Below are positions 1 to 64,000 of a stretch of DNA of 64,000 bases, in pieces. Position 1 is the first letter of the stretch. Each line of letters begins with the position of its first letter. Below the pieces are notes generated by a model. It did no database searches, was not told where the DNA came from, and saw nothing but the letters and a program-made list of their open reading frames with translations. Both the position numbers and the translations under genes were made by a program. The stretch is from an uncultured Litoreibacter sp. (GTDB taxonomy: Bacteria > Pseudomonadota > Alphaproteobacteria > Rhodobacterales > Rhodobacteraceae), in NCBI GenBank assembly GCA_947501685.1, contig CANMWQ010000001.1, positions 310,001 to 374,000 on the forward strand, given 5' to 3'.

Positions 1-22
1 CCGTCTTTTTCCTTCTGGGGGA

Positions 23-631
23 TTAAGATTCGCCGGGCCGATTCAAGCTGAACAACTCGCTCACCCGCGCATAATCGCGATATCCCAAGCGTGACAAAGG
101 CTGGAACGCGGTGACGTCGAACATCCCGCCTTTCAGGCAATCATCGCGCATATGAATACCGGTCACCTCACCGAAAATAGCGATATTTTCCGCACCCGGC
201 AGCTCGACCACTTTGGTCAGCTTGCATTCCAGATTGGCTGGCGCACCAGCAACGCGCGAGCAGGCAATCGTGTCGCACTCCGCCCGCTCAATCCCGGCAT
301 GGGTAAACTCGTCCACCTCGCGCTCATAGCTCCCCGAGGTCAGGTTCATCGCATCCCGCGCTGCATATTCGACGATGTTGACACAAAACACCTCTGTCTC
401 AAGAATGTTGGCCACGCTGTCCTTGCCCTTGTCCCTGTCCGGCTTGCCGGAGGTTGACGAGAACATCACCTGCGGCGGGACATACGCCACGGCGTTGAAG
501 AACGAGTAGGGGGCCAGATTTTCGCGGCCCTCCGCATCGCGGGTGGAAATCCAGCCAATGGGCCGCGGGGTGACGATGGCGTTGAACGGGTTATGCGGCA
601 GGCCGTGGCCGTCTTCGGGGCGGTAAAACAA
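23..631 (-). CDS. Flavin reductase-like FMN-binding split-barrel protein
   Basis: 202-residue cytoplasmic protein of the flavin reductase-like split-barrel family. Members bind FMN and reduce flavins or act as small NAD(P)H oxidoreductases. What I see: an N-terminal NPFNAIVTPRPIGWIST segment followed by NLAPYSFFNAVAYVPPQVMFSS, the usual flavin-binding strand and loop of this family, then a conserved FCVNIV strand. There is no signal peptide or membrane segment. The gene is divergent from the acetyltransferase at 710, with under 80 bases between the starts, so both promoters must lie in or near that gap. The substrate or partner enzyme cannot be told from sequence. Length is normal for the family. 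Confidence 0.8.
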   Translation of the reverse strand: MFYRPEDGHGLPHNPFNAIVTPRPIGWISTRDAEGRENLAPYSFFNAVAYVPPQVMFSSTSGKPDRDKGKDSVANILETEVFCVNIVEYAARDAMNLTSGSYEREVDEFTHAGIERAECDTIACSRVAGAPANLECKLTKVVELPGAENIAIFGEVTGIHMRDDCLKGGMFDVTAFQPLSRLGYRDYARVSELFSLNRPGES

Positions 632-709
632 GCGGGTCTCCTACAGAAGTTTGCCCAATTGCTAACGTCATGTTACCCCAACGCAAGTGTGAAATTGAGG
701 CCGGCCCCC

Positions 710-1195
710 GTGGAAATCCGCCAAGAACAACCGCAAGACTGGTGGGAGGTGGAGGCCCTCTATGACCTGTGCTTTGCGCCGGGTCGCGAGGCGCTGTCCT
801 CCTACCGTTTGCGCGATGACGTGGCACCGGTGGCCGAGCTGTCCCGGGTCGCGCGGGATCCAGATGGCGTGCTGGGCGGTGTGATCCGCTACTGGCCAGT
901 GCGCGTGGGGGCCGCGCAGGCTCTGTTGCTAGGTCCGATTGCCGTCCATCCCACCCGGCAGGGCGAAGGGCTGGGCAGCGCGCTTATGATCGAGAGCCTG
1001 CAAATCGCAAAGAACCTCGGCTGGACCCGCGTGCTGCTGGTCGGCGACGCGCCCTATTATCAACGGCACGGCTTTGCAAAATCCAGCGCGGTCACCATGC
1101 CGCCCCCCACAAACCCCGACCGCGTGCTGGCCCGCGCCTTGCAGCCCGGCGCATGGGACGGCGTGGCCGGGCCGGTTGAAAAACACCGCGATTAG
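710..1195 (+). CDS. GNAT family N-acetyltransferase
   Basis: About 162 residues. The central GPIAVHPTRQGEGLGSALM segment is the acetyl-CoA pyrophosphate-binding motif A of GNAT enzymes (Q/R-x-x-G-x-G/A), followed by an ARVLLVGDAPYYQRHGF-like motif B, typical of YhbS-like N-acetyltransferases. The reading frame is open back to 593, into the divergent neighbour, but the first ATG is implausible. I chose GTG 710 because TTGAGG lies about 9 bases upstream and the conserved domain begins immediately after; GTG 689 is the alternative. The acceptor substrate is unknown. It is followed after 27 bases by the EcsC-like gene on the same strand, so the two may be co-transcribed. Confidence 0.8.
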   Translation: MEIRQEQPQDWWEVEALYDLCFAPGREALSSYRLRDDVAPVAELSRVARDPDGVLGGVIRYWPVRVGAAQALLLGPIAVHPTRQGEGLGSALMIESLQIAKNLGWTRVLLVGDAPYYQRHGFAKSSAVTMPPPTNPDRVLARALQPGAWDGVAGPVEKHRD

Positions 1196-1222
1196 CCCCA
1201 TTTTAAGGGCAGGAGGGGCTTC

Positions 1223-1987
1223 ATGACCCAAACCATTCTGCCGCCGGTAAAACCCGCTGACCCCAGCAAGGAGGTCCAGCTCTTGGAGCTCGTTGCCCGC
1301 TACAACGGCGCGCGCGGCATCATGATCGAGGCGGTTGGTTTTTTGGGGGCGAAGGCAGAAGGCCTTCTGGACAAGCTGCCAGCTGGCGTGCGCACGCGTA
1401 TCGAGGGTGCCACCTATCAGGCGCTGGAGAGCAGCTTTTATGCCGCGGCAGCCTCCCGCAAAACCCTTCCAGATACGGGCAGCTGGGCAACGCCGTTGAT
1501 AACCGCGACCACCGGTGCCGTGGGCGGGTTTGGCGGCTTGACCACCGCGCTGGCGGAGCTGCCGGTGACCACAACCCTCATTCTGCGGGCCATCCAAGGC
1601 ATCGCGGTGGAGCACGGGTTTGACCCTGACGATCCGGACACGAAGGCCGATTGCCTGCGGGTCCTCGCGGCCGCCGGGCCGCTGGCGGAGGATGACGGCA
1701 CAGATCTCAGCTTTCTGACCCTGCGCACAAGTGTATCCGGCGCGACGGTGCAGGCCTTGCTGGCAAAAGTGGCACCAAAACTGTCCGTCACGCTAAGCCA
1801 GAAGCTGGCCGCGCAAACCGTTCCTGTTTTGGGTGCTGCGGCAGGTGCCACGATCAACTACGCCTTCACCAGCTACTATCAGGACATCGCGCATGTGCAG
1901 TTCGGGCTGCGCAAACTGGCGGAGGACACCGGCCATGACCGCGCAGCGCTGGTGCAGGATTTCGAGGCTTTGCTGCGCGACGCCTAG
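1223..1987 (+). CDS. EcsC family protein
   Basis: 254 residues, resembling the EcsC family, whose biochemical role is poorly defined (named after a gene next to the Bacillus EcsAB transporter). Visible features: a helical N-terminal half, a Gly/Ala-rich hydrophobic stretch around residues 90-115 (TTGAVGGFGGLTTALAELPVTT), a short helix containing RAIQGIAVEHGFDP, and a second Gly/Ala-rich helix near residue 205 (VLGAAAGATINYAFT). These glycine-rich helices suggest membrane association. A strong Shine-Dalgarno (AGGAGGGG) precedes ATG 1223. The TAG stop overlaps the ptsP stop on the other strand in a shared CTAG, so the two genes are tightly convergent. Confidence 0.75.
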   Translation: MTQTILPPVKPADPSKEVQLLELVARYNGARGIMIEAVGFLGAKAEGLLDKLPAGVRTRIEGATYQALESSFYAAAASRKTLPDTGSWATPLITATTGAVGGFGGLTTALAELPVTTTLILRAIQGIAVEHGFDPDDPDTKADCLRVLAAAGPLAEDDGTDLSFLTLRTSVSGATVQALLAKVAPKLSVTLSQKLAAQTVPVLGAAAGATINYAFTSYYQDIAHVQFGLRKLAEDTGHDRAALVQDFEALLRDA

Positions 1988-4239
1988 CCGTTTTGCTGCT
2001 CGGTCAGCCACTCCAGAACAGCAGGCCGCACCGATTGCGCCCCACTGACGCGTGCCTCGTCGATCACTTTGCGCAAGGCGACAATGTCGGTGCGCCGGAT
2101 CAGACTTTTCACCGGACCGATGGAGGCCGGGCGCATTGACAGCGCACCGATGCCCATGGCGGCAAAACACAGCGCCTCAATCGGGCGTCCGGCATCCTCC
2201 CCACAAAAGCTGAGCGTCGTCCCGGTCTCCGTGCAGCGATCGACAACCCGTTCGAGGAAGGTCAGGAAGCTAACATTCAACGTGTCGTAACGTTTGCGCA
2301 CCCGCTCGTTTTCGCGGTCAGCAGCGAAGAAAAACTGCTTCAGATCATTGCCGCCAATCGAGATGAAATCCGCCATCTCAAAGAACTGCTTGGGCGCGAA
2401 GGCCAGTGACGGGGTCTCCAGCATCGCGCCGATCCGCACGTCGTCAGGCACCTGATGACCGATCTTCTTCTCGCGGGCCAACTCGTCAACAAGCATCTGG
2501 CGGGCGTCTCGAAACTCGTCAAACTGGGCAATGAACGGGAACATCACCGTCAGCGGCCGCCCGGCCGCGCCCCGTATCAACGCTTGTAGCTGCATCCGCA
2601 TCACACCGCGCTTGTCCAAGCCAACCCGGATTGCGCGCCAGCCCATCGCGGGGTTCGGCTCGTCCTGCGGCTTCATATAGGGCAGCACCTTGTCAGACCC
2701 GATATCAAGCGTGCGAAACACCACCGGCTTGCCCTGTGCTGCATCCATCACCGAGCCGTAAATTGCCGCCAGTTCGGAGCGGCGCGGCACCGTGGCGCGG
2801 GTCAGAAATTGCAGCTCGGTCCGAAAGAGACCCACCCCTTCGGCCCCGGAGCCTTCCAGCGACGGCAAGTCGGCCATCAGCCCGGCATTCATATGCAAAG
2901 CCACGCTGGTTCCGCACAGACCAGTCGCGGGTTTGTCGCGGATCGAGGTGTAGCGTTCCTGCGCCTGCGTCTGCATCGCGATCTTGTCGCGAAACGCGGT
3001 CTTCACCCCGTCCTCGGGGCGCAGATGCACAACGCCCTGATCGCCGTCCACAAGGATCGGGTCGCCGTTCAGCGCCTCGGTCAAGATCTTCTTGGCATTG
3101 ATCACCAGCGGGATCGCCCAGGCGCGGGCCACAATCGCGGCATGGGATCCGACCGAGCCCTCTTCCAGCACGATCCCACGCAGCTTCTTGCCGTAATCCA
3201 GCAGCTCTGCGGGGCCAATGTTGCGGGCGATCAGGATGGGGTTCTCGGGCATCTCCGCCCCGGTGTCTGACCCTTGCCCTGTCAGCAGGCGCAGCAGCCG
3301 GTTCGACAAATCGTCTAGGTCATGCAGCCGTTCGCGCAAATAGGCGTCGGGCACGCGCTCCATCCGGGCGCGGGTGGCCGATTGCTCTTTCTCAACGGCG
3401 GCCTCAGCCGACAGGCCAAGTGCGATATCCTCTTCCATACGTCGCACCCAAGAGCGCGAGTTGGCGAACATCCGGTAAGCCTCAAGCACTTTGACCTGCT
3501 CTTTATCCGCGCCGCGCCCCATGCTGCTGAGCATCGCGTCAACCGAGGATCTGAGCGTGTCCATCGCCTCTTGCAGGCGACGCAATTCCTCATGCGGGTC
3601 GTCTGAAATCGGGTTGGTGACCACCACCCGCGGCTCATGCAGGAAGACACGACCCTCCGACGCGCCCTCTTGCCCGGTGCCGCCGCGAAACAGTGCAGGC
3701 TGCGTGTGACGCGCGCCCATTGCGCCCTCGCCCTCACCGACAAAGGCGCCAAGCTCGGTCATCTCCGCCAGCACCATGGCCACGACTTCCAGCGCGTAAA
3801 CCTCGTCCTCGGAATAGCTGCGTGCGTCTTTGGATTGCACCACAAGCACGCCCAGACTGTCGCCCAGCCGCTGCACGGGCACGCCCAGAAAGGAGCTGTA
3901 AATCTCTTCGCCGGTCTCTGGCATGAACCGAAACCCGCGCTCGCTGGGGGCATCCGGCGTATTGATCGCGTTTTTCGACCGCGCCACGCGGCCCACCAGA
4001 CCCTCGCCCACTCGCATCCGCGTCTCATGAACGGCAGCTTTGTTCAGACCTTCGGTGGCGCAAAGTTCCAGCGTGTCGGCGTCACGAAACAGATAGATGG
4101 AGCACACATCCGTCCCCATCGAATCCGCGATAAGATGCGTGATCCGGTCCAGCCGTTCCTGTCCCGCGCTGTCCTCGGCCAATGTTTCGCGCAGGCGACC
4201 AAGCAGCTTGCGGCTTTCGCTATCTGTTCTATCGGCCAA
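1984..4239 (-). CDS. ptsP: Phosphoenolpyruvate-protein phosphotransferase of the nitrogen PTS (EI-Ntr)
   Basis: About 751 residues. It transfers phosphate from PEP to NPr, starting the PTS-Ntr regulatory relay that controls nitrogen, carbon and potassium functions. An N-terminal GAF domain (about residues 20-160, containing IADSMGTDVCSIYLF) is followed by the PEP-utilising enzyme module: the phosphohistidine swivel segment GSVGSHAAIVARAW with the active His at about residue 366, and the C-terminal TIM barrel with LFRTELQFL, RTLDIGSDK and GGNDLKQF. An in-frame ATG exists at 4329, but I prefer TTG 4239: GGAGGGA lies 5-6 bases upstream and the family homology begins there. ptsP commonly neighbours lysC in alphaproteobacteria; here an oppositely oriented lipoprotein gene lies between them. 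Confidence 0.93.
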   Translation of the reverse strand: MADRTDSESRKLLGRLRETLAEDSAGQERLDRITHLIADSMGTDVCSIYLFRDADTLELCATEGLNKAAVHETRMRVGEGLVGRVARSKNAINTPDAPSERGFRFMPETGEEIYSSFLGVPVQRLGDSLGVLVVQSKDARSYSEDEVYALEVVAMVLAEMTELGAFVGEGEGAMGARHTQPALFRGGTGQEGASEGRVFLHEPRVVVTNPISDDPHEELRRLQEAMDTLRSSVDAMLSSMGRGADKEQVKVLEAYRMFANSRSWVRRMEEDIALGLSAEAAVEKEQSATRARMERVPDAYLRERLHDLDDLSNRLLRLLTGQGSDTGAEMPENPILIARNIGPAELLDYGKKLRGIVLEEGSVGSHAAIVARAWAIPLVINAKKILTEALNGDPILVDGDQGVVHLRPEDGVKTAFRDKIAMQTQAQERYTSIRDKPATGLCGTSVALHMNAGLMADLPSLEGSGAEGVGLFRTELQFLTRATVPRRSELAAIYGSVMDAAQGKPVVFRTLDIGSDKVLPYMKPQDEPNPAMGWRAIRVGLDKRGVMRMQLQALIRGAAGRPLTVMFPFIAQFDEFRDARQMLVDELAREKKIGHQVPDDVRIGAMLETPSLAFAPKQFFEMADFISIGGNDLKQFFFAADRENERVRKRYDTLNVSFLTFLERVVDRCTETGTTLSFCGEDAGRPIEALCFAAMGIGALSMRPASIGPVKSLIRRTDIVALRKVIDEARVSGAQSVRPAVLEWLTEQQNG

Positions 4240-4414
4240 AGGTCCCTCCAACACTTCGACTTCACGTATAACGCGGGCACCTCCCAAAGGGGAAGTGATA
4301 TAGCAGCGGGCGGCTGTTTGATGCTTCAATACGCGCCGTTTTCCCCTTCAAAGCGGAGGTTCGGCGCGCTACCCGATAGAAATCGCGGGGCGTCTTGAAA
4401 AATAGAGGATAACA

Positions 4415-4666
4415 ATGCCAGTACTCAAAATTGGAGCGTTGCTCGCGACGACGGCTTTTTTGTCAGCCTGCGCGCAAGATCCGCGCGCCTACGAGACCAC
4501 CCCTGTCGAAGTTAAGACCAAACAGGGCACAGTTGTGTGCCAACTCTACACGCGCGAGCGCGTCCTGTGGGATCGTGCTATCGGCCGGCCATCAACTATG
4601 TCCGTGCGCGCGGCCGATGATATTTGTAGAGCCGAGGGCCTGCGCCGCAAAAACGCGGCCGTATAG
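4415..4666 (+). CDS. Small predicted lipoprotein
   Basis: 83 residues. The N-terminus is a lipoprotein signal peptide: a short positive start, a hydrophobic core (IGALLATTAFL) and the lipobox LSAC with Cys19 as the predicted lipidated residue. The mature part, about 65 residues, contains two further cysteines (VVCQLY, DDICRAEG) that could form a disulphide in the periplasm. No family recognised. A good Shine-Dalgarno (AGAGGAT) precedes ATG 4415. It is the only plus-strand gene between the minus-strand ptsP and lysC, and is followed by a terminator-like hairpin. Confidence 0.7.
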   Translation: MPVLKIGALLATTAFLSACAQDPRAYETTPVEVKTKQGTVVCQLYTRERVLWDRAIGRPSTMSVRAADDICRAEGLRRKNAAV

Positions 4667-4742
4667 GCCGACATTGCGCGTTCTGGTTTTGGGAGGGCTG
4701 CCGGTTCGGGCGTTGGTCGACCAAGTAAAACCCGGTCAGCCG

Positions 4743-4775
4743 TCGACGCCACCGTGAGCGATGGCGTCGAATTTT
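4743..4775 (+). terminator. Terminator-like hairpin after the small lipoprotein gene
   Basis: Perfect 9-bp inverted repeat TCGACGCCA (4743-4751) / TGGCGTCGA (4762-4770), 10-base loop, followed by ATTTT. It lies about 75 bases past the lipoprotein stop. The U-run is short, so termination strength is uncertain. Confidence 0.5.
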
Positions 4776-5074
4776 GGCAGTCTTAAAAAGTGTAACCGGG
4801 CGATCAATCACAAACTGTGTAACTCATGATCTGCGACCAAAAACGCGGGGCAGTCAAACTCGTTGAACGCTTACTTGCTATGACACCTCTTTGAACGAAT
4901 AGTGGTGTCTCGATCAAGACACATATTGGAAACATTTTTGACACAATTCTGACAAACTCCCGCCACATTCCTCAATTTTCTCAAAAAACAAAGGCTTAGA
5001 CGGGTGTCGTGCCCCTGTCGATCCTGACAAAAAGGTCACAGTATTTGGCGAAACACGCCGCAAACAGCCAGAGC
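4776..5074. other. AT-rich intergenic stretch between convergent genes
   Basis: About 300 bases with no plausible gene, clearly more AT-rich than the surroundings. It contains a GACACC (4882-4887) / GGTGTC (4904-4909) inverted repeat and a consensus TTGACA at 4938-4943, with no convincing -10 element and no downstream plus-strand gene. I see no tRNA-like or open coding structure. Confidence 0.5.
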
Positions 5075-6325
5075 TCAGGCCGCTTTTTCCAGCTCGAACG
5101 CGTCATGCAGCGCTTGGACCGCCAGCTCCATATATTTGCGGTCGATCAGCACTGAGATCTTGATCTCCGAAGTGGTGATCACTTTGATGTTGATCCCGTC
5201 ATTTTGCAGCGCCTCGAACATTTTTGCGGCGACCCCGGCATGAGACCGCATCCCGATGCCCACCACCGACACTTTGGCCACGTCCGTATCTGCCACCAGA
5301 TCGTGGAAGTTGATGTCGCCTGCCGCTTTGGCATCTTCCATCGCCTTCTCTGCGCGGGGCACCTCGTTGACGGGGCAGGAAAAGGTCATATCCGTACGCC
5401 CTTCCTCGGAAATGTTCTGAACGATCATATCCACATTCACGCCCGCCTCGGATAAAGGACCAAAGATCGCCGCCGCGATGCCCGGCCGGTCCGCCACCGA
5501 GATCAGCGTCATCTTTGCCTCGTCGCGTGAATAGGCCACGCCAGCCACTACGTTGCTTTCCACGATATCCTCCTCGTCGCAGACCAATGTGCCTGCGTTG
5601 TCATCCATTTCTTCAAAGCTCGACAGCACCCGCAGCTTCACCTTGTAGCGCATCGCCAGCTCAACGGAGCGCGTTTGCAGCACTTTGGCCCCCAGCGAGG
5701 CCAGCTCCAGCATTTCCTCAAACGCGATGCGGTCCAGCTTACGGGCCTTGTCCTCGATGCGCGGGTCGGTGGTGTAGACCCCGTCCACATCCGTATAAAT
5801 GTCGCACCGCTCCGCCTCAAAAGCGGCGGCAAAGGCCACGGCGGTGGTGTCAGAGCCGCCCCGGCCCAGCGTGGTGATCCGGCCCTCGGGGCTAATCCCT
5901 TGGAAACCCGCCACCACCGCGACTTTCATGCCTTCGGCGAATTTCGCGTCCAGATTGTCGGTGGGGATCTCCTCGATCCGGGCCGCGCCATGCGCATCGG
6001 TGGTTTTCAGCGGCACCTGCCAGCCCTGCCAGCTGCGCGCCGGCACGTCCATTTCCTGCAAGGTCAGCGCCATCAGCCCGGCGGTCACATTCTCCCCCGA
6101 CGACACGATCGCGTCGTATTCGCGCGCGTCATAAAGCGGCGAGGTCTCGTTGACCCAGCCCACCAGCTCATTGGTTTTGCCCGACATGGCCGAGACGATG
6201 ACGATCACCTCATAGCCCTTGGAAACCTCAACACCCACACGTTTGGCGGCCCGCTTGATGCGGTCCAGATTGGCCACGGAGGTGCCGCCAAATTTCATCA
6301 CCAGTCGTTTTGCGGGCGCAGTCAT
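5075..6325 (-). CDS. lysC: Aspartate kinase
   Basis: About 416 residues. It phosphorylates L-aspartate, the first step toward lysine, threonine, methionine and diaminopimelate. The N-terminal kinase signature VMKFGGTSVANLDRI is followed by VIVVSAMSGKTNEL-like and GRGGSDTTAVAFAAA segments (nucleotide and aspartate binding), TDVDGVYTTDPR, and two C-terminal ACT domains (about residues 270-410) that normally bind lysine or threonine for feedback inhibition. The frame is open to ATG 6376; I chose ATG 6325 (MTAPAKRLVMKFGG), which has GGA about 6 bases upstream. ATG 6337 is also possible. Length and domain order are normal for the single-chain alphaproteobacterial enzyme. Confidence 0.95.
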   Translation of the reverse strand: MTAPAKRLVMKFGGTSVANLDRIKRAAKRVGVEVSKGYEVIVIVSAMSGKTNELVGWVNETSPLYDAREYDAIVSSGENVTAGLMALTLQEMDVPARSWQGWQVPLKTTDAHGAARIEEIPTDNLDAKFAEGMKVAVVAGFQGISPEGRITTLGRGGSDTTAVAFAAAFEAERCDIYTDVDGVYTTDPRIEDKARKLDRIAFEEMLELASLGAKVLQTRSVELAMRYKVKLRVLSSFEEMDDNAGTLVCDEEDIVESNVVAGVAYSRDEAKMTLISVADRPGIAAAIFGPLSEAGVNVDMIVQNISEEGRTDMTFSCPVNEVPRAEKAMEDAKAAGDINFHDLVADTDVAKVSVVGIGMRSHAGVAAKMFEALQNDGINIKVITTSEIKISVLIDRKYMELAVQALHDAFELEKAA

Positions 6326-6409
6326 CACATCGTCCATTACGCAGGGGCCAGGGTCGCCCGCGTCATATGCCGCCACGCCGCCAAGGGCAAGCCATGTGGA
6401 AGCGGGGGC

Positions 6410-7069
6410 CTAGTAAGGGTGCGGCGTCCCGTCATAGGTCAAAAACTCGCCGGTGCTGTCCATGCCAAGCGCGTCAAACCGGGCCATCAGCCCGTCACGC
6501 GACTGCGCGGGCGTGATCGCGGCAGAGCCACCGCCCATATCGGTCTGCACCCAGCCGGGATGATAGATCCCTACCGCAATGCCCATGCCCGCCAGATCGC
6601 TGGCGAGGTTGCGCCCCAAATTAAGCGCCGCAGCCTTGGAGGCGCGGTAAATGTAAGCACCACCCGGCGCCAGCTCGCTGGACGCCATTTGCGACGAAAT
6701 AATCGCGATCTTCGGCGCGCGCGCGGCTTGCAGCTTCGGCAGCAGCGACTGAACCGTCAAAAAGACCCCGGTGACATTGACCGCAAAGCTCTGCGCCCAC
6801 ATCTCCGCCGGGTAGCCATCAGGCAGGCTCTCGCCCTTGTCCAGATAGACGCCCGCATTGCACACCAGCAGGTCCACCGCGTCTTGGGGATAGGCATCGC
6901 GCAAGCCCTCGAACGCTTGCGCATCGGCCACATCCAGCGGCACCCAGCCATCCCCGTCGGGCTTATCGCCCCGGTAGGTGCCGGTCACAGCGTCGCCCCG
7001 CGCCGCATAGCCGTCAAACAGGGCGCGTCCAATGCCGCGCGTGGCACCGGTGATTAAAACATTGCTCAT
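6410..7069 (-). CDS. Short-chain dehydrogenase/reductase
   Basis: 219 residues of the classical SDR fold. The NAD(P)-binding motif ITGATRGIGRAL lies at the N-terminus, NAGVY follows near residue 85, and the catalytic triad reads IISSQMAS (Ser) with YIYRASKAA (Tyr-x-x-x-Lys). The C-terminus is short (a PGWVQTDMGG segment then about 35 residues). Substrate unknown; it belongs to the group that includes C-signal-factor-like SDRs. Its ATG directly abuts the stop of the upstream DUF1178 gene (shared base at 7069), so the two are probably co-transcribed and translationally coupled. Confidence 0.85.
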   Translation of the reverse strand: MSNVLITGATRGIGRALFDGYAARGDAVTGTYRGDKPDGDGWVPLDVADAQAFEGLRDAYPQDAVDLLVCNAGVYLDKGESLPDGYPAEMWAQSFAVNVTGVFLTVQSLLPKLQAARAPKIAIISSQMASSELAPGGAYIYRASKAAALNLGRNLASDLAGMGIAVGIYHPGWVQTDMGGGSAAITPAQSRDGLMARFDALGMDSTGEFLTYDGTPHPY

Positions 7070-7509
7070 CAGTTGCTCTTTCCTTTTGCCATGAAGGGCA
7101 GGGGGGTGACGGGCACGCCGTCCTCGATCAGGGCCCTGGCGTCTTGCAGCTTGGCCTCGCCGCGAATGGCGCGCTCAGGCGCTTCGCCATTGTGGATTTT
7201 GCGTGCTTCAGCTGCGAAATTTTTCCCGACATCCTCGGAACTCGCCTCGACCTTCTCCCGCAGCGCGGTCATCGCCTGCTCCACCGGGCTGGCGGGCGCG
7301 GACAGAGGCCTGTCACGCGTCGCCACATCCGTTTTCGTGTCGCTGGCCTTGCCAATCCGGGGCGCCATCACCGATTTGCGCACCTCCCCGCTGCCGCAGA
7401 CCGCACAGCTGATATGGCCCGCCTTCTGCAACGCGTCGAACGCGTCAGCGGACTGAAACCAGCTGTCAAAAGCGTGGTCCTCGTCACAGATCAGGGCGTA
7501 GCGGATCAT
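7069..7509 (-). CDS. DUF1178 family protein
   Basis: 146 residues, matching the alphaproteobacterial and betaproteobacterial DUF1178 family of unknown function. The N-terminal MIRYALICDEDHAFDSWFQS followed by ISCAVCGSGEVRKSVMAPRI is characteristic. It has one CAVC pair plus Cys8, which could ligate a metal as in regulatory FmdB-like zinc ribbons. The remainder is charged and helical, with no membrane segment. It forms a two-gene unit with the downstream SDR, whose start overlaps this stop. Confidence 0.85.
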   Translation of the reverse strand: MIRYALICDEDHAFDSWFQSADAFDALQKAGHISCAVCGSGEVRKSVMAPRIGKASDTKTDVATRDRPLSAPASPVEQAMTALREKVEASSEDVGKNFAAEARKIHNGEAPERAIRGEAKLQDARALIEDGVPVTPLPFMAKGKSN

Positions 7510-7580
7510 TGGGGTAGGGCGCTCCTCAAAGGGTTACGTTTTCACATAAGCCAATCGGCGCGCGGTGCAAGCCTGTCGTC

Positions 7581-8060
7581 TTAGCGTTCCAGCAAGGCCG
7601 GGTCGAAATGCTTGAGGATCTTGCGCAATTCCGGCTCGCGCACTTTTGACGCCGCCTTCTTGGCAGAGAACCACTTGCGCCGCCGCTCGCACATCTCTGG
7701 ATAGGTTTTCAGCACCTTTTTCACCCGGACCGGGAACACGGAGACCGCGCAGGGCAGGTCGGCTTCACCATCATCCATGACCTTGGTGTAGGAGTAAATT
7801 CCCAGACAGATGTTGAAGGTCTTGCCGGTCACCCCGGCCTCCTCAAAGGCCTCGGTGGCGGCGGCATCTGCCGGGGTCGCACCCTCCACGGGCCAGCCCT
7901 TTGGGATGATCCAACGGCCCCGCTGACGGCTTGTCACCAGCAAAATCTGCGTCTCACCATCCACCACGCGGTAGCACAGCGCTGCAAACTGCGTGCGCAC
8001 CTCCCGCTTGGCCGATCCCGTCATTTTCAGAGGGGCCTGTTTGAAACTGATCACAGACAT
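7581..8060 (-). CDS. Nudix hydrolase, diphosphoinositol-polyphosphate-type
   Basis: About 159 residues. The Nudix box is recognisable around GWPVEGATPADAAATEAFEEAG, preceded by RGRWIIPKGWP. The residue usually Arg in the REUxEE core is Thr (ATEAFEEAG), as seen in DIPP-like members, while the metal-binding EE pair is kept. It probably hydrolyses a nucleoside-diphosphate-linked or inositol-pyrophosphate-type substrate. A TTG four codons upstream (8072) is also in frame; ATG 8060 is taken as start. Single gene, divergent from the deacetylase at 8212. Confidence 0.82.
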   Translation of the reverse strand: MSVISFKQAPLKMTGSAKREVRTQFAALCYRVVDGETQILLVTSRQRGRWIIPKGWPVEGATPADAAATEAFEEAGVTGKTFNICLGIYSYTKVMDDGEADLPCAVSVFPVRVKKVLKTYPEMCERRRKWFSAKKAASKVREPELRKILKHFDPALLER

Positions 8061-8211
8061 AAAACCCGTCAAAAACCTTCATTTCAGTGCAAATTCAGGG
8101 TGATTCTGCGCTCTAGGGTGCCGAAAATCAACTAAAATCCTGTTAAAAGAACGTGTTGTGGCCGCTCTCCGCCGCTTGGCAAGCCGCCGCGACGCCCTAC
8201 ACTGCGCAACA

Positions 8212-9339
8212 ATGACCGCAGAACCCGCCCCCGCGCCCCGCTTCATCGGATCCGAGATTTATCGCGGGTCCAGCTATGGCGCGTGGCACCCGTTGCGCGT
8301 GCCGCGGGTCTCCACGGTGATGGATTTGAGCCGCGCCTTGGGGTGGCTGGAGCGCGCGCAATATGTGGCCTCCCCTCGCGCCAAGAAAGCCGCTCTGACC
8401 GCCTGGCATGACCCTGACTATATCGACGCGCTGATCCGGGTGGCGGCCACCCAAACCGCGACCGACGAGGACAGAGCAACCTTCCATCTTGGCACCGTGA
8501 CCAACCCCGTCTTCCCGGAGATGTTCACCCGCCCCGCCACCGGCGCAGGCGGCGCGCTTCTGGCCGGAGAGCTGCTCAAAGACGGCGGCATCGTCTTTCA
8601 GCCGGGCGGCGGCACGCATCACGGATTGCCCACCCGCGCCAACGGGTTTTGCTACCTCAATGACCCGGCATTCGCGATCCTGTCGCTGCGCAGCAATTCC
8701 GCCCCGCGCGTCGCCTATATCGATATTGACGCGCATCACGCCGACGGGGTGGAGCACGGCTTTGGCGCGGACGAAAACTGCCTGCTGATCTCGGTCCATG
8801 AGGCCGGGCTGTGGCCCCGCACCGGCACGGTGAAGTCCAGCCATGCCACCAAGCTGAACCTGCCCGTGCGGCGCGGCTTCAATGACACCGAAATGGCCGT
8901 GGTGCTGCACGATCTGATCCTGCCCGTGGTCACAGCCTTCAAGCCCGACGCCGTTGTGTTGCAATGCGGCGCGGACGCGGTCGAGGAGGACCCCCTGTCG
9001 CATCTTTCCCTGTCTAACAACGCCCATTGGGCCGTGGTGGAGGCGTTAAAACCCATAGCCCCGCGCTATCTTGTGCTGGGCGGCGGCGGCTATAACCCGT
9101 GGTCCGTAGGCCGCCTTTGGACAGGGGTTTGGGCCACGCTGAACGGCCATGACATCCCCGACGCATTGCCGCAGTGTGCCGAGGCCGTGCTGCGCGGCTT
9201 GCGTTTTGAAAATAACCGCCGTGGCCGCAACCCGGACCCCCATTGGTTCACCACATTGCGCGACCCCGACAGGCCCGGATCCGTCGATGAAATGCTGCGC
9301 CAGGACATCAAAATGCTGCGCAGCATTTCGGGCGTTTAA
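8212..9339 (+). CDS. Histone deacetylase / acetoin-utilisation (AcuC-like) family hydrolase
   Basis: About 375 residues of the arginase/deacetylase fold. Zn-dependent amide hydrolases of this family deacetylate proteins, acetylpolyamines or related amides. Visible catalytic landmarks: GGGTHHGLPTRANGFCYLND (His-His pair), the metal-binding DIDAHHADGVEHGF, and LQCGADAVEEDPLSHLSLS near residue 265, then LGGGGYNP close to the C-terminus. The frame is open to 8158, but ATG 8212 (MTAEPAPAP) fits the family start. No acuA or acuB neighbour is present, so a role in acetoin metabolism is not supported by context. Confidence 0.88.
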   Translation: MTAEPAPAPRFIGSEIYRGSSYGAWHPLRVPRVSTVMDLSRALGWLERAQYVASPRAKKAALTAWHDPDYIDALIRVAATQTATDEDRATFHLGTVTNPVFPEMFTRPATGAGGALLAGELLKDGGIVFQPGGGTHHGLPTRANGFCYLNDPAFAILSLRSNSAPRVAYIDIDAHHADGVEHGFGADENCLLISVHEAGLWPRTGTVKSSHATKLNLPVRRGFNDTEMAVVLHDLILPVVTAFKPDAVVLQCGADAVEEDPLSHLSLSNNAHWAVVEALKPIAPRYLVLGGGGYNPWSVGRLWTGVWATLNGHDIPDALPQCAEAVLRGLRFENNRRGRNPDPHWFTTLRDPDRPGSVDEMLRQDIKMLRSISGV

Positions 9340-9346
9340 GGCGCCG

Positions 9347-10321
9347 CTAAACCTGCGGCACGCCGCCCGCCAGAATGGTCTGAAACCAGCCCGTATCCAC
9401 ATTGCCGCCGCACAGGATCACGCCCGCCTTGCGGCCCGCCAGCATCTCGCGTTCCTGCATCAGCCCCGCCAATGGCGCAGCCCCGGCTCCTTCAGCGACG
9501 TTATGCGTCCCGGTGTAGTAAAGTCGGATCGCATCCGCGACCTCCGCGTCGCTGACCGCAATGATCCGGGCGGCCCCTTTCGAATAAATGTCGAACGCCT
9601 CTTGCACCGGCACCCGCACCGACATGCCGTCCGCAAAGGTCTTGGCGGAGTTCGTCTCGATCAGCCGCCCAGCCTCCACCGACAGCTTAGCGCATTGCGC
9701 CTGATCCGAGACCACGCCCACAACTTCAGTTTTCAGCCCCAGCGCGTCACGCACCAAAATCGTGCTGCAAATCCCTGACCCGCAACCAATCGGCACGTAA
9801 ACCACATCCAGATCCGGCACTTCGCTGAACAGCTCATAGGCATAGGTCGACACGCCGCGCACCAGCTCCTCGTGGAAGGGCGGCACGATAAAGAGATCCT
9901 GCTCTTTGGCCACGCGAAACGCCTCGTCCTTGGCTTCCTCAAAATCGCTGCCAAATTCGATCAGCTCCGCGCCAAAGGCCTTCATCGCGGCGTTCTTCTC
10001 CACCGAGTTGCCATGCGGCACATAGACCACCGCCCGCAAACCCGCCGCCGTCGCCGCCCGCGCCTGAGACTGCCCGTGATTGCCGCGCGTCGCGGTGCAA
10101 ATCCCTTTGCACTCAGGGTGCGCGCGCCGCAGCCAGTCCATAAAGGTGATCCCGCCGCGCACTTTGAACGCGCCGGTGGGCCCGTGGTTTTCATGCTTCA
10201 CCCATGTCTCAAGCCCCACAGCCTCGTTGATCAAGGGCCAGCTATATTGCGGCGTCGGGGACATATGGCGGTGCACAAGGGCGGCCGCCTGCTCAAGGTC
10301 GGTTTTGGTCAATTGAAACAT
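9347..10321 (-). CDS. Threonine dehydratase-like PLP-dependent enzyme
   Basis: 324 residues of fold-type II PLP enzymes (serine/threonine dehydratase group). The Schiff-base lysine is Lys53 in ENHGPTGAFKVRGG. ATRGNHGQSQA is the substrate-binding asparagine loop, and VPIGCGSGI is the phosphate-binding glycine loop. There is no C-terminal ACT domain, so it is a catabolic or specialised dehydratase rather than the feedback-regulated IlvA. ENHGPTGAFK differs from the common EnLQxTGSFK, which may indicate a different substrate such as a hydroxyamino acid. It is convergent with the deacetylase gene (7-base gap) and divergent from modA. Confidence 0.85.
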   Translation of the reverse strand: MFQLTKTDLEQAAALVHRHMSPTPQYSWPLINEAVGLETWVKHENHGPTGAFKVRGGITFMDWLRRAHPECKGICTATRGNHGQSQARAATAAGLRAVVYVPHGNSVEKNAAMKAFGAELIEFGSDFEEAKDEAFRVAKEQDLFIVPPFHEELVRGVSTYAYELFSEVPDLDVVYVPIGCGSGICSTILVRDALGLKTEVVGVVSDQAQCAKLSVEAGRLIETNSAKTFADGMSVRVPVQEAFDIYSKGAARIIAVSDAEVADAIRLYYTGTHNVAEGAGAAPLAGLMQEREMLAGRKAGVILCGGNVDTGWFQTILAGGVPQV

Positions 10322-10405
10322 GCGCCAAAGCCTAACGGGCGGCTCCCCGCGCGCAACCCTGATTTTGCCCTTGCGCGCGCGCCATTGCAGGTCACAATCG
10401 CGCCG

Positions 10406-11125
10406 ATGCTGCTCAACCGTCGTACCTTTCTGGCCCTCGGGGCCGCGTTTGCCGCGCTGCCTGCCGCGTTACCTGCGTCTGGCAGCTCAGGTCCCGTGGT
10501 CTTCGCCGCCGCCAGCCTGAAACCCGCGCTGGACCGCATCGCCGCCGACATCACCCCCATGCGCCTGTCCTATGGAGGCAGCGGAGCGCTCGCCCGCCAG
10601 ATCACCCACGGCGCGCCTGCCGATATCTTTCTCTCCGCCAATGCCGCTTGGATGGACGTGGTCACCCCGCACATCATCGCAGGCACCCGCCACGACCTGC
10701 TGGGCAACGCGCTGGTCTTGGTGGGCCACGCCTCAGCGCCCCCCATCCAGATCACGCAATGGCCCCCGGCCACCCGCATCGCGCTGGGCTTCATCGAGGC
10801 CGTCCCCGCCGGGCAATATGCCCGCGAGGCCTTCACCACGCTGGGCCTCTGGGACGCCGTCCAGCCCCATATCGTGGAGGTCGAAAACGTGCGCGCCGCC
10901 CTCGCGCTCGTCACGCGTGGAGAGCTCCCCTACGCCGTCACCTACGCCTCCGACGCGCAGGCCGAGCCATCGGTCAACATCCTGCACCGCTTCGCGCCCA
11001 ACACCCACAGCCCCATCCGCTACCCGCTCGCTTTGCTGAGCGAGACCGCCCGCCCCACCTACGACGCTTTGCTTTCCCCCCATGCCGCCGCCATCTTCAC
11101 CGAGGCCGGCTTCAAGGTGCTCTAG
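10406..11125 (+). CDS. modA: Molybdate ABC transporter substrate-binding protein
   Basis: 239 residues. It binds molybdate or tungstate in the periplasm and delivers it to ModB. The N-terminus carries a twin-arginine-like signal (NRRTFLALGAAFAALPAALPA). The mature protein opens with VVFAAASLKPALDRIA, the typical ModA first strand and ligand Ser, and continues with SYGGSGALARQI and GAPADIFLSANAAWMD, all ModA landmarks; the hinge region reads GELPYAVTYASDAQ. The frame is open far upstream (to 9872), but ATG 10406 matches the signal peptide. First gene of modABC: modB starts 1 base after its stop. Confidence 0.93.
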   Translation: MLLNRRTFLALGAAFAALPAALPASGSSGPVVFAAASLKPALDRIAADITPMRLSYGGSGALARQITHGAPADIFLSANAAWMDVVTPHIIAGTRHDLLGNALVLVGHASAPPIQITQWPPATRIALGFIEAVPAGQYAREAFTTLGLWDAVQPHIVEVENVRAALALVTRGELPYAVTYASDAQAEPSVNILHRFAPNTHSPIRYPLALLSETARPTYDALLSPHAAAIFTEAGFKVL

Positions 11126-11126
11126 G

Positions 11127-11807
11127 ATGCTGGGCCTCGGACCTCAGGAATGGGCCGCCGTGGCCTTGTCGCTGAAGGTGGCGCTGACCGCCACTATCCT
11201 GTCCTTGCCGCTGGCGATCTACGTGGCCCATCTGCTGGCCCGCAAGAGCTTCCCCGGCAAGCAGCTGCTGAACGCCGCCGTGCATCTGCCACTGATCCTG
11301 CCCCCCGTCGTCACCGGCTACCTGCTGCTTTTGACCTTCGGCACGCAAGGCACCATCGGCGGTTTCCTCGCCAAATTCGGCATCGTGCTGGCCTTCAAAT
11401 GGACCGGAGCCGTGCTGGCCGCCGCCATCATGGCCTTCCCCTTGATGGTCCGCGCCATCCGTCTGGGGATCGAGGCCGTGGACCCCAAACTTGAGCAAGC
11501 CGCCACCACGCTGGGCAGCAGCCCGTGGAAGGTCTTCACCACGATCACCCTGCCCATATGCCTGCCGTCGATCATTGCGGGGTCGGTGCTGGCCTTCGCC
11601 AAAGCCATGGGAGAGTTCGGAGCCACCATCACCTTCGTCGCCTCCATCCCCGGCGAAACCCGCACGCTGCCCTCGGCCATCTACGCCTTCCTTCAGGTGC
11701 CGGGCGCCGAGGGTCCCGCCATAAGGCTCACCATCGTGGCCATCATCATCGCCGTGACGGCGCTGCTTATCTCTGAATGGCTCGCAGCACGGGCGGCACG
11801 CCGATGA
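11127..11807 (+). CDS. modB: Molybdate ABC transporter permease
   Basis: 226 residues, inner-membrane permease with about five hydrophobic segments. The EAA loop that contacts ModC is present near residue 140 (AIRLGIEAVDPKLEQAATTLGSSP, split around the conserved E-A-A-x3-G). PLILPPVVTGYLLL and GEFGATITFVA are typical ModB segments. ATG 11127 lies immediately after the modA stop and is preceded by TCTAGG. The stop overlaps the modC start by an ATGA junction, so translation is coupled. Confidence 0.93.
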   Translation: MLGLGPQEWAAVALSLKVALTATILSLPLAIYVAHLLARKSFPGKQLLNAAVHLPLILPPVVTGYLLLLTFGTQGTIGGFLAKFGIVLAFKWTGAVLAAAIMAFPLMVRAIRLGIEAVDPKLEQAATTLGSSPWKVFTTITLPICLPSIIAGSVLAFAKAMGEFGATITFVASIPGETRTLPSAIYAFLQVPGAEGPAIRLTIVAIIIAVTALLISEWLAARAARR

Positions 11808-12907
11808 GCAACGGTCACCACATCCGCATCCGCCAGCACCTTGGCCGCTTCACGCTCGACGTCGAGCTGCAAAGCGACACGGGCGGCGTCACCGCAATCT
11901 TCGGGCCGTCTGGCTCGGGCAAAACCAGTCTGATCAACGCCATCGCCGGGCTGACCCAGCCGCAAGAGGCCTTCATCCAGATCGGCGACCGGGTGCTCAG
12001 CGACACCGCGAATGGCAGCTTCGTCAAACCCCATGAGCGCCGCGTCGGCTACGTCTTTCAGGACGCCCGCCTCTTCCCCCATCTCACGGTCGAGAAAAAC
12101 CTGCGCTATGGCGCGGCCCCCGGCGTGTCCCTCACAAAAACCACGGAACTCTTGGGCATCGACCACCTGCTGGATCGCCTCCCTAACGCGCTCTCCGGCG
12201 GTGAGGCGCAGCGCGTGGCCATCGGCCGCGCGCTCCTGAGCCAGCCCGATATTTTGCTGATGGACGAGCCGCTTGCCTCCCTCGATCAGGCCCGCCGCGA
12301 CGAGCTGCTGCCCTATCTCGACCAGCTGCACCGGTTCTCCGGCACGCAGATTTTCTACGTCACCCATTCCATGGCCGAGGTCGCCCGTCTGGCCGACACA
12401 ATCGTTCTGCTCAAAGACGGCCAAGTCACCCGCGCGGGCCCCGCGATGGACATCCTGTCCGACCCCGCCGCCTTGCCCGATATCGGCGTGCGCGAAGCCG
12501 GGGCCGTGCTGCAGGCCACGCTCACCAAACCCGACGCGGGCGACGGGCTCAGCGCGCTCAGCATTTCAAACGGCACGCTTCTGCTGCCACAGATCAACGC
12601 GGATGAAGGCGCGGCCCTCAAGGTCCGCATCCTCGCCAGCGACATCATCCTGTCCCGCGACCGCCCCGACGGGCTGTCCGCCCTCAACATCCTGCCCGCC
12701 ACCGTCGCGCATATTCAGGAAGGCACCGGGCCGGGCGTTGCCGTCGCCTTGGTTTCGGGCCAAGATCGGCTGGTTGCGCGGATCACCAGACGCTCCGCGC
12801 GGGCGCTGAACCTCACGCAAGGTGCCTGCTGTTTCGCCATCATCAAATCGGTCTCTGTCGCACCGGGCGCGGTCAGCGCTGCGCATCAGACCACCCAACA
12901 GGAGTAG
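11804..12907 (+). CDS. modC: Molybdate ABC transporter ATP-binding protein
   Basis: 367 residues. The ATPase domain has Walker A GPSGSGKTSL, a Q-loop (VGYVFQDARLFPHL), the signature LSGGEAQRVAIGRAL and Walker B ILLMDEPLASLD. A C-terminal MOP/TOBE-type domain (about residues 290-365, from LLLPQINADEGAALKVRI on) binds oxyanions and can regulate transport. Start ATG 11804 overlaps the modB stop by 4 bases. It is followed after 6 bases by the 5-oxoprolinase gene, so all four may be one transcript. No recognisable ModE gene or molybdenum-cofactor riboswitch is adjacent; the 80 bases before modA lie between divergent starts. Confidence 0.93.
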   Translation: MSNGHHIRIRQHLGRFTLDVELQSDTGGVTAIFGPSGSGKTSLINAIAGLTQPQEAFIQIGDRVLSDTANGSFVKPHERRVGYVFQDARLFPHLTVEKNLRYGAAPGVSLTKTTELLGIDHLLDRLPNALSGGEAQRVAIGRALLSQPDILLMDEPLASLDQARRDELLPYLDQLHRFSGTQIFYVTHSMAEVARLADTIVLLKDGQVTRAGPAMDILSDPAALPDIGVREAGAVLQATLTKPDAGDGLSALSISNGTLLLPQINADEGAALKVRILASDIILSRDRPDGLSALNILPATVAHIQEGTGPGVAVALVSGQDRLVARITRRSARALNLTQGACCFAIIKSVSVAPGAVSAAHQTTQQE

Positions 12908-12913
12908 ACGAAC

Positions 12914-15900
12914 ATGTGGCAGTTTTGGGTGGATCGCGGCGGCACCTTCACGGATGTGGTGGCCAAGCAGCCAAATGGCGGCTTCCAGACGCTCAAGCTG
13001 CTCAGCGAAAACCCGGAGCAATATCCCGACGCCGCCGTTGAAGGTGTGCGCCGCGCGCTGGGACTTAGCGCAAGTGACCCGCTGCCCAAAGGCCAGATCG
13101 AGGCCGTCAAAATGGGCACCACCGTCGCCACCAACGCGCTGCTGGAGCGTAAGGGCGACCCGACGCTGCTGCTGATCACCAAGGGTCTGCGGGATCTTTT
13201 GCGCATCGGCTACCAAAACCGCCCGCGCCTGTTTGACCTCGAAATCAAGCTGCCCGAATTGCTTTACAAAGACGCCGCCGAAATCCCCGGCAGACTGGAC
13301 GCGCACGGCCACGAGATCGAGCCGCTCAATGAAGACGCCGCCCGCGCTGCCCTGCAAACGGCCTTCGACCAAGGCACGCGCGGCGTGGCCATCGCCTTCA
13401 TGCACGCCTATCTCAACCCCGCCCATGAGGACCGCATCGCCGCCATCGCCAAGCAGATCGGCTTCACCCAAATCTCCACCTCCTCGGCCACCTCCAAGCT
13501 GATCAAACTCGTGGGACGTGGAGACACCACGGTGGTCGACGCCTATCTCTCCCCCATCCTGCGCCGCTACGTGGACCAAGTCGCAAGCGCCTTAGGCGAC
13601 GCCAAGCTGTTCTTCATGCAATCAAACGGCGGCCTCACCGACGCACGCCTCTTTCAGGGCCGCGACGCGATCCTGTCTGGCCCCGCAGGCGGCGTGGTTG
13701 GCATGGTGAAAACCGCGCAGGCCGCAGGTTTCGACAAGCTCATCGGCTTTGACATGGGCGGCACCTCCACCGATGTCTGCCATTACGCGGGCGAATATGA
13801 GCGCAGCTTCGAGACCCAAGTCGCAGGCGTCCGCATGCGCGCGCCGATGATGAACATCCACACGGTCGCAGCAGGCGGCGGCTCCATCCTGTCTTTCCGT
13901 GATGGACGCTATCAGGTCGGTCCCGAAAGCGCAGGCGCGGACCCCGGCCCGGCTTGTTATCGCCGTGGCGGGCCGCTGACCGTCACCGATTGCAATGTTA
14001 TGCTGGGCAAGCTGAATGCCGCACATTTTCCGGCCATTTTCGGCCCCAACGCCGATCAGCCGCTGGACAATGAAGTGGTTCGCCAAAAATTCGAAACGCT
14101 GGCGGCTGAGATCGCGCAAACCACCGGCCTCGACCCGCTGACACCAGAGCAAACCGCCGAAGGCTTCCTGCGCATCGCCGTCGAAAACATGGCCCGCGCG
14201 ATCAAGAAAATCAGCGTGGAGCGCGGCTATGACGTGACCCGCTACACACTCAACTGCTTCGGCGGGGCAGGCGGGCAGCACGCCTGCCTGATCGCCGACA
14301 CGCTGGGCATGAAGACCGTATTCCTGCATCCCTTCGCGGGCGTTCTGAGCGCCTTTGGCATGGGATTGGCCGATATCCGCGCCTTGCGGGAAGAGCAGTG
14401 TAATGCGCAACTCTCAGACAGCGAAGACGCCGAAAAACGCCTCGACGCGATGGCGAAAGACGCGGCGCTTGAGGTCGAGGCCCAAGGCGTCTCGCCTTCG
14501 CAAATCACCACGCTCAAACGCGCGCATCTGCGCTACAAAGGCGCGCATCAATCCTTGGCGGTGCCGTTCGGCACACCCGCCCAAATGACCCGCGATTTCG
14601 AGGCCGCGCATATCACCCGCTTCGGCTTCGCCTCGCCCTCCCCTGATCTGCAAATCGACATGCTGTCAGTCGAGGCCATCGGCGCAGGCGACGCCGTCAG
14701 CGACGCCGCACAGACCACCGACACAAAGGCCCACCCCTTCGCCCAAGTCCAAATGGCCGGACAAGCCGCGCCGCTCTATCGCCGCGAGGACCTGCCGCAG
14801 GCCCAGAAAATCAACGGGCCCGCTATTATCACGGAGGCCACCGGCACCAACATCATCGAGCCCGGCTGGCAGGCCGAGCACGACGCCCACGGCAACCTGA
14901 TCCTGCGCCGCACCGAGGAAATTCAGCGCGAAACGGCGCTGGGCACGCAAGCCGACCCGGTCATGCTTGAAGTGTTCAACAACCTGTTCATGTCAATCGC
15001 CGAACAGATGGGCTCGACCCTCGCCAACACCGCGTGGTCGGTGAATATCAAGGAACGCTTCGACTTCTCCTGCGCGCTGTTCGACGCCACCGGCGCGCTC
15101 GTCGCCAACGCGCCGCATGTGCCGGTGCATCTGGGCTCCATGTCCGACTCTGTGCGCAAAGTGGCGCAGCTCAACGCAGGCAAAATGAAACCCGGCGACG
15201 CCTTCATGCTGAACAACCCCTATAATGGCGGCACGCATCTGCCCGACGTCACCGTCATCACGCCGGTCTTCGACAAGGCGGGCCAAGACATCCTGTTCTA
15301 CGTGGGCTCACGCGGCCACCATGCCGATATCGGCGGGCGCACGCCCGGCTCCGCGCCGCCTGACTCCAAACATATCGAGGAAGAAGGCGTCGTCATCGAC
15401 AATTTCCGCCTCGTCGATGGCGGCACGCTCTTGGAGCAAGACACCCGCGCGCTGCTCGCCTCCGGCAAATACCCCTGCCGCAACATCGACGAGAATATGC
15501 GCGATCTGGAGGCCCAAGTTGCCGCCAACGCCACCGGCATCCGCGAGGTGCATAAGATGATCGACACGTTCGGCATCGACACGGTGCTGGCCTATATGGG
15601 CCATGTGCAAGCCAATGCGGAGGCCTCCGTGCGCCGCGTCATCGGCTCCCTTAAAAACGGCCAGTTCGAGTTCCCGCTGGACGAGGGTCAGGTGATCCGC
15701 GTCAAGGTCACGGTAGACGCAGAAAAAGGCGAGGCCACCATCGACTGGACCGGCACCTCCGAGCAACGCGCCAACAATTACAACGCCCCCCGCGCGATCT
15801 GTAACGCCGTGGTGCTCTACGTCTTCCGCCTGCTGGTGGGCTCCGATATCCCGCTCAACGAAGGCTGCCTGACGCCGCTCACGATCATCGCGCCGGAGGG

Positions 15901-16486
15901 CTCCATGATCAATCCCAAGCCCCCGGCGGCGGTGATCTCCGGCAACACGGAAGTCAGCCAATCCATGTGCGACTGCCTGCTGGGCGCTTTGGACGTCATC
16001 GCAGGGTCTCAGGCCACAATGAACAATTTCGTCTGGGGCAATGACCGCTTCCAGAACTATGAGACCATCGCAGGTGGCACCGGGGCCGGGCCGGGGTTCC
16101 ATGGCCAATCGGCGGTGCAGGTGCATATGACCAACACGCTGATGACCGACCCCGAGGTGCTGGAAACCCGTTTCCCCGTCCGCCTTGACCGCTTCGAGAT
16201 CCGTCGCGGCTCCGGCGGGGCAGGGCAGTGGCGCGGCGGCGACGGGGTGATCCGCACGCTGCGCTTCCTTGAGGACGTCACCGTCACCACTTTGTCCTGT
16301 CACCGCATCACCACCGCGCATGGCAAACATGGCGGGCAGGACGGCGCACCGGGTATAGATCATGTTCTCAGAAATGACGGCACCAGCGAAAAGCTGAAAG
16401 GCAATGACGAAGCACAGCTCAAAGCCGGAGAGGCCTTCGAGATGCTAACCCCCGCAGGGGGTGGCTGGGGTGCATCACTCGACTGA
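12914..16486 (+). CDS. Fused ATP-dependent 5-oxoprolinase / hydantoinase (HyuA-HyuB)
   Basis: 1190 residues. The N-terminal half (about 1-690) is the HyuA-type ATPase: [14 protein letters not shown] at the start, [11 protein letters not shown] near residue 280, AGGGSIL and [15 protein letters not shown]. The C-terminal half (about 680-1190) is HyuB-type: [38 protein letters not shown], and [21 protein letters not shown]. This single-chain order resembles eukaryotic 5-oxoprolinase, which opens 5-oxoproline to glutamate using ATP; bacterial fused members may also act on hydantoins. Cytoplasmic, no signal. A Shine-Dalgarno (AGGAG) overlaps the modC end. A fused form next to modABC is somewhat unusual. 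Confidence 0.9.
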
Positions 16487-16586
16487 CACCGTGTCCGCGC
16501 CCTCTAGGCAGCCCCCTTCAGACTTGCTAGCCTCACCCCAAGACCAACAAAAAAAACGACAACGATAATAAAAACACGAGCGGGAA

Positions 16587-17642
16587 ATGGGTATGGGCAC
16601 GGGCTTTGGCGGCACGTATGTCCTGGCAACCTCTCAGACAACCTTAGACGGCATTCCGGCAATGACCGGGCAACTGCCGCGATTGGGTCAGATCTGGGCA
16701 TGGCAGGGCGAGGCGGTTCGGATGGACGGACCGCAATCAACACTTCTTCTGGGCGAGTCCCTCACCCATAATGACCTGCACGCGCGGGCGGCCAAAGTGG
16801 TCTGCCGACGCTTCGACGTGCAGCCGGCCCCGCCGCCCCGCACGCCTGTTTTCGACGAAATCCCCGAAGGGTTCGAGCTCAATGACGGCGTAAACCGCTT
16901 CGTGATGATCCCGATCTTCATGCCCCGCTCCGGCGAGGCGCTTTTGTGGTGCGTCAACGGCGTGCCCAAGCCCAACCGGGATTATACCGTGATCCGCACC
17001 GCCGCCCCTGCCGCGCAGCAAAACCCAGCGCCCGAGCAGCAAGGCGACGTCATCTGCTTCACCGCAGGAACTCGGATACGCACGCCCGACGGCTACACGC
17101 GGGTTGAAGACCTGCTGGCAGGCGACAAGGTCCAAACCAAGGATAACGGCCCGCAGGAGCTGCTTTGGGTCGGCTCCCGCCACATCTCCGGCGCGCGTCT
17201 TCACGCGACACCTTCGCTGCGCCCCGTGCGCATCCGTGCCCATGCGCTGGCGCAGGGCGTGCCCAATGACGACCTGCTGGTCTCCCCGCATCACCGGATG
17301 CTCTATCAGGGCCCCAAGGCGCGGGTGCTGTTCAACGAGCCTGAGGTGCTCGTCCGCGCCTGCGACATGATCGACGATCACGACGTCTTCACCGATTATG
17401 CCGTGCGGGAGGTCACTTACGTGCACCTGCTCTTTGCCGAGCATCAGATCCTTTGGGCCAACCGCATGCTCTCCGAGAGCTTCCACCCGGCCAATACCAC
17501 GCTCGACATGATCGACCCCGGCCAGCGCGCAGGCCTTCTGGAGCTGTTCCCGCATCTGGCCGATGACCTGCACAGCTACGGCGCGCCCGCGCGGCGCAAT
17601 CTCGACAAACCCGAGGCCGCGATCCTGCTGCACGACCTCTGA
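16587..17642 (+). CDS. Stand-alone Hint-domain protein
   Basis: 351 residues. The C-terminal two-thirds (about 150-335) is a Hint (hedgehog/intein) domain: DVICFTAGTRIRTPDGYTRVEDL with the potential nucleophile Cys, GDKVQTKDNGPQELLWVG, then RIRAHALAQGVPNDDLLVSPHHRML and YVHLLFAEHQILWANRMLSESF. The N-terminal 150 residues have no clear family and include a Pro/Ala-rich linker just before the Cys. It is not an intein: there is no host-protein sequence on either side and no terminal His-Asn plus extein. Such proteins are common and often multicopy in Rhodobacterales; their processing role is unproven. The next gene starts 2 bases after the stop. Confidence 0.85.
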   Translation: MGMGTGFGGTYVLATSQTTLDGIPAMTGQLPRLGQIWAWQGEAVRMDGPQSTLLLGESLTHNDLHARAAKVVCRRFDVQPAPPPRTPVFDEIPEGFELNDGVNRFVMIPIFMPRSGEALLWCVNGVPKPNRDYTVIRTAAPAAQQNPAPEQQGDVICFTAGTRIRTPDGYTRVEDLLAGDKVQTKDNGPQELLWVGSRHISGARLHATPSLRPVRIRAHALAQGVPNDDLLVSPHHRMLYQGPKARVLFNEPEVLVRACDMIDDHDVFTDYAVREVTYVHLLFAEHQILWANRMLSESFHPANTTLDMIDPGQRAGLLELFPHLADDLHSYGAPARRNLDKPEAAILLHDL

Positions 17643-17644
17643 AG

Positions 17645-18343
17645 GTGGAAAAGGCCAAGGCCTTCCTAGGCCACCATTGGCAGCTTTTCGCGCTGATCAC
17701 GCTGATCTTCGCGCTCTGGCAAACCCCGCTGGTCTTGCCGCTGAAAATTCTGGTGGTCTATTTCCACGAGCTGTCCCACGGGGCCGCAGCCATCTTGACG
17801 GGCGGCGATATCGTGCAGCTCAACGTCTCTCCCGATGTCGGCGGCTTCGCTCTGACGCGCGGCGGCTCGCGTTTCATGGTGCTCAGCGCGGGCTATCTCG
17901 GCTCGCTCCTCATTGGGGTGGCGCTTTTGATGGCGGCCCTGCGCAGCGAGGCGGACCGCTACGTTATGGCCGCCCTCGGCACAGTCACGCTGCTGGTTAC
18001 GGCACTCTATATGCGCGACGTCTTCACCATCGCCTTCGGGGTGTTAACAGCCGCCGCCATGCTGGCCTGCGCCAAATGGCTCAGCCATGCGGTCAATGAT
18101 CTGGTGCTGCGGGTGATCGGGCTCAGCTCGATGATCTACGTGCCTTACGACATCTATGACGACACCATCCGCAGGCCGCATCTGCGCTCTGATGCCTATA
18201 TGCTGGCCGAAGAAATCGGCGGTGCCACGATGCTCTGGGGCGGCCTCTGGCTCGCCATCAGCCTCCTCGTGATCGGCGCGTCCCTGCGCTACATGCTGGG
18301 GCAGGCCAGCAATGTGCATTTCTCCGACTGGCGGCATCGGTAA
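17645..18343 (+). CDS. M50-like membrane metalloprotease
   Basis: 232 residues with about five to six hydrophobic segments. The zinc motif HELSH lies at residue 41 within a membrane helix (VYFHELSHGAAAILTGGDI), as in M50/site-2 protease-like families. A later partner-Asp motif is less clear, although YDIYDD near residue 165 could serve. GTG 17645 starts 2 bases after the Hint gene stop and implies coupling. It may cleave within the membrane or on the periplasmic face; substrate unknown. The pairing with a Hint-domain gene is noted under findings. Confidence 0.75.
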   Translation: MEKAKAFLGHHWQLFALITLIFALWQTPLVLPLKILVVYFHELSHGAAAILTGGDIVQLNVSPDVGGFALTRGGSRFMVLSAGYLGSLLIGVALLMAALRSEADRYVMAALGTVTLLVTALYMRDVFTIAFGVLTAAAMLACAKWLSHAVNDLVLRVIGLSSMIYVPYDIYDDTIRRPHLRSDAYMLAEEIGGATMLWGGLWLAISLLVIGASLRYMLGQASNVHFSDWRHR

Positions 18344-18351
18344 GGTCGCTG

Positions 18352-18379
18352 TTGACTCCCCCTCCGCCCCCTATATAAG
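18352..18379 (+). promoter_or_regulatory. Predicted sigma-70-type promoter of rpsD
   Basis: TTGACT (18352-18357) followed after 16 bases by TATAAG (18374-18379), a good housekeeping-type promoter. It begins just after the M50-like gene stop and would give a 5' leader of about 150 bases before rpsD. Confidence 0.65.
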
Positions 18380-18400
18380 CCGCCTTTCATTGGTGTTGGT

Positions 18401-18540
18401 GGCCCCCGCAAGGGGATGCCCTGTCGGCCCGGCAAAATCCGGGCAGAGGACAACGCCCTTCACACGCGCCTCATCCCGAAAAGTGGGAACCGATTTTCGG
18501 ACAAGATGAGGCGGTTAAAGTAAAGAAGGAGATCAGCGTA
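18401..18540 (+). promoter_or_regulatory. Structured 5' leader of rpsD with three hairpins
   Basis: Three consecutive inverted repeats: CCCC-GCAA-GGGG at 18404-18415 (GNRA-type loop, extendable by flanking GGC/GCC), GCCCGG-CCGGGC at 18427-18444, and a two-tier hairpin at 18467-18513 with outer stem CGCCTCATC/GATGAGGCG and inner stem CCGAAAA/TTTTCGG (18476-18500). The last ends 27 bases before the start, and AAGGAG follows as Shine-Dalgarno. It may be a site for autogenous control by S4, or the third hairpin may be a copy of a widespread alphaproteobacterial palindromic repeat. Confidence 0.6.
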
Positions 18541-19160
18541 TGACTAAACGTACCGCTGCCAAATACAAAATTGACCGCCGGATGGGCGAAAATATCTGGG
18601 GTCGTCCTAAATCCCCAGTCAATCGTCGTGAATATGGCCCCGGCCAGCACGGTCAGCGCCGCAAGGGCAAACTGTCTGATTTCGGTCTGCAGCTGCGCGC
18701 CAAGCAAAAGCTGAAAGGCTATTACGGCGACCTGACCGAGAAGCAGTTCAAGCGCATCTACACAGAGGCCGCCCGTGTCAAAGGCGACACCGGTGAAAAC
18801 CTGATCGGCCTGCTGGAGCGCCGTCTGGACGCCGTCGTCTACCGTGCCAAGTTCGTGTCGACCGTTTTTGCGGCCCGTCAATTCGTCAACCACGGCCATG
18901 TCCGGGTGAACGGCAAAAAGGTCAACATCCCCTCCTACCGCGTCAAAGAAGGCGACGTGATCGAGGTGCGTGACCGGTCCAAGCAAAACGTGGCCCTGCT
19001 CGAAGCCGTGCAACTGCCTGAGCGCGACGTGCCTGAGTATATCGAGGCCGATCATTCCAAAATGACAGCGACCTTCGTGCGCACTCCGGGCCTTGGCGAT
19101 GTGCCATACCCGGTCATGATGGAACCAAACCTCGTGATCGAATATTACGCTCAGAACTAA
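18541..19160 (+). CDS. rpsD: 30S ribosomal protein S4
   Basis: 206 residues. It binds 16S rRNA early in 30S assembly. The N-terminus ([20 protein letters not shown]) and the [22 protein letters not shown] segment are the alphaproteobacterial form without the zinc-binding cysteines found in some S4 proteins. The S4 RNA-binding domain occupies about residues 95-160 ([30 protein letters not shown]). Full length. The gene stands alone with its own promoter, long leader and terminator, not inside a ribosomal protein operon. Confidence 0.98.
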
Positions 19161-19194
19161 TCTTCGCTGAGTTTATTCAGATTTTGTGATGAAA

Positions 19195-19218
19195 GGCCGC
19201 CCCATGGGCGGTCTTTTT
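19195..19218 (+). terminator. Rho-independent terminator of rpsD
   Basis: Stem GGCCGCCC (19195-19202) / GGGCGGTC (19206-19213) with one G-U pair and a 3-base loop, followed by TTTTT, 35 bases past the rpsD stop. Confidence 0.85.
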
Positions 19219-19378
19219 CCTATTGGGGGTCCTTCCCCAAAGTTACTTTGGACAATCCACGACAGCTATTTAGAAAGGCTGAGGGGGGCTTGATCCATCT
19301 GGGTGTGGGTCCTTCAAGAATTTGAGAGCAGAAAACGGGGCAGGGCGGCCAACCGCTCGCGCCGGGTAAGGCGAGTGA

Positions 19379-20773
19379 ATGAACAATAGGGGGCGCGGCC
19401 CATACTCTCGTGGTCCATCCTCTGGTGGTCCATCCTCTCGTGGCCAATCGTCAGACAGACCATCCGTGGGTGGTCGGCCTTCTGCTGACAAAACCGCGCC
19501 GGACACCGATTTCAGACGCAAGCTGGAAGCCGCACGCGCGCGCCGTATGAAAGTGCTGGCCGAGCGCGGCGAAACCATGCCCGCCTCCGGTCCCGCGACC
19601 AAAGCCACCGTCCCCCCGGCTGCCATGCGCAATCTGCGCAATGCCATTGGCCAGCCACCGACCGACGCTGACAATGATCCCGACCCCGAGCCTGCCGGCT
19701 CGAATTTTCTGGCACTGGCCTCGGACATTGAATTCCCCGAAATCGAGCTTCCGAAGCGTGCAACGCACCCCGTCCCATTCCCGCCCCCCGCCGAGATGGC
19801 CCCCGCGCCCCTGCCGCCCGCGGCCTATGCGACCCCTGCCGACAAGCCGGGCCTGTCCTTTTCTTTTGTCGCCCTGCTGCTGGCCGCCGCAGGCGTTGGT
19901 CTGACCCTTGATCGTGGCGAGAGAACTGACCCAAACGCAGCCCCCGTCATCGCCCTGACGCTGTCCCCATTGCCGGTGGAGGTCAGCCGTGCCGCGACCT
20001 CTCCGAGCTTTCTGATCTCGGAAAACTGGACCATGCCCGCGCATCGCGACCGGGTCGCAATGCCGCCCCTGACGGGCCGCGTCGATCTCGCCCCCGTCCC
20101 GTCGCTGGAGACCGCCTCAAACGAGGCCATCGGCGCGCTGACATCCGTGCAGAATGCCGTCGGCCTGCGCAACGCCGCCAACGCCCCCGCGATTGCCGCA
20201 CCCGCGCGGCCTGAGCTCACGCCTGATGCCGACCCCTTGCTAGACCTGGTAGCGCTGATCCAACCCGCCGCACCCGTGCTGCTGGACACCGAGCCTGACC
20301 AACTGACCACCCGGCGGCCCAAGACGGAGCGCCGCCCGCAGGCCCGTCCCGTCCTGTTGGCCGCCAGCCGCACGCCGCTGGTTCGCCCGCAGATTGACCT
20401 GACCATTCCGCCCGCGCAGCGGGTTGTGTTGAATGCCGGCCAATCCGGCACAACCGCCGCGCGCCCGCTCTTTGTGCATATCCCGAGTCGTGAAGAAGCC
20501 TCCGTGTTTGACGACGTGCTCGACGCCGTGCGCAGCAAGGTGACGCCCCATGTCGCAACCCGGCCGGTGGGGTTCAAAATCTCCTCCCCGCAGATCCGCT
20601 ATTATCACGACGAGGACCGCGACAGCGCCGCCGCCATCGCGCAGGCGCTGGGCGTGCGGCTGCACGATCTGACGGGCTTCCGCCCATCCCCGAAACGCGG
20701 GCTGATCGAGGTCTGGGTTCAGGGCACGAATGTGTCGCCCGTTGCGGCCACGCCGCGCCGCGCTGACCCCTGA
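19379..20773 (+). CDS. Pro/Ala-rich membrane-anchored protein of unknown function
   Basis: 464 residues, not assigned to a characterised family. Layout: a basic low-complexity N-terminus with 15-base tandem repeats (residues about 10-29), a charged helix (RRKLEAARARRMKVL), a Pro-rich segment, one membrane helix near residues 160-177 (SFVALLLAAAGVGLTL), then a long presumably periplasmic Ala/Pro-rich region and a C-terminal domain of about 65 residues containing ISSPQIRYYHDEDRDSAA and VRLHDLTGFRPSP. That end resembles the C-terminal domain of LytR/CpsA-associated and other envelope proteins, and similar Rhodobacterales proteins exist. AAGG precedes ATG 19379 at a good distance. Single transcription unit between rpsD and a convergent SDR. 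Confidence 0.75.
   Translation: MNNRGRGPYSRGPSSGGPSSRGQSSDRPSVGGRPSADKTAPDTDFRRKLEAARARRMKVLAERGETMPASGPATKATVPPAAMRNLRNAIGQPPTDADNDPDPEPAGSNFLALASDIEFPEIELPKRATHPVPFPPPAEMAPAPLPPAAYATPADKPGLSFSFVALLLAAAGVGLTLDRGERTDPNAAPVIALTLSPLPVEVSRAATSPSFLISENWTMPAHRDRVAMPPLTGRVDLAPVPSLETASNEAIGALTSVQNAVGLRNAANAPAIAAPARPELTPDADPLLDLVALIQPAAPVLLDTEPDQLTTRRPKTERRPQARPVLLAASRTPLVRPQIDLTIPPAQRVVLNAGQSGTTAARPLFVHIPSREEASVFDDVLDAVRSKVTPHVATRPVGFKISSPQIRYYHDEDRDSAAAIAQALGVRLHDLTGFRPSPKRGLIEVWVQGTNVSPVAATPRRADP
19406..19465 (+). repeat. Four 15-base tandem repeats inside a coding region
   Basis: Imperfect in-frame repeats at 19406-19420, 19421-19435, 19436-19450 and 19451-19465 encode SRGPS, SGGPS, SRGQS, SDRPS. 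The first three differ at only a few bases, and the fourth is more diverged. Such arrays can change copy number by slippage without breaking the frame. Confidence 0.7.
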
Positions 20774-20791
20774 GGCCAGACGCAAATACGC

Positions 20792-21565
20792 TCAGCCGGG
20801 CGCGGGCAGACCCAAAGCGGCGCGGCCTTCCGGTGTTTTCAGCGAAAAATCCTGCCCCAGCCACGCGTCCCCTCCGGGCCCGCACAGATAGGCCAGCCCG
20901 GCGGCAACCCATTTGGCAGGGATATGCACGTTTGGGTGCAATTCGCTGACCGGGTTGATGCCGCTTTGCTTGATCTGGACCTGCATGTCGGTGGCCACCG
21001 TGCCGGGCGACAGCCCCATCACGCGCAGCCCGTGCTCCGCCATCTCCTTATGCCCGCAGCGGGTCAGCGCCAGCACGGCGGCCTTGGCGGCGCAGTAATG
21101 GCTCCACCCCTCCAGCGCGCCGGTGGCAGCACCCGACGAGATGTTGATCACCGTGCCCGACCCCTGCGCCTGCATCACCGGCATGGCGGCGCGGTAGCCG
21201 TGATAAACGCCCTTGAGGTTCACGTCGATCATCAGCCCCCATTCCTCCGGGTCGCTGTCGGTGATCCGGGCAATCGGGTCGATCAGCCCGGCATTGTTGA
21301 TCAGAATATCGACGCTGCCAAAGGTGTCTTGCGCGATGTCCACCGCCGATGTGACGTCGTGAAACCATGCCACGTCGCAGCCCAGCGCCAGCGCCGAGCC
21401 GCCCGCCGCCACGATTTCGGATGCAATCCGCTCCACGTCGTCCTTGGACCGCGCCAGCAACACGACATTGGCACCTTCCTGGGCAAAATGGCGGGCGGTG
21501 GCCTCTCCAATACCACGGCTGGCACCCGTAATGAGCGCGGTCTTTTTCGCGAATGAAGTCATCAT
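20792..21565 (-). CDS. Short-chain dehydrogenase/reductase
   Basis: About 257 residues, classical SDR. ALITGASRGIGEATA binds the cofactor, INNAGLIDP follows near residue 85, and the catalytic residues lie in INISSGAATG (Ser) and SHYCAAKAAVLALTR (Tyr-x-x-x-Lys). LSPGTVATDM follows as usual. The Arg in VLLARSKDD favours NADP but is not decisive. Two adjacent ATG codons (21565 and 21562) follow AAGGGA, and I took the first; the frame is open further upstream to 21619. Convergent with the Pro-rich protein gene, with 18 bases between stops. Substrate unknown. Confidence 0.88.
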   Translation of the reverse strand: MMTSFAKKTALITGASRGIGEATARHFAQEGANVVLLARSKDDVERIASEIVAAGGSALALGCDVAWFHDVTSAVDIAQDTFGSVDILINNAGLIDPIARITDSDPEEWGLMIDVNLKGVYHGYRAAMPVMQAQGSGTVINISSGAATGALEGWSHYCAAKAAVLALTRCGHKEMAEHGLRVMGLSPGTVATDMQVQIKQSGINPVSELHPNVHIPAKWVAAGLAYLCGPGGDAWLGQDFSLKTPEGRAALGLPAPG

Positions 21566-21724
21566 GTCTGTCCCTTGGTCGTGTCTTTTCTCGGTTTGGC
21601 TACGGCGGACATAGGTCACGGCTGCACCCCGTCAACGCGTTCTGCTCACTTTTTTTGGCAGTTGTTTTTCGCGCCCATGCCAATAGCCCTCGCCATCGCG
21701 CGCCGTGAGGCGTAACGAGGGGGT

Positions 21725-22969
21725 ATGATCGGAGATCGCATCCCCACTTTGCCGCTTGCTGAAGCCCGCAAACTGCCCTTTCACCGCCAGCCGGTCTTTT
21801 TGCTGTTCCTGATGGCCTTCGCCATGCCCATCGCCTTTGCCACTTGGGCAGCACTGCTCAATAACTTCGTCATCGAGGCCGCAAACTTCACCGGCGTTGA
21901 GATCGGCTGGCTGCACACAATCCGCGAAATTCCGGGCTTTCTGGCGGTGGGCGTGATCTTCCTGATCATCTATATCCGCGAGCAGGTTTTGGGGCTGGTC
22001 TCGCTTATTTTGCTGGGCGGCGCGTCGGCGCTGACCGCCTATTTCCCCAGCTTCGGCGGCATTCTGGTGCTGACGTTGATCTCAAGCATCGGCTTTCACT
22101 ATTATGAAACCGTCAACCAGTCGCTGCAGCTGCAATGGATCGAGATCGACCGCGCGCCGCAGCTTCTGGGCTGGTTGACGGCGGCGGGATCTTTCGCCTC
22201 ACTCATCGCCTATGGCGCGCTGGTGCTGACATGGAAAACGCTCAACCTGAGCTACGAATTTGTCTATATGACGTCGGGCGGGATCACCGTGGCCATCGCC
22301 ATTTTTGCGCTGATCTATTTCCCGCAATTTGAGGCGCCCGAGCCGCAGATCAAGAAAATGGTGCTGCGCCGCCGCTACTGGCTCTACTACGCGCTGCAAT
22401 TTATCTCTGGCGCGCGGCGGCAAATTTTCATGGTCTTCGCGGCCTTCATGATGGTCGAGCATTTCAACTTCGAGGTCCACGAGGTCACCTCGCTGTTTTT
22501 GATCAACTACGTCGCCAACATGATCATCGCGCCTTTCATAGGCCGTGCCATCCACCGCTACGGCGAGCGCAACATGCTGGTCATCGAATATACCGGCCTC
22601 AGCCTCGTGTTTCTGGCCTATGGCGGCATCTATTATTTCGGCTGGGGCGTTATGGTGGGGGCAGCGCTTTACGTGATGAACCACATGTTTTTCTCCATGG
22701 CCTTTGCGATCAAGACCTATTTCCAGAAAATTGCCGACCCGGCCGACATCGCGCCCACCGCCGCCGTGGCCTTCACCATCAACCATATCGCGGCGGTGTT
22801 TTTGCCCGCCGTGCTGGGCTATCTGTGGATCGTCAGCCAGATCAGCGTCTTCGTGCTGGCCGCAGGCATGGCGCTGACCTCGCTGGTGCTGTCCATGCTG
22901 ATCCCGCGCCATCCTACAAAAGGCCGTGAGACGATCTTTTCCCGCGATATGGCGGCCCCTGCGGAGTAG
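21725..22969 (+). CDS. Major facilitator superfamily transporter
   Basis: 414 residues with about twelve hydrophobic segments split by a cytoplasmic loop around residues 205-225 (FPQFEAPEPQIKKMVLRRRYW). The MFS fold is inferred from this 6+6 pattern and the loop position; the canonical GxxxDRxGRR motif is not obvious after TM2, although IGRAIHRYGERNM after TM8 resembles its second-half copy. Substrate cannot be deduced. ATG 21725 is 1 base after GAGGGGGT. It is divergent from the SDR and followed by msrA after 54 bases. Confidence 0.82.
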   Translation: MIGDRIPTLPLAEARKLPFHRQPVFLLFLMAFAMPIAFATWAALLNNFVIEAANFTGVEIGWLHTIREIPGFLAVGVIFLIIYIREQVLGLVSLILLGGASALTAYFPSFGGILVLTLISSIGFHYYETVNQSLQLQWIEIDRAPQLLGWLTAAGSFASLIAYGALVLTWKTLNLSYEFVYMTSGGITVAIAIFALIYFPQFEAPEPQIKKMVLRRRYWLYYALQFISGARRQIFMVFAAFMMVEHFNFEVHEVTSLFLINYVANMIIAPFIGRAIHRYGERNMLVIEYTGLSLVFLAYGGIYYFGWGVMVGAALYVMNHMFFSMAFAIKTYFQKIADPADIAPTAAVAFTINHIAAVFLPAVLGYLWIVSQISVFVLAAGMALTSLVLSMLIPRHPTKGRETIFSRDMAAPAE

Positions 22970-23023
22970 CAATTTCGCGGGCACAGCCTATCTTGAGGAG
23001 AACCCCAGAGAAGGAGAGCCCGC

Positions 23024-23671
23024 ATGTTCGGATTTGCCCCCAAGAAAACCCAGATGGTCACGGCTGAAACAGCCCTGCCGGGCCGCGCCACCGCCATTCC
23101 CACCGCAGAGACCCATTTTCTAAATGGCCGCCCGCTCTCGCTGGACGTGCCCGAGGGCATGGCCGAGGCCATGTTCGGCATGGGCTGTTTCTGGGGCGTC
23201 GAGCGGATGTTCTGGGGGCTCGACGGCGTCTATTCCACCATGGTGGGCTACGCCGGCGGCTTCACCCCCAACGCCACCTACCAAGAGGTCTGCACCGGCC
23301 AAACCGGCCACAATGAAGTGGTCCGCGTGGTGTTCGACCCCGCCGTGATCTCCTATGAGGCGCTGTTGCAGGTGTTCTGGGAAGGCCACGACCCGACCCA
23401 AGGCATGCGCCAGGGCAATGACGCAGGCACGCAATACCGCTCTGGCATCTATGCCTATGATGCGGGTCAGAAGGCGGCGGCCCAAGCCTCCAAACAGGCC
23501 TTTGCGCCGCGCCTGAGCGCCGCAGGCTATGGCCCGATCACGACAGAAATCATCGACGCGCCGGAGTTCTTCTTTGCCGAGGACTACCACCAGCAATATC
23601 TGGCCAAAAACCCCAACGGCTATTGCGGCATCGGTGGCACCGGCGTGACCTGCCCCATTGGTGTGACCTAA
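23024..23671 (+). CDS. msrA: Peptide-methionine (S)-S-oxide reductase
   Basis: 215 residues. It reduces methionine-S-sulfoxide in proteins. The catalytic GCFWG has Cys55 ([12 protein letters not shown]), followed by VVGYAGG-like ([11 protein letters not shown]), [17 protein letters not shown], and [24 protein letters not shown] recycling cysteine lies in the C-terminal [14 protein letters not shown]. Length and motif order are normal for the E. coli-type MsrA. GAGAAGGAG precedes ATG 23024. No msrB is adjacent. Confidence 0.95.
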
Positions 23672-23706
23672 AGGGGCGTGCCTGACGGCCCGCGCATGAT
23701 ATTTTG

Positions 23707-23782
23707 ATTGGGGGCGCTGCCCCCAATGGAATGAGGGGCGCCACCCCTCAAACACCCCGGAGTATTTTTGAAGCAGTGATGG
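23707..23782 (+). repeat. Intergenic hairpins plus CCGGAGTATTTTT-type element (copy A)
   Basis: Two hairpins, ATTGGGGGC-GCT-GCCCCCAAT (23707-23727) and TGAGGGG-CCCCTCA (23732-23750), are followed by CCCCGGAGTATTTTTGAAGCAGTGATGG. The last part matches two other places in the window (40056-40090 and 44200-44227). It lies between msrA and prmA and could act as the msrA terminator. Similar sequences are, from memory, frequent between genes in Rhodobacterales. Confidence 0.65.
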
Positions 23783-23840
23783 AGTTGACGCCTCTCTGCC
23801 GCAGGCCTAGGGCAGGGGTAGATTTTCTGCGAGGTCTGAC

Positions 23841-24713
23841 ATGCCGACATTCACTGCCCTCACCACCCTGATGGGCGAGGCCCCAGCCAAAAAGCTGGGC
23901 GATGCGCTTGAGCTGATGGGCACGCCCCCCACCGGGGTCGGCGTGTTCGAGGTCGAGGACGGCTCCGGGCTTTGGGAGGTCGGCGGCTATTTCATCGACG
24001 CCCCCGACGAGATCGCGCTGGCGCTGTTGGCCGCTGCCCATCATGCGCGGCCCTTTGCGGTCTCCGAAGTGCCCGATCAGGACTGGGTCGCCCATGTGCG
24101 CCGCGAGCTGGCCCCCGTCGAGGCCGGGCGCTTCTTTGTTTATGGCAGCCATGACGCAGGCAGGCTGCCCGAGGACCGCATCTGCCTGCTGATCGAGGCG
24201 GCAATGGCCTTTGGCACCGGCCATCACGGCACCACGCAGGGCTGTTTGCTGGCCTTGGAGGATTACATCGCGGAAGGCGGGGTCTCGCAGCGCTGCGCCG
24301 ATATCGGCTGCGGCACGGCGGTGCTGGCCATGGCCGCGGCCGCCATCTGGGGCAATGCTGTCATCGCCAGCGATATCGACGCGGTCGCGGTGGAGGTGGC
24401 GGAGGCCAATCTGGCCGCCAACCGCATGACCGGCCAGGTCACCTGCATCGAGGCCGCCGGGTTCGACCACCCGCAGCTGCAACAGGCTGCACCTTATGAT
24501 CTGATTTTCGCCAATATTCTAAAGCCGCCGCTCTTGGCGCTGGCGCAGGACATGGCCAAAAACTGTGCGCCGCAAGGCACGATTATCCTGTCCGGCTTGC
24601 TGGTCGAGCAGGGCGCGGAGGTGCAGGCCGCCTATGAGGCAGTGGGGTTCTCGCTGTCGCAAAGACGTGACATTGGCGAATGGACTGCGCTTAGAATGGC
24701 TAAAACGACGTAA
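23841..24713 (+). CDS. prmA: Ribosomal protein L11 methyltransferase
   Basis: 290 residues. It trimethylates L11 on the large ribosomal subunit. The C-terminal half has the SAM-binding motif CADIGCGTAVLAMAAA, the acidic AxxSDIDAVAVEVAEAN, and the catalytic loop DLIFANILKPPLLALA (FANI replaces the NPPY-type motif, as usual in PrmA). AFGTGHHGTTQGCL precedes the SAM motif, a PrmA hallmark. The N-terminal substrate-recognition domain is present in the short alphaproteobacterial form. Confidence 0.92.
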   Translation: MPTFTALTTLMGEAPAKKLGDALELMGTPPTGVGVFEVEDGSGLWEVGGYFIDAPDEIALALLAAAHHARPFAVSEVPDQDWVAHVRRELAPVEAGRFFVYGSHDAGRLPEDRICLLIEAAMAFGTGHHGTTQGCLLALEDYIAEGGVSQRCADIGCGTAVLAMAAAAIWGNAVIASDIDAVAVEVAEANLAANRMTGQVTCIEAAGFDHPQLQQAAPYDLIFANILKPPLLALAQDMAKNCAPQGTIILSGLLVEQGAEVQAAYEAVGFSLSQRRDIGEWTALRMAKTT

Positions 24714-24781
24714 AAAATTAGCACAAGTTCAAAAAACCCCCTATAGACGGGGCAAGGCATTGTTTTTGCTTGGGGTTCACC

Positions 24782-25135
24782 GTGGCCGACGCCAACAAGG
24801 AAAGATTTGACCAGCGCCTCTCGGGGCTTGGGAAGAAGAACGATCCGACGCAGCGTATTGAAAAGCGCGTGCGAAAGGACGGTCTTGTGGTGCATGTGGC
24901 CACGCCGAAATCCAAAAGGCGCGGCCTGATCCCGGTCAAAGGCCTTCTGATTGCCGCCGCGCTGTTTGTGCTGCTCAAATCCTTCCTCTTCGCGGAACTC
25001 GGCGAGGCGGAGTATTTGGAACGGGTCGAAGGCCTCAAGCAAGGCGGGGCGGTGCAGGTCTCTGCGGCCTTCCTGCTGGACGCTGACCCGGTCACCCGGT
25101 CGGTGGCGTCATTCTTGAAAAACACGCTGCAATAG
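24782..25135 (+). CDS. Small single-pass membrane protein, unknown function
   Basis: About 117 residues. A basic cytoplasmic N-terminus (KNDPTQRIEKRVRKDG, TPKSKRRG) is followed by one transmembrane helix near residues 54-71 (GLLIAAALFVLLKSFLFAEL) and a short periplasmic tail ending in ASFLKNTLQ. No family recognised. GTG 24782 is the likely start, with GGGG about 6 bases upstream; a TTG four codons earlier overlaps that site and is the alternative. It lies 68 bases after prmA and ends in a shared terminator with the convergent DUF1127 gene. Confidence 0.65.
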   Translation: MADANKERFDQRLSGLGKKNDPTQRIEKRVRKDGLVVHVATPKSKRRGLIPVKGLLIAAALFVLLKSFLFAELGEAEYLERVEGLKQGGAVQVSAAFLLDADPVTRSVASFLKNTLQ

Positions 25136-25162
25136 CAGCCAGCCCTGAAAAAAGCCGCAAAA

Positions 25163-25195
25163 AAAGCCGCGCAGGGAGGAGACGCGGCTTTCTTG
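25163..25195. terminator. Bidirectional terminator
   Basis: Perfect 9-bp stem AAAGCCGCG (25163-25171) / CGCGGCTTT (25183-25191) with an 11-base loop. The A-rich side and TTTCTT side allow termination in both directions, for the small membrane protein (+) and the DUF1127 gene (-). Confidence 0.75.
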
Positions 25196-25220
25196 TGTAA
25201 CAGCTGCCCGAAGGCCCCGT

Positions 25221-25412
25221 TTACATATTGGCAATGTCGCCGCGGCTCAGGCCGATATCGTCCAGCTCACGGCTGCTCAGCGCGGTCAGCGCGTTGCGGG
25301 TCACGCGACGGTCGTTCCAGACCAGAGCCGCGCCGAACAGGCGGGTGATCAGGGTGGCTGGGTTGGTGCGGGCGCCCTCGGACAGGGCACGGGAAGTGTC
25401 AAAAACGGCCAT
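25221..25412 (-). CDS. DUF1127 domain small protein
   Basis: 63 residues. The C-terminal half carries the DUF1127 (YjiS-like) pattern: [30 protein letters not shown]. Arg-rich DUF1127 proteins in Rhodobacter and Agrobacterium are RNA-binding or linked to stress and phosphate/carbon regulation; one Rhodobacter member (CcaF1) affects processing of small RNAs. That role is established for relatives only. Shine-Dalgarno AGAAAGGAC lies before ATG 25412. The hairpin at 25163-25191 forms its 3' end, which could persist as a small RNA. Confidence 0.85.
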
Positions 25413-25747
25413 TTGGGCGTCCTTTCTTAAAGTGTCTATGTTTTAGGCGCTTTGCCTTGATGACTCGCATCTATGCCGCCCGTTGCCGTTCTGCAAACGC
25501 GTTTTCTGCATGCCGCCTATGCGTTTTCCGCATAGAGGAAGCCGCAGTTAAGCATCAGAAAACAAACGGCTTATCAAAACCATCCACAGGTCTGCTCACC
25601 TCCCCTAGCGTCACTCATGCTGCGATGCGGCAAAAGCGACGCCCCATATTATCCGTGCGACACGCTTCACTCCGACTTGGCAAATGTTCGCGTTTCGTGC
25701 TACCGCTTGGCGCAACAAGAGCAAACCAACAAGAACGGCAGGGCAGC
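25413..25747. promoter_or_regulatory. Divergent intergenic region between DUF1127 and ruvC
   Basis: 335 bases holding both promoters. Visible elements: TTCTGCA at 25489-25495 and 25504-25510 and TTCCGCA at 25526-25532, the last inside the inverted repeat CTATGCG (25517-25523) / CGCATAG (25529-25535); and GTTC-N7-GTGC at 25686-25700, one base from the alphaproteobacterial LexA box GTTC-N7-GTTC. No convincing gene lies in it. Confidence 0.45.
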
Positions 25748-26254
25748 ATGCGCGTCATCGGAATTGACCCCGGACTTCGGAACATGGGCTGGGGGGTTAT
25801 TGATGTGGCCGGCAGCAAGGTCGTCCATGTCGCCAATGGGGTGTGCAAATCCACCGGCACTGATCTGGCCGCGCGGCTCTTGAGCCTGCATGCCCAGCTC
25901 ACGGATGTGATCTTCACCCACAACCCGCAAGCCGCCGCCGTGGAACAGACTTTCGTGAACCGCGACGGCGCAGGCACGCTCAAGCTGGGTCAGGCCCGCG
26001 GCATCGCCATGCTGGTGCCCGCGCAAGCGGGTCTGAATGTTGGCGAATACGCCCCCAACGCGGTCAAGAAAACGGTTGTGGGCGTGGGCCATGCCGACAA
26101 AACCCAGGTCGATCACATGGTCCGCATGCAACTGCCCGGCGTTCAGATCGCAGGGCCAGACGCCGCCGACGCGCTGGCGATTGCGCTGTGTCACGCATGG
26201 CATGGCCGCGCCGCCGGGCGGCTGGACGCGGCCCTTCAAAAGGCAGGCGCATGA
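25748..26254 (+). CDS. ruvC: Holliday junction resolvase RuvC
   Basis: 168 residues. It cleaves Holliday junctions during recombinational repair. The RNase-H-like fold is marked by [19 protein letters not shown] with catalytic Asp7, [24 protein letters not shown] (catalytic Glu), and the C-terminal [17 protein letters not shown] (two catalytic Asp). The frame is open nearly 300 bases upstream, but ATG 25748 fits the family exactly and is preceded by GGCAGC. The stop overlaps the ruvA start by 4 bases. Confidence 0.96.
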
Positions 26255-26886
26255 TTGGCAAACTCACCGGGCGGCTTGAACACCGCAGCACCGACCACGT
26301 CATGATCGACGTGGGCGGCATCGGCTATCTGGTCTATTGCAACGAGCGCACGCTCGCCTCCCTGCCGCCCGTGGGCGAAACCGTAGCACTCTATACCGAC
26401 CTTCTGGTCCGGGAGGACCTGTTGCAGCTTTTCGGTTTCACCACGATGCTTGAGAAAGAATGGCACAAGCTGCTCATGGGCGTGCAGGGGATCGGGGCTA
26501 AGGCCTCCATGGCGATCTTGGGCGCGCTTGGCCCCGACGGCGTGTCGCGCGCCATCACTTTGGGCGACTGGAACGCCATCAAAGCCGCCAAAGGGGTGGG
26601 ACCCAAAACCGCGCAGAAAGTGGTGATCGAGCTGAAAGACAAGGCCCCCGGCATCATGGCGATGGGCGGCACGCTCTCGCAGGCCACCGGCGACGCCGAG
26701 GCGCAGGTGATCGAGCCCATCTCTGGCGCGGACGGGGCGGCGCAGGCTGAAGCCCTCTCCGCGCTTGTCAATCTCGGCTACGCCCATGGCGACGCGGCCT
26801 CCGCCGTGGCGCAAGCATCGGATACGGAAACCGAAACGCCCAGCCTCATCCGCGCCGCGTTGAAGTTGCTGGCCCCGAAAGACTGA
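26251..26886 (+). CDS. ruvA: Holliday junction branch migration protein RuvA
   Basis: 211 residues. It forms the tetramer that holds the Holliday junction and loads RuvB. The N-terminal OB domain ([23 protein letters not shown]) is followed by tandem helix-hairpin-helix motifs ([34 protein letters not shown]) and a C-terminal domain III ([21 protein letters not shown]) that contacts RuvB. Start ATG 26251 overlaps the ruvC stop; ruvB follows after 18 bases. Confidence 0.96.
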
Positions 26887-26904
26887 TCGGGCCATATTGA
26901 CCCC

Positions 26905-27930
26905 ATGAACGAGCCTGATCCCACCTTGCGCCCGGAGCGCCGCCCCGAGGATGCCGACCGCGCCTTGCGTCCGCAGGGGCTCGATGAATTCATCGGTCAG
27001 GCCGAAGCCCGCGCCAACCTGCGTGTTTTCATCGAAAGCGCCAAGCAGCGCGGGGAGGCGATGGATCACACGCTGTTCCACGGCCCCCCCGGTCTGGGCA
27101 AAACCACGCTGGCGCAGATCATGGCCCGCGAGCTGGGGGTAAACTTTCGCATGACCTCTGGGCCTGTGCTCGCCAAGGCGGGTGATCTGGCCGCGATCCT
27201 CACCAATCTTGAGCCGCGCGACGTGCTTTTTGTGGACGAGATCCACCGCCTCAACCCGGTGGTGGAGGAAATTCTCTACCCCGCCTTGGAAGATTTCGAA
27301 CTGGATCTGGTCATCGGCGAAGGCCCCGCTGCCCGCACAGTCCGCATCGAGCTGCAACCCTTCACACTTGTTGGGGCCACGACACGTTTGGGCCTTCTGA
27401 CCACGCCGCTGCGCGACCGCTTTGGCATCCCGACCCGCCTGCAATTCTACACCACTGACGAGCTGCACGAGATCGTCCGGCGCGGAGCCCGCCTGATGGG
27501 CATCCAAACGCAAGACGACGGCGCGCGCGAGATTGCCCGCCGCGCCCGTGGCACGCCCCGCATCGCAGGCCGCCTGCTGCGCCGCGTCGTCGATTTCGCG
27601 CTGGTCGAAGGCGACGGCACCATCACCCGCGCGCTGGCCGACAGCGCCCTCACAAGGCTCGGCGTCGATCACCTTGGCCTTGACGGTGCCGACCGCCGCT
27701 ACCTCACGCTGATTGCCGAAAACTACCAAGGCGGCCCTGTGGGCGTCGAAACCCTCTCCGCCGCGCTGTCGGAAAGCCGCGACGCGCTGGAAGAAGTCAT
27801 CGAGCCCTACCTGCTGCAACAAGGCCTCATCCAACGCACCCCGCGCGGCCGCATGCTGGCCGCCAAAGCGTGGTCTCATTTGGGCCTGTCCGCGCCCAAA
27901 ACCGCAACCAACGACCTCTTCGAGGGCTGA
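26905..27930 (+). CDS. ruvB: Holliday junction branch migration helicase RuvB
   Basis: 341 residues, the AAA+ motor of branch migration. Walker [14 protein letters not shown] lies near residue 60, Walker B is [10 protein letters not shown], sensor 1 is [18 protein letters not shown], and the arginine-finger region follows. The C-terminal winged helix ([38 protein letters not shown]) is intact. Length is normal. It ends the ruvCAB operon; the following gene starts 27 bases later on the same strand. Confidence 0.97.
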
Positions 27931-27957
27931 TCCGCCCGCCCAGCCAAGATGGACCCC

Positions 27958-28584
27958 ATGACCCAAGACCTCGCCAAATTCTTCACCCGCTCCGATGGCA
28001 GCTACTTATTTGCCCGCTGGGGCCGCCCGATCGCGCCCGTGGCCTTCGGGATCGAGGACAGCACGCTCGGCATCCTGAAAGGCGCGATCGAGGCCACCTG
28101 CCAGCTCGCAGGTCACACCACGCAAGAAACCGACCCGGAGCTTGGCGCAAACTTCATGGCCTTCTTCATCCGCGATTGGCAGGAGCTTCTCGACACCCCC
28201 AATCTCGACCGCCTGATCCCCGAACTCAAAACCCTCGTCACCCGGCTGCGCGAGGCACAAGCCAACCAATACCGCATCTTCCGTTTTGATGAGGCGGGCG
28301 GCATCAAGGCCTGTTTCATGTTCCTCAAAATGGACGCCGTCCTCTCCGAGATCCCCGCCGACACGCTCTGTCTGGGACAGGTCGTGCAATCCATGCTGCT
28401 CTGGTCCGACGAGGCTTTCCTCAACGCCTCCCCCCTCGCACTCACCGGCAATAGCGTGGCCATCCTGCGCCCCGATGTGGCCGCCATCATCCGTGCGGGC
28501 TACGCCCCCAACATGCCCGTCACTTCGGATGATCCCAGCCACGCCCTGCGCCTCGCGGCCCGCGCCCAGCAGGCCACGCAATGA
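27958..28584 (+). CDS. Conserved hypothetical protein between ruvB and ybgC
   Basis: About 208 residues, no family recognised. No signal peptide or membrane helix. Sequence features: FARWGRPIAPVAFGIEDSTLGILKGAIE near the N-terminus, then mixed alpha/beta character. It starts 27 bases after ruvB, and its TGA overlaps the ybgC ATG (ATGA). Placement between ruvCAB and tol-pal suggests co-transcription with both. Two ATG codons (27949 and 27958) are in frame; the second gives the more compact N-terminus. Confidence 0.7.
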   Translation: MTQDLAKFFTRSDGSYLFARWGRPIAPVAFGIEDSTLGILKGAIEATCQLAGHTTQETDPELGANFMAFFIRDWQELLDTPNLDRLIPELKTLVTRLREAQANQYRIFRFDEAGGIKACFMFLKMDAVLSEIPADTLCLGQVVQSMLLWSDEAFLNASPLALTGNSVAILRPDVAAIIRAGYAPNMPVTSDDPSHALRLAARAQQATQ

Positions 28585-28979
28585 GCCACCATTTCCCCAT
28601 CCGCGTCTATTACGAAGACACCGATCTGGCGGGCATCGTCTACTACGCCAACTACCTCAAATTCATCGAACGCGCCCGCTCTGAATGGGTCCGCGAGGCG
28701 GGCGTTGATCAGGTGGCGCTCAAGGTCCAGCACGGCACCGTCTTCGCCGTGCGCCACGTCTCCGCCGACTACCTCGCGCCGGCCCAGTTCGATGACCTGC
28801 TCACCGTCACCACTAGCCTCGACAAGATCACCGGATCGCGGCTGTTTCTCACCCAATCCGTGGCCCGCGACGACACGCCGCTCTTTGCCAGTCAAATCAC
28901 GCTGGTTTGCCTGTCGACAAGCGGAAAACCGACCAGAATCCCAGCGGATATTCGCGCAAAACTCCAGCCTCACAGCTAA
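28581..28979 (+). CDS. ybgC: Tol-Pal system-associated acyl-CoA thioesterase
   Basis: 132 residues, single hotdog domain. The catalytic segment YYEDTDLAGIVYYANYLKFIERARSEW contains the conserved Asp and Tyr of YbgC thioesterases, which hydrolyse short- or long-chain acyl-CoA and associate with the Tol-Pal gene cluster. It is the first gene of the tol-pal set. Its start overlaps the preceding gene's stop by 4 bases. Confidence 0.94.
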   Translation: MSHHFPIRVYYEDTDLAGIVYYANYLKFIERARSEWVREAGVDQVALKVQHGTVFAVRHVSADYLAPAQFDDLLTVTTSLDKITGSRLFLTQSVARDDTPLFASQITLVCLSTSGKPTRIPADIRAKLQPHS

Positions 28980-29084
28980 TTTTTTTGCCCCCCCGCCAAG
29001 AATAATGGCAAAGCCGCGTCTAACGTAGTATGTGTGGGTCATAACAAGCCGCAAACAATGCGGCGCAAAGAAAAGAGCGGGTTT

Positions 29085-29780
29085 ATGGAAGCTGAGGCAA
29101 TTGGCTTGGCCAACGAGGTGGATTTCTCTCTCACCGCGTTGTTCTGGCAGGCAACTCCAACGGTTAAAATCGTCATGCTGATGTTGATCATCGCGTCCTT
29201 CTGGGGCTGGGCGATCATCGTGCAGAAATTCATCAATTACCGTGTCGCGCGGCGTCAGGCTGAGGATTTTGACCGCGCCTTCTGGTCCGGAGAGCCTCTG
29301 GACGAGCTGTTCGACAAGGTCGGCGCATCTCCCACTGGGGCGTCGGAGCGTATCTTCACCGCAGGCATGACCGAATGGCGCAGATCCCATCGCGAAGACG
29401 GCCAGCTTATTGCGGGCGCCACCTCGCGGATTGACCGCTCCATGGATGTGGCCATCGCCAAGGAAGATGAGAAGCTGAATTACGGGTTGGGCTTTCTGGC
29501 CACCGTCGGGGCCACCGCGCCCTTCATCGGGTTGTTTGGCACCGTCTGGGGCATCAAACACGCTTTCGAGGAAATTGCGATTGCGCAAAACACCAACCTC
29601 GCCGTGGTCGCCCCTGGCATCGCCGAAGCACTTGTCGCAACGGCCCTTGGCCTGCTCGCCGCCATTCCGGCGGTGATCTTCTACAACAAGCTCAGCGCCG
29701 ATGCGGACCGCATCGCGTCAGGTTACGAGGCCTTTGCCGACGAGTTCTCCACCATCCTGTCGCGCCAGCTGGACGCCTGA
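29085..29780 (+). CDS. tolQ: Tol-Pal system proton channel subunit TolQ
   Basis: 231 residues, inner membrane. TolQ and TolR use the proton gradient to energise TolA for outer-membrane constriction. Three membrane helices: residues about 20-45 (IVMLMLIIASFWGWAII), 130-155 (LGFLATVGATAPFIGLFGTVWGI) and 165-190 (VVAPGIAEALVATALGLLAAIPAV), in the normal MotA/TolQ/ExbB layout. The frame is open to 29034, but ATG 29085 (MEAEAIGLANEVDFS) with GAGCGG upstream matches the usual start. tolR starts 4 bases after the stop. Confidence 0.95.
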   Translation: MEAEAIGLANEVDFSLTALFWQATPTVKIVMLMLIIASFWGWAIIVQKFINYRVARRQAEDFDRAFWSGEPLDELFDKVGASPTGASERIFTAGMTEWRRSHREDGQLIAGATSRIDRSMDVAIAKEDEKLNYGLGFLATVGATAPFIGLFGTVWGIKHAFEEIAIAQNTNLAVVAPGIAEALVATALGLLAAIPAVIFYNKLSADADRIASGYEAFADEFSTILSRQLDA

Positions 29781-29783
29781 GAC

Positions 29784-30275
29784 ATGGCGGGTGGAACCAT
29801 ACAGGGCGCGGCCAGCGGGTCGCGTCGCGGGCGGCGTCGCAAATCCAAAGCGCGCCCCATGTCGGAAATCAACGTGACCCCTTTCGTGGACGTCATGCTG
29901 GTGCTGTTGATCATTTTCATGGTCGCGGCCCCGCTGCTGACCGTAGGCGTACCGCTTGAGCTGCCCAAAACTGCCGCCACGGCCCTGCCCACGGAAGAGG
30001 AAGAGCCGCTCACCATTTCCGTGCAGGCCGACGGCGCGCTGTCGATCATGAACACCGAAGTGCCCCGCGCCGACTTCATCAACCGCCTGCGCGCCATCGC
30101 CGCGGAGCGCACCTCCGACAAGGTCTTCCTGCGTGCCGACGGCACGGTCAGCTATGAGCAGGTGGTGCAGGTCATGGGCGCGCTCAACGGTGCGGGCTTC
30201 AGCAATATCGGGCTGGTCACCGACACGGACGGGCCCTCCTTTGACGGCACACCCGCCGCGCCGCAAAGCGAGTAG
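29784..30275 (+). CDS. tolR: Tol-Pal system proton channel subunit TolR
   Basis: 163 residues. A basic N-terminus (GSRRGRRRKSKARP) is followed by MSEINVTPFVDVMLVLLIIFMVAAPLL, the single membrane helix with the proton-carrying Asp (FVDVMLV), then a periplasmic domain of about 110 residues. It partners TolQ. The basic leader is longer than in E. coli TolR. The stop is 6 bases before the tolA-like start. Confidence 0.95.
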   Translation: MAGGTIQGAASGSRRGRRRKSKARPMSEINVTPFVDVMLVLLIIFMVAAPLLTVGVPLELPKTAATALPTEEEEPLTISVQADGALSIMNTEVPRADFINRLRAIAAERTSDKVFLRADGTVSYEQVVQVMGALNGAGFSNIGLVTDTDGPSFDGTPAAPQSE

Positions 30276-30281
30276 CCCTTC

Positions 30282-31421
30282 ATGTTTGGCGAGATGAAAA
30301 CCGGTGCCTATGTCTCGGGGGCAGGCCATGTGGGCTTGTTCCTGTGGCTGATCATTGGCGGGTTTTTCGTCGCGCGCGACGATTTTGAAGCCATCACCGT
30401 CACCGACGTCTCCATCATCACCGCCGACGAGCTTCAGGCCCTGCAACCCAGCGGGCCCCAGACAGGCGACGCGCCTCCCGCCATTGAAGCTCCGTCGGAA
30501 GATCAGGCGGTCGAAACGCCCGCCCCTGCGCCCGCGCCCCGCCCGGCACCAGAACCCGCCCCGGCACCTGCTCCCGCTCCGGCCCCCGAAGAGGCACCCG
30601 TCCCCGACGAAGCGCCTGAACCCCCTGTCATTGAAGAAACACCGCAACCCGAGGGCGACCCCGGCGCGGCTGAGCTGGATCCTGACGCCGCCCCCGCCGT
30701 CCCGGAAGAGGCCGAGGTGATCACCCAAGAGGTCACCCAAGCCCCCGAGCCAGAGGTGGAGATCGCCGACACTGCGCAATCAGAAGTGGCCCCCGACGAG
30801 ACCGCCGAGCCCACGCCGGAGCCGCAGGAGGCTCAGGAGGAAACTGCCCCGGAAGAGACCACCAATCAGGTGGTCACAGAGGCCGACGAGACCTCCAACA
30901 GCGCGCCCACGATCTCTACCCGTCCGGGCCGCAAACCCACGCCGCCCCCCGCAGCCCCCGCGCAAACCGAAACCGCCGAGACCCCAACCGAGCAGCCAGC
31001 AACCCCCGGCCTCGAAGACCTGATCAACGATGCCGTTACAGAGGCGAACCAGGACAACGCGGTCGCCGACAACGCCAACCCCGGCGGCGGCACAGGCGAG
31101 CCCGTGACCCGCGCCGAAAAAGGCGCGTTCATCCTCGCCATCCAGCGCTGCTGGAACGTGGGCGCGCTCAGCACGGATGCGCTCAAGGTGACTGTAACCG
31201 TCGGTTTCACCATGACGCCCGACGCCAAACCCGAGATAGGCTCCATCCGGCTGGTGGGGGCAGAAGGCGGCTCCGGTGCCGCCGTTGATCGCGCCTATGA
31301 AAGCGCCCGGCGTGCGATTATCCGCTGCGGCTCCGCCGGTTTTGGGCTGCCAGCCGACAAATACGACCAATGGCGCGGCGTCGAGGTCCGCTTCAATGCC
31401 ACCACAAAGGAAATCCGGTGA
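30282..31421 (+). CDS. tolA: TolA-like envelope linker protein
   Basis: 379 residues. One N-terminal membrane helix ([17 protein letters not shown], about residues 18-34), a long Pro/Glu/Ala-rich spacer (about residues 60-270) with repeated PAPAP and EEAP units, and a C-terminal domain of about 110 residues ([16 protein letters not shown] onward) resembling the TolA/TonB C-terminal fold that reaches Pal and TolB. Position between tolR and tolB supports the assignment. The spacer sequence is poorly conserved, as in all TolA proteins. A GTG (31418) overlapping the stop is a possible alternative start of tolB. Confidence 0.9.
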
Positions 31422-31501
31422 AACGGTTATTGAATAACACGCAGACAACCCGGACACTGCCGCAGAACACAGGCCCCCAAGAAGCCGTGAAAGGACACGA
31501 C

Positions 31502-32818
31502 ATGATCCACAGGTTTTTCGCCCTTATCAGCCTCGCGCTCATCGCGCTGATGGCCCCCGCAAGCGCGCAGGAACCCCTGCGCATCGAGATCGACAACCCC
31601 AATATCGAGCCGCTGCCCTTCGCCGTCCCCAACTTCATCGCGGAGACCGCCGGGGCCGATCAATATGCCGCCGACTTGGCCCGCGTGGTGGCCGCTGATC
31701 TGACCGGCTCCGGGCTCTTTCGCGAAATCCCCTCCACCGCCTTCATCTCCGGCGTGACCAGTTTCGACAGCCCCGTGCAATTCTCCGACTGGAAGGCGAT
31801 CAACGCGCAGGCCTTGGTCACCGGATCCGTCAGCACCGCAGGCGACGACCAGATCGTGGTCAAGTTCCGCCTCTTTGACGTCTTCTCCGAAAACCAGCTG
31901 GGCGAGGGGCTGCAATTTGTGGGCTCACGCGCAGGCTGGCGGCGCATGGCCCATAAGGTCGCCGACGCCGTCTATTCCCGCATCACCGGGGAGGGGGCCT
32001 ATTTCGACAGCCGCCTCGTCTACGTCTCCGAATCCGGGCCCAAGAACGCGCGCTCCAAGCGCATCGCGATCATGGATTACGACGGCGCGAACAACCAGTT
32101 CCTGACGACGGACCAGTCCATCGTGCTGGCCCCGCGTTTCTCCCCGGATGGCAACCGGGTGATCTACACCAGCTACGAAACGGGTTTCCCGAAAATCTAC
32201 ATCCTCGATATCGGCACCGTCAGCCGCCAAAGTCTCGCCGACCAGCCCGGCACCATGAGCTTCGCGCCGCGCTTTGCCCCCGATGGCCAGTCGGTGATCT
32301 ACTCGCTGACCACCGGCTCCAACACCGACCTCTATAAGCTCAGCGTCAACGGCGGCGCGCCCCAGCAGCTGACCTCTGACCCCACCATCGAAACAGCACC
32401 CAGCTTCGCGCCCGATGGCAGCCAGATCGTCTTTGAAAGCGACCGCTCCGGCACGCCGCAGCTTTACGTGATGCCCGCAGGCGGCGGCGCGGCCACGCGC
32501 ATCAGCTTCGGGCAAGGCCGCTACGGCACGCCCGTCTGGTCCCCGCGCGGCGACCTCATCGCGTTCACCAAACAAAACCGGGGCCGCTTCCATATCGGGG
32601 TGATGAACACCGACGGCTCCGGCGAGCGCCTGCTCACCGCCTCTTTCCTCGACGAGGGCCCCACATGGGCCCCCAATGGCCGCGTGATCATGTTCACACG
32701 TGAAACAGCGGGTGAGGGGGGCTCCTCCACGCTCTATTCCGTCGACATCTCCGGCCGCAACCTGCGCCCCATCAAGCAAGGCGCGTCCGATCCCAACTGG
32801 TCGCCCCTGCTGCAATAA
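31502..32818 (+). CDS. tolB: Tol-Pal system beta-propeller protein TolB
   Basis: 438 residues, periplasmic. The signal peptide ([23 protein letters not shown]) is cleaved after Ala-Gln-type sequence. The N-terminal domain is followed by a six-bladed WD/PD40 propeller marked by repeated [24 protein letters not shown] and [11 protein letters not shown] units. TolB binds Pal and TolA. GAAAGGAC precedes ATG 31502 by about 7 bases; the upstream GTG 31418 would put about 28 residues before the signal peptide and is unlikely. Confidence 0.95.
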
Positions 32819-32906
32819 GCGCCCCATAAGTGCTGCGTTTCCTCTGCCGCAAACCCATGCTAAACTGACCATAATCGAGCCAATAAGAGCCATAAGGATC
32901 ACCACT

Positions 32907-33431
32907 ATGAAAACCCTTCCAACAGTCGCCCTGCTTGTCGCAACCCTCAGCCTCTCCGCCTGTTCGGGCGGCCTGTTCAACCAAAACCGCCTTGATACGG
33001 CGGGCGGTGCAGACGCCGCAGGGGCGGCAGATACCGGCATCACAACAGGCGCTTTGGCCCCCAACTCGGTCGAGTTCTTCAACCAGTCCATCGGCGACCG
33101 GGTGCTCTTCGCCGTCGACACCTCGACCCTGACGCCCGAGGGCCGCGCCACGCTGACCCAGCAAGCGGGCTGGCTCAGCACGAACCCGTCCTTCACCGCG
33201 ATCATCGAAGGCCATGCCGACGAGCAGGGCACTCGCGAATATAACCTCGCATTGGGCGCCCGCCGCGCCGCCGCCGTGCGCGATTTCCTTGTCACCCAAG
33301 GTGTGGCCGACGCCCGTCTGCGCACGGTAACATTCGGCAAGGAGCGCCCCATTGAAGTTTGCTCCACGGAAGTCTGCTACGCCAAAAACCGCCGCGCCGT
33401 GACGGTGATCGGCGCAGGCGCTGTCAGCTGA
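32907..33431 (+). CDS. pal: Peptidoglycan-associated lipoprotein Pal
   Basis: 174 residues. Lipoprotein signal (MKTLPTVALLVATLSLSAC; lipobox Cys19) then an Ala/Gly-rich linker and an OmpA-like peptidoglycan-binding domain (about 62-174): VEFFNQSIGDRVLFAVDTS, then IIEGHADEQGTREYNLALG and ARRAAAVRDFL, the meso-diaminopimelate-binding helix. It anchors the outer membrane to the wall and recycles through TolB. ATG 32907 follows AAGGATC; the upstream frame is non-coding. Confidence 0.96.
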   Translation: MKTLPTVALLVATLSLSACSGGLFNQNRLDTAGGADAAGAADTGITTGALAPNSVEFFNQSIGDRVLFAVDTSTLTPEGRATLTQQAGWLSTNPSFTAIIEGHADEQGTREYNLALGARRAAAVRDFLVTQGVADARLRTVTFGKERPIEVCSTEVCYAKNRRAVTVIGAGAVS

Positions 33432-33446
33432 TAAGGACCTGATGTC

Positions 33447-34256
33447 ATGCGGTTTCTCCTCGTATCTCTCTGTCTGCTTGTCGCCGCACCTGCGGCGGCG
33501 CAAGACACGTCGCTGGCCGATATCCGGGCCGAGCTGGGCGTCCTGAACGCAGAGATCGCCCGCCTGAAATCAGAACTTGCACCCACAGGCGGGGCGGCCC
33601 CGGCGGCCCCGCTCTCAGGCGACACTTTGCAACGCATCGACGCCATCGAGGCCGGGCTGACCCGCCTCAACTCCAAGGCCGAAGAGCTGGAAAACCGCAT
33701 CAACCGCGTCGTCGCCGACGGAACCAACCGCATCGGCGATCTTGAATTCCGGCTGGTCGAACTTGAGGGCGGCGATCTGGGCAGCATTGGCGAAACGCCC
33801 GCTCTGGGCGGCGAGGACATCACCACCATCGCGCCGCAGGTCTCCGAGCCGGAAAGCGACGCGCCGGAGCTGGCCATCGGTGAACAACGCGATTTCGAGC
33901 GGGCCCAGGAGGCGCTCGCATCAGGTGACTTTCTCGGCGCCGCTGAGCAGTTTGCGGCCTTTACGCAATCCTATCCGGGCAGCCCGCTAGAGGCCGACGC
34001 GCAGTATTTTCGCGGTGAAGCCTTTGAAAAGGCTGGCAATAATCAAGAGGCCGCGCGCGCCTTTCTCGAAAGCTTCTCAGGCTCTCCATCCAGCCCCCGC
34101 GCGCCCGACGCGCTGTTAAAACTTGGCCTCTCGCTCGACGCTTTGGGCCAACGCAACGAGGCCTGCCTGATGCTGCAAGAGGTCGTCAACCGCTTCCCCG
34201 GCAGCCCGCAAGTCTCTGAGGCGACACAATCGCGGGCCACATTGGGCTGCACGTGA
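33447..34256 (+). CDS. cpoB: Tol-Pal accessory protein CpoB
   Basis: 269 residues, periplasmic. Signal peptide (FLLVSLCLLVAAPAAAQ), then a coiled-coil segment (about 25-95; DIRAELGVLNAEIARLKSEL and GLTRLNSKAEELENRINRV), a linker, and C-terminal TPR-like repeats (about 145-265) with DFERAQEALASGDFLGAAEQF. In E. coli CpoB coordinates peptidoglycan synthesis with Tol-driven constriction. It closes the tol-pal set. Its TGA overlaps the tilS GTG. Confidence 0.93.
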   Translation: MRFLLVSLCLLVAAPAAAQDTSLADIRAELGVLNAEIARLKSELAPTGGAAPAAPLSGDTLQRIDAIEAGLTRLNSKAEELENRINRVVADGTNRIGDLEFRLVELEGGDLGSIGETPALGGEDITTIAPQVSEPESDAPELAIGEQRDFERAQEALASGDFLGAAEQFAAFTQSYPGSPLEADAQYFRGEAFEKAGNNQEAARAFLESFSGSPSSPRAPDALLKLGLSLDALGQRNEACLMLQEVVNRFPGSPQVSEATQSRATLGCT

Positions 34257-35482
34257 GCCAAACGGCGGAAGCGCTGCTGCGGCAGTATTTCGAAGACAAT
34301 CCGGTCAAAAAACTTGGCGTCGCTGTCTCCGGCGGCGGCGACAGCATGGCGCTGCTGCACCTCCTCCAGACGCTTGAAATGCCCCTGCATGTCGTCACCG
34401 TTGATCACGGATTGCGCCCGGAGGCCAAGCAAGAGGCCGCACAGGTCGCCGCCTTCTGCTTCGCCCAAAACCTGCCCCACACCCTGCTGAACTGGACCGA
34501 CTGGGACGGGCAGGGCAACCTGCAAGCTCAGGCCCGCGCCGCGCGCTACCGCCTGATTGCCCATTGGGCGCAAGAGCGCGACATAGCCGACATAGCCCTC
34601 GGCCACACTGCCGATGACAATACGGAGACCTTTATCATGGGGCTCACCCGTGGCGCGGGTCTCGATGGTCTCTCAGGCATGCGCCCGCGTTTCATGCGCG
34701 ACGGCGTCACCTTCTACCGCCCGCTTCTGGGCACGGATCGCGCCACCCTCCGCGCCCTGCTCGAAGCCCACAAACTCCCGTGGTCGGATGACCCCTCAAA
34801 CGACGACCCCAGCTTTGCCCGCATCCGCATCCGCACCGCCCTGCAAGACCTCGGCGCGGACAGGCCCGAGATTGCCAAGGTCATCGAAAACCTCTCCCAA
34901 ACCCGCGCCGCGATCGAGCAGCTGACCCATGACTGGGCCGCCACCCATCTGACATTCCAAAAGGGCGACATCCTCGCGCCCACGGAGGCATTAACCACGC
35001 TCAACCCCGAGCTGCGCCGCCGCGTCACCGGCCACATCCTGCGCTTCCTCACCGGGCGCGATTACCCGCCTCGCGCCGAAAAGCTGATGCCGCTGGTTCG
35101 CAGCGAGGCCCCCCAAGGCACCGTGCATGGCTGCCTGATCACCCAAGAGGACGGTCAAGAGGAAGGTGCAACCCGCTTCACCCGCGAAGCCGCCGCGTTG
35201 GAGAACATGGTTAACAAAACCACAGAGCTTTGGGATGGCCGCTGGCAGCTCGATGGCCCGCATTCGGACGGTTTGAAATTGTACAAATTGGGTTTTGAGG
35301 GTCTGAAAATGACCCCATTTTGTACAAAACCCGCCCTACCACGCGCCTCCCTCGCGGCCAGCCCCGCCATCTGGAACGGCCCCGAGCTGATCGCCGCCCC
35401 CCTCGCCGGATACACAAACGGCTGGTGCGCCAGATTGACACGATCCCGAGAACAGTTCCTTTCCGGCCTTTTAACGCATTGA
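34253..35482 (+). CDS. tilS: tRNA(Ile)-lysidine synthase
   Basis: 409 residues. It modifies C34 of tRNA-Ile(CAU) to lysidine with ATP, so the CAU anticodon reads AUA. The PP-loop SGGGDSMALLHLL lies near residue 30, followed by VDHGLRPEAKQEAAQVAAFC and ARAARYRLIA. ALGHTADDNTETFIMGLTRG and the RPRFMRDG-like segment are also TilS landmarks. The C-terminal third is poorly conserved, as usual. GTG 34253 overlaps the cpoB stop by 4 bases, so it is the natural start. Confidence 0.92.
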   Translation: MSQTAEALLRQYFEDNPVKKLGVAVSGGGDSMALLHLLQTLEMPLHVVTVDHGLRPEAKQEAAQVAAFCFAQNLPHTLLNWTDWDGQGNLQAQARAARYRLIAHWAQERDIADIALGHTADDNTETFIMGLTRGAGLDGLSGMRPRFMRDGVTFYRPLLGTDRATLRALLEAHKLPWSDDPSNDDPSFARIRIRTALQDLGADRPEIAKVIENLSQTRAAIEQLTHDWAATHLTFQKGDILAPTEALTTLNPELRRRVTGHILRFLTGRDYPPRAEKLMPLVRSEAPQGTVHGCLITQEDGQEEGATRFTREAAALENMVNKTTELWDGRWQLDGPHSDGLKLYKLGFEGLKMTPFCTKPALPRASLAASPAIWNGPELIAAPLAGYTNGWCARLTRSREQFLSGLLTH

Positions 35483-35506
35483 AGAAACTGTCATTACCCC
35501 TAGTTT
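35479..35506 (+). promoter_or_regulatory. Candidate heat-shock (sigma-32-type) promoter of ftsH
   Basis: TTGAAG (35479-35484) followed after 12 bases by CCCCTAGTTT (35497-35506) resembles the CTTGAA-N13-CCCCATNT pattern. It overlaps the tilS stop and lies about 55 bases upstream of the ftsH start. ftsH is a heat-shock gene in other proteobacteria. No good housekeeping promoter is visible here. Confidence 0.4.
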
Positions 35507-35560
35507 ATAAGGGACGCCGTATTTTGCGGCACATCCAAGCTGGTAATCAGGAGATTTTCC

Positions 35561-37486
35561 TTGGGCAACGCGCGTAACATCGCCTTCTGGCTCGTTCTGC
35601 TTTTGCTGATCGTGGCGCTTTTCAACCTATTCAGCGGGGGTCAAACCCAGATGAATTCGCAAGAAATTGCGTATTCCGAATTCGTCGACCGCGTCGAGCG
35701 CGGGGAGGTGTCCGAAGTTACCCTCGATGGCGAACGCATCATCGGCCAAGCCGGTACAGAGCAGTTCGTCGTGATCAAACCAGCGGAGGTGGACGTCACC
35801 GAAGTGCTGCTCAACAACAATGTTGAAATCAGCGCTAAGTCTCAGGAACAAAACGGTCTTTTGGCCTATGTCGGCACGCTCCTGCCCTTCATTATCATCA
35901 TCGGCATCTGGATTTTCTTCATGAACCGGATGCAGGGCGGTGGCAAAGGCGGGGCGATGGGCTTCGGCAAATCCCGCGCCAAACTGCTGACCGAAAAGCA
36001 AGGCCGCGTGACCTTTGACGACGTCGCAGGCATCGACGAGGCCAAGGAAGAACTCGAAGAAATCGTGGAGTTTCTCCGCAACCCACAAAAATTCTCTCGC
36101 TTGGGCGGCAAGATCCCCAAGGGCGCGTTGCTTGTGGGCCCTCCCGGCACAGGTAAAACCCTGCTTGCGCGTGCCATTGCAGGCGAGGCCGGCGTGCCGT
36201 TCTTCACAATTTCCGGCTCCGACTTCGTGGAAATGTTTGTCGGTGTGGGTGCCTCCCGCGTCCGCGACATGTTCGACCAGGCCAAGAAAAACGCGCCTTG
36301 TATCCTGTTTATCGACGAAATCGACGCCGTTGGCCGCTCCCGTGGAGCAGGCTATGGCGGCGGAAATGACGAGCGCGAACAGACACTTAACCAGCTTCTG
36401 GTGGAGATGGACGGCTTTGAAGCCAATGAAGGCATCATCATCGTCGCCGCCACCAACCGCGCCGACGTGCTTGACCCTGCGCTGCTGCGCCCGGGCCGTT
36501 TTGACCGTCAAGTGCAGGTGCCAAACCCCGACATCAAAGGCCGCGAGAAGATTCTCCGCGTCCACGCTCGCAAAACCCCGCTGGGCCCCGATGTCGACCT
36601 GCGCATCATCGCGCGCGGCGCTCCGGGCTTCTCCGGCGCTGAGCTGGCAAACCTGGTAAACGAGGCCGCATTGTCCGCTGCCCGCATCGGCCGCCGCGTC
36701 GTCACGATGGAAGATTTCGAGATGGCGAAAGACAAGGTCCTGATGGGCGTCGAGCGCCGCTCGATGGTGCTGACGCAGGACCAGAAGGAAAAAACTGCCT
36801 ATCACGAGGCAGGCCACGCCATCGTCGGCCTCAACCTCGACAAATGCGACCCGGTCTATAAAGCCACGATCATCCCGCGCGGCGGCGCGCTCGGCATGGT
36901 GGTCTCGCTTCCCGAAATGGATCGCCTGCAGCTGTTCAAAGATGAGGCCAAGCAACGCATCGCCATGATGATGGCGGGCAAAGCCGCTGAAATCTTGAAA
37001 TACGGCGCGGATTCCGTGTCCTCCGGCCCCGTGGGCGACATCCAGCAGGCCAGCCAAATGGCGCGCTCCATGGTGATGCGCTGGGGCATGTCGGACAAGG
37101 TCGGCAATATCGACTACCAGGAAGCGGCCGCGGGCTATCAGGGCGGCGGCGGCGCGGGCGGGTTCTCCGTCTCGGCAGCAACCAAACAGCTGATTGAGGA
37201 TGAGGTCAAAGCCATCATCGACGAAGGCTACGCCACGGCCGTGAAGCTTCTGAAAAAACACAACAAAGAGTTCGAGCGTCTTGCACAAGGCCTTTTGGAA
37301 TATGAAACGCTGACCGGCGAGGAGATCACCAAGGTGATCAACGGCCAGCCGCTTGATTCCGACGATGACGACGACAAGGACAAGCCGAACTCTGACGGCA
37401 AAGCGGCGCTGGCCGCCATTCCGAAGACCAAAAAGCCCAAGCCGCCAAAAGGCGATCCGGGCATGGAGCCTGAACCCTCTGCATAG
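35561..37486 (+). CDS. ftsH: ATP-dependent zinc metalloprotease FtsH
   Basis: 641 residues, membrane-anchored AAA+ protease. Two N-terminal membrane helices ([35 protein letters not shown]) flank a periplasmic loop. The ATPase carries Walker [14 protein letters not shown] (about residue 190), Walker [12 protein letters not shown] and the arginine finger [17 protein letters not shown]. The zinc motif HEAGH lies near residue 414 with the third ligand further on ([17 protein letters not shown] region). The tail is acidic then basic (SDDDDDKD). Translation starts at TTG 35561 after AGGAG at 8 bases, with no ATG nearby. Confidence 0.97.
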
Positions 37487-37492
37487 AAGATC

Positions 37493-37523
37493 AAACCCCG
37501 GCCACCGCGCCGGGTTTTTCTTT
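37493..37523 (+). terminator. Rho-independent terminator of ftsH
   Basis: CCCGGC / GCCGGG stem within AAACCCCGGCC-ACC-GCGCCGGGTTTTT, followed by TTTTTCTTTT, just after the ftsH stop. Confidence 0.8.
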
Positions 37524-37609
37524 TGGAATGGCGATCATCACAAACCGTGACTGGACGCGAGAGATCCTGCTTGCGAAAAAGCAGTGAGACCTCACCAAGG
37601 AGCCCCCCC

Positions 37610-38194
37610 ATGCCCGCGCTGATCAAAACCAAACATGTCGGTAAAGTCACTTGGCTGGGCCGGGTTCCTGATCGCGACGCAGCCCTCAGCTCGATGCCCG
37701 CACAAGAGCTTGAGGCGCTTTATAGCGGCATAGTTGGCGAGGATCACGGCGGGCTGACGCGCCCCTCCTGTAGCCGTGTGGTGACGCAATATCCCAAAGG
37801 CACGGACATTCGAAACACCCGCCAGATCTGCATCGTCTCCGCCGAAGAAATGGCCGCCGTCGCCGCCGAGATCGGGGTCGAGGCCTTTGACCCAAGCTGG
37901 TGCGGGGCCGGGATGGTCATTGAAGGCATCCCCGATTTCACCCACATCCCGCCCTCTTCCCGCCTGCAAACGGAGCAGGGCACCACGCTGACGGTGGATA
38001 TGGAAAACCAGCCCTGCCATTTGCCCGCGCCCTATATTGACGCCGATGCGCCGGGCCACGGGCGCGGCTTCAAAGCGGCGGCCAAGGATCGTCGCGGGGT
38101 CACGGCTTGGGTCGAGCGCGAGGGCAAGCTGCAGGTGGGCGACATGGTGACGCTCCATATTCCCGCCCAAAGGGGCTGGCAGCCAGAGAGCTGA
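37610..38194 (+). CDS. MOSC domain-containing protein
   Basis: About 194 residues, single MOSC-type domain (MoCo sulfurase C-terminal-like), cytoplasmic. The core reads EALYSGIVGEDHGGLTRPSC, then TQICIVSAEEM-like (RQICIVSAEEMAAV), and the MOSC cysteine in DPSWCGAGMVIEGIPDFTHIPP. Family members handle sulfur or reduced metals around the molybdenum cofactor. ATG 37610 follows AAGGAGCC at optimal spacing. It may act with molybdenum cofactors imported by ModABC, but no direct link is visible. Confidence 0.8.
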   Translation: MPALIKTKHVGKVTWLGRVPDRDAALSSMPAQELEALYSGIVGEDHGGLTRPSCSRVVTQYPKGTDIRNTRQICIVSAEEMAAVAAEIGVEAFDPSWCGAGMVIEGIPDFTHIPPSSRLQTEQGTTLTVDMENQPCHLPAPYIDADAPGHGRGFKAAAKDRRGVTAWVEREGKLQVGDMVTLHIPAQRGWQPES

Positions 38195-38309
38195 CGGCTG
38201 AGCCGAATCCGAGGCCGGAAATGTCGCAATCGCACGGTGGGGCCGCCGGTATGCGGTTGTATAGCGGTTCCAATGCAGCGGCGCAGTTCGCCGGCGAGGG
38301 AGCACAGAC

Positions 38310-39986
38310 ATGGCCTATAAATCCGACATCGAAATTGCCCGCGAGGCAAAGAAACAGAAAATTCAGGAGATCGGCGCAAAGCTCGATATCCCCAATGATG
38401 ACCTGCTGCCTTACGGCCACGACAAGGCGAAGGTCAGCCAGTCCTTCATCAACTCGGTGCAGAAAAACAAGGACGGCAAGCTGATCCTTGTGACCGCGAT
38501 CAACCCGACCCCTGCGGGCGAGGGCAAGACCACGACCACAGTCGGTCTGGGCGACGGGCTCTGCCGTATTGGCAAGAAAGCCGCGATCTGCATTCGGGAG
38601 GCCTCCCTGGGGCCAAACTTCGGGATGAAGGGCGGGGCTGCCGGTGGCGGCTACGCGCAAGTGGTTCCGATGGAAGACATGAACCTGCATTTCACAGGTG
38701 ACTTCCACGCCATCACCTCTGCCCATTCGCTGCTGTCGGCGATGCTCGACAACCACATCTATTGGGGCAACGAGGCCGAGATCGACATCCGCCGCGTGCA
38801 ATGGAAACGCGTCGTCGACATGAATGACCGCGCCCTGCGTCAGGTCAACGTGTCGCTCGGAGGCGTCGCCAACGGCTTCCCGCGCGAGGGCGGTTTTGAC
38901 ATCACCGTGGCCTCTGAGGTCATGGCGATCCTCTGTCTGGCGCGCAATCTTGAGGATTTGCAAAAACGTCTGGGCGACATGATCGTGGCCTACCGCCGCG
39001 ACCGCTCCCCGGTGTTCTGCCGCGACATCAAAGCCGACGGTGCAATGACCGTGCTGCTAAAAGACGCGATGCAGCCCAACCTCGTGCAGACGCTGGAAAA
39101 CAACCCCGCCTTCGTGCATGGCGGCCCCTTCGCCAACATCGCGCATGGCTGTAACTCGGTCATTGCGACCACCACGGCGCTGAAAATCGCCGATTACGTG
39201 GTGACCGAGGCGGGCTTCGGCGCAGACCTTGGGGCCGAGAAATTCATGAACATCAAATGCCGCAAAGCCGGGCTGAAGCCTGATTGCGTGGTGCTTGTGG
39301 CCACGGTGCGGGCCATGAAGATGAATGGCGGCGTGGCCAAGGCCGATCTGGGCGCGGAAAATGTCGAGGCCGTCAACGAGGGCTGCGCCAATCTGGGCCG
39401 CCATATCGGCAACCTCAAAAGCTTCGGCGTGCCGGTGGTCGTGGCGATCAACCACTTCGTCACCGACACGGATGCGGAAGTGCAGGCGGTCAAGGACTAC
39501 GTTGCGACCCAAGGCTCCGAGGCGATCTTGAGCCAGCACTGGGAACACGGCTCCAAAGGGTCCGAGGCGCTGGCCACGCGGGTGGCCGAGATTGCCGATA
39601 GTGGCGTCAGCCAATTTGCGCCGCTCTATGGTGATGACCTTCCCTTGTTAGAAAAAATCAACCGGATCGCCAAATCCATCTACCGCGCCGACGAGGTGCT
39701 GGCCGATCAGAAAATCCGCGACCAGCTGAAACTGTGGGAAGAGCAGGGCTACGGACATCTGCCGATCTGCATGGCGAAAACGCAATATTCCTTCTCGACC
39801 GACCCAACCCTGCGCGGCGCCCCGGTGGGCCATTCCGTGCCCGTGCGCGAGGTGCGCCTCTCCGCCGGCGCAGGCTTTGTTGTGGTGGTCTGCGGCGAGA
39901 TCATGACCATGCCGGGCCTGCCACGTGTGCCGTCGGCTGAGAATATTCACCTCAATGCAGATGGGCAAATCGAAGGTCTGTTCTAG
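38310..39986 (+). CDS. fhs: Formate-tetrahydrofolate ligase
   Basis: 558 residues. It joins formate to tetrahydrofolate using ATP, giving 10-formyl-THF. The P-loop is in [20 protein letters not shown], followed by [23 protein letters not shown] and the conserved [11 protein letters not shown]. Homotetrameric cytoplasmic enzyme; normal length. It pairs with folD 112 bases downstream, so formate and serine-derived carbon units can be interconverted. GGGAG lies before ATG 38310. Confidence 0.97.
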
Positions 39987-39998
39987 ACAAGAAAGAGA

Positions 39999-40033
39999 GC
40001 GGGCCAACGGGGCATCGAGCCCCCTTGGCCCGC
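39999..40033 (+). terminator. Large hairpin after fhs
   Basis: GCGGGCCAA-C-GGGG (39999-40012) pairs with CCCC-C-TTGGCCCGC (40020-40033) around a 7-base loop, with one C-C mismatch. It lies 12 bases past the fhs stop. There is no U-run, so it may be an attenuator, mRNA-stabilising structure or part of the repeated element. Confidence 0.55.
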
Positions 40034-40055
40034 GTCGCCGCGTTGCGGCTCCATG

Positions 40056-40090
40056 CCTCCGGCGGGAGGTATTTTTAAAGCAGTGATGGG
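40056..40090 (+). repeat. CCTCCGGCGGGAGGTATTTTT-type intergenic element (copy B)
   Basis: CCTCC-GGCG-GGAGG (40056-40069) then TATTTTTAAAGCAGTGATGGG. Fifteen bases around the T-run match copies A (23757-23782) and C (44200-44227). It lies just before the folD start and can fold into a short terminator-like hairpin. Confidence 0.6.
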
Positions 40091-40098
40091 AGAGAGAC

Positions 40099-41001
40099 AT
40101 GGCCGCGACGGTGATTGACGGAAAAGAATTTGCAGCACGGGTGCGGGGCCAGGCCGCCGAACATGTGGCGGCGCTGAAGGCGAATCACGGCATCACACCT
40201 GGTTTGGCGGTTGTGTTGGTGGGCGAGGACCCGGCGAGCCAGGTCTATGTCCGCTCCAAGGGGAAGATGACCGTTGAGGTCGGCATGAACTCCGTCGAGC
40301 ACAAGCTGGACGTGAACACCTCGCAAGAGGACCTGCTGGCGATGATCGACCAGCTGAACACTGACCCGGCCATCCACGGTATTCTGGTGCAGCTGCCGCT
40401 GCCCGGTCACTTGAACGAGGATCTGGTGATCAACTCCATCGACCCCGCCAAGGATGTGGACGGGTTTCATATCTCCAATGTCGGCCTCTTGGGGACGGGG
40501 CAGAAATCCATGGTGCCGTGTACTCCGCTTGGTTGCCTGATGATGCTGCGGGACCACCACGGGTCGCTGTCGGGCATGGATGCGGTGGTGATTGGCCGCT
40601 CGAATATTGTCGGCAAGCCAATGGCGCAGCTTTTGCTGGGCGACAGCTGCACGGTGACCATCGCGCATTCGCGCACCAAGGATTTGCCCGATGTGGTGCG
40701 CCGTGCCGACATTGTGGTGGCCGCCGTGGGGCGCCCTGAAATGGTGCTCGGCGACTGGATCAAGCCCGGCGCGACGGTGATTGACGTGGGCATCAACCGG
40801 CTGGACGCGCCCGAGAAGGGCGCGGGCAAGACCCGGTTGGTGGGCGACGCGGACTATGCCAGCTGCGCCGAAGTGGCAGGTGCCATCACCCCGGTGCCGG
40901 GCGGCGTTGGGCCAATGACCATCGCTTGCCTTTTGGCCAACACGGTGACGGCCTGCTGCCGGGCCAATGGCTTAGCGGAGCCCGAAGGGCTGACCGCTTA
41001 A
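40099..41001 (+). CDS. folD: Methylenetetrahydrofolate dehydrogenase / methenyltetrahydrofolate cyclohydrolase
   Basis: 300 residues, bifunctional. It interconverts methylene-THF, methenyl-THF and 10-formyl-THF using NADP. Motifs: [21 protein letters not shown] with the catalytic Lys, [26 protein letters not shown], and the cofactor loop [18 protein letters not shown]. It follows fhs in a one-carbon pair. Its TAA overlaps the TAA of pdeM on the opposite strand in CTTAAG. Confidence 0.97.
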
Positions 41002-41660
41002 GCGCGAAGCGGCACGGCGCAGGGCAGGGGGCCGGTGAGGATCGCGTAAGCGCCCGGCCCCATCAAGGAGGTCAATGCGTGATCCGTGCTGCGCAGCCCG
41101 CCCGTATAGGTGCCGAATGCTGGCAGGATCAGGCGGGTCTCCGACACCAGAAAGCTGGGCCGTGTCACCACGCGACCGCGCAGCGGGACGGAGGTTTTCG
41201 GGTGGTAATGCCCCGAGACCTCGCCTCTTGCCCCTTCTTGTGCGATGTGGCGGAAGGTCAGCGGTCCGGTGGTTAGTTCAGACAAATGGGTGCCGCCGAA
41301 CTCCAACGGGCCAGGGTCGTGGTTGCCCTCAATCCAGACCCAGTTTCGGCCCGCCATAAGGCGCGACAGGGTCATCACCTCGGCCTCTGGCAGGGCGTGT
41401 CCGGCGTCCAGATCGTCAAAACTGTCCCCAAGACAGACCACGCAGGCCGGGTCATGCAGCGCGATCAATGCGTCCAGCCGGGCCAGCGTGTCGCGGGTCT
41501 CGTAGGGGGGGAGCAATTGGCGCGAGCGGCGGGCCATGCGTTCTGATTTGCCCAGATGCAGGTCCGAGACGACCAAGAGCCGCTCCGCTGGCCAGAACAA
41601 GGCCCCGGTACCAAGCGCCAGCAACTCGGCCCCGCAAAAGGAAAACGCGTAGAAGTTCAT
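40998..41660 (-). CDS. pdeM: Ligase-associated DNA damage response endonuclease (PdeM-type)
   Basis: 220 residues of the calcineurin-like phosphoesterase fold. Metal-binding blocks in order: [33 protein letters not shown] and [10 protein letters not shown]. PdeM-type endonucleases occur with the Lhr-Core helicase, an exonuclease and an ATP-dependent DNA ligase in a repair module. Here the helicase gene lies just upstream on the same strand (50-base gap), so the two are probably co-transcribed. The ligase and exonuclease are not in the window. Confidence 0.85.
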
Positions 41661-41710
41661 GTTGTGTTCCTACGCCCCGCCACAGGAAAGCGCCAGTTCA
41701 AATCCCCCGC

Positions 41711-44164
41711 TCAGTAGGGCACAGCCCAGCGCTTTGGCGCTGTAATCTGCTCCGGCAGCTTGGCGTCGTCAAACAGGCGCTGCGCCTCTTCCGCCAGCAG
41801 CCGTTCCTCGGCGAGGCCTTTGACCGGCACCCGCCCTACTTCCAGAAACAGCGGCGCGGCCAGCGGGGTGACGCGGTCCAGTTCGATCAGATCGACGCGG
41901 CCTTGGGTGCGCTGCACCATCTCCTCCACGCGGCCAAAGTCGATCAGGCCTTTCATGGCCTCCTCTCGGGTGATGTCGAGCATCAGGTGGTCGGGGTCAT
42001 ATTTGCGCAACGTGTCATAGAGAATATCCGACGAAAACGTCGCCTGTCGCCCCGATTTGCGCGCCCCGCGCGTCATCCGGTCAATCAGCGCGCCGATCAC
42101 CGCCGAGTTGCGAAAGGTCCGTTTCATCACCGCGTTCCCGGCCAACCATGTCTCCAGGCCTTCGCGCAGATTACTCATGTCAAACAAGGGGGTAGGGTCG
42201 CGCAGGGGCTCCAGCCCCCAGATCAGAACGGCATAATCCGTGGCCACGAAACCAAGCGGGTGGAGCCCTTGCGCCTCCATCCTCTGGGTCAGAAGCAGTC
42301 CCAGCGTCTGCATCGCATTGCGCCCGGCAAAGCCGTAGATCACCGTGTTGGCCCGCCCGTCGCGCGGGAAGCTTTCGATCAGCAGGCGCCCCGGCTCCGG
42401 CAGTTTCGAGCGCTCCCGTTGCAGCTGCAACCACTGGGCCGTATGGCCGGGCAGGTCGGGCCAGCTGTCTTGCTGCAAGATGCTGAGAATGCGGGTGCTC
42501 AACTGCGTCGAGGTGGCAAATTTCGTGCCCATAAACGTGGCGATCCGGGGCTTGTCCGACGGAGACCGCGTGACCTGCACCGTCATCTCATTCAGCCCCT
42601 CATATTTGACGATCTGCCCGCCGATCAGAAACGTGTCGCCCTGGGTCAGGGTGGAGGCGAAGCCTTCCTCGATCTCGCCCAAAGGGGTGCCGCCAGAGCC
42701 CGGACCGCGCCGGGCTTTGAGGCGGACTTTCAGCGTTTCGGTGTCGATGATCGTGCCCAGATTCATGCGGATCTGCGCCGCCGCGCGCGGGTCGCGCAGC
42801 TGCCATTTGCCGCCCCGCTGCACCAGCCGCTGGTATTTATCATAGGCCCTGAGCGCGTAGCCGCCAGTGGCGCAATAATCCAAACATTGCTCGAATTTCT
42901 CTAGGCTCAGCCCGGCATAGGGACCCGCCGTTGTGATCTCGCCATAAAGCGTTGCGGCGTCAAACGGCCCGGCGGCGGCGCAGTTCAGAATATGCTGGCA
43001 CAACACATCCCGCGGCCCCGGCCCGCGCGGATCGCCGTCCAGATCATGCGCCAAAGCGGCATCCAGCGCGGCCTTGCACTCGACGATTTCAAACCGGTTG
43101 GCCGGCACCAGCAGCGCTTTTGACGGCGCGTTATAGCGGTGATTGGCCCGCCCGATCCGCTGCACCAGCCGCTTCACATTCTTTGGCGCGCCAATCTGGA
43201 TCACCAGATCCACGTCGCCCCAGTCAATGCCGAGATCGAGGCTGCCCGTGCACACAATCGCCTTCAGCGACCCGTCCACCATGGCTTGCTCGACTTTCAA
43301 ACGCTGTTCTTTGGCCAGCGCACCGTGATGGATGCCGATGGGCAGCGGATCCTCATTGGCCAGCCACAGATGATGGAAAAACAGCTCCGCCTGTGCCCGC
43401 GTGTTGTGGAAAATCAGCGTGGTGTTATGGGCGCGGACCTGCTCCAGCACCGCCGGGATCGCGTATTTGCCACCGCCGCCCGCCCAGGGCGGGGCTTCCT
43501 CCGTTTCCAGCATGGAGATATCGGGATCCGGCCCCGGATCGGCCTCGATGATCTGAGTGGGCTGCGGGTGGCAGGCCAGAAAATCGGCAATTGCTTGCGG
43601 GTCTTCAACCGTGGCCGACAGCCCCACGCGGCGCAGGTCAGGGGCGAGGGATTGCAGACGCGACAAGGCCAGCATCAGTTGATCGCCGCGCTTGCTCTCG
43701 GCCAGGGCGTGGATTTCATCCACGATGATGCGCTGTACACCGGCAAAGATGCGCGGCGCATCCTCATAGGTCAGCAGCAGCGCGAGGCTTTCGGGCGTCG
43801 TCAGCAAAATATGCGGCGGGTCAGCCCGTTGGCGGCGTTTTTGGGTATAGGTCGTGTCGCCGGTGCGGTCCTCGATGCGGATATCGAGCCCGATCTCCTC
43901 CACGGGTGCGCGTAAGTTGCGCTTGATGTCAGCGGCCAGCGCTTTCAGGGGCGAGACATAAAGCGTGTGCAGCCCCGCGCGCGGCGCGTCATGCAATTCG
44001 GCCAGCGTTGGCAGAAACCCGGCCATGGTCTTGCCGCCGCCCGTGGGCGCGATCAGCAGGCTGGCGGGCGCGTCGCGGGCGTCAAGCATGGCCTGCTGGT
44101 GCGGATGGACCTGCCAGCCTTTGCGGGCAAACCATTGGGTGATGGGGGCGGGAAGCTGTGTCAT
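41711..44164 (-). CDS. Ligase-associated DNA damage response DEXH-box helicase (Lhr-Core type)
   Basis: 817 residues. SF2 helicase domains: Walker A APTGGGKTMAGFLP, motif Ia YVSPLKALA, DEIH box in IIVDEIHALAESKRGDQL, motif III LSATVED, then the C-terminal RecA domain with TLIFHNTRAQAELF, GSLDLGIDWG and QRIGRANHRYN. A winged helix and the Lhr domain IV follow. Length fits the Core-type, without the long C-terminus of full Lhr. It probably works with PdeM. Divergent from nothing on the right: the next gene is also minus and ends at 44233. Confidence 0.93.
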   Translation of the reverse strand: MTQLPAPITQWFARKGWQVHPHQQAMLDARDAPASLLIAPTGGGKTMAGFLPTLAELHDAPRAGLHTLYVSPLKALAADIKRNLRAPVEEIGLDIRIEDRTGDTTYTQKRRQRADPPHILLTTPESLALLLTYEDAPRIFAGVQRIIVDEIHALAESKRGDQLMLALSRLQSLAPDLRRVGLSATVEDPQAIADFLACHPQPTQIIEADPGPDPDISMLETEEAPPWAGGGGKYAIPAVLEQVRAHNTTLIFHNTRAQAELFFHHLWLANEDPLPIGIHHGALAKEQRLKVEQAMVDGSLKAIVCTGSLDLGIDWGDVDLVIQIGAPKNVKRLVQRIGRANHRYNAPSKALLVPANRFEIVECKAALDAALAHDLDGDPRGPGPRDVLCQHILNCAAAGPFDAATLYGEITTAGPYAGLSLEKFEQCLDYCATGGYALRAYDKYQRLVQRGGKWQLRDPRAAAQIRMNLGTIIDTETLKVRLKARRGPGSGGTPLGEIEEGFASTLTQGDTFLIGGQIVKYEGLNEMTVQVTRSPSDKPRIATFMGTKFATSTQLSTRILSILQQDSWPDLPGHTAQWLQLQRERSKLPEPGRLLIESFPRDGRANTVIYGFAGRNAMQTLGLLLTQRMEAQGLHPLGFVATDYAVLIWGLEPLRDPTPLFDMSNLREGLETWLAGNAVMKRTFRNSAVIGALIDRMTRGARKSGRQATFSSDILYDTLRKYDPDHLMLDITREEAMKGLIDFGRVEEMVQRTQGRVDLIELDRVTPLAAPLFLEVGRVPVKGLAEERLLAEEAQRLFDDAKLPEQITAPKRWAVPY

Positions 44165-44199
44165 TGCCCCTTAGCTAGCACGCGCGCCAAAGATTTAAT

Positions 44200-44227
44200 G
44201 CCTCCGGCGGGGATATTTTTAAACATG
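44200..44227 (+). repeat. CCTCCGGCGGGGATATTTTT-type intergenic element (copy C)
   Basis: GCCTCCGGCGGGGATATTTT and AAACATGG share the core of copies A and B. Both flanking genes run on the minus strand, so this plus-oriented copy cannot be the terminator of an adjacent gene. That favours a dispersed element rather than a plain terminator. Confidence 0.55.
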
Positions 44228-44232
44228 GAAAG

Positions 44233-45072
44233 TCAGGGACGCGGTTTGAGCTGTCCGACCATCTGGGCCAAGAGCTTTGGCAGGTTTGTATCTGCGCCCT
44301 CGGGTGCGGCATCCAGCGCGCTTTCGACATCTTTTTTCAGGATGCCGAGCGTGTTTCCGGGGTCATAGCCTTTGCGGGCAAACTCGATCTCGTCAAAGCC
44401 CGAGGCCAGCCAGTTTTGACCTGATGACGTGTTGATCAGGGCAAGCAAACCCGCCTCATCCAGCCCCGCCTGATCGGCCCAGTCCAGCACCAGTCGTGTC
44501 ATCACCGTGTTGGAGCCGGCCAGCAGGTTATTGAGCACTTTTGCCTGCATCCCCGCGCCATATTTCCCCATCCGGTGGGTATGCGCGCCCATGGCTTCAA
44601 AGAGCGGCGCGCAAAGATCCAATGCTGTGTCATCGCCTCCCGTCATAAAAGACAAACTGGCGGATTTGGCTTTCACCTCTGCCCCCGACATGGGCGCGTC
44701 AATCAACGCGATCCGGTCCGGCACCCGGTCGCGTAACCCCAAGACATATCGCGGGCTGAGCGTGGAGCTTATGATCAAAATCTCCAAACCGGGGGCATGC
44801 GCCAGCAGGCCTTCGGGGCCAAAGAGCAGCGCGTCGGTTTGCGCAATGTCGCGCACCACGGTGATCGCTGTTTTTAAACCCGCGCCGAAACCCGCGACAT
44901 CTGTGGTGAGATGGGCGCTGAGCGCTCCGAACTCCGACACAGGGCGTATATCCAACCCGCGCGCCTCACATCCGGCACGCAAAAGGGCGCCCAACATAGG
45001 CGCCCCCATTGTGCCGCATCCGGCAAGGCCGACCGGTTCAAGACTAGTGAACGATCTCTTCGTCTTTGACAT
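44233..45072 (-). CDS. 3-hydroxyisobutyrate dehydrogenase-family NAD(P)-dependent oxidoreductase
   Basis: 279 residues of the beta-hydroxyacid dehydrogenase family. The dinucleotide-binding GLAGCGTMGAPML opens the protein (an AGCG version of GLGxMG), with the substrate motif IDAPMSGAEVKAKSASLSFM near residue 125 and the catalytic Lys in GAGMQAKVLNNLLAGSN. The substrate could be 3-hydroxyisobutyrate, tartronate semialdehyde or another beta-hydroxyacid. ATG 45072 overlaps the end of the upstream AAA+ gene by 29 bases; no later start is available, so the overlap is real or the gene starts are misjudged. Confidence 0.85.
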   Translation of the reverse strand: MSKTKRSFTSLEPVGLAGCGTMGAPMLGALLRAGCEARGLDIRPVSEFGALSAHLTTDVAGFGAGLKTAITVVRDIAQTDALLFGPEGLLAHAPGLEILIISSTLSPRYVLGLRDRVPDRIALIDAPMSGAEVKAKSASLSFMTGGDDTALDLCAPLFEAMGAHTHRMGKYGAGMQAKVLNNLLAGSNTVMTRLVLDWADQAGLDEAGLLALINTSSGQNWLASGFDEIEFARKGYDPGNTLGILKKDVESALDAAPEGADTNLPKLLAQMVGQLKPRP

Positions 45073-46357
45073 ACATGTTGGCCCAGGCCCGGTCCAAAAG
45101 ATCGGGCGTCATCTTGTTCGGAATACCTTCATATTCGCAAATGCTGATCATCTGGTCGATCAAAAAGTTGCCGTGATAGTTGGCGTAGACATTTTCAATC
45201 GTCGGGTATTTCACCTTCAGCATGTGGATCAGGGTGTCCTCATCCAGCGGCATGTTCTTTTTCTTGGCGACCATGGCGAAGACCTTCAGGAATTCCTCTT
45301 GGGTGGGGCCGTCAATCTTGATCTTGTAGAAAATCCGACGCAACGCCGCGCTGTCGAACAGTTTGTTGGGGTGGAAGTTGGTGGAGAACACCACCAGCGT
45401 GTCAAACGGCACCTCGAATTTTTCGCCCGATTGCAGCGCCAAGATGTCGTAGCCCGCTTCCATCGGAACAATCCAGCGGTTGATCAGCGATTGTGGCGGC
45501 TCTTCCTGGCGGCCAAGGTCATCCACGATGAACACGCCGCCGGTGGCTTTAAGCTGCAGCGAGGCCTGATAGGTCCGCGACACCGGGTTGTAGTTCAGAT
45601 CGAGCATATCAAGCATCAGCTCACCACCGGTCATAACGGTGGGGCGTTCGCATAGAAGGTAGCGCTTGTCATACCGGTTATCGGTGCGGCGCAGGGAGGA
45701 CCCCTGAACGGCCTCCTCCTCCAAAGGCGTGTGCACAATCGGGTCAAACAGTGTGATCACCTGACCCGCATATTCGATGCAATGCGGGATATAGATCACG
45801 TCGCCCAGCGCGTCGCGAATACCGTTCGAGATGGCCGATTTACCGTTGCCGGGAGGGCCGTAAAGCAGCACCGACCGGCCGGAACTGACCGCGGGTCCAA
45901 GATGCTCCAAAAGTTCTTCAGGCAGGATCAGGTGGCCCATATTGGCCAGCAGACGGTCGCGTGTGATCTGCACATTCTTGACCGATTGGTTTTGCACCTG
46001 CGCTTTGTACATCTCCAAAGGCACGGGCAGAGCGCCGTAATATTCCGACTGGCTGAGCGCATCAAGCGCCCGCGCTTTACCGGCATCAGACAGCTGAAAC
46101 GCCATTTCCGAGCCGGAACCCGCATGGAGCGTACCCTGCGCCTCGACCAGCCGCTGTTCACGCGCGATCTCCACAAGTTGCTGGGTCAGCGGGAGGGACA
46201 GGGCAATCGCCTCTGCCATCTCGGAGACATGTTCCAGGTTCTTGCGGAAGATGGTTTTCAACAGGATGTCGCGCATCATAACGATGTTAAGACCAGTGTC
46301 TTTCAACGACTTCGGCGGGGCCGGGGGGATAACCCCTGTGGGAGCGTGCATATTCAT
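45044..46357 (-). CDS. AAA+ family ATPase, unknown function
   Basis: About 437 residues, cytoplasmic. Walker A LLYGPPGNGKSAISNGI (around residue 170), Walker B as GGVFIVDDLGRQEEPP, sensor-like VVFSTNFHPNKL and FDSAALRRIFYKI. The N-terminal ~150 residues (RDILLKTIFRKNLEHVSEMAEAI) form a helical, winged-helix-like domain. Similar AAA+ proteins are common in alphaproteobacteria without an assigned function. Two ATGs (46357 and 46351) follow AGGGGG; the in-frame codon at 46387 lacks a good ribosome site. It is divergent from the membrane protein gene at 46502. No VWA-domain partner, as in MoxR systems, is present. Confidence 0.8.
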   Translation of the reverse strand: MNMHAPTGVIPPAPPKSLKDTGLNIVMMRDILLKTIFRKNLEHVSEMAEAIALSLPLTQQLVEIAREQRLVEAQGTLHAGSGSEMAFQLSDAGKARALDALSQSEYYGALPVPLEMYKAQVQNQSVKNVQITRDRLLANMGHLILPEELLEHLGPAVSSGRSVLLYGPPGNGKSAISNGIRDALGDVIYIPHCIEYAGQVITLFDPIVHTPLEEEAVQGSSLRRTDNRYDKRYLLCERPTVMTGGELMLDMLDLNYNPVSRTYQASLQLKATGGVFIVDDLGRQEEPPQSLINRWIVPMEAGYDILALQSGEKFEVPFDTLVVFSTNFHPNKLFDSAALRRIFYKIKIDGPTQEEFLKVFAMVAKKKNMPLDEDTLIHMLKVKYPTIENVYANYHGNFLIDQMISICEYEGIPNKMTPDLLDRAWANMYVKDEEIVH

Positions 46358-46501
46358 ACCCCCTGACCTAAAGGACGAATCCGGCAATAATTTGACCGTG
46401 TTTACCTTTCAATCGCCTAAGAAACGACAAAAACGAGAACGGTTTTCTGGGTAACAAAGCGCAACACGTTTAATGAAAAACAAGAAGACCGAGGCGCAGA
46501 C

Positions 46502-48097
46502 ATGGAAAGATCGAACGGGGCACGCCTGTTTTTGGTCCTCACCGGGTTGGTGGTGGTTTTATCGGCGATGACGCTGGCCAAGGGTGGGTTGTTCATCGAC
46601 CGTCATGAGGGCGACACCCTTCATCTCACTGATATTCTGCTGCGCATGGGGCAGGGCCAATGGCCGCATCTGGACTTTGTCACCCCACTGGGCTTCGCAG
46701 CCTTTCTGCCGATGGCGGGTTTCATCAAGGCGGGCTTTGGCATAGGCACGTCCATTTTGCTGGCGCAAATCGCCGTCGCATTGGCGTTGATCCCGGCCAC
46801 ATGGTGGGTCGCTCGGTCAAGATTTTCCGCGCCTTGGGACATGGTCTTCGGAGCGAGCGTGTTGGTCATGGTGCTGGCCATGGTCCACGGCGAAGCGTCG
46901 CCCAATGTCTCCATGTCGATGCATTACAACCGCTGGGCCTGGGCTGCGGCCTTCCTCGCGGTGCCGCTGGCAATGCTGCCCGCGCGCGGCAAAACCTCCG
47001 CCTTGAGTGACGGGCTTATCATCGGCGGCGCGATGGCGTTCTTTGTGCTGGGCAAGATCACCTTCGGCGTGGCTTTGGCACCCGGTCTGTTTCTGGCGCT
47101 CGCCTTGCGTGGCGCTTGGGTCACGGTTGCGGCGGCGCTCGGCGTCGTGGCGGCGGTGATGATTGGCGTCACCGCGACGCTCGGAATGGAGTTTTGGGGC
47201 GCATATATAGGCGATTTGATGCAGGTGAAGAGTTCCGGCATCCGTCCACGCGCTGGGGTTGACGTTCAAACCCTGCTGCTCGCGCCGCGCTTTTTGGTGG
47301 GCAATCTGGTGCTGGTGGCCTGCATTGTCCTTTTGCGCAAAGGCAAACTCCCCGACCTCGGGCTGGTGCTGGTCACGCTCGCGCCGGGGTTTCTCTACAT
47401 CACCTATCAAAACTACGGCAATGATCCCAAATGGCTTGCTCTGCTGGCGCTGCTGATGATCACCGTCGGCTGCACGCTACAGGCACGGCTTTTGGCTCTT
47501 GTGGCGGCGGCCTTGATCGCGCCGTCATTCCTGAACATGGCGGTCAGTCCGCTGCGCCACCTGATGCTGGACACGTCGAAATTTGCCGCCGTACTGCCCG
47601 ACGCCCCCCATACCGATCTTCACGCGCCCGAAGCCCGAATGAACCGGGTGCATGAGCGCCATGGCATCACCTTCACCGACCCGCAATTTCTGGCCCTCAA
47701 CGGCACGGCGGAGGTCAATCCGGATGTCACGTTCCAAGGCGTCAGCCACCCCGCCTGCGTGCAGCAGCTGGGGCTCTTCGGGGTGCTGCGCGATGTGGGC
47801 CAGGACCTGCGGCGGTTCGGCATCTCAGGCGAGGCGCAAATTTTCACCACCGACACGTTCAACGCGATCTGGATGTTTGGAGGCTTCACCCCGCTGCAAG
47901 GCGGCGCCCCGTGGTATTATGGCGACCTCGCTGGGTTTGAGAACGCCGATTATGTGCTGGTGCCCAGCTGCTCGATCACGCCGCGCGCGTTCAAATCCAC
48001 AATCGAGGATATCAACGCAAGAGACGGGCTGACCTTCAAAGAGCTGCGCCGCACGGAGCTTTACACCCTCTACGAAAAGCTCCCAACGTCTCAGTAA
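46502..48097 (+). CDS. Multi-pass membrane protein with GT-C glycosyltransferase-like features
   Basis: 531 residues. About ten hydrophobic segments (the first at residues 8-28) and a C-terminal soluble domain of about 160 residues from FAAVLPDAPHTD on. After the first helix the loop reads FIDRHEGDTLHLTDILLRMGQGQWPHLDF and VTPLGFAAFLP. An acidic pair followed by Y/L-type spacing and a D-x-x-x-P-x-G motif resemble the first periplasmic loop of GT-C glycosyltransferases (ArnT/TfpW/arabinosyltransferase group). This is a motif-level resemblance only. C-terminal end: TFKELRRTELYTLYEKL. A strong Shine-Dalgarno is lacking. Convergent with the TadV gene, and it flanks the Tad pilus locus. Confidence 0.6.
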   Translation: MERSNGARLFLVLTGLVVVLSAMTLAKGGLFIDRHEGDTLHLTDILLRMGQGQWPHLDFVTPLGFAAFLPMAGFIKAGFGIGTSILLAQIAVALALIPATWWVARSRFSAPWDMVFGASVLVMVLAMVHGEASPNVSMSMHYNRWAWAAAFLAVPLAMLPARGKTSALSDGLIIGGAMAFFVLGKITFGVALAPGLFLALALRGAWVTVAAALGVVAAVMIGVTATLGMEFWGAYIGDLMQVKSSGIRPRAGVDVQTLLLAPRFLVGNLVLVACIVLLRKGKLPDLGLVLVTLAPGFLYITYQNYGNDPKWLALLALLMITVGCTLQARLLALVAAALIAPSFLNMAVSPLRHLMLDTSKFAAVLPDAPHTDLHAPEARMNRVHERHGITFTDPQFLALNGTAEVNPDVTFQGVSHPACVQQLGLFGVLRDVGQDLRRFGISGEAQIFTTDTFNAIWMFGGFTPLQGGAPWYYGDLAGFENADYVLVPSCSITPRAFKSTIEDINARDGLTFKELRRTELYTLYEKLPTSQ

Positions 48098-48118
48098 CTT
48101 GCGCTCAGTAATCTGCGT

Positions 48119-48610
48119 TCAGTAACCGACGGCGGCGAGGACCAGATAGGCCACCAAAGTACCAGCCAACGGGTAGCCCATCGGGAACTCACGCGTGCGC
48201 TCCCAGCTTTCCCAGTTCGGCGTCAATTTACGAAACGGCGAGACCCGCGCCAGCCGGTGGGTGATAAAGCCCAGAACCACGCAAATGGTGAAGATCGCGG
48301 CCACGTTAACCGCGTCGGTCAGCAGAACAAATGGCGCGGCGGCGGCGGCAAATTTCGCATCACCCGCGCCCATCACACCTGCAATGGTCAGCACGAAGCC
48401 GACAACCATCACGGCCACGAAATGGGTCAGCTGCCACGCCCATTGCTCGAACGGGAAGACGATCAGCCCGACCGCCAGATAGACCACGAACAAGGCCAGA
48501 ACGGCCTTGTTCGGGATTTTCATTGTCGCGAGGTCAGACCAGGCCACCCAGAGGCAAATCGGCAGCACGAAAGGCAGAAACCACAAAGCGGCGCTGACAG
48601 ACAAAAGCAC
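48119..48610 (-). CDS. tadV: Prepilin peptidase TadV/CpaA
   Basis: 163 residues, A24-type aspartyl prepilin peptidase, inner membrane. Catalytic Asp segments: WSDLATMKIPNKAVL (first Asp) and GAGDAKFAAAAAPFVL (GxGDxK, second Asp). Five or more hydrophobic helices. It removes the prepilin leader of Flp and pseudopilins. No N-methylating domain is present, as in all TadV/CpaA. Last gene of the Tad cluster; the preceding TadD-like gene ends 10 bases upstream. Confidence 0.92.
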   Translation of the reverse strand: MLLSVSAALWFLPFVLPICLWVAWSDLATMKIPNKAVLALFVVYLAVGLIVFPFEQWAWQLTHFVAVMVVGFVLTIAGVMGAGDAKFAAAAAPFVLLTDAVNVAAIFTICVVLGFITHRLARVSPFRKLTPNWESWERTREFPMGYPLAGTLVAYLVLAAVGY

Positions 48611-48620
48611 GCGTCAGGCC

Positions 48621-49466
48621 CTAGCTTTCGAGCTTCTTCAACGAGCTGACAGCCGCCTCAAAGTGACGCGGATGCGCCTCGATGGCTTGTGCCAGCAAGG
48701 TGCGGCCCATATCCGTGTCGCCTTGCTTGATCGCGGCCAGAGCCATAGTGTGCAGCAGCTGTGCGCGCTCCACTTGGGTCGCCTGGATCAGCGGCAGGGA
48801 GTAGTTTTTCTGCGCGGCACGCGCCAGAACCATGTTGTTTTTGGCGGTAAACAGCGTCGGATCATAGGTGATGGACTCGCCAAACAGCCGCTCCGCGTCA
48901 CGGAAATCGCCGCGTGTCAGCTTGGAATAGCCCCAATTGTTCAGGATCGAACCCGGCGACGTGGTCAGTCCAACAGCCGTCTCGTAAAAGCTGTCTGCCT
49001 TGTCCCATTCCTTGTTGCTGTCGGCGATCACCGCCTCAAGCTTGTAGCGCTGGAATGTCTCGATTGTGGGCGGCACGCTGTCCAGAATGGTCTCGGCCTG
49101 CTCCCAATCGCCGGTGCGGATCAGCGCGTCGGCAAAACTCATCTGATCTTCGACCGTGGACTCTTCATGGGTGGTCACCCGTTCCCAGATCACCGCCCCT
49201 TCGGTGGCGCGTTTCGCGCGCACCAGCGAGGTCGCCAGTCCGCGTTGCACATCAATGCGGTCGGGCTCTTCGGCCAGAGTGCGCTGAAAATACGCCACGG
49301 CCTCATTGGGGTCGGCGGCGGTCAGCATGATATCGTTGAGGTTGCTCTCGTCGATCACGTTCACGCCTTTCAGCGCGCGCGACACGTCGGCATCCTGCGA
49401 TTTTTCACAAGCGGAAAGGGCCAGTGCACCTGAAATGCACAGCGTCATAAGTTTGGTTTGGCGCAT
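48621..49466 (-). CDS. tadD: TadD-like TPR lipoprotein
   Basis: 281 residues. Lipobox LSAC (Cys20) after MRQTKLMTLCISGALA. The mature part is TPR-like: DPNEAVAYFQRTLAEEPDRIDVQRGLATSL, GDWEQAETIL, RGDFRDAERLFGESITYDP, GDTDMGRTLLAQAIEAHP. In Tad systems TadD is a pilotin/assembly factor for the secretin, and this protein fits the family. A second TPR lipoprotein gene lies immediately upstream. Confidence 0.85.
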   Translation of the reverse strand: MRQTKLMTLCISGALALSACEKSQDADVSRALKGVNVIDESNLNDIMLTAADPNEAVAYFQRTLAEEPDRIDVQRGLATSLVRAKRATEGAVIWERVTTHEESTVEDQMSFADALIRTGDWEQAETILDSVPPTIETFQRYKLEAVIADSNKEWDKADSFYETAVGLTTSPGSILNNWGYSKLTRGDFRDAERLFGESITYDPTLFTAKNNMVLARAAQKNYSLPLIQATQVERAQLLHTMALAAIKQGDTDMGRTLLAQAIEAHPRHFEAAVSSLKKLES

Positions 49467-49522
49467 GGGGTGCGTCCTCTGCTGCTCTCAATACGTCCCT
49501 TGATTCTCAGGTCGTTGGCAGA

Positions 49523-50101
49523 TCAGGGTGTCGACAGTATCAGATACTGCCCCCTGCCACGGCGGACCAGGTCAAAGGCTTCGTCGTTATTCTCAGCAGT
49601 GTAGGCCGGGTTTTCGATTTTTGCGAGGGCGCGCCGCAAGTTTTCCCGAATTTCGTCAGAATTGCCACTATCGAGGGCAAAGGCCGTCTGAAACACCCGC
49701 GCGGCCTCTGCGGGTTTTTGCTGCTCCATCAGAACCACGCCCAGATTGTTCCAGGCTGGCACGAAGGTTTGCTCTTCCTTGATGGCGCGGCGCAGCAGCG
49801 TTTCGGCTTGGCCCAGCCGCCCCAGATGCAAATTCGCCGAGCCCAGCGCAGACAGCACATCCACCGTTGTTCCCATATCACCCGCCGCGCGCAGATAGGC
49901 TTTCAGCGCCAGCTCATATTCGCCCGCCGCCATCAGGCGGTGCCCGACGATCAGCCCATCAACGGAGTCGCCGCGCGCCACAACGCCCGCGGGCCCAAAC
50001 GGATCAGCCCCCGGGCCGACCGCGAGGTCAGCACCCGAGGGCGCAGGCTCGCATGCGGCGAGTGCTGTTAGGATCAGCGCGGTCCCCACCACATGTTTCA
50101 A
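49523..50101 (-). CDS. Second TPR lipoprotein of the Tad locus
   Basis: 192 residues. Lipobox LAAC (Cys16) after MKHVVGTALILTA. Tetratricopeptide-type repeats read GEYELALKAYLRAAGDMG, GRLGQAETLLRRAIKEEQ and QKPAEAARVFQTAFALDS. It is a shorter paralogue-like TadD partner and probably an outer-membrane or periplasmic assembly factor. Its ATG follows tadC by 3 bases. Alphaproteobacterial Tad loci often carry two such genes. Confidence 0.78.
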   Translation of the reverse strand: MKHVVGTALILTALAACEPAPSGADLAVGPGADPFGPAGVVARGDSVDGLIVGHRLMAAGEYELALKAYLRAAGDMGTTVDVLSALGSANLHLGRLGQAETLLRRAIKEEQTFVPAWNNLGVVLMEQQKPAEAARVFQTAFALDSGNSDEIRENLRRALAKIENPAYTAENNDEAFDLVRRGRGQYLILSTP

Positions 50102-50104
50102 AGC

Positions 50105-51094
50105 TTACAAACCACCACCATTAAGGTTGACGTAGATGTCGTAGATCGACGGTCCAATCAGGATAATCATCAAGGGCGGAACAGTAAACATCATGGTTCC
50201 AAGTGTGAGCTTGGTCGGCAACACATTGGCCTTCTCTTCGGCGCGCATCACGCGTTTGTCCCGCATCTCGGAGGCATAGACCCGCAGCGCTTCGGCAATG
50301 GATGTACCAAAGCTGGCCGATTGGATCATCACCGTCACGAAGCTGGCCACATCCGGCACGCCGGCGCGCTCGGACATGTCTTTCAACACGGTGATCCGGT
50401 CCTTACCGGCCTTCATTTCATGGGCCACGATCTCGAACTCGTCAGCGAGGGCAGGGTAGCCCGCGCGGATTTCGGCGGCCACGCGGATGATGGCCTGGTC
50501 CAGTGATTGGCCCGCTTCAACGCAGACCAGCATCAGGTCAAGCGCGTCAGGAAAGCCCGCCTCAATCTGTTCCACACGTTCTTGGCGGCGGCGCTCGATC
50601 CAGTATTTTGGCAGGTAGTAACCTGCGCAACCCGGCAGGATGATCGCCAAGACCATGTTGCGGGTGGAGATTTCGTCGCCCGCCAGAAACAGCGCGTAGA
50701 TGACACCGGCAAGCAGGAACAGCATGCCCAGTATGAATTGCAGGAAGTGGAAGGTGCGCACCGCCGACTTTTGCTTATAGCCCGCCTGCAGCAGTTTCAG
50801 CTTCATGCCGTCCAGCTGTTCCTGATCCTCGGGCTCAAGGAATTTGGCGTATTTATCCAGCTTGTCGGTGCCGGTCTTGCGACGCAGCCCGGCGGCCTCT
50901 GGATTGCCCGGGTTGGCAGAGCGCCCGCGTTTGGCATCGGCCTTGAGCCGGTCCATCGGATCTTTGCGCTTTTTGAGCATGACCGGAAGGGTCAGGAGCA
51001 CCAAAAGCAGGCCCAGAAAACCGACCGCGATTACCGGGCCAAGCGGGCCCAGCAGGTCGGTCAACATGGTGTTGAATTGCTCGATCATGGCCAA
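50105..51094 (-). CDS. tadC: Tad pilus inner-membrane platform protein TadC
   Basis: 329 residues, T2SF/GspF-type domain. Hydrophobic segments near residues 19-39, 130-150, 160-180 and at the C-terminus (LTLGTMMFTVPPLMIILIGPSIYDIYV). The conserved core includes ALDLMLVCVEAGQSLDQAI and ERAGVPDVASFVTVMIQSASFGTSIAEAL. With TadB it forms the platform rotated by the TadA ATPase. tadB lies 7 bases upstream. Confidence 0.94.
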   Translation of the reverse strand: MAMIEQFNTMLTDLLGPLGPVIAVGFLGLLLVLLTLPVMLKKRKDPMDRLKADAKRGRSANPGNPEAAGLRRKTGTDKLDKYAKFLEPEDQEQLDGMKLKLLQAGYKQKSAVRTFHFLQFILGMLFLLAGVIYALFLAGDEISTRNMVLAIILPGCAGYYLPKYWIERRRQERVEQIEAGFPDALDLMLVCVEAGQSLDQAIIRVAAEIRAGYPALADEFEIVAHEMKAGKDRITVLKDMSERAGVPDVASFVTVMIQSASFGTSIAEALRVYASEMRDKRVMRAEEKANVLPTKLTLGTMMFTVPPLMIILIGPSIYDIYVNLNGGGL

Positions 51095-51101
51095 TGGCCC
51101 C

Positions 51102-52070
51102 CTAGACTTTAATATTAACCATGATCTTCATGAAGATCATGTTCACGGTAAGAAACACGGCAACGGCCAGACAGGCGGGAATGAAGAATTCCGTGTCTTT
51201 CACGTCGACATAGTAATCAGGCTCCATCACGTTGATGCCGACCAGCGCCAGAAGCGGAAAGACCGACAGGAACGCGCCGGACCATTTGGCCTCAGCGGTG
51301 ATCGCTTTCACGCGGCGAAACAGCTTGAACCGGGCCCGGATCACTTGGGACAATCCGTGCAAAATCTCCGCCAGGTTACCACCGGAGGTCTGCTGAATGG
51401 TCACCGCAACCGCCAGAAAGCGCAAATCCTGCATATCCATGCGTTCGGCCAGATGTTTCAGGCTTTCAGACACGTCACGCCCGTACGCACTTTCATCGGC
51501 GATCACGCCAAACTCCGTGCCCAGCGGGTCCGCAACCTCTTTGGCCACGATGTTGATCGCGGAGGAAAACGGGTGGCCCACGCGCAGCGACCGCACCATC
51601 AGCTCAATCGCGTCCGGCAGCTGCTCTTCCAGCATCGCCAGCCGCTTTTTGCATTTGTTATTCACCCAGACATAGACCGCACCCACGCCCATCGCGACGG
51701 CAATCAGCCCGCGAATAGGGGCGGAGGCCGCCGTCATCTGCGTCAGAACCATGAAGATAAACACCGCTAGAACGGCCATGATCACGATCAACGTGGTCGG
51801 CGTGAAGGCAATGTTGGCGCGCTGCGCCTTGTCGGCCAGCATCGAATAAAGCGGGATGCCGCCCGATTTCATATGCTGGTTCATCTCCTTGCGGAGCTGT
51901 TCGAGCACTTTCTCGCGCGAGCCGCCTTTCTGGATCATGTCCAGACGGCGGTTCACCTTGTTGTTCAGGCTGATCGACTTGCCAAAAACGAGGAGATACA
52001 CCCCCTCGATCATCATCAGAACGGCGACAAAGATAATGCCGTACAGAAGCGGTTCGAATGAAATATTCAT
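51102..52070 (-). CDS. tadB: Tad pilus inner-membrane platform protein TadB
   Basis: 322 residues, GspF-type. N-terminal helix (LLYGIIFVAVLMMIEGVYLLVF), then paired helices near 95-130 and a C-terminal hydrophobic end (FFIPACLAVAVFLTVNMIFM). The conserved segment LPDAIELMVRSLRVGHPFSSAINIVAKEVADPLGTEF and LAVAVTIQQTSGGNLAEILHGLS match TadB. Works with TadC and TadA. tadA ends 6 bases upstream. Confidence 0.95.
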   Translation of the reverse strand: MNISFEPLLYGIIFVAVLMMIEGVYLLVFGKSISLNNKVNRRLDMIQKGGSREKVLEQLRKEMNQHMKSGGIPLYSMLADKAQRANIAFTPTTLIVIMAVLAVFIFMVLTQMTAASAPIRGLIAVAMGVGAVYVWVNNKCKKRLAMLEEQLPDAIELMVRSLRVGHPFSSAINIVAKEVADPLGTEFGVIADESAYGRDVSESLKHLAERMDMQDLRFLAVAVTIQQTSGGNLAEILHGLSQVIRARFKLFRRVKAITAEAKWSGAFLSVFPLLALVGINVMEPDYYVDVKDTEFFIPACLAVAVFLTVNMIFMKIMVNIKV

Positions 52071-52076
52071 ATCCGT

Positions 52077-53495
52077 CTACTCCGCAGCAACAGGTTCGTA
52101 GATGGAGGCCGGTAGATCGTAGCCCCATTGCTTGAACCGTTCAGAATAATGCGACCGCACACCCAGCGGGGTGAACTGGCCAATGATCTTGCCATCAGGC
52201 TGCAGGCCGAGCCGCTGGTAGCGGAACACTTCCTGCATCGAAATAACGTCGCCCTCCATGCCGGTGATCTCGGTGATCGACACCATGCGGCGGGAGCCGT
52301 CTTGCAGACGCGAGGCCTGCACAATCAGGTTCACAGCCGAAGAAATCTGAGCACGCACCGCCTTGATCGGCATCTCGATCCCGGCCATCGCGATCATGTT
52401 TTCCAGACGCGACACACCATCGCGCGCGGAGTTCGCGTGGATCGTGGTCATCGAGCCGTCATGGCCCGTGTTCATCGCCTGCAACATGTCGATAACTTCT
52501 TCGCCACGTGTCTCCCCCACGATGATGCGGTCAGGCCGCATCCGAAGGGCGTTTTTCAGACAATCGCGCTGCGACACGGCGCCTTTGCCCTCAACGTTGG
52601 CAGGACGCGATTCCATCCGGCCGACATGGACCTGTTGCAGTTGAAGTTCGGCCGTATCCTCGATCGTCAGGATACGTTCGGAGTTATCAATAAACGAGCT
52701 CAGCGCGTTGAGCGTGGTCGTTTTACCAGAACCCGTACCACCCGACACGATGACATTCAGCCGGCAGGCCACGGCGGCTTGCAGATAGGCGGCCATCTCT
52801 TCCGAGAAGGCGCCAAAGGCGCACAGCTCGTCAATCCCGAGCTTCTCTTTCTTGAATTTCCGAATGGATACCAGCGACCCGTCCACCGCAATCGGCGGCA
52901 CCATGGCGTTGAAACGCGAGCCGTCTTTCAGCCGCGCATCCACGTAAGGATTGCTTTCATCCACACGACGACCCACGGCCGACACGATCTTGTCGATGAT
53001 CCGCAGCAGGTGCTTTTCGTCTTTAAAACGCGTGTTGGTCAGCTCCAGTTTACCAGAGCGTTCGATGAACACCCGGTTGGGGCCATTCACCAGAATATCG
53101 TTGATCGTTTCGTCTTTCAAAAGTGGCTCAAGGGGCCCAAGCCCCGTCACTTCGTCATAGAGTTCCGCATGCAGGTTCTGGCGTTCTTCCTTGTTCAGGA
53201 CGATCGCCATCTCCTCGAGGCCCTCGGCACAGATCGATGCGATCTCGGCCTTCAGCTCCTTTTCCGGCGCGTCTTCAAGCGCGGAGAGGTTCAGGTTGTC
53301 GAGCAGACGGTGGTGCAGCTCGGAGCGGATCTCTTCCAGCTTCTGGCGGCGTTTCAGCTCTTTATCAATGGCAACCGTGTCCGCCGGAGCCACAACGGGC
53401 TTCGGCTTTTGCATCTCGACCTTCTTTTCGGCAACAGGTGCCGCGGCTTCAGCCGCAGCAGGTGCTTTGTCGGATTTTTTGTATCTCGAAAACAT
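52077..53495 (-). CDS. tadA: Tad pilus assembly ATPase TadA/CpaF
   Basis: 472 residues, secretion ATPase of the GspE/VirB11 type. Walker [17 protein letters not shown] (about residue 260), Asp box [17 protein letters not shown], Walker B-like [22 protein letters not shown], and His box [17 protein letters not shown]. The N-terminal 60 residues are Pro/Ala/Lys-rich. It powers pilus polymerisation at the cytoplasmic face. Normal length. It lies between tadZ and tadB, with 12 bases to tadZ. Confidence 0.97.
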
Positions 53496-53507
53496 CTAAT
53501 GCGTCCC

Positions 53508-54779
53508 CTAAGCAGTTTCTTCGACAAGCTCGATGTCGATCAAGGATTGCGCCAGTTTGGAAATCTCGCGGCGCAGCGGGTTCTTGGAAGAAGTCTCTGA
53601 AATCGGCAGCCCGTGGTCGCAGGATTGCGGAACCTGTTTGCCGCCGTCAGGCAGGTGCAGGCTCAGGTCGATATCAAGGCTTTCTGCCATGCGTTTGGCG
53701 CGGCTTTTGCTGGCCATATCGGTAAATTTCGGTGCGCGGTTCAGCGTGTAGCGGATTTTCTCATGCGGCAGGTCTTCGGCCTTCAGCGCACGGATCAGCC
53801 GCAACGTGTTTTGCGCGGAGCGCAGGTCCAGCTCCAGCATGCCAAAATACACCTGGCTCATGCCCAAAACGACCTCGGTCCATTGTACGAGCGTGGTGGG
53901 CATGTCGATGATAACAAAGTCGAAATTGCGCTGCGCCAATGTCACCAGACGCTCGATATCCTCGGCGCTCACCAGATCAAGCGGTAGAATATCAGCCGGG
54001 GCCGTCAGCACGCTGATCTTGTCGTTGAAGGTCAGCAGCGTCTGTTTGAACGCCTCGTCATCGGTGTTCTCCATATCCGAGAGCATCTCGTAGACAGCGT
54101 CTCTGCGGGGCAGATCCAGATAGGTGGAGGCAGAGCCGAACTGAAAGTCCAGATCCAGCAGGCACACTTTTGGCGTGCGTTTCTTGTCAACGGTGGCCAG
54201 TTCCCAGGCAAGGTTCACCGCAAAGGTGGAACTACCAACACCGCCCGCAAGCCCATGCACGGGCATGATCACGCCTTCCTTGTCGCCCGGCTTGCCGGAG
54301 CGCAGCTTGCCGCCAGGGCCGCCCGCGTTCGCGGCCTCTTCGACAAGGGCAGGGTTGGCGGCGGCGGCGCGGATGCGCTCGATTGCGTCATGCAGCGCGC
54401 CTTCGGGAAGCGGGTAGGGGACAAAGTCGTCGGCACCCAGCTTCAACAGCTGGTGCAACGCGATGGGGGACAGCTCGTCCGCGATCAAGATCACGCGAAT
54501 GCCCATGTCTTTGGTGCGGGTGATAAGGTCGCCGATGGTGCTCAGCAGGGCTTCGTCTTCGTTGTCTTCATTGTCGACAGCGATGGCGATAAATTCCAGG
54601 GCGGAGGCCTCAGGCTGGCTGAGATAGGCTGTTGCGTCGGCGAAGTTCAGGTCGCCCCAACCTTCGCCAAGCTCTGTTTCCATGTCTTCGATCAGCAGGT
54701 CGAAGTTTTGGACATCCCGTGCCACGGTACATGCCGTGATAGGGGAGGTGTCCGGCTGGAGTGCTGCGCTACTCGTCAT
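53508..54779 (-). CDS. tadZ: Tad pilus localisation ATPase-like protein TadZ/CpaE
   Basis: 423 residues. An N-terminal atypical receiver-like domain (about 20-140; IRVILIADELSPIALHQLLKLGADDFV) is followed by a MinD/ParA-like ATPase domain: VHGLAGGVGSSTFAVNLAWELA replaces the canonical KGGxGKT Walker A, losing the signature lysine as in other TadZ/CpaE. VCLLDLDFQFGSASTYLDL and VIIDMPTTLVQWTEVVL follow. It positions the pilus apparatus at a cell pole. It starts 207 bases after the OmpA-domain gene ends, so it may have its own promoter. Confidence 0.93.
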   Translation of the reverse strand: MTSSAALQPDTSPITACTVARDVQNFDLLIEDMETELGEGWGDLNFADATAYLSQPEASALEFIAIAVDNEDNEDEALLSTIGDLITRTKDMGIRVILIADELSPIALHQLLKLGADDFVPYPLPEGALHDAIERIRAAAANPALVEEAANAGGPGGKLRSGKPGDKEGVIMPVHGLAGGVGSSTFAVNLAWELATVDKKRTPKVCLLDLDFQFGSASTYLDLPRRDAVYEMLSDMENTDDEAFKQTLLTFNDKISVLTAPADILPLDLVSAEDIERLVTLAQRNFDFVIIDMPTTLVQWTEVVLGMSQVYFGMLELDLRSAQNTLRLIRALKAEDLPHEKIRYTLNRAPKFTDMASKSRAKRMAESLDIDLSLHLPDGGKQVPQSCDHGLPISETSSKNPLRREISKLAQSLIDIELVEETA

Positions 54780-54986
54780 GTTTTATCCCACGAACCCGAT
54801 ACAGATCGGATGCTTGGCTACCCCAGCTAGCTTTCGTAAGCGTTACTAAGGGGGCAGCTGATTGCCTCGTTTCACCGAAATTTCCACAACGGGGTGGAAT
54901 TGTCGGCATTCTCGAGACAATCAATGCTTAGGAATAAGGGCGAGATTAGGGCCAAAATGTCGAAAATCTGAGGTTTGTAGCGCGCT

Positions 54987-55625
54987 TTAGTTCGCAACCC
55001 CGGCAGACACTTCGTCAAAGACCACACGGCCAGCGGAATCCACATGCTCGCGATAGACAACGCGGGCGTATTTTCCGTCCAGGCCATAAGCGCCTGCCTC
55101 AACGAAACCGGTCACTTCGGTCACGGTGCGGCGGTTGCGGCGTTCACGGCCTTCGGTGGCGATCACAGGGCGGGTTTCGCCGAAGGAGGCGACGGCCTCC
55201 AGACGGGACCGGCTGATGCCTTGTTGCGTCAAATATGCAACAACGGCGTTCGCCCGGCGCAGGCCAAGTGACTTGTTATAGCCCGCAGAGCCCACCGCGT
55301 CGGTGTGGCCGTAGACCCGGAAGCGCACTTCCGGGAACTGACGGATCCAGCCCGCTTGGCGTTGCAGAACCTGCTTGGAGGCCCCGTCCAGCTGCGCGCT
55401 GTTGAACGCGAAGGTCACTTTGCTGTCCACCTCGTCTTCGAACCGGCGGGCGAGGCCTTCGACGGCGGCCAGCTCTCCGGTGGAGATCAGGGTGTTGGTC
55501 ATGGTGGGGTTGCCGAAGCCGCCCTCATCCACATCCGCGCCTGCTTCGCGGTAAAAGCTGCCGCAGGCGCTCAAGGTCAGGGAAAGAGTTGCCATCAAGG
55601 CAAGGGTGCTGGTTGATCTAAGCAT
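54987..55625 (-). CDS. OmpA-domain lipoprotein in the CpaD position of the Tad locus
   Basis: 212 residues. Lipobox LSAC (Cys21) after MLRSTSTLALMATLSLT. The segment DEGGFGNPTMTNTLIS resembles the FGNATxxN motif of CpaD, while the rest is an OmpA-like peptidoglycan-binding domain (about 70-180): KVTFAFNSAQLDGASKQVL, FRVYGHTDAVGSAGYNKSLGL and RRANAVVAYLTQQGI. It sits between the secretin gene and tadZ, where CpaD/RcpB is normally found. It may tie the secretin to peptidoglycan. cpaC is 6 bases upstream. Confidence 0.82.
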   Translation of the reverse strand: MLRSTSTLALMATLSLTLSACGSFYREAGADVDEGGFGNPTMTNTLISTGELAAVEGLARRFEDEVDSKVTFAFNSAQLDGASKQVLQRQAGWIRQFPEVRFRVYGHTDAVGSAGYNKSLGLRRANAVVAYLTQQGISRSRLEAVASFGETRPVIATEGRERRNRRTVTEVTGFVEAGAYGLDGKYARVVYREHVDSAGRVVFDEVSAGVAN

Positions 55626-55631
55626 CTGATA

Positions 55632-57053
55632 TTACTCCAAAACGTAGCCGTAAGAGCCTGAGAAGTCTTGACGTGCAACTTCCCCGGTGCCGCCGCGAGA
55701 GCTGCGGACAGATTTTGCGATAGTGCCGTTCAGGAACAATTCGCGCTCGGTAGGTGGGCGGATGCGGTCAGTCGGCAGCACGAAGCTGTCGCCATGTTGA
55801 GGTGTGACCAGATGGGCGGTCACAATCACCACCAGCTCGGTCTGGTTGCGGCTGTAATTGGCGCTGCGGAACAGCGATCCAAGCACAGGCACGTCACCCA
55901 GCCAAGGCACCTGGCCGGCAAGGTCCACAAAGTTGTCTTGCAAAAGGCCCGCGATAGCGAAGCTCTGGCCGTCACGCAGCTCGACAGTCGTGGAAGACGC
56001 CCGCGTGCTGAACGATGGCACCGAAACGCCGCCTGTTGTCACCGCATTGGTGGTATCCAGGGTCGACACGGAGGTCGCGAGGTTCAGGTTGATAACATCC
56101 TCATTCACCACCGTTGGCGTGAAGGCCAGTTCCACACCGAAGGGGCGGTACTCAATAGAGATGCCGTCTTCGCTGGACACAGGGATCGGAATTTCACCAC
56201 CCGCCAGGAATTCGGCCTGTTGGCCGGAGAGGGCGGTTAGGTTTGGCTCCGCCAAGGTGCGCACAAGACCTTTGGACTCGAGCGCTTCGATCAGAACAGC
56301 CGCTTGCAGGCTGCCGCTGCCAAAGCCGATGGCCAATGCGCCATTGCTGCCACCCGCAGCGACGCCGGGCAGGGCGGGTCCGGCCAGAATGCCGCCGGTT
56401 GTGACGTTGTTTGCGCTGCCGCCAGAGCCTCCGTTCAGGCCGAAATTGCCGCTCGCCCCGGAAAAACCAAGGCTGACCGACAGGTCTTTCGACACAGAAC
56501 GCGACATCTCCGCAAAGCGCACTTTCAGCATGACTTGCTGGGTGCCGCCGACGCTCATCAGGTTCGACACCGCGTCCGGCGCGTAGCGCTCTGCCAGATC
56601 AAGGGCGCGGTCCAGCTTGAGAATGCTCGACACTGTGCCAGACAGCACAAGGCCCGCATTGGCGGTGCGCACTTCAATATTTTCACCCGGCAGGATTTCC
56701 TGCAGACGCTCTTTGAATTCCGCAATGTCCGGCGCAACCTGCACCTCAACATTGGTGATCAGGCGACCATCTGGGCCCAAAAGGGTCAGCGTGGTGCGAC
56801 CCGGTGATTTGCCGAGCACATATATAGTGCGATCCGACAGTGTCGCGATGTCTGCGATGGCCGGGTTGGCCACCGACAATTCCGCGAAGGGAACGTCGCT
56901 TTCAACAACCACGGCGCGGTTGATCGCCACGCTCAGGTTGCGCGCCGTTGTGCCGCTTGTGATGCTCAAATTCTGAGCAACGCTGGTGACGGGTGTGAAT
57001 GTGGTAACGGCAAGGCCGATAAGCCCTGCACGGATAATCTGCTTCATTTGCAT
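55632..57053 (-). CDS. cpaC: Tad pilus secretin RcpA/CpaC
   Basis: 473 residues, type II/III secretin superfamily. Signal peptide (MKQIIRAGLIGLAVTTFTPVTSVAQ), an N-terminal pilus-secretin domain with DVPFAELSVANPAIADI and LGKSPGRTTLTLLGPDG, a BON-like part, then the beta-barrel secretin (about 230-415) containing GEIPIPVSSEDGISIEYRPFGVELAFTPTVV and VPWLGDVPVLGSLFRSANY. It forms the outer-membrane pilus channel. Two ATGs (57053 and 57047) follow AGAGGCAGG. It is separated from cpaB by 261 bases that contain a strong hairpin. Confidence 0.95.
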   Translation of the reverse strand: MQMKQIIRAGLIGLAVTTFTPVTSVAQNLSITSGTTARNLSVAINRAVVVESDVPFAELSVANPAIADIATLSDRTIYVLGKSPGRTTLTLLGPDGRLITNVEVQVAPDIAEFKERLQEILPGENIEVRTANAGLVLSGTVSSILKLDRALDLAERYAPDAVSNLMSVGGTQQVMLKVRFAEMSRSVSKDLSVSLGFSGASGNFGLNGGSGGSANNVTTGGILAGPALPGVAAGGSNGALAIGFGSGSLQAAVLIEALESKGLVRTLAEPNLTALSGQQAEFLAGGEIPIPVSSEDGISIEYRPFGVELAFTPTVVNEDVINLNLATSVSTLDTTNAVTTGGVSVPSFSTRASSTTVELRDGQSFAIAGLLQDNFVDLAGQVPWLGDVPVLGSLFRSANYSRNQTELVVIVTAHLVTPQHGDSFVLPTDRIRPPTERELFLNGTIAKSVRSSRGGTGEVARQDFSGSYGYVLE

Positions 57054-57314
57054 GTGACCTGCCTCTCAAATCACTATTGGATTGGGTCTGTTGCCCAATT
57101 TGAAACGACCATGTGCGATTTCCGTTTTTATTGCAAGAATCAGATAGTTGTAGGTCTTCCTTTATGTGGGTATGTGGCAACACTGGTCCAGAACTGGTAT
57201 AAAACTAAAGGCGCGACACCTATATACGGTGCCGCGCCTCGATTTTTTTTGTTGCTCGGGTCCCGCTATGCGCGGGTCATGCGTGGCCAAAAGGGGAAGG
57301 CCGACGTCAGGAGC
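57054..57314. promoter_or_regulatory. cpaB-cpaC intergenic region with terminator-like hairpin
   Basis: A 12-bp stem at 57209-57220 / 57228-57239 with a TATATAC loop. On the minus strand, where both neighbours are transcribed, one step is a G-U pair; on the plus strand it becomes an A-C mismatch. The minus-strand 3' flank is TTTAGTTTTA. It may terminate or attenuate transcription between cpaB and cpaC. A promoter for cpaC would lie between 57054 and 57205, but I see no clear consensus. Confidence 0.55.
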
Positions 57315-58163
57315 CTATTCGGGGCATTCGACCGGAATTTCGACCACTTCGGCGCCTTTGCGCGTCTTGACGGTACAGACTTTCTCGACCTCGCGCTCGA
57401 CCTTCACGCGCTCTTTGATGCCAAGCAGCTGGTTCTGGTCGACCTCAATCGCGGCCAGTTCGGTATCGTCTCCGGCGCCCACAAGCGACAGGGTCAACCG
57501 GCCGGTCGATTGTGCCTGGGCCAAAGCCGCGACCCGCTGGGGGGAGGCCGCCACGGTCACAGTCCGCGCAATCGTCGGTGCGTTGCGGTCGCCGTCAGCA
57601 ATTTGGTCAACAGCCAGCAATTGCAGCCGGGTTTCAATCAGGGTCGTGATGTTGCGGCCGCGGGCCTCGCCGGTCCAATACACGTCCACCTCGTCGCCCG
57701 GGCGCAAAAAGCCCGACACGCCGGAGGACACGTCAACACGCAGCGCGAACGCCCGCATGCCTTTGGCCAGACGCGAGGACACCCCGGCATCTTCGCCCGG
57801 TTCGGTCACTTTCACGTTCAGAACGGCTTCGTCTTTTTCCATGACCCGCAGCACGGTCCGCAAGGCGCCGTCCTCGGCAAAGAGCGGGTCGCCTTTCAGA
57901 AACTCGCCATGTTGGAACGCGCCTTCAGGAATGGCGTTTTCCGGCCATGCAATCAGCCGTACATCGTCTTTTGTCAGCTTCTCGCCGTAAGCGATGCGGC
58001 GTTTTGCAACAAAGACCGTCTCCAGCGGGACGGTGCTCGCGAGCTTGGCCTTTTGTGCGGCCACGGTGGCTTGATACTCGCCGATCCGATTCTTGGCGAG
58101 GTAGGCAGCAAAGCCAGCAAGCCCGACCCCAATGACCAAAACCAACCCAAATAGAATTCTCAT
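57315..58163 (-). CDS. cpaB: Tad pilus assembly protein RcpC/CpaB
   Basis: 282 residues. One N-terminal membrane helix (LFGLVLVIGVGLAGFAAYLA), then a SAF domain (about 48-110: TVFVAKRRIAYGEKLTKDDVRLIAWPENAIPEG) and a periplasmic C-terminal domain with FLRPGDEVDVYWTGEARG and TLIETRLQLLAVDQI. It acts near the secretin and peptidoglycan. GAAAGGGG precedes ATG 58163. It follows the first pilin gene by 274 bases. Confidence 0.92.
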   Translation of the reverse strand: MRILFGLVLVIGVGLAGFAAYLAKNRIGEYQATVAAQKAKLASTVPLETVFVAKRRIAYGEKLTKDDVRLIAWPENAIPEGAFQHGEFLKGDPLFAEDGALRTVLRVMEKDEAVLNVKVTEPGEDAGVSSRLAKGMRAFALRVDVSSGVSGFLRPGDEVDVYWTGEARGRNITTLIETRLQLLAVDQIADGDRNAPTIARTVTVAASPQRVAALAQAQSTGRLTLSLVGAGDDTELAAIEVDQNQLLGIKERVKVEREVEKVCTVKTRKGAEVVEIPVECPE

Positions 58164-58437
58164 GTTGTGCCCCTTTCAGATGCCACATTTTACACCCGTC
58201 AACACGCGACGGTTTTCCAGCAGGTCTCGGTATGGCTGGCAAATGCGGCAAAAGATTGATTGCGGGATGAACAGTGTGGGGCAATTCACGGGATTTGAAG
58301 CATTTCAGAAACCCCAGATTCAGTGCGCGTTGTTGAATCGCAGCGGCCCAGCCGTTCGACTGACGCACAGGGTCAGGATCGGCTGGACCGTTGTCTTGGG
58401 CCTTGTTCAGGCGGCGCTTTACCGCGCTGGCGTCGGA
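58164..58437. other. Intergenic region between flp1 and cpaB
   Basis: 274 bases on the minus-strand side after the flp1 stop. A weak GCGC-GGTAAA-GCGC hairpin is present near its start; no plausible gene and no clear promoter are visible. Confidence 0.4.
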
Positions 58438-58644
58438 TCAGACGTCGCTGTCATCCTCAAAGCTCGTGCTGATCAGCTCGTTCTTCAAGTTGGTGTCGAT
58501 ATCACCTGACAGGTCTTCGGTCCCGTCGGTGATCACGCCCACAGCAGCAAGTGCCAGGCTGATCACGCCTGCACACAATATGACCCAATCCACGGTCACT
58601 GCGCCGTCTTCGTCTAACGCAAAAGATGCAATCCTATTTAACAT
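58438..58644 (-). CDS. Flp-type pilin, minor or second copy
   Basis: 68 residues. A short leader MLNRIASFALDEDG ends with Gly before AVTVDWVILCAGVISLALAAVGVI, the hydrophobic N-helix of a class IVb pilin. Processing by TadV is expected after Gly14. The motif is T-V-D-W-V instead of the E-Y pair found in canonical Flp pilins. The C-terminus is Ser/Thr-rich then acidic (STSFEDDSDV). AGAGGAAGAC precedes the ATG. It is a paralogue of the pilin at 58895. Confidence 0.85.
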   Translation of the reverse strand: MLNRIASFALDEDGAVTVDWVILCAGVISLALAAVGVITDGTEDLSGDIDTNLKNELISTSFEDDSDV

Positions 58645-58819
58645 GTCTTCCTCTTCGTTGGCATGCCGCTTCCAGACAACATGCCGTTCCGTTTACCCTC
58701 ATCATCCATATTAGAATCAAATCTGGCGAAAATGCGTCACAATGCTAACGATGCCGCGATCCACCAGAAACGCTCCGTTTCGAATTGGAAACAAAGCCGC
58801 AGAAAAGAAAGGCCAGAAC

Positions 58820-58850
58820 AGAGAAAGGCCGCGCTCTGGAAAGCGCGACC
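58820..58850 (-). terminator. Rho-independent terminator after the major Flp pilin gene
   Basis: Minus-strand stem GGTCGCGCT / AGCGCGGCC (58827-58835 with 58842-58850, one G-U pair), then TTTCTCT. It lies about 45 bases past the stop at 58895, so much of the pilin mRNA may end here and the tad genes downstream receive less transcription. Confidence 0.75.
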
Positions 58851-58867
58851 CTAATTCTTTGTGAGGT

Positions 58868-58883
58868 CCGTCCGTGAGGACGG
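58868..58883 (-). promoter_or_regulatory. Short hairpin just past the flp stop
   Basis: CCGTCC / GGACGG stem around a four-base loop (GTGA on the plus strand). It immediately follows the pilin stop and precedes the main terminator, possibly protecting the mRNA end. Confidence 0.4.
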
Positions 58884-58894
58884 TCTACGTCAAC

Positions 58895-59086
58895 TTATTG
58901 GAAAGTTGTCGAGATGCCTTGCGAAGTCAGCTGGTTCTCGATGTCGCCGGACAGGTCCTGCAGGCCGTCAGAAACAGACGCCATAACAGCAATGCCCAGG
59001 CCAACGATGGCTGCGGTCAGAACGACCCAGTCAACAGTCACGGCACCAGATTCGTCAGCTACGAAGTTTTTGAACAGTTTAGTCAT
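58895..59086 (-). CDS. flp: Major Flp family pilin
   Basis: 63 residues. The leader MTKLFKNFVADESG ends in Gly14; the mature pilin starts AVTVDWVVLTAAIVGLGIAVMA. In the classic Flp motif, a G followed by x4-E-Y is cleaved; here the Glu and Tyr are Asp and Trp. The C-terminus NQLTSQGISTTFQ is Ser/Thr-rich. ATG 59086 is chosen because GGAGGGA lies 7 bases upstream; an in-frame codon at 59101 would skip that site. First gene of the Tad locus, with its own terminator. Confidence 0.9.
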   Translation of the reverse strand: MTKLFKNFVADESGAVTVDWVVLTAAIVGLGIAVMASVSDGLQDLSGDIENQLTSQGISTTFQ

Positions 59087-59499
59087 TGTGTATCCCTCCA
59101 AGGATATAGTCAGTTTTCAGTTTCCATTACGCCGTGGCGGTGTGTGTGATTTGGAGCGGCCTCTGTTCCGTTCCTCATCCCCGTCTCGGTATGTGGAGAG
59201 TTATCGGGGTCAATCTGGGCAACAGTGCGGCGCGTTTCGTTCAATTTCTAAGCACATGAAGAAATTTCTAAAAAAATCTCTAAGACATTGTTTTACAGGT
59301 GATTTTTGTGAAAATTAGACGAATTTCGCGTAGATTCACTGTGTCTGACATGCCGATTATGGCCAGCTTGCCATAGAATATGGCCGGATTTCCTCGCCCA
59401 ACCGCAGTCTTCCGCCTATAGATTAAAAAAACGTTTCGCGGCAGAATATGCGAAATACCCTTATAAAAAGCGGCGCCAAGCCGATGGATCGGACAGATC
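59087..59499. promoter_or_regulatory. Divergent promoter region of flp and the lytic transglycosylase
   Basis: 413 bases without a plausible gene. AATTTCTAA occurs at 59243-59251 and 59263-59271 (exactly 20 bases apart), with a variant AATCTCTAA at 59275-59283. These AT-rich repeats could be an operator for flp transcription. Promoter boxes cannot be assigned with confidence. No TTAA-N7-TTAA CtrA site is seen. Confidence 0.45.
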
Positions 59500-60315
59500 A
59501 TGTTCAAACGCTCTCTCTCTACACTTTGTGCAGCCGCACTTCTGGTCACAACGCCGGGCCTCGCAGGGTCACATAAGCCCGCGTTCGGCGGCGATTTCAC
59601 CTTCCGTAAAATTGCGCCACCCACATCCGGCACCAAAAAGCGCATCACCGTGCAGATCAAACCCGGCGACCAAGTGGTCAAGGCAGAGGTCAAAGCAAAG
59701 CCGCGCAAAGACAGCGCAAGCGCGGATCTCGATTGGTTCTGGAACGCCGTCTCGCCAAAACTCGGCACGCCTGTGCCCGGCCGCTTCATCGACGCGGTGG
59801 ATCACGTCGCCAAAGCGCCGTCAGGCAAAGGGGTCTCCGAGCCGCGCCTCGAGACGCTGCAAAACATCGCCTCCGCCCATGGGTCGGATATTTTGATCGA
59901 AACGCTCAATAAGGATGTGTCACCCGCGCTGGTGCTGGCGCTGATCTCGGTGGAATCCAGTGGCAAGGTCGCGGCCGAAAGCAATAAGGGCGCGCAAGGG
60001 CTGATGCAGCTGATCCCCGACACCGCCGCTCGCTTCGGCGTCACGGACGCCACCGACCCCAAACAAAACATCAAAGGCGGGGTCGCTTATCTCAGCTGGC
60101 TGCTCAAGGAATTCAATGGAGACCCTATCCTCGCGCTGGCAGGCTACAACGCGGGCGAGGGGGCCGTGCGCAAACATGACGGCGTGCCCCCCTATGCCGA
60201 AACCCGCGCCTACGTGCCCAAAGTGCTGGCCGCGTGGCGCGTCGCCCGCTCCATGTGCCTGACAGAGCCGCTTTTGGCCAGCGATGGCTGCGTGTTCCGC
60301 ACAAGCGGGCTCTAA
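59500..60315 (+). CDS. SLT-type lytic transglycosylase
   Basis: 271 residues, periplasmic. Signal peptide (MFKRSLSTLCAAALLVTTPGLAGS), then a spacer and a C-terminal SLT domain (about 125-250): ALVLALISVESSGKVAAESNKGAQGLMQLIPDTAARFGV with the catalytic Glu in VESSG, followed by GGVAYLSWLLKEFNGDPILALAGYNAGEGAV. It cleaves peptidoglycan. Its position divergent from flp makes a role in inserting the Tad machine through the wall plausible, not proven. Confidence 0.9.
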   Translation: MFKRSLSTLCAAALLVTTPGLAGSHKPAFGGDFTFRKIAPPTSGTKKRITVQIKPGDQVVKAEVKAKPRKDSASADLDWFWNAVSPKLGTPVPGRFIDAVDHVAKAPSGKGVSEPRLETLQNIASAHGSDILIETLNKDVSPALVLALISVESSGKVAAESNKGAQGLMQLIPDTAARFGVTDATDPKQNIKGGVAYLSWLLKEFNGDPILALAGYNAGEGAVRKHDGVPPYAETRAYVPKVLAAWRVARSMCLTEPLLASDGCVFRTSGL

Positions 60316-60324
60316 AGCGCCGCC

Positions 60325-61062
60325 CTAGACGCTCATCTTCTTGAACATCCGCTCCGGGATCGCCTTGATGATCCCCATAATGATGCGCCAGAAAAACGGC
60401 GTATATATAGTGTTCTTCTTTTTCTCGACGGCAGCCAGCAGGTCGCGGGCCACATTTTCTGGGGGTGCGACAAGGAACATGCCCTCAATCCCCCAGGTCA
60501 TCGCGCTGTCCACAAAGCCGGGTTTCACGGTGACAACATGCCCGCCCGACCGCGTCAGCCGGTTACGCAAACCGCTCAAATAGGTGTGGAACCCCGCCTT
60601 GGCGGAGCCGTAGACGTAATTTCCGATCCGTCCGCGGTCGCCCGCGACCGAGCCCACGCCAATCACCGTGCCGCCGCCGCGCGCTTCCATGGCCGGGGCC
60701 ACGGTCTGCAAAAAGGCCGCAGGACCGGTATAGCTGTCGGTGACAACGCCCGCGATCAGCGACGGGTCCGCGTCAATATCCGCCTGTGGCGGCATCGAGC
60801 CCACGAAAACGGCGACATTGATCATGCCGTCTTCTTTGCTTACCTCGTCCACAATCGCGGCAAAGCCGCTTGTGTCGCGCGCGTCAAACTTCACAGCCCG
60901 CGCGCCTTGCGCGCCGCGCAGGCGGCAATCCTCGGCGCTGGCTTCCAGATCAACCATGTCGCGCCCGGCCAGAAACACCCGCGCGCCCTCAACGGACACC
61001 GCCCGCGCAAAGGCCTTCGCCATCGAGGACGTGGCCCCCAAAATGATCCAATTCTCGGTCAT
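60325..61062 (-). CDS. DprE2-like SDR (decaprenyl-phosphoryl-keto-ribose reductase)
   Basis: 245 residues. The N-terminus WIILGATSSMAKAFARAV is a variant NAD-binding motif (GATSS) found in DprE2-type SDRs. AGRDMVDLEASAEDCRLRG follows. Catalytic Tyr-x-x-x-Lys lies in YVYGSAKAGFHTYLSG. C-terminal VTVKPGFVDSAMTWG and a short hydrophobic tail match the family. With the DprE1-like enzyme it would turn decaprenyl-phosphoryl-ribose into the arabinose form. Its ATG overlaps the DprE1-like stop by 4 bases, so translation is coupled. Function is inferred from homology. Confidence 0.85.
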   Translation of the reverse strand: MTENWIILGATSSMAKAFARAVSVEGARVFLAGRDMVDLEASAEDCRLRGAQGARAVKFDARDTSGFAAIVDEVSKEDGMINVAVFVGSMPPQADIDADPSLIAGVVTDSYTGPAAFLQTVAPAMEARGGGTVIGVGSVAGDRGRIGNYVYGSAKAGFHTYLSGLRNRLTRSGGHVVTVKPGFVDSAMTWGIEGMFLVAPPENVARDLLAAVEKKKNTIYTPFFWRIIMGIIKAIPERMFKKMSV

Positions 61063-62372
61063 ACAGCCTTCCTTATCTTCAGCCGCCGGGTCAGGTCGGT
61101 CTCGTAATGCCCGTCCGGGTCAATCTTGTTGGCGATGGAGGCGAACTCCGCCAGCTCGGGATACATCGCGCCCACATGCGACGCGTCCAGCGTGGCGTCC
61201 TTGGCAAAATACACCCGGCCTCCGGCCTCAGCGGTCATCAGTTCCAGCTCCGCAATCAACTTGCTGGCCTTCTTGCCGGCGCGGAAATCCACGGCCAGCG
61301 TGTAGCCTTCCATCGGGAAGCTCATCATACCCGCGCGGCCCGGCCCCATGCGTTTCAGCACGGCCAGCGGCGAGGCCAGCCCGCTATGGGCGATTTTTTC
61401 CAAAATACGCTTCAACCCGCGCACGCCGTCGACCGGCACCACGCATTGAAACTGTATGAACCCGGCCTTGCCGTAGAGCCGGTTCCAGTCATGGATCCGG
61501 TCCAGCGGAAAGAAATAATCCTGAATGGGCTTCACCGATGTGCGCCCAACCTCCGGGATGCGTCGGAAATATGCGTTGTTGAACGCCTTCACCACAGGCC
61601 GCGACAGCGCAAACCGAGGCGCGTTGAACGGCACCGATTTGCTTGATTTCTTCGGCGGGACCAGCCCGTAATCGGTTTCGCCTTCTTCCAGAATACCGCG
61701 CCCCAGTGCGGCACCTTTGGCGGTGGCATCAAGCCAGCCCACCGTATAGGTGGCCTTGGAGGCGTCCAGCGCCTCGATAAACTCTTCATACCCGTCAATG
61801 CGGCGCTCGGTCACGACCATCACGTCGCCCTTGCAGGCCAGCAGTTGCAGCTTGGCCGAAACGATCACCCCCGTTTGTCCCAAGCCGCCTACGGTGGCGC
61901 GGAACAATTCGGGGTCCTTTTCCGGCGTGATCTTGGTGGCCTGCTCACCGCGCATCAGGGTGATCTCCGTCACATGCTGGCCAAAGGAGCCCGCGCCGTG
62001 GTGGTTCTTGCCATGCACGTCATTGGCAATGCAGCCGCCCACAGTGGCAAAGCCGGTGCCGGGCATCACGGTGGGCAGCCAGCCGCGCGGCGCAAAAACC
62101 CGCGCGATCTCGCCCACTTTCAGACCCGCTTCGACCTCCAGAATGCCGGTGGTCTCGTCAAAGCCTATCATCCGGTCCAGCCGCACCATCTTCACCGCCG
62201 GGCCGCCATCGTTCAGACACGCGTCGCCATAAGAGCGGCAATTGCCGATCGCGGGGCCGGGGTCATCGGCCAAAGCCGCGCGCAGGGAAGACACCCGTTC
62301 AGGCCGTGCAACAGGCCCGGTGGCGGTCTTCACCCGGCCCCAGCCGGTATATGTCAAGGAATTCCAAAGCAT
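61059..62372 (-). CDS. DprE1-like FAD-dependent oxidase
   Basis: 437 residues of the VAO/PCMH oxidase family. FAD-binding segments: PAIGNCRSYGDACLN, then VGGCIANDVHGKNHHGAGSF, nearly as in mycobacterial DprE1. C-terminal substrate domain: GGRVYFAKDATLDASHVG keeps the catalytic-region Lys. The Cys attacked by benzothiazinones in Mycobacterium tuberculosis (Cys387) appears to align with Ala360 here (TLAVDF); this alignment is from memory. The frame is open far upstream to 63428, but homology begins at ATG 62372. It oxidises decaprenyl-phosphoryl-ribose in relatives. The flippase gene is 5 bases upstream. Confidence 0.9.
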   Translation of the reverse strand: MLWNSLTYTGWGRVKTATGPVARPERVSSLRAALADDPGPAIGNCRSYGDACLNDGGPAVKMVRLDRMIGFDETTGILEVEAGLKVGEIARVFAPRGWLPTVMPGTGFATVGGCIANDVHGKNHHGAGSFGQHVTEITLMRGEQATKITPEKDPELFRATVGGLGQTGVIVSAKLQLLACKGDVMVVTERRIDGYEEFIEALDASKATYTVGWLDATAKGAALGRGILEEGETDYGLVPPKKSSKSVPFNAPRFALSRPVVKAFNNAYFRRIPEVGRTSVKPIQDYFFPLDRIHDWNRLYGKAGFIQFQCVVPVDGVRGLKRILEKIAHSGLASPLAVLKRMGPGRAGMMSFPMEGYTLAVDFRAGKKASKLIAELELMTAEAGGRVYFAKDATLDASHVGAMYPELAEFASIANKIDPDGHYETDLTRRLKIRKAV

Positions 62373-62377
62373 GATGT

Positions 62378-63364
62378 TCAGGCCTTTTTCGAGAATTGTT
62401 CGGCGACCGGAAAGCTCAGCAGCCCGACCAGAATGGCAAACCACAAGGTGGTCACGCGGATGATGGCCATGGCGGGAAGGGCAATGGCCAGGGGCACGGC
62501 TTGTGCGCTCAGCATCATCAGCATCGCGGCTTCCGCCCCGCCCACGCCACCCGGCGCGCCGGTCAGCCCACCCGCGAGGGTGGAAAATATGAAGATGACG
62601 GTTGCCGTGGCCATGCCAATATCGGCGCCCATCCAACTCAGCAAGAGGTATAGCGCATAGCCCTCGGCGGTCCAACCAATCAGGCTCAGCACGAGTGCGG
62701 GCAGAATGACCTTGGGGTCGCGAAACAGCGCCATGGAGCGCGCGGCCCGGCGTAGTCCCACAAATCGGCGCGGCCACCGCCCTGTCGCGCGCCACGCAAA
62801 TGTAACGATCCGGGCCAGCAAGCCGGGCTTGGTCACGATGGCGGCAAAGACAAGCGCCACCAAAGCCACCGGGATTGCCGTGGCGGCATGCGCAGATTGC
62901 GACAACACCACGCCGCCGCCCAACACCATGCCCATAGCCGCAATATCCACGATCCGGTCCGTGAAGGGCAGGGGCAGCAGCCGCTCGAACGGCCAGTCCG
63001 TCAGCCGTGAAATCCAGCGCAACCGCACCAGCTCCCCGATCCGGCCGGGGGTGACGGTCATCGCAAACCCACCCATGAAATGCAGCACATTCTGGCCCAC
63101 GCTCAACGGCAGCCCAAGCTGGCGGGCAAACAGATGCCACCGCAAGCCGCGAAAGCTGTAATTCACCATGGACAGCGCCAGCAGGGCCAGCAGCTGCATA
63201 AAACTCAGCGATCTGAGCTGGGACATCGTCTCCTCCCAGCCAATCGTGGCGGCGAGCCCGGCAAAGCCTATGACAAACAACGCCAGCAACCCGCCAAGGA
63301 TCACCAGATCGCGCTTGGGGGTTACTCTGGAGATTTGGGGCAGGGTTGGCCCGGTGCTGCTCAT
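62378..63364 (-). CDS. Lysylphosphatidylglycerol synthase transmembrane-type flippase-like protein
   Basis: About 328 residues with roughly eight membrane helices. The family (UPF0104/LPG synthase TM domain, also AglD/GtrA-like) moves lipid-linked molecules across membranes or acts on phospholipids. Motif-bearing segments: NYSFRGLRWHLFARQLG, TVTPGRIGELVRLRW, PLPFTDRIVDIAA, and LTGAPGGVGGAEAAMLMML. No catalytic LysPG domain is present. It starts the operon with the DprE1- and DprE2-like genes, so translocating a polyprenyl-phosphate sugar is plausible. ATG 63364 is chosen; an in-frame ATG at 63376 is possible. Confidence 0.82.
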   Translation of the reverse strand: MSSTGPTLPQISRVTPKRDLVILGGLLALFVIGFAGLAATIGWEETMSQLRSLSFMQLLALLALSMVNYSFRGLRWHLFARQLGLPLSVGQNVLHFMGGFAMTVTPGRIGELVRLRWISRLTDWPFERLLPLPFTDRIVDIAAMGMVLGGGVVLSQSAHAATAIPVALVALVFAAIVTKPGLLARIVTFAWRATGRWPRRFVGLRRAARSMALFRDPKVILPALVLSLIGWTAEGYALYLLLSWMGADIGMATATVIFIFSTLAGGLTGAPGGVGGAEAAMLMMLSAQAVPLAIALPAMAIIRVTTLWFAILVGLLSFPVAEQFSKKA

Positions 63365-63495
63365 CGTTAATATCATTGCCTTTGGCGGCTACCCGTAGAA
63401 TCGGGCGCGAATATGAAATTGTTTCCACAATTGGAACATAGCAGAGTGAATGTTGAGCCGCTGCATGCCGGCCTCGGCCTCACCGAAACATTATG

Positions 63496-64000
63496 TCAGC
63501 TCAGCCGCAAGAACTCCGACACGTTAGCGGTGTTGTTGAAAAACGGGACCGATGCGGGCGCGCCCCCCGATTTTGCCAGCGCCGCCACCTCCGCCAGCAC
63601 GACCTCCGTTATAAAGGGCAGGTTCAGCGCGCGGGCGTCGTCCAGCCGCACCCAGTGCAGATGGCTCAGCTCGTCCTGCGCATCCGAGAAATCATCGAGA
63701 TCACCCATCGCCATCTCTGCCCGCACCAGAAAAAACCGCGCATCAAAGCGCCGTGGCCGCATCGGAGGCGTAATGGCCCGGAAAAAATAATGAAACCCTT
63801 CGGCGGAGGGCTGCAAACCGGTGGCGTAAAACCCGGCCCAATCCGGGTCCATTTCCGCAGGCGCGGCCCCCGGCACACCAAACCGCAGCCCGGTTTCCTC
63901 CCAGACTTCCCGGATCGCGGAGGCCACAATCGCGTGCTCCAACCCCACCGGGCTGCGCTGCCCCAGCCGCGCCATGCTCTTCGCGTCAGGATAGCCCGCC
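63496..64000 (-). CDS. Nudix hydrolase, 5' end beyond the window
   Basis: Partial: the frame is open through the right edge, so the N-terminus is missing and the window shows about 168 codons. The visible Nudix box is IREVWEETGLRF, with an open upstream sequence (YPDAKSMARLGQRSPVGLEHAIVASA). The C-terminal part (FDARFFLVRAEMAMGDL, DELSHLHWVRLDDARALNLPFITEVVLAEVAAL) resembles NUDT19/CoA-type Nudix proteins. It is separated from the flippase operon by about 130 bases on the same strand. Confidence 0.82.
   Translation of the reverse strand, partial: AGYPDAKSMARLGQRSPVGLEHAIVASAIREVWEETGLRFGVPGAAPAEMDPDWAGFYATGLQPSAEGFHYFFRAITPPMRPRRFDARFFLVRAEMAMGDLDDFSDAQDELSHLHWVRLDDARALNLPFITEVVLAEVAALAKSGGAPASVPFFNNTANVSEFLRLS

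What the first reader, a model, noticed from the sequence alone, without database searches (positions are those of the whole stretch)
46502..63364. Possible arabinose glycosylation system flanking a Tad/Flp pilus locus
Seen: a three-gene operon (flippase-like, DprE1-like, DprE2-like) at 60325-63364, a Tad pilus locus at 48119-59086, and a multi-pass protein with GT-C-like loop motifs at 46502-48097. Known: DprE1/DprE2 make decaprenyl-phosphoryl-D-arabinose, which GT-C enzymes use; in some Pseudomonas, type IV pilins are O-modified with D-arabinofuranose. Inference: this genome may decorate the Flp pilin or an envelope glycan with D-arabinofuranose from a polyprenyl carrier. The Ser/Thr-rich pilin C-termini offer possible sites. 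Neighbourhood alone does not prove the link.
Basis: partly seen in the sequence, partly recalled or inferred. Interest (0 to 1): 0.75.

Follow-up and report, generated by a model that had tools for sequence, protein, structure and literature searches.

The report
Arabinose-donor genes paired with Tad pilus
Many bacteria related to this one carry, on either side of the genes for a surface pilus, two sets of genes that probably make and attach an unusual arabinose sugar, and the two sets come and go together; this genome has lost the first enzyme of the route, which is a puzzle.

Summary
The window (a Rhodobacteraceae-type genome) holds a flippase–DprE1-like–DprE2-like operon, a Tad pilus locus, and a 531-aa multi-pass protein (M531) without Pfam, NCBIfam or PDB hit. 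In 248 family genomes all 64 with this DprE1 clade also carry M531, against 7 of 184 others, although Tad CpaC is in 214. The two modules sit at two separate sites of the Tad island; both sites are empty in the one same-genus genome. On a Tad-gene tree they change together (7-8 independent pairs the same way, 0 opposite). M531's profile matches GT87, a GT-C family (89%, E 2.4e-6; seven unrelated controls at most 1.2%); two structure models were too poor to use. In 57 of the 64 genomes a HAD–UbiA protein (phosphoribosyl-lipid synthase plus phosphatase) is present, mostly beside DprE2; it is missing here and in six others, five of which keep the epimerase genes under purifying selection or nearly so. 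Best reading: a pentofuranose (probably D-Araf) glycosylation system with a new GT-C, acting probably on the Tad pilus. Acceptor and sugar are unproven. GT87 genes also track DprE, so an envelope glycan is a live rival.

The parts
62378..63376 (-). PF03706 (LPG_synthase_TM / flippase-like) membrane protein; proposed flippase of the lipid-linked pentofuranose
   Evidence: Pfam 8.3e-45, NCBIfam flippase-like domain 3.2e-24; a homologue at the DprE1 locus in 60 of 63 clade-A genomes read
61059..62381 (-). DprE1-like FAD oxidase (polyprenyl-P-ribofuranose 2'-oxidase type); ATG at about 62372
   Evidence: NCBIfam NF053785 8.8e-113 under cut-off; PDB 4aut 1.9e-74; His and Lys of HGKNHH and Lys of AKD kept in 64 of 64 aligned rows, 63 genomes
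60325..61062 (-). DprE2-like SDR reductase
   Evidence: NCBIfam NF053786 2.6e-46 under cut-off; PDB 21gq chain C 3.8e-23
60316..60324 (.). 9-bp gap where many relatives carry a HAD-UbiA fusion gene (polyprenyl-phosphoribose synthase plus phosphatase); absent here
   Evidence: relatives' loci; absence genome-wide
59500..60315 (+). SLT lytic transglycosylase; part of the Tad island whether or not the sugar genes are present
   Evidence: Pfam SLT 2.5e-26; seen in 17 of 20 islands without the sugar genes
58895..59086 (-). Flp-type pilin 1 (63 aa), proposed acceptor
   Evidence: motif GAVTVDW plus hydrophobic stretch; no Pfam hit
58438..58644 (-). Flp-type pilin 2 (68 aa)
   Evidence: as above
48119..58163 (-). 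Tad core: CpaB, CpaC, OmpA-like, CpaE, CpaF, TadB, TadC, two TPR proteins, CpaA
   Evidence: Pfam domains; synteny in relatives
46502..48097 (+). M531: proposed GT-C pentofuranosyltransferase; polar loop after the first hydrophobic segment with invariant E36, D38, D58; polar C-terminal part with invariant C419, C490
45044..46387 (-). AAA ATPase flanking M531; present in Tad islands with or without M531

Best explanation
The two modules form one extracytoplasmic pentofuranose glycosylation system built into a Tad pilus island. In the complete form found in most relatives, a HAD-UbiA fusion puts ribose-5-phosphate from PRPP on polyprenyl phosphate and removes the 5-phosphate; DprE1/DprE2 epimerise C2 through a keto intermediate to polyprenyl-P-arabinofuranose; the PF03706 protein flips it; and M531, a GT-C enzyme of an undescribed family distantly like GT87, moves the sugar to an acceptor outside the membrane, most likely the Tad (Flp) pilin or another Tad part. 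Shown by computation: gene content, co-occurrence, co-change on a tree, presence/absence at two sites, GT87-like profile, loss of HAD-UbiA in this genome. Inferred: the reactions, flipping, D-Araf as the sugar, the pilin as acceptor. In this genome the first enzyme is missing, so either an unrecognised enzyme supplies the lipid-ribose or the pathway is idle.
For: M531 in 64 of 64 clade-A DprE1 genomes and 7 of 184 others, Fisher p 7e-52 (not corrected for kinship; two rows assigned by hand). Kinship-aware (73 genomes chosen by me): starting from DprE, 10 pairs, on average 7.6 the same way, 0 opposite, 2.4 without difference, median p 0.008; starting from M531, 9 pairs, 7.0 the same way, 0 opposite, median p 0.016. 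Four of the 7 others have a clade-B DprE1 elsewhere (p 0.0096). Both modules persist when far apart or on different contigs in G003, G036, G152, G183. Same-genus G171 lacks both, with intact synteny (L168). CpaC in 63 of 64 clade-A genomes against 151 of 184 others, p 5e-4. hhalign M531 vs GT87 89.0%, E 2.4e-6; PMT_2 12.7%; seven controls 0.1-1.2%. HAD-UbiA in 57 of 64 clade-A and 27 of 27 clade-B genomes; two members score over the PRK08238 cut-off and at 3e-42 and 2e-41 against decaprenyl-phosphate phosphoribosyltransferase, under that cut-off.
Against: No HAD-UbiA or other spare UbiA in this genome. Both structure models are unusable (pLDDT 41.7 and 39.9). Pilin tails do not separate carriers from non-carriers convincingly. 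GT87 genes also track DprE, so the donor may serve an envelope glycan. G102 and G223 carry a distant M531 homologue without any DprE1 found. G117 keeps DprE1 and M531 without Tad CpaC, without HAD-UbiA and without DprE2 beside DprE1; it looks like a large deletion. M531 is under every Pfam gathering score.
Confidence: 0.55

Rival explanations
1. The donor pathway serves an envelope glycan (LPS, capsule or another arabinosylated polymer), with M531 and GT87 enzymes as transferases; the Tad neighbourhood is only where the genes settled.
For: GT87 genes occur in 35 of 63 DprE-positive and 3 of 65 DprE-negative genomes examined (in the 80 drawn evenly 14 of 27 against 3 of 53, p 5e-6; the rest were chosen by me). 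In this genome the GT87 pair lies away from Tad, beside genes that I read as carB and cfa/aspS. The prototype three-component system decorates O antigens (PMC11127046).
Against: M531 lies beside CpaA and/or the AAA gene in 16 of 17 distinct loci read (exception G223), and clade-A genomes almost never lack Tad (63 of 64). GT87 is missing from 20 of 50 clade-A genomes examined while M531 is missing from none of 64.
Confidence: 0.25
2. In this strain the pathway is a relic: the HAD-UbiA gene was lost and the remaining genes are idle.
For: HAD-UbiA absent. pN/pS of the window genes against two relatives is 0.30-0.46, against 0.26-0.38 between those relatives, so slight relaxation cannot be excluded. 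G117 shows a decaying version.
Against: The four remaining genes are intact in the window. A second lineage without it (G079, G151, G158, G160, G217) has kept the genes across different genera with pN/pS 0.19-0.32, which idle genes would hardly show.
Confidence: 0.3
3. M531 is a Tad accessory protein without transferase activity, and its co-occurrence with DprE is hitchhiking of two neighbours in one variable island.
For: In many genomes both lie within about 16 kb, so one recombination event can carry both.
Against: They stay paired when on different contigs or far apart; clade-B DprE1 carriers are over-represented among the other M531 genomes; CpaC is present without M531 in 145 genomes (subtraction); GT87-like profile.
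Confidence: 0.1
4. DprE1/DprE2 homologues here act on another lipid-linked or soluble sugar, so the transferred sugar is not arabinofuranose.
For: Both fall under the NCBIfam equivalog cut-offs; the usual ribosyl-lipid synthase is absent in some carriers.
Against: Similar to DprE1 over nearly the full length with several motifs kept; HAD-UbiA present in 57 of 64 clade-A genomes; PMC11127046 (discussion) reports DprE1/E2 homologues in its Araf-containing candidate systems.
Confidence: 0.15

Closest known systems
Three-component pentofuranose systems (Citrobacter youngae O1/O2; GT136; PMC11127046)
   Same: phosphatase plus UbiA fusion makes polyprenyl-P-ribofuranose, an epimerase step, a flippase, and a GT-C with a domain after the first helix (the fusion in relatives of the window, not in it)
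   Different: PF03706 flippase instead of MATE; the proposed GT-C belongs to no family found here; located in a Tad island instead of an O-antigen cluster; HAD-UbiA lost in this genome
Mycobacterial decaprenyl-P-arabinose pathway (Rv3806c, Rv3807c, DprE1, DprE2, Emb/Aft)
   Same: DprE1/DprE2 homologues; UbiA phosphoribosyltransferase in relatives; GT-C users
   Different: phosphatase is a HAD domain fused to UbiA; Emb-type enzymes were not searched for; at the column aligned with the mycobacterial cysteine that I recall as the benzothiazinone target, 64 of 64 aligned rows have Ala
Pseudomonas type IV pilin arabinosylation (TfpW)
   Same: DprE-type donor pathway and a dedicated GT-C beside pilus genes (donor pathway from PMC11127046 passages; TfpW details recalled)
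   Different: Tad (Flp) pilus instead of type IVa; homology of M531 to TfpW was not tested
Aggregatibacter Flp1 pilin glycosylation
   Same: a Tad pilin reported as glycosylated (PMC6182317, passage citing Inoue 2000)
   Different: sugar and machinery not stated in the passages read; no gene link shown

Membership tests
Three-component pentofuranose glycosylation system | polyprenyl-phosphoribose synthase (UbiA) with phosphatase | tested here: not met
   absent in the window genome; HAD-UbiA present in 57 of 64 clade-A genomes
Three-component pentofuranose glycosylation system | epimerase for Araf (DprE1/DprE2 homologues) | tested here: met
   homologues present; activity not tested
Three-component pentofuranose glycosylation system | dedicated flippase | tested here: inconclusive
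   PF03706 membrane protein in the operon; transport untested
Three-component pentofuranose glycosylation system | GT-C glycosyltransferase | tested here: inconclusive
   remote GT87 profile match and GT-C-like layout; no usable fold
DprE1 (NCBIfam NF053785 equivalog) | score over the curated cut-off of 500 bits | tested here: not met
   378 bits
DprE2 (NCBIfam NF053786 equivalog) | score over the curated cut-off of 250 bits | tested here: not met
   158 bits
GT87 (PF09594) | M531 over the Pfam gathering score | tested here: not met
   no hit for the window protein; 7 of 35 homologues match at E up to 10, best 0.023
GT136 / TfpW | sequence homology to the founding enzymes | not tested
   their sequences came from no call
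Tad pilus locus | CpaA, CpaB, CpaC, CpaE, CpaF, TadB, TadC and Flp pilin | tested here: met

The most novel reading that the evidence does not exclude
M531 founds a new GT-C family that arabinosylates Tad (Flp) pili in Rhodobacteraceae, and in the lineages without HAD-UbiA (this genome and the G079/G151/G158/G160/G217 group) an unrecognised, non-UbiA enzyme starts the lipid-linked pentose pathway.
Probability: 0.22. Interest if true: 0.85.

Novelty: new variant of a known kind. Interest (0 to 1): 0.65.

Why it matters
Tad pili serve surface attachment in many bacteria (recalled), and no dedicated glycosylation machinery for them appeared in the listings of the searches made here (open-access PMC only). 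The work gives a testable partner set for the DprE1/DprE2 epimerase outside mycobacteria, a candidate new GT-C family in 71 of 248 genomes of the family, and a natural experiment: lineages that keep the epimerase while the only type of lipid-ribose synthase that I know of is gone.

Tried and rejected
UbiA beyond the right edge: the genome-wide UbiA search has no hit to the right of the window; ORFs of the next 20 kb were also listed. GtrA-type flippase in the own genome: none. The three own UbiA proteins I read, by neighbours and sequence, as CtaB (cox genes beside it), UbiA of ubiquinone synthesis, and BchG (before a PucC-like gene), not as phosphoribosyltransferases. A replacement for HAD-UbiA near the island in lineages without it: no convincing shared gene (crude ORF clustering without annotation). 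G079 has one extra weak UbiA-like protein (L247, 55.6 bits), and G079 and G158 show UbiA pieces on short contigs; not followed, so absence is less sure in these two. Ser/Thr content of pilin tails: 30 carrier loci (carriers by DprE1 or M531 in the locus or genome) against 19 others, p 0.03, not corrected for kinship; rejected as evidence. Structure: the single-sequence model (pLDDT 41.7) and the two-sequence model (39.9) are unusable, so no fold search was run. M531 relatives in viral contigs: none. PDB profile search of M531: two chance hits, E over 1; an own GT87 protein has no PDB hit. A lysine of DprE1 that I first took for catalytic (NKIDP) is Lys in only 42 of 64 rows; the M. smegmatis protein has Ser there, so I draw nothing from it. 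Rows handled by hand before counts: G122 (DprE1 46% identical, E 8.1e-114) was put in clade B and G069 (a partial gene, 65%) in clade A; with G122 in clade A the count would be 64 of 65. M531 hits weaker than E 1e-50 (G113, G125, G240) were not counted. HAD-UbiA counts use places of 231 bits or more (cut its list of weak matches). In one search the column labelled as the benzothiazinone cysteine was one off; one search corrects it.
Full report
What is there. The operon on the minus strand is a PF03706 flippase-like protein (62378-63376), a DprE1-like FAD oxidase (61059-62381 as referenced; ATG at about 62372) and a DprE2-like reductase (60325-61062). DprE1-like matches the DprE1 model at 8.8e-113 and solved DprE1 structures at 1.9e-74; DprE2-like matches DprE2 at 2.6e-46; both score under the curated equivalog cut-offs. 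The Tad locus has its core proteins by Pfam. The membrane protein at 46502-48097, called M531 here, has no Pfam, NCBIfam or PDB match.

The genome. The window is C1:310001-374000 of a 3.32-Mb, 16-contig assembly rated 98.99% complete. Its UbiA-family proteins number three, which I read as CtaB beside cox genes, UbiA, and BchG before a PucC-like gene. None looks like a phosphoribosyltransferase, and none lies to the right of the window.

What relatives show. In the 37 Rhodobacteraceae-type loci L009-L045 a flippase homologue was found in 28, DprE2 in 36, and Tad genes within the fetched stretch in 24; many contigs are short. Between DprE2 and the transglycosylase many carry a HAD-UbiA fusion. 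Two of these score over the cut-off of PRK08238 and at 3e-42 and 2e-41 against decaprenyl-phosphate phosphoribosyltransferase, under that model's cut-off. This is the missing start of the pathway: phosphoribosyl transfer and dephosphorylation in one protein, as in the Citrobacter system (PMC11127046: abstract, section 11, part 1 of section 12, and passages). In the window only 9 bases separate the transglycosylase and DprE2 stops. In 63 clade-A genomes whose DprE1 stretch was read, the flippase was found beside it in 60 and DprE2 in 61.

Co-occurrence. The same 248 family genomes were searched for DprE1, HAD-UbiA, M531 and CpaC. DprE1 falls into a close clade A (64 genomes; the others 51-70% identical to the window's) and a distant clade B (27 genomes). 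M531 is in 64 of 64 clade-A genomes, 4 of 27 clade-B genomes and 3 of 157 others. CpaC is in 214 of 248, so Tad alone does not explain M531; yet 63 of 64 clade-A genomes have CpaC against 151 of 184 others. Of the 7 M531 carriers outside clade A, four have clade-B DprE1 (p 0.0096). One, G019, has a HAD-UbiA of the clade-A type 809 bases from a contig end, where the DprE genes would lie (inference). Two, G102 and G223, have no DprE1 found. Two rows were assigned by hand (see Tried and rejected).

Two sites. In 20 Tad islands from genomes without either module, the same gene order is kept and no M531, flippase, DprE1 or DprE2 is found; the AAA-CpaA boundary could be read in 17 and the transglycosylase in 17. 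These genomes were chosen for lacking the modules, so what they show is the conserved order and the empty sites. One is the only same-genus genome in the set, G171: AAA next to CpaA, and transglycosylase next to the NUDIX gene, exactly the two places filled in the window. In G003, G036, G152 and G183 the two modules are far apart or on different contigs and both persist. M531 lies beside CpaA and/or the AAA gene in 16 of 17 distinct loci read, the exception being G223.

Kinship. On a tree of CpaE, CpaF and TadB from 73 genomes (30 clade A, 34 with M531; chosen by me) M531 changes state 14 times and clade-A DprE1 15 times. Independent pairs on well-supported branches: from DprE, 10 pairs, on average 7.6 the same way, 0 opposite, 2.4 without difference, median p 0.008; from M531, 9 pairs, 7.0 the same way, 0 opposite, median p 0.016, range up to 0.06. 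The tree is of Tad genes with many weak forks, not a species tree.

M531 as a GT-C. Thirty-five homologues align with invariant E36, D38, R48, D58, N143, R144, C419, D451 and C490 among others. A hydropathy scan gives eight hydrophobic segments, two of them overlapping, with a 56-residue polar stretch after the first that holds E36, D38 and D58, and a polar C-terminal part; I recall this layout, and PMC11127046 describes it, as typical of GT-C. Profile comparison with GT87 gives 89.0% and E 2.4e-6, PMT_2 12.7%, and CtaB, flippase, TadB, TadC, CpaE, HAD-UbiA and CpaA 0.1-1.2% (E-values are for one comparison). Weak Pfam hits of single members include GT87 (7 of 35), Mannosyl_trans4, YfhO and DUF2142, which I recall as GT-C families, among unrelated names such as DUF2070 (3 of 35). 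Both structure models are unusable.

GT87. PF09594 is in 35 of 63 DprE-positive and 3 of 65 DprE-negative genomes among 128 examined; in the 80 drawn evenly, 14 of 27 against 3 of 53; the other 48 were chosen by me. PMT_2 shows no such link (12 of 24 clade A, 21 of 56 others, p 0.33). The window genome has two GT87 genes in tandem beside genes I read as carB and cfa/aspS. So the donor may have more than one user, and an envelope glycan is a serious rival for at least part of it.

The missing enzyme. HAD-UbiA is absent from 7 of 64 clade-A genomes: the window genome, G079, G117, G151, G158, G160 and G217 (checked again with the UbiA family in all seven, and in four at E up to 10; G079 and G158 are fragmented and less sure). 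G117 is a deletion remnant without CpaC and without DprE2 beside DprE1. Others, such as G185, G116 and G007, show none at the island but have another HAD-UbiA elsewhere. In the DprE1+DprE2 tree five of the seven group together with G185, while the window genome sits beside G156, which has the gene (FastTree, supports not inspected). Within the group pN/pS of flippase, DprE1 and DprE2 is 0.19-0.32; for the window against G156 and G168 it is 0.30-0.46, and between those two 0.26-0.38 (synonymous sites are near saturation). The genes are therefore kept where their known first enzyme is not. No shared neighbour explains this. An assembly gap could explain one genome but hardly several.

Verdict. 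The link between the donor pathway and M531 is now well supported by comparison; the acceptor and the sugar are not shown. My odds: M531 uses the donor made by the DprE genes 0.8; it is a GT-C 0.8; the acceptor is a Tad component 0.55; the pathway is active in this strain 0.5. In the literature held here, DprE1/E2 are tied to Araf-containing glycans and to Pseudomonas pilin (PMC11127046), a Tad pilin is said to be glycosylated in Aggregatibacter (PMC6182317, passage), and a paper on Tad in Rhodobacterales has none of six searched words, among them glycos, arabin and flippase, in its main text (PMC8383342, find only). The listings of searches (10 of 22 listed) show no paper whose title or abstract start describes this combination.

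Noticed in passing
own genome C6 about 94.5-97.9 kb (L361:8547-9821 and 10605-11864, minus): Two tandem GT87 GT-C genes between genes read as carB and cfa/aspS; GT87 tracks DprE across the family.
   Followed up: partly
L361:15384-15572 (minus): Orphan pilin-like gene beside a gene read as aspS, near the GT87 pair (Pfam Flp1_like 3.8e-4, under its cut-off); pilin-like small ORFs also in 2 of 11 other GT87 loci.
   Followed up: no
own genome C2:458-2637 (L003): BchG-like chlorophyll synthase followed by a PucC-like transporter by reading, suggesting an anoxygenic phototroph.
   Followed up: no
61059-62381: All 64 aligned clade-A DprE1 rows have Ala where mycobacterial DprE1 has the cysteine that I recall as the benzothiazinone target.
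   Followed up: partly
L148 (G117): A large deletion seems to join flippase-DprE1 directly to TPR1-CpaA-M531, removing DprE2 and most of Tad.
   Followed up: partly
L166 (G223) and G102:C515: Distant M531 homologues (34-35%) without DprE1 found; in L166 no Tad gene lies nearby. Possibly a related subfamily with another donor.
   Followed up: no
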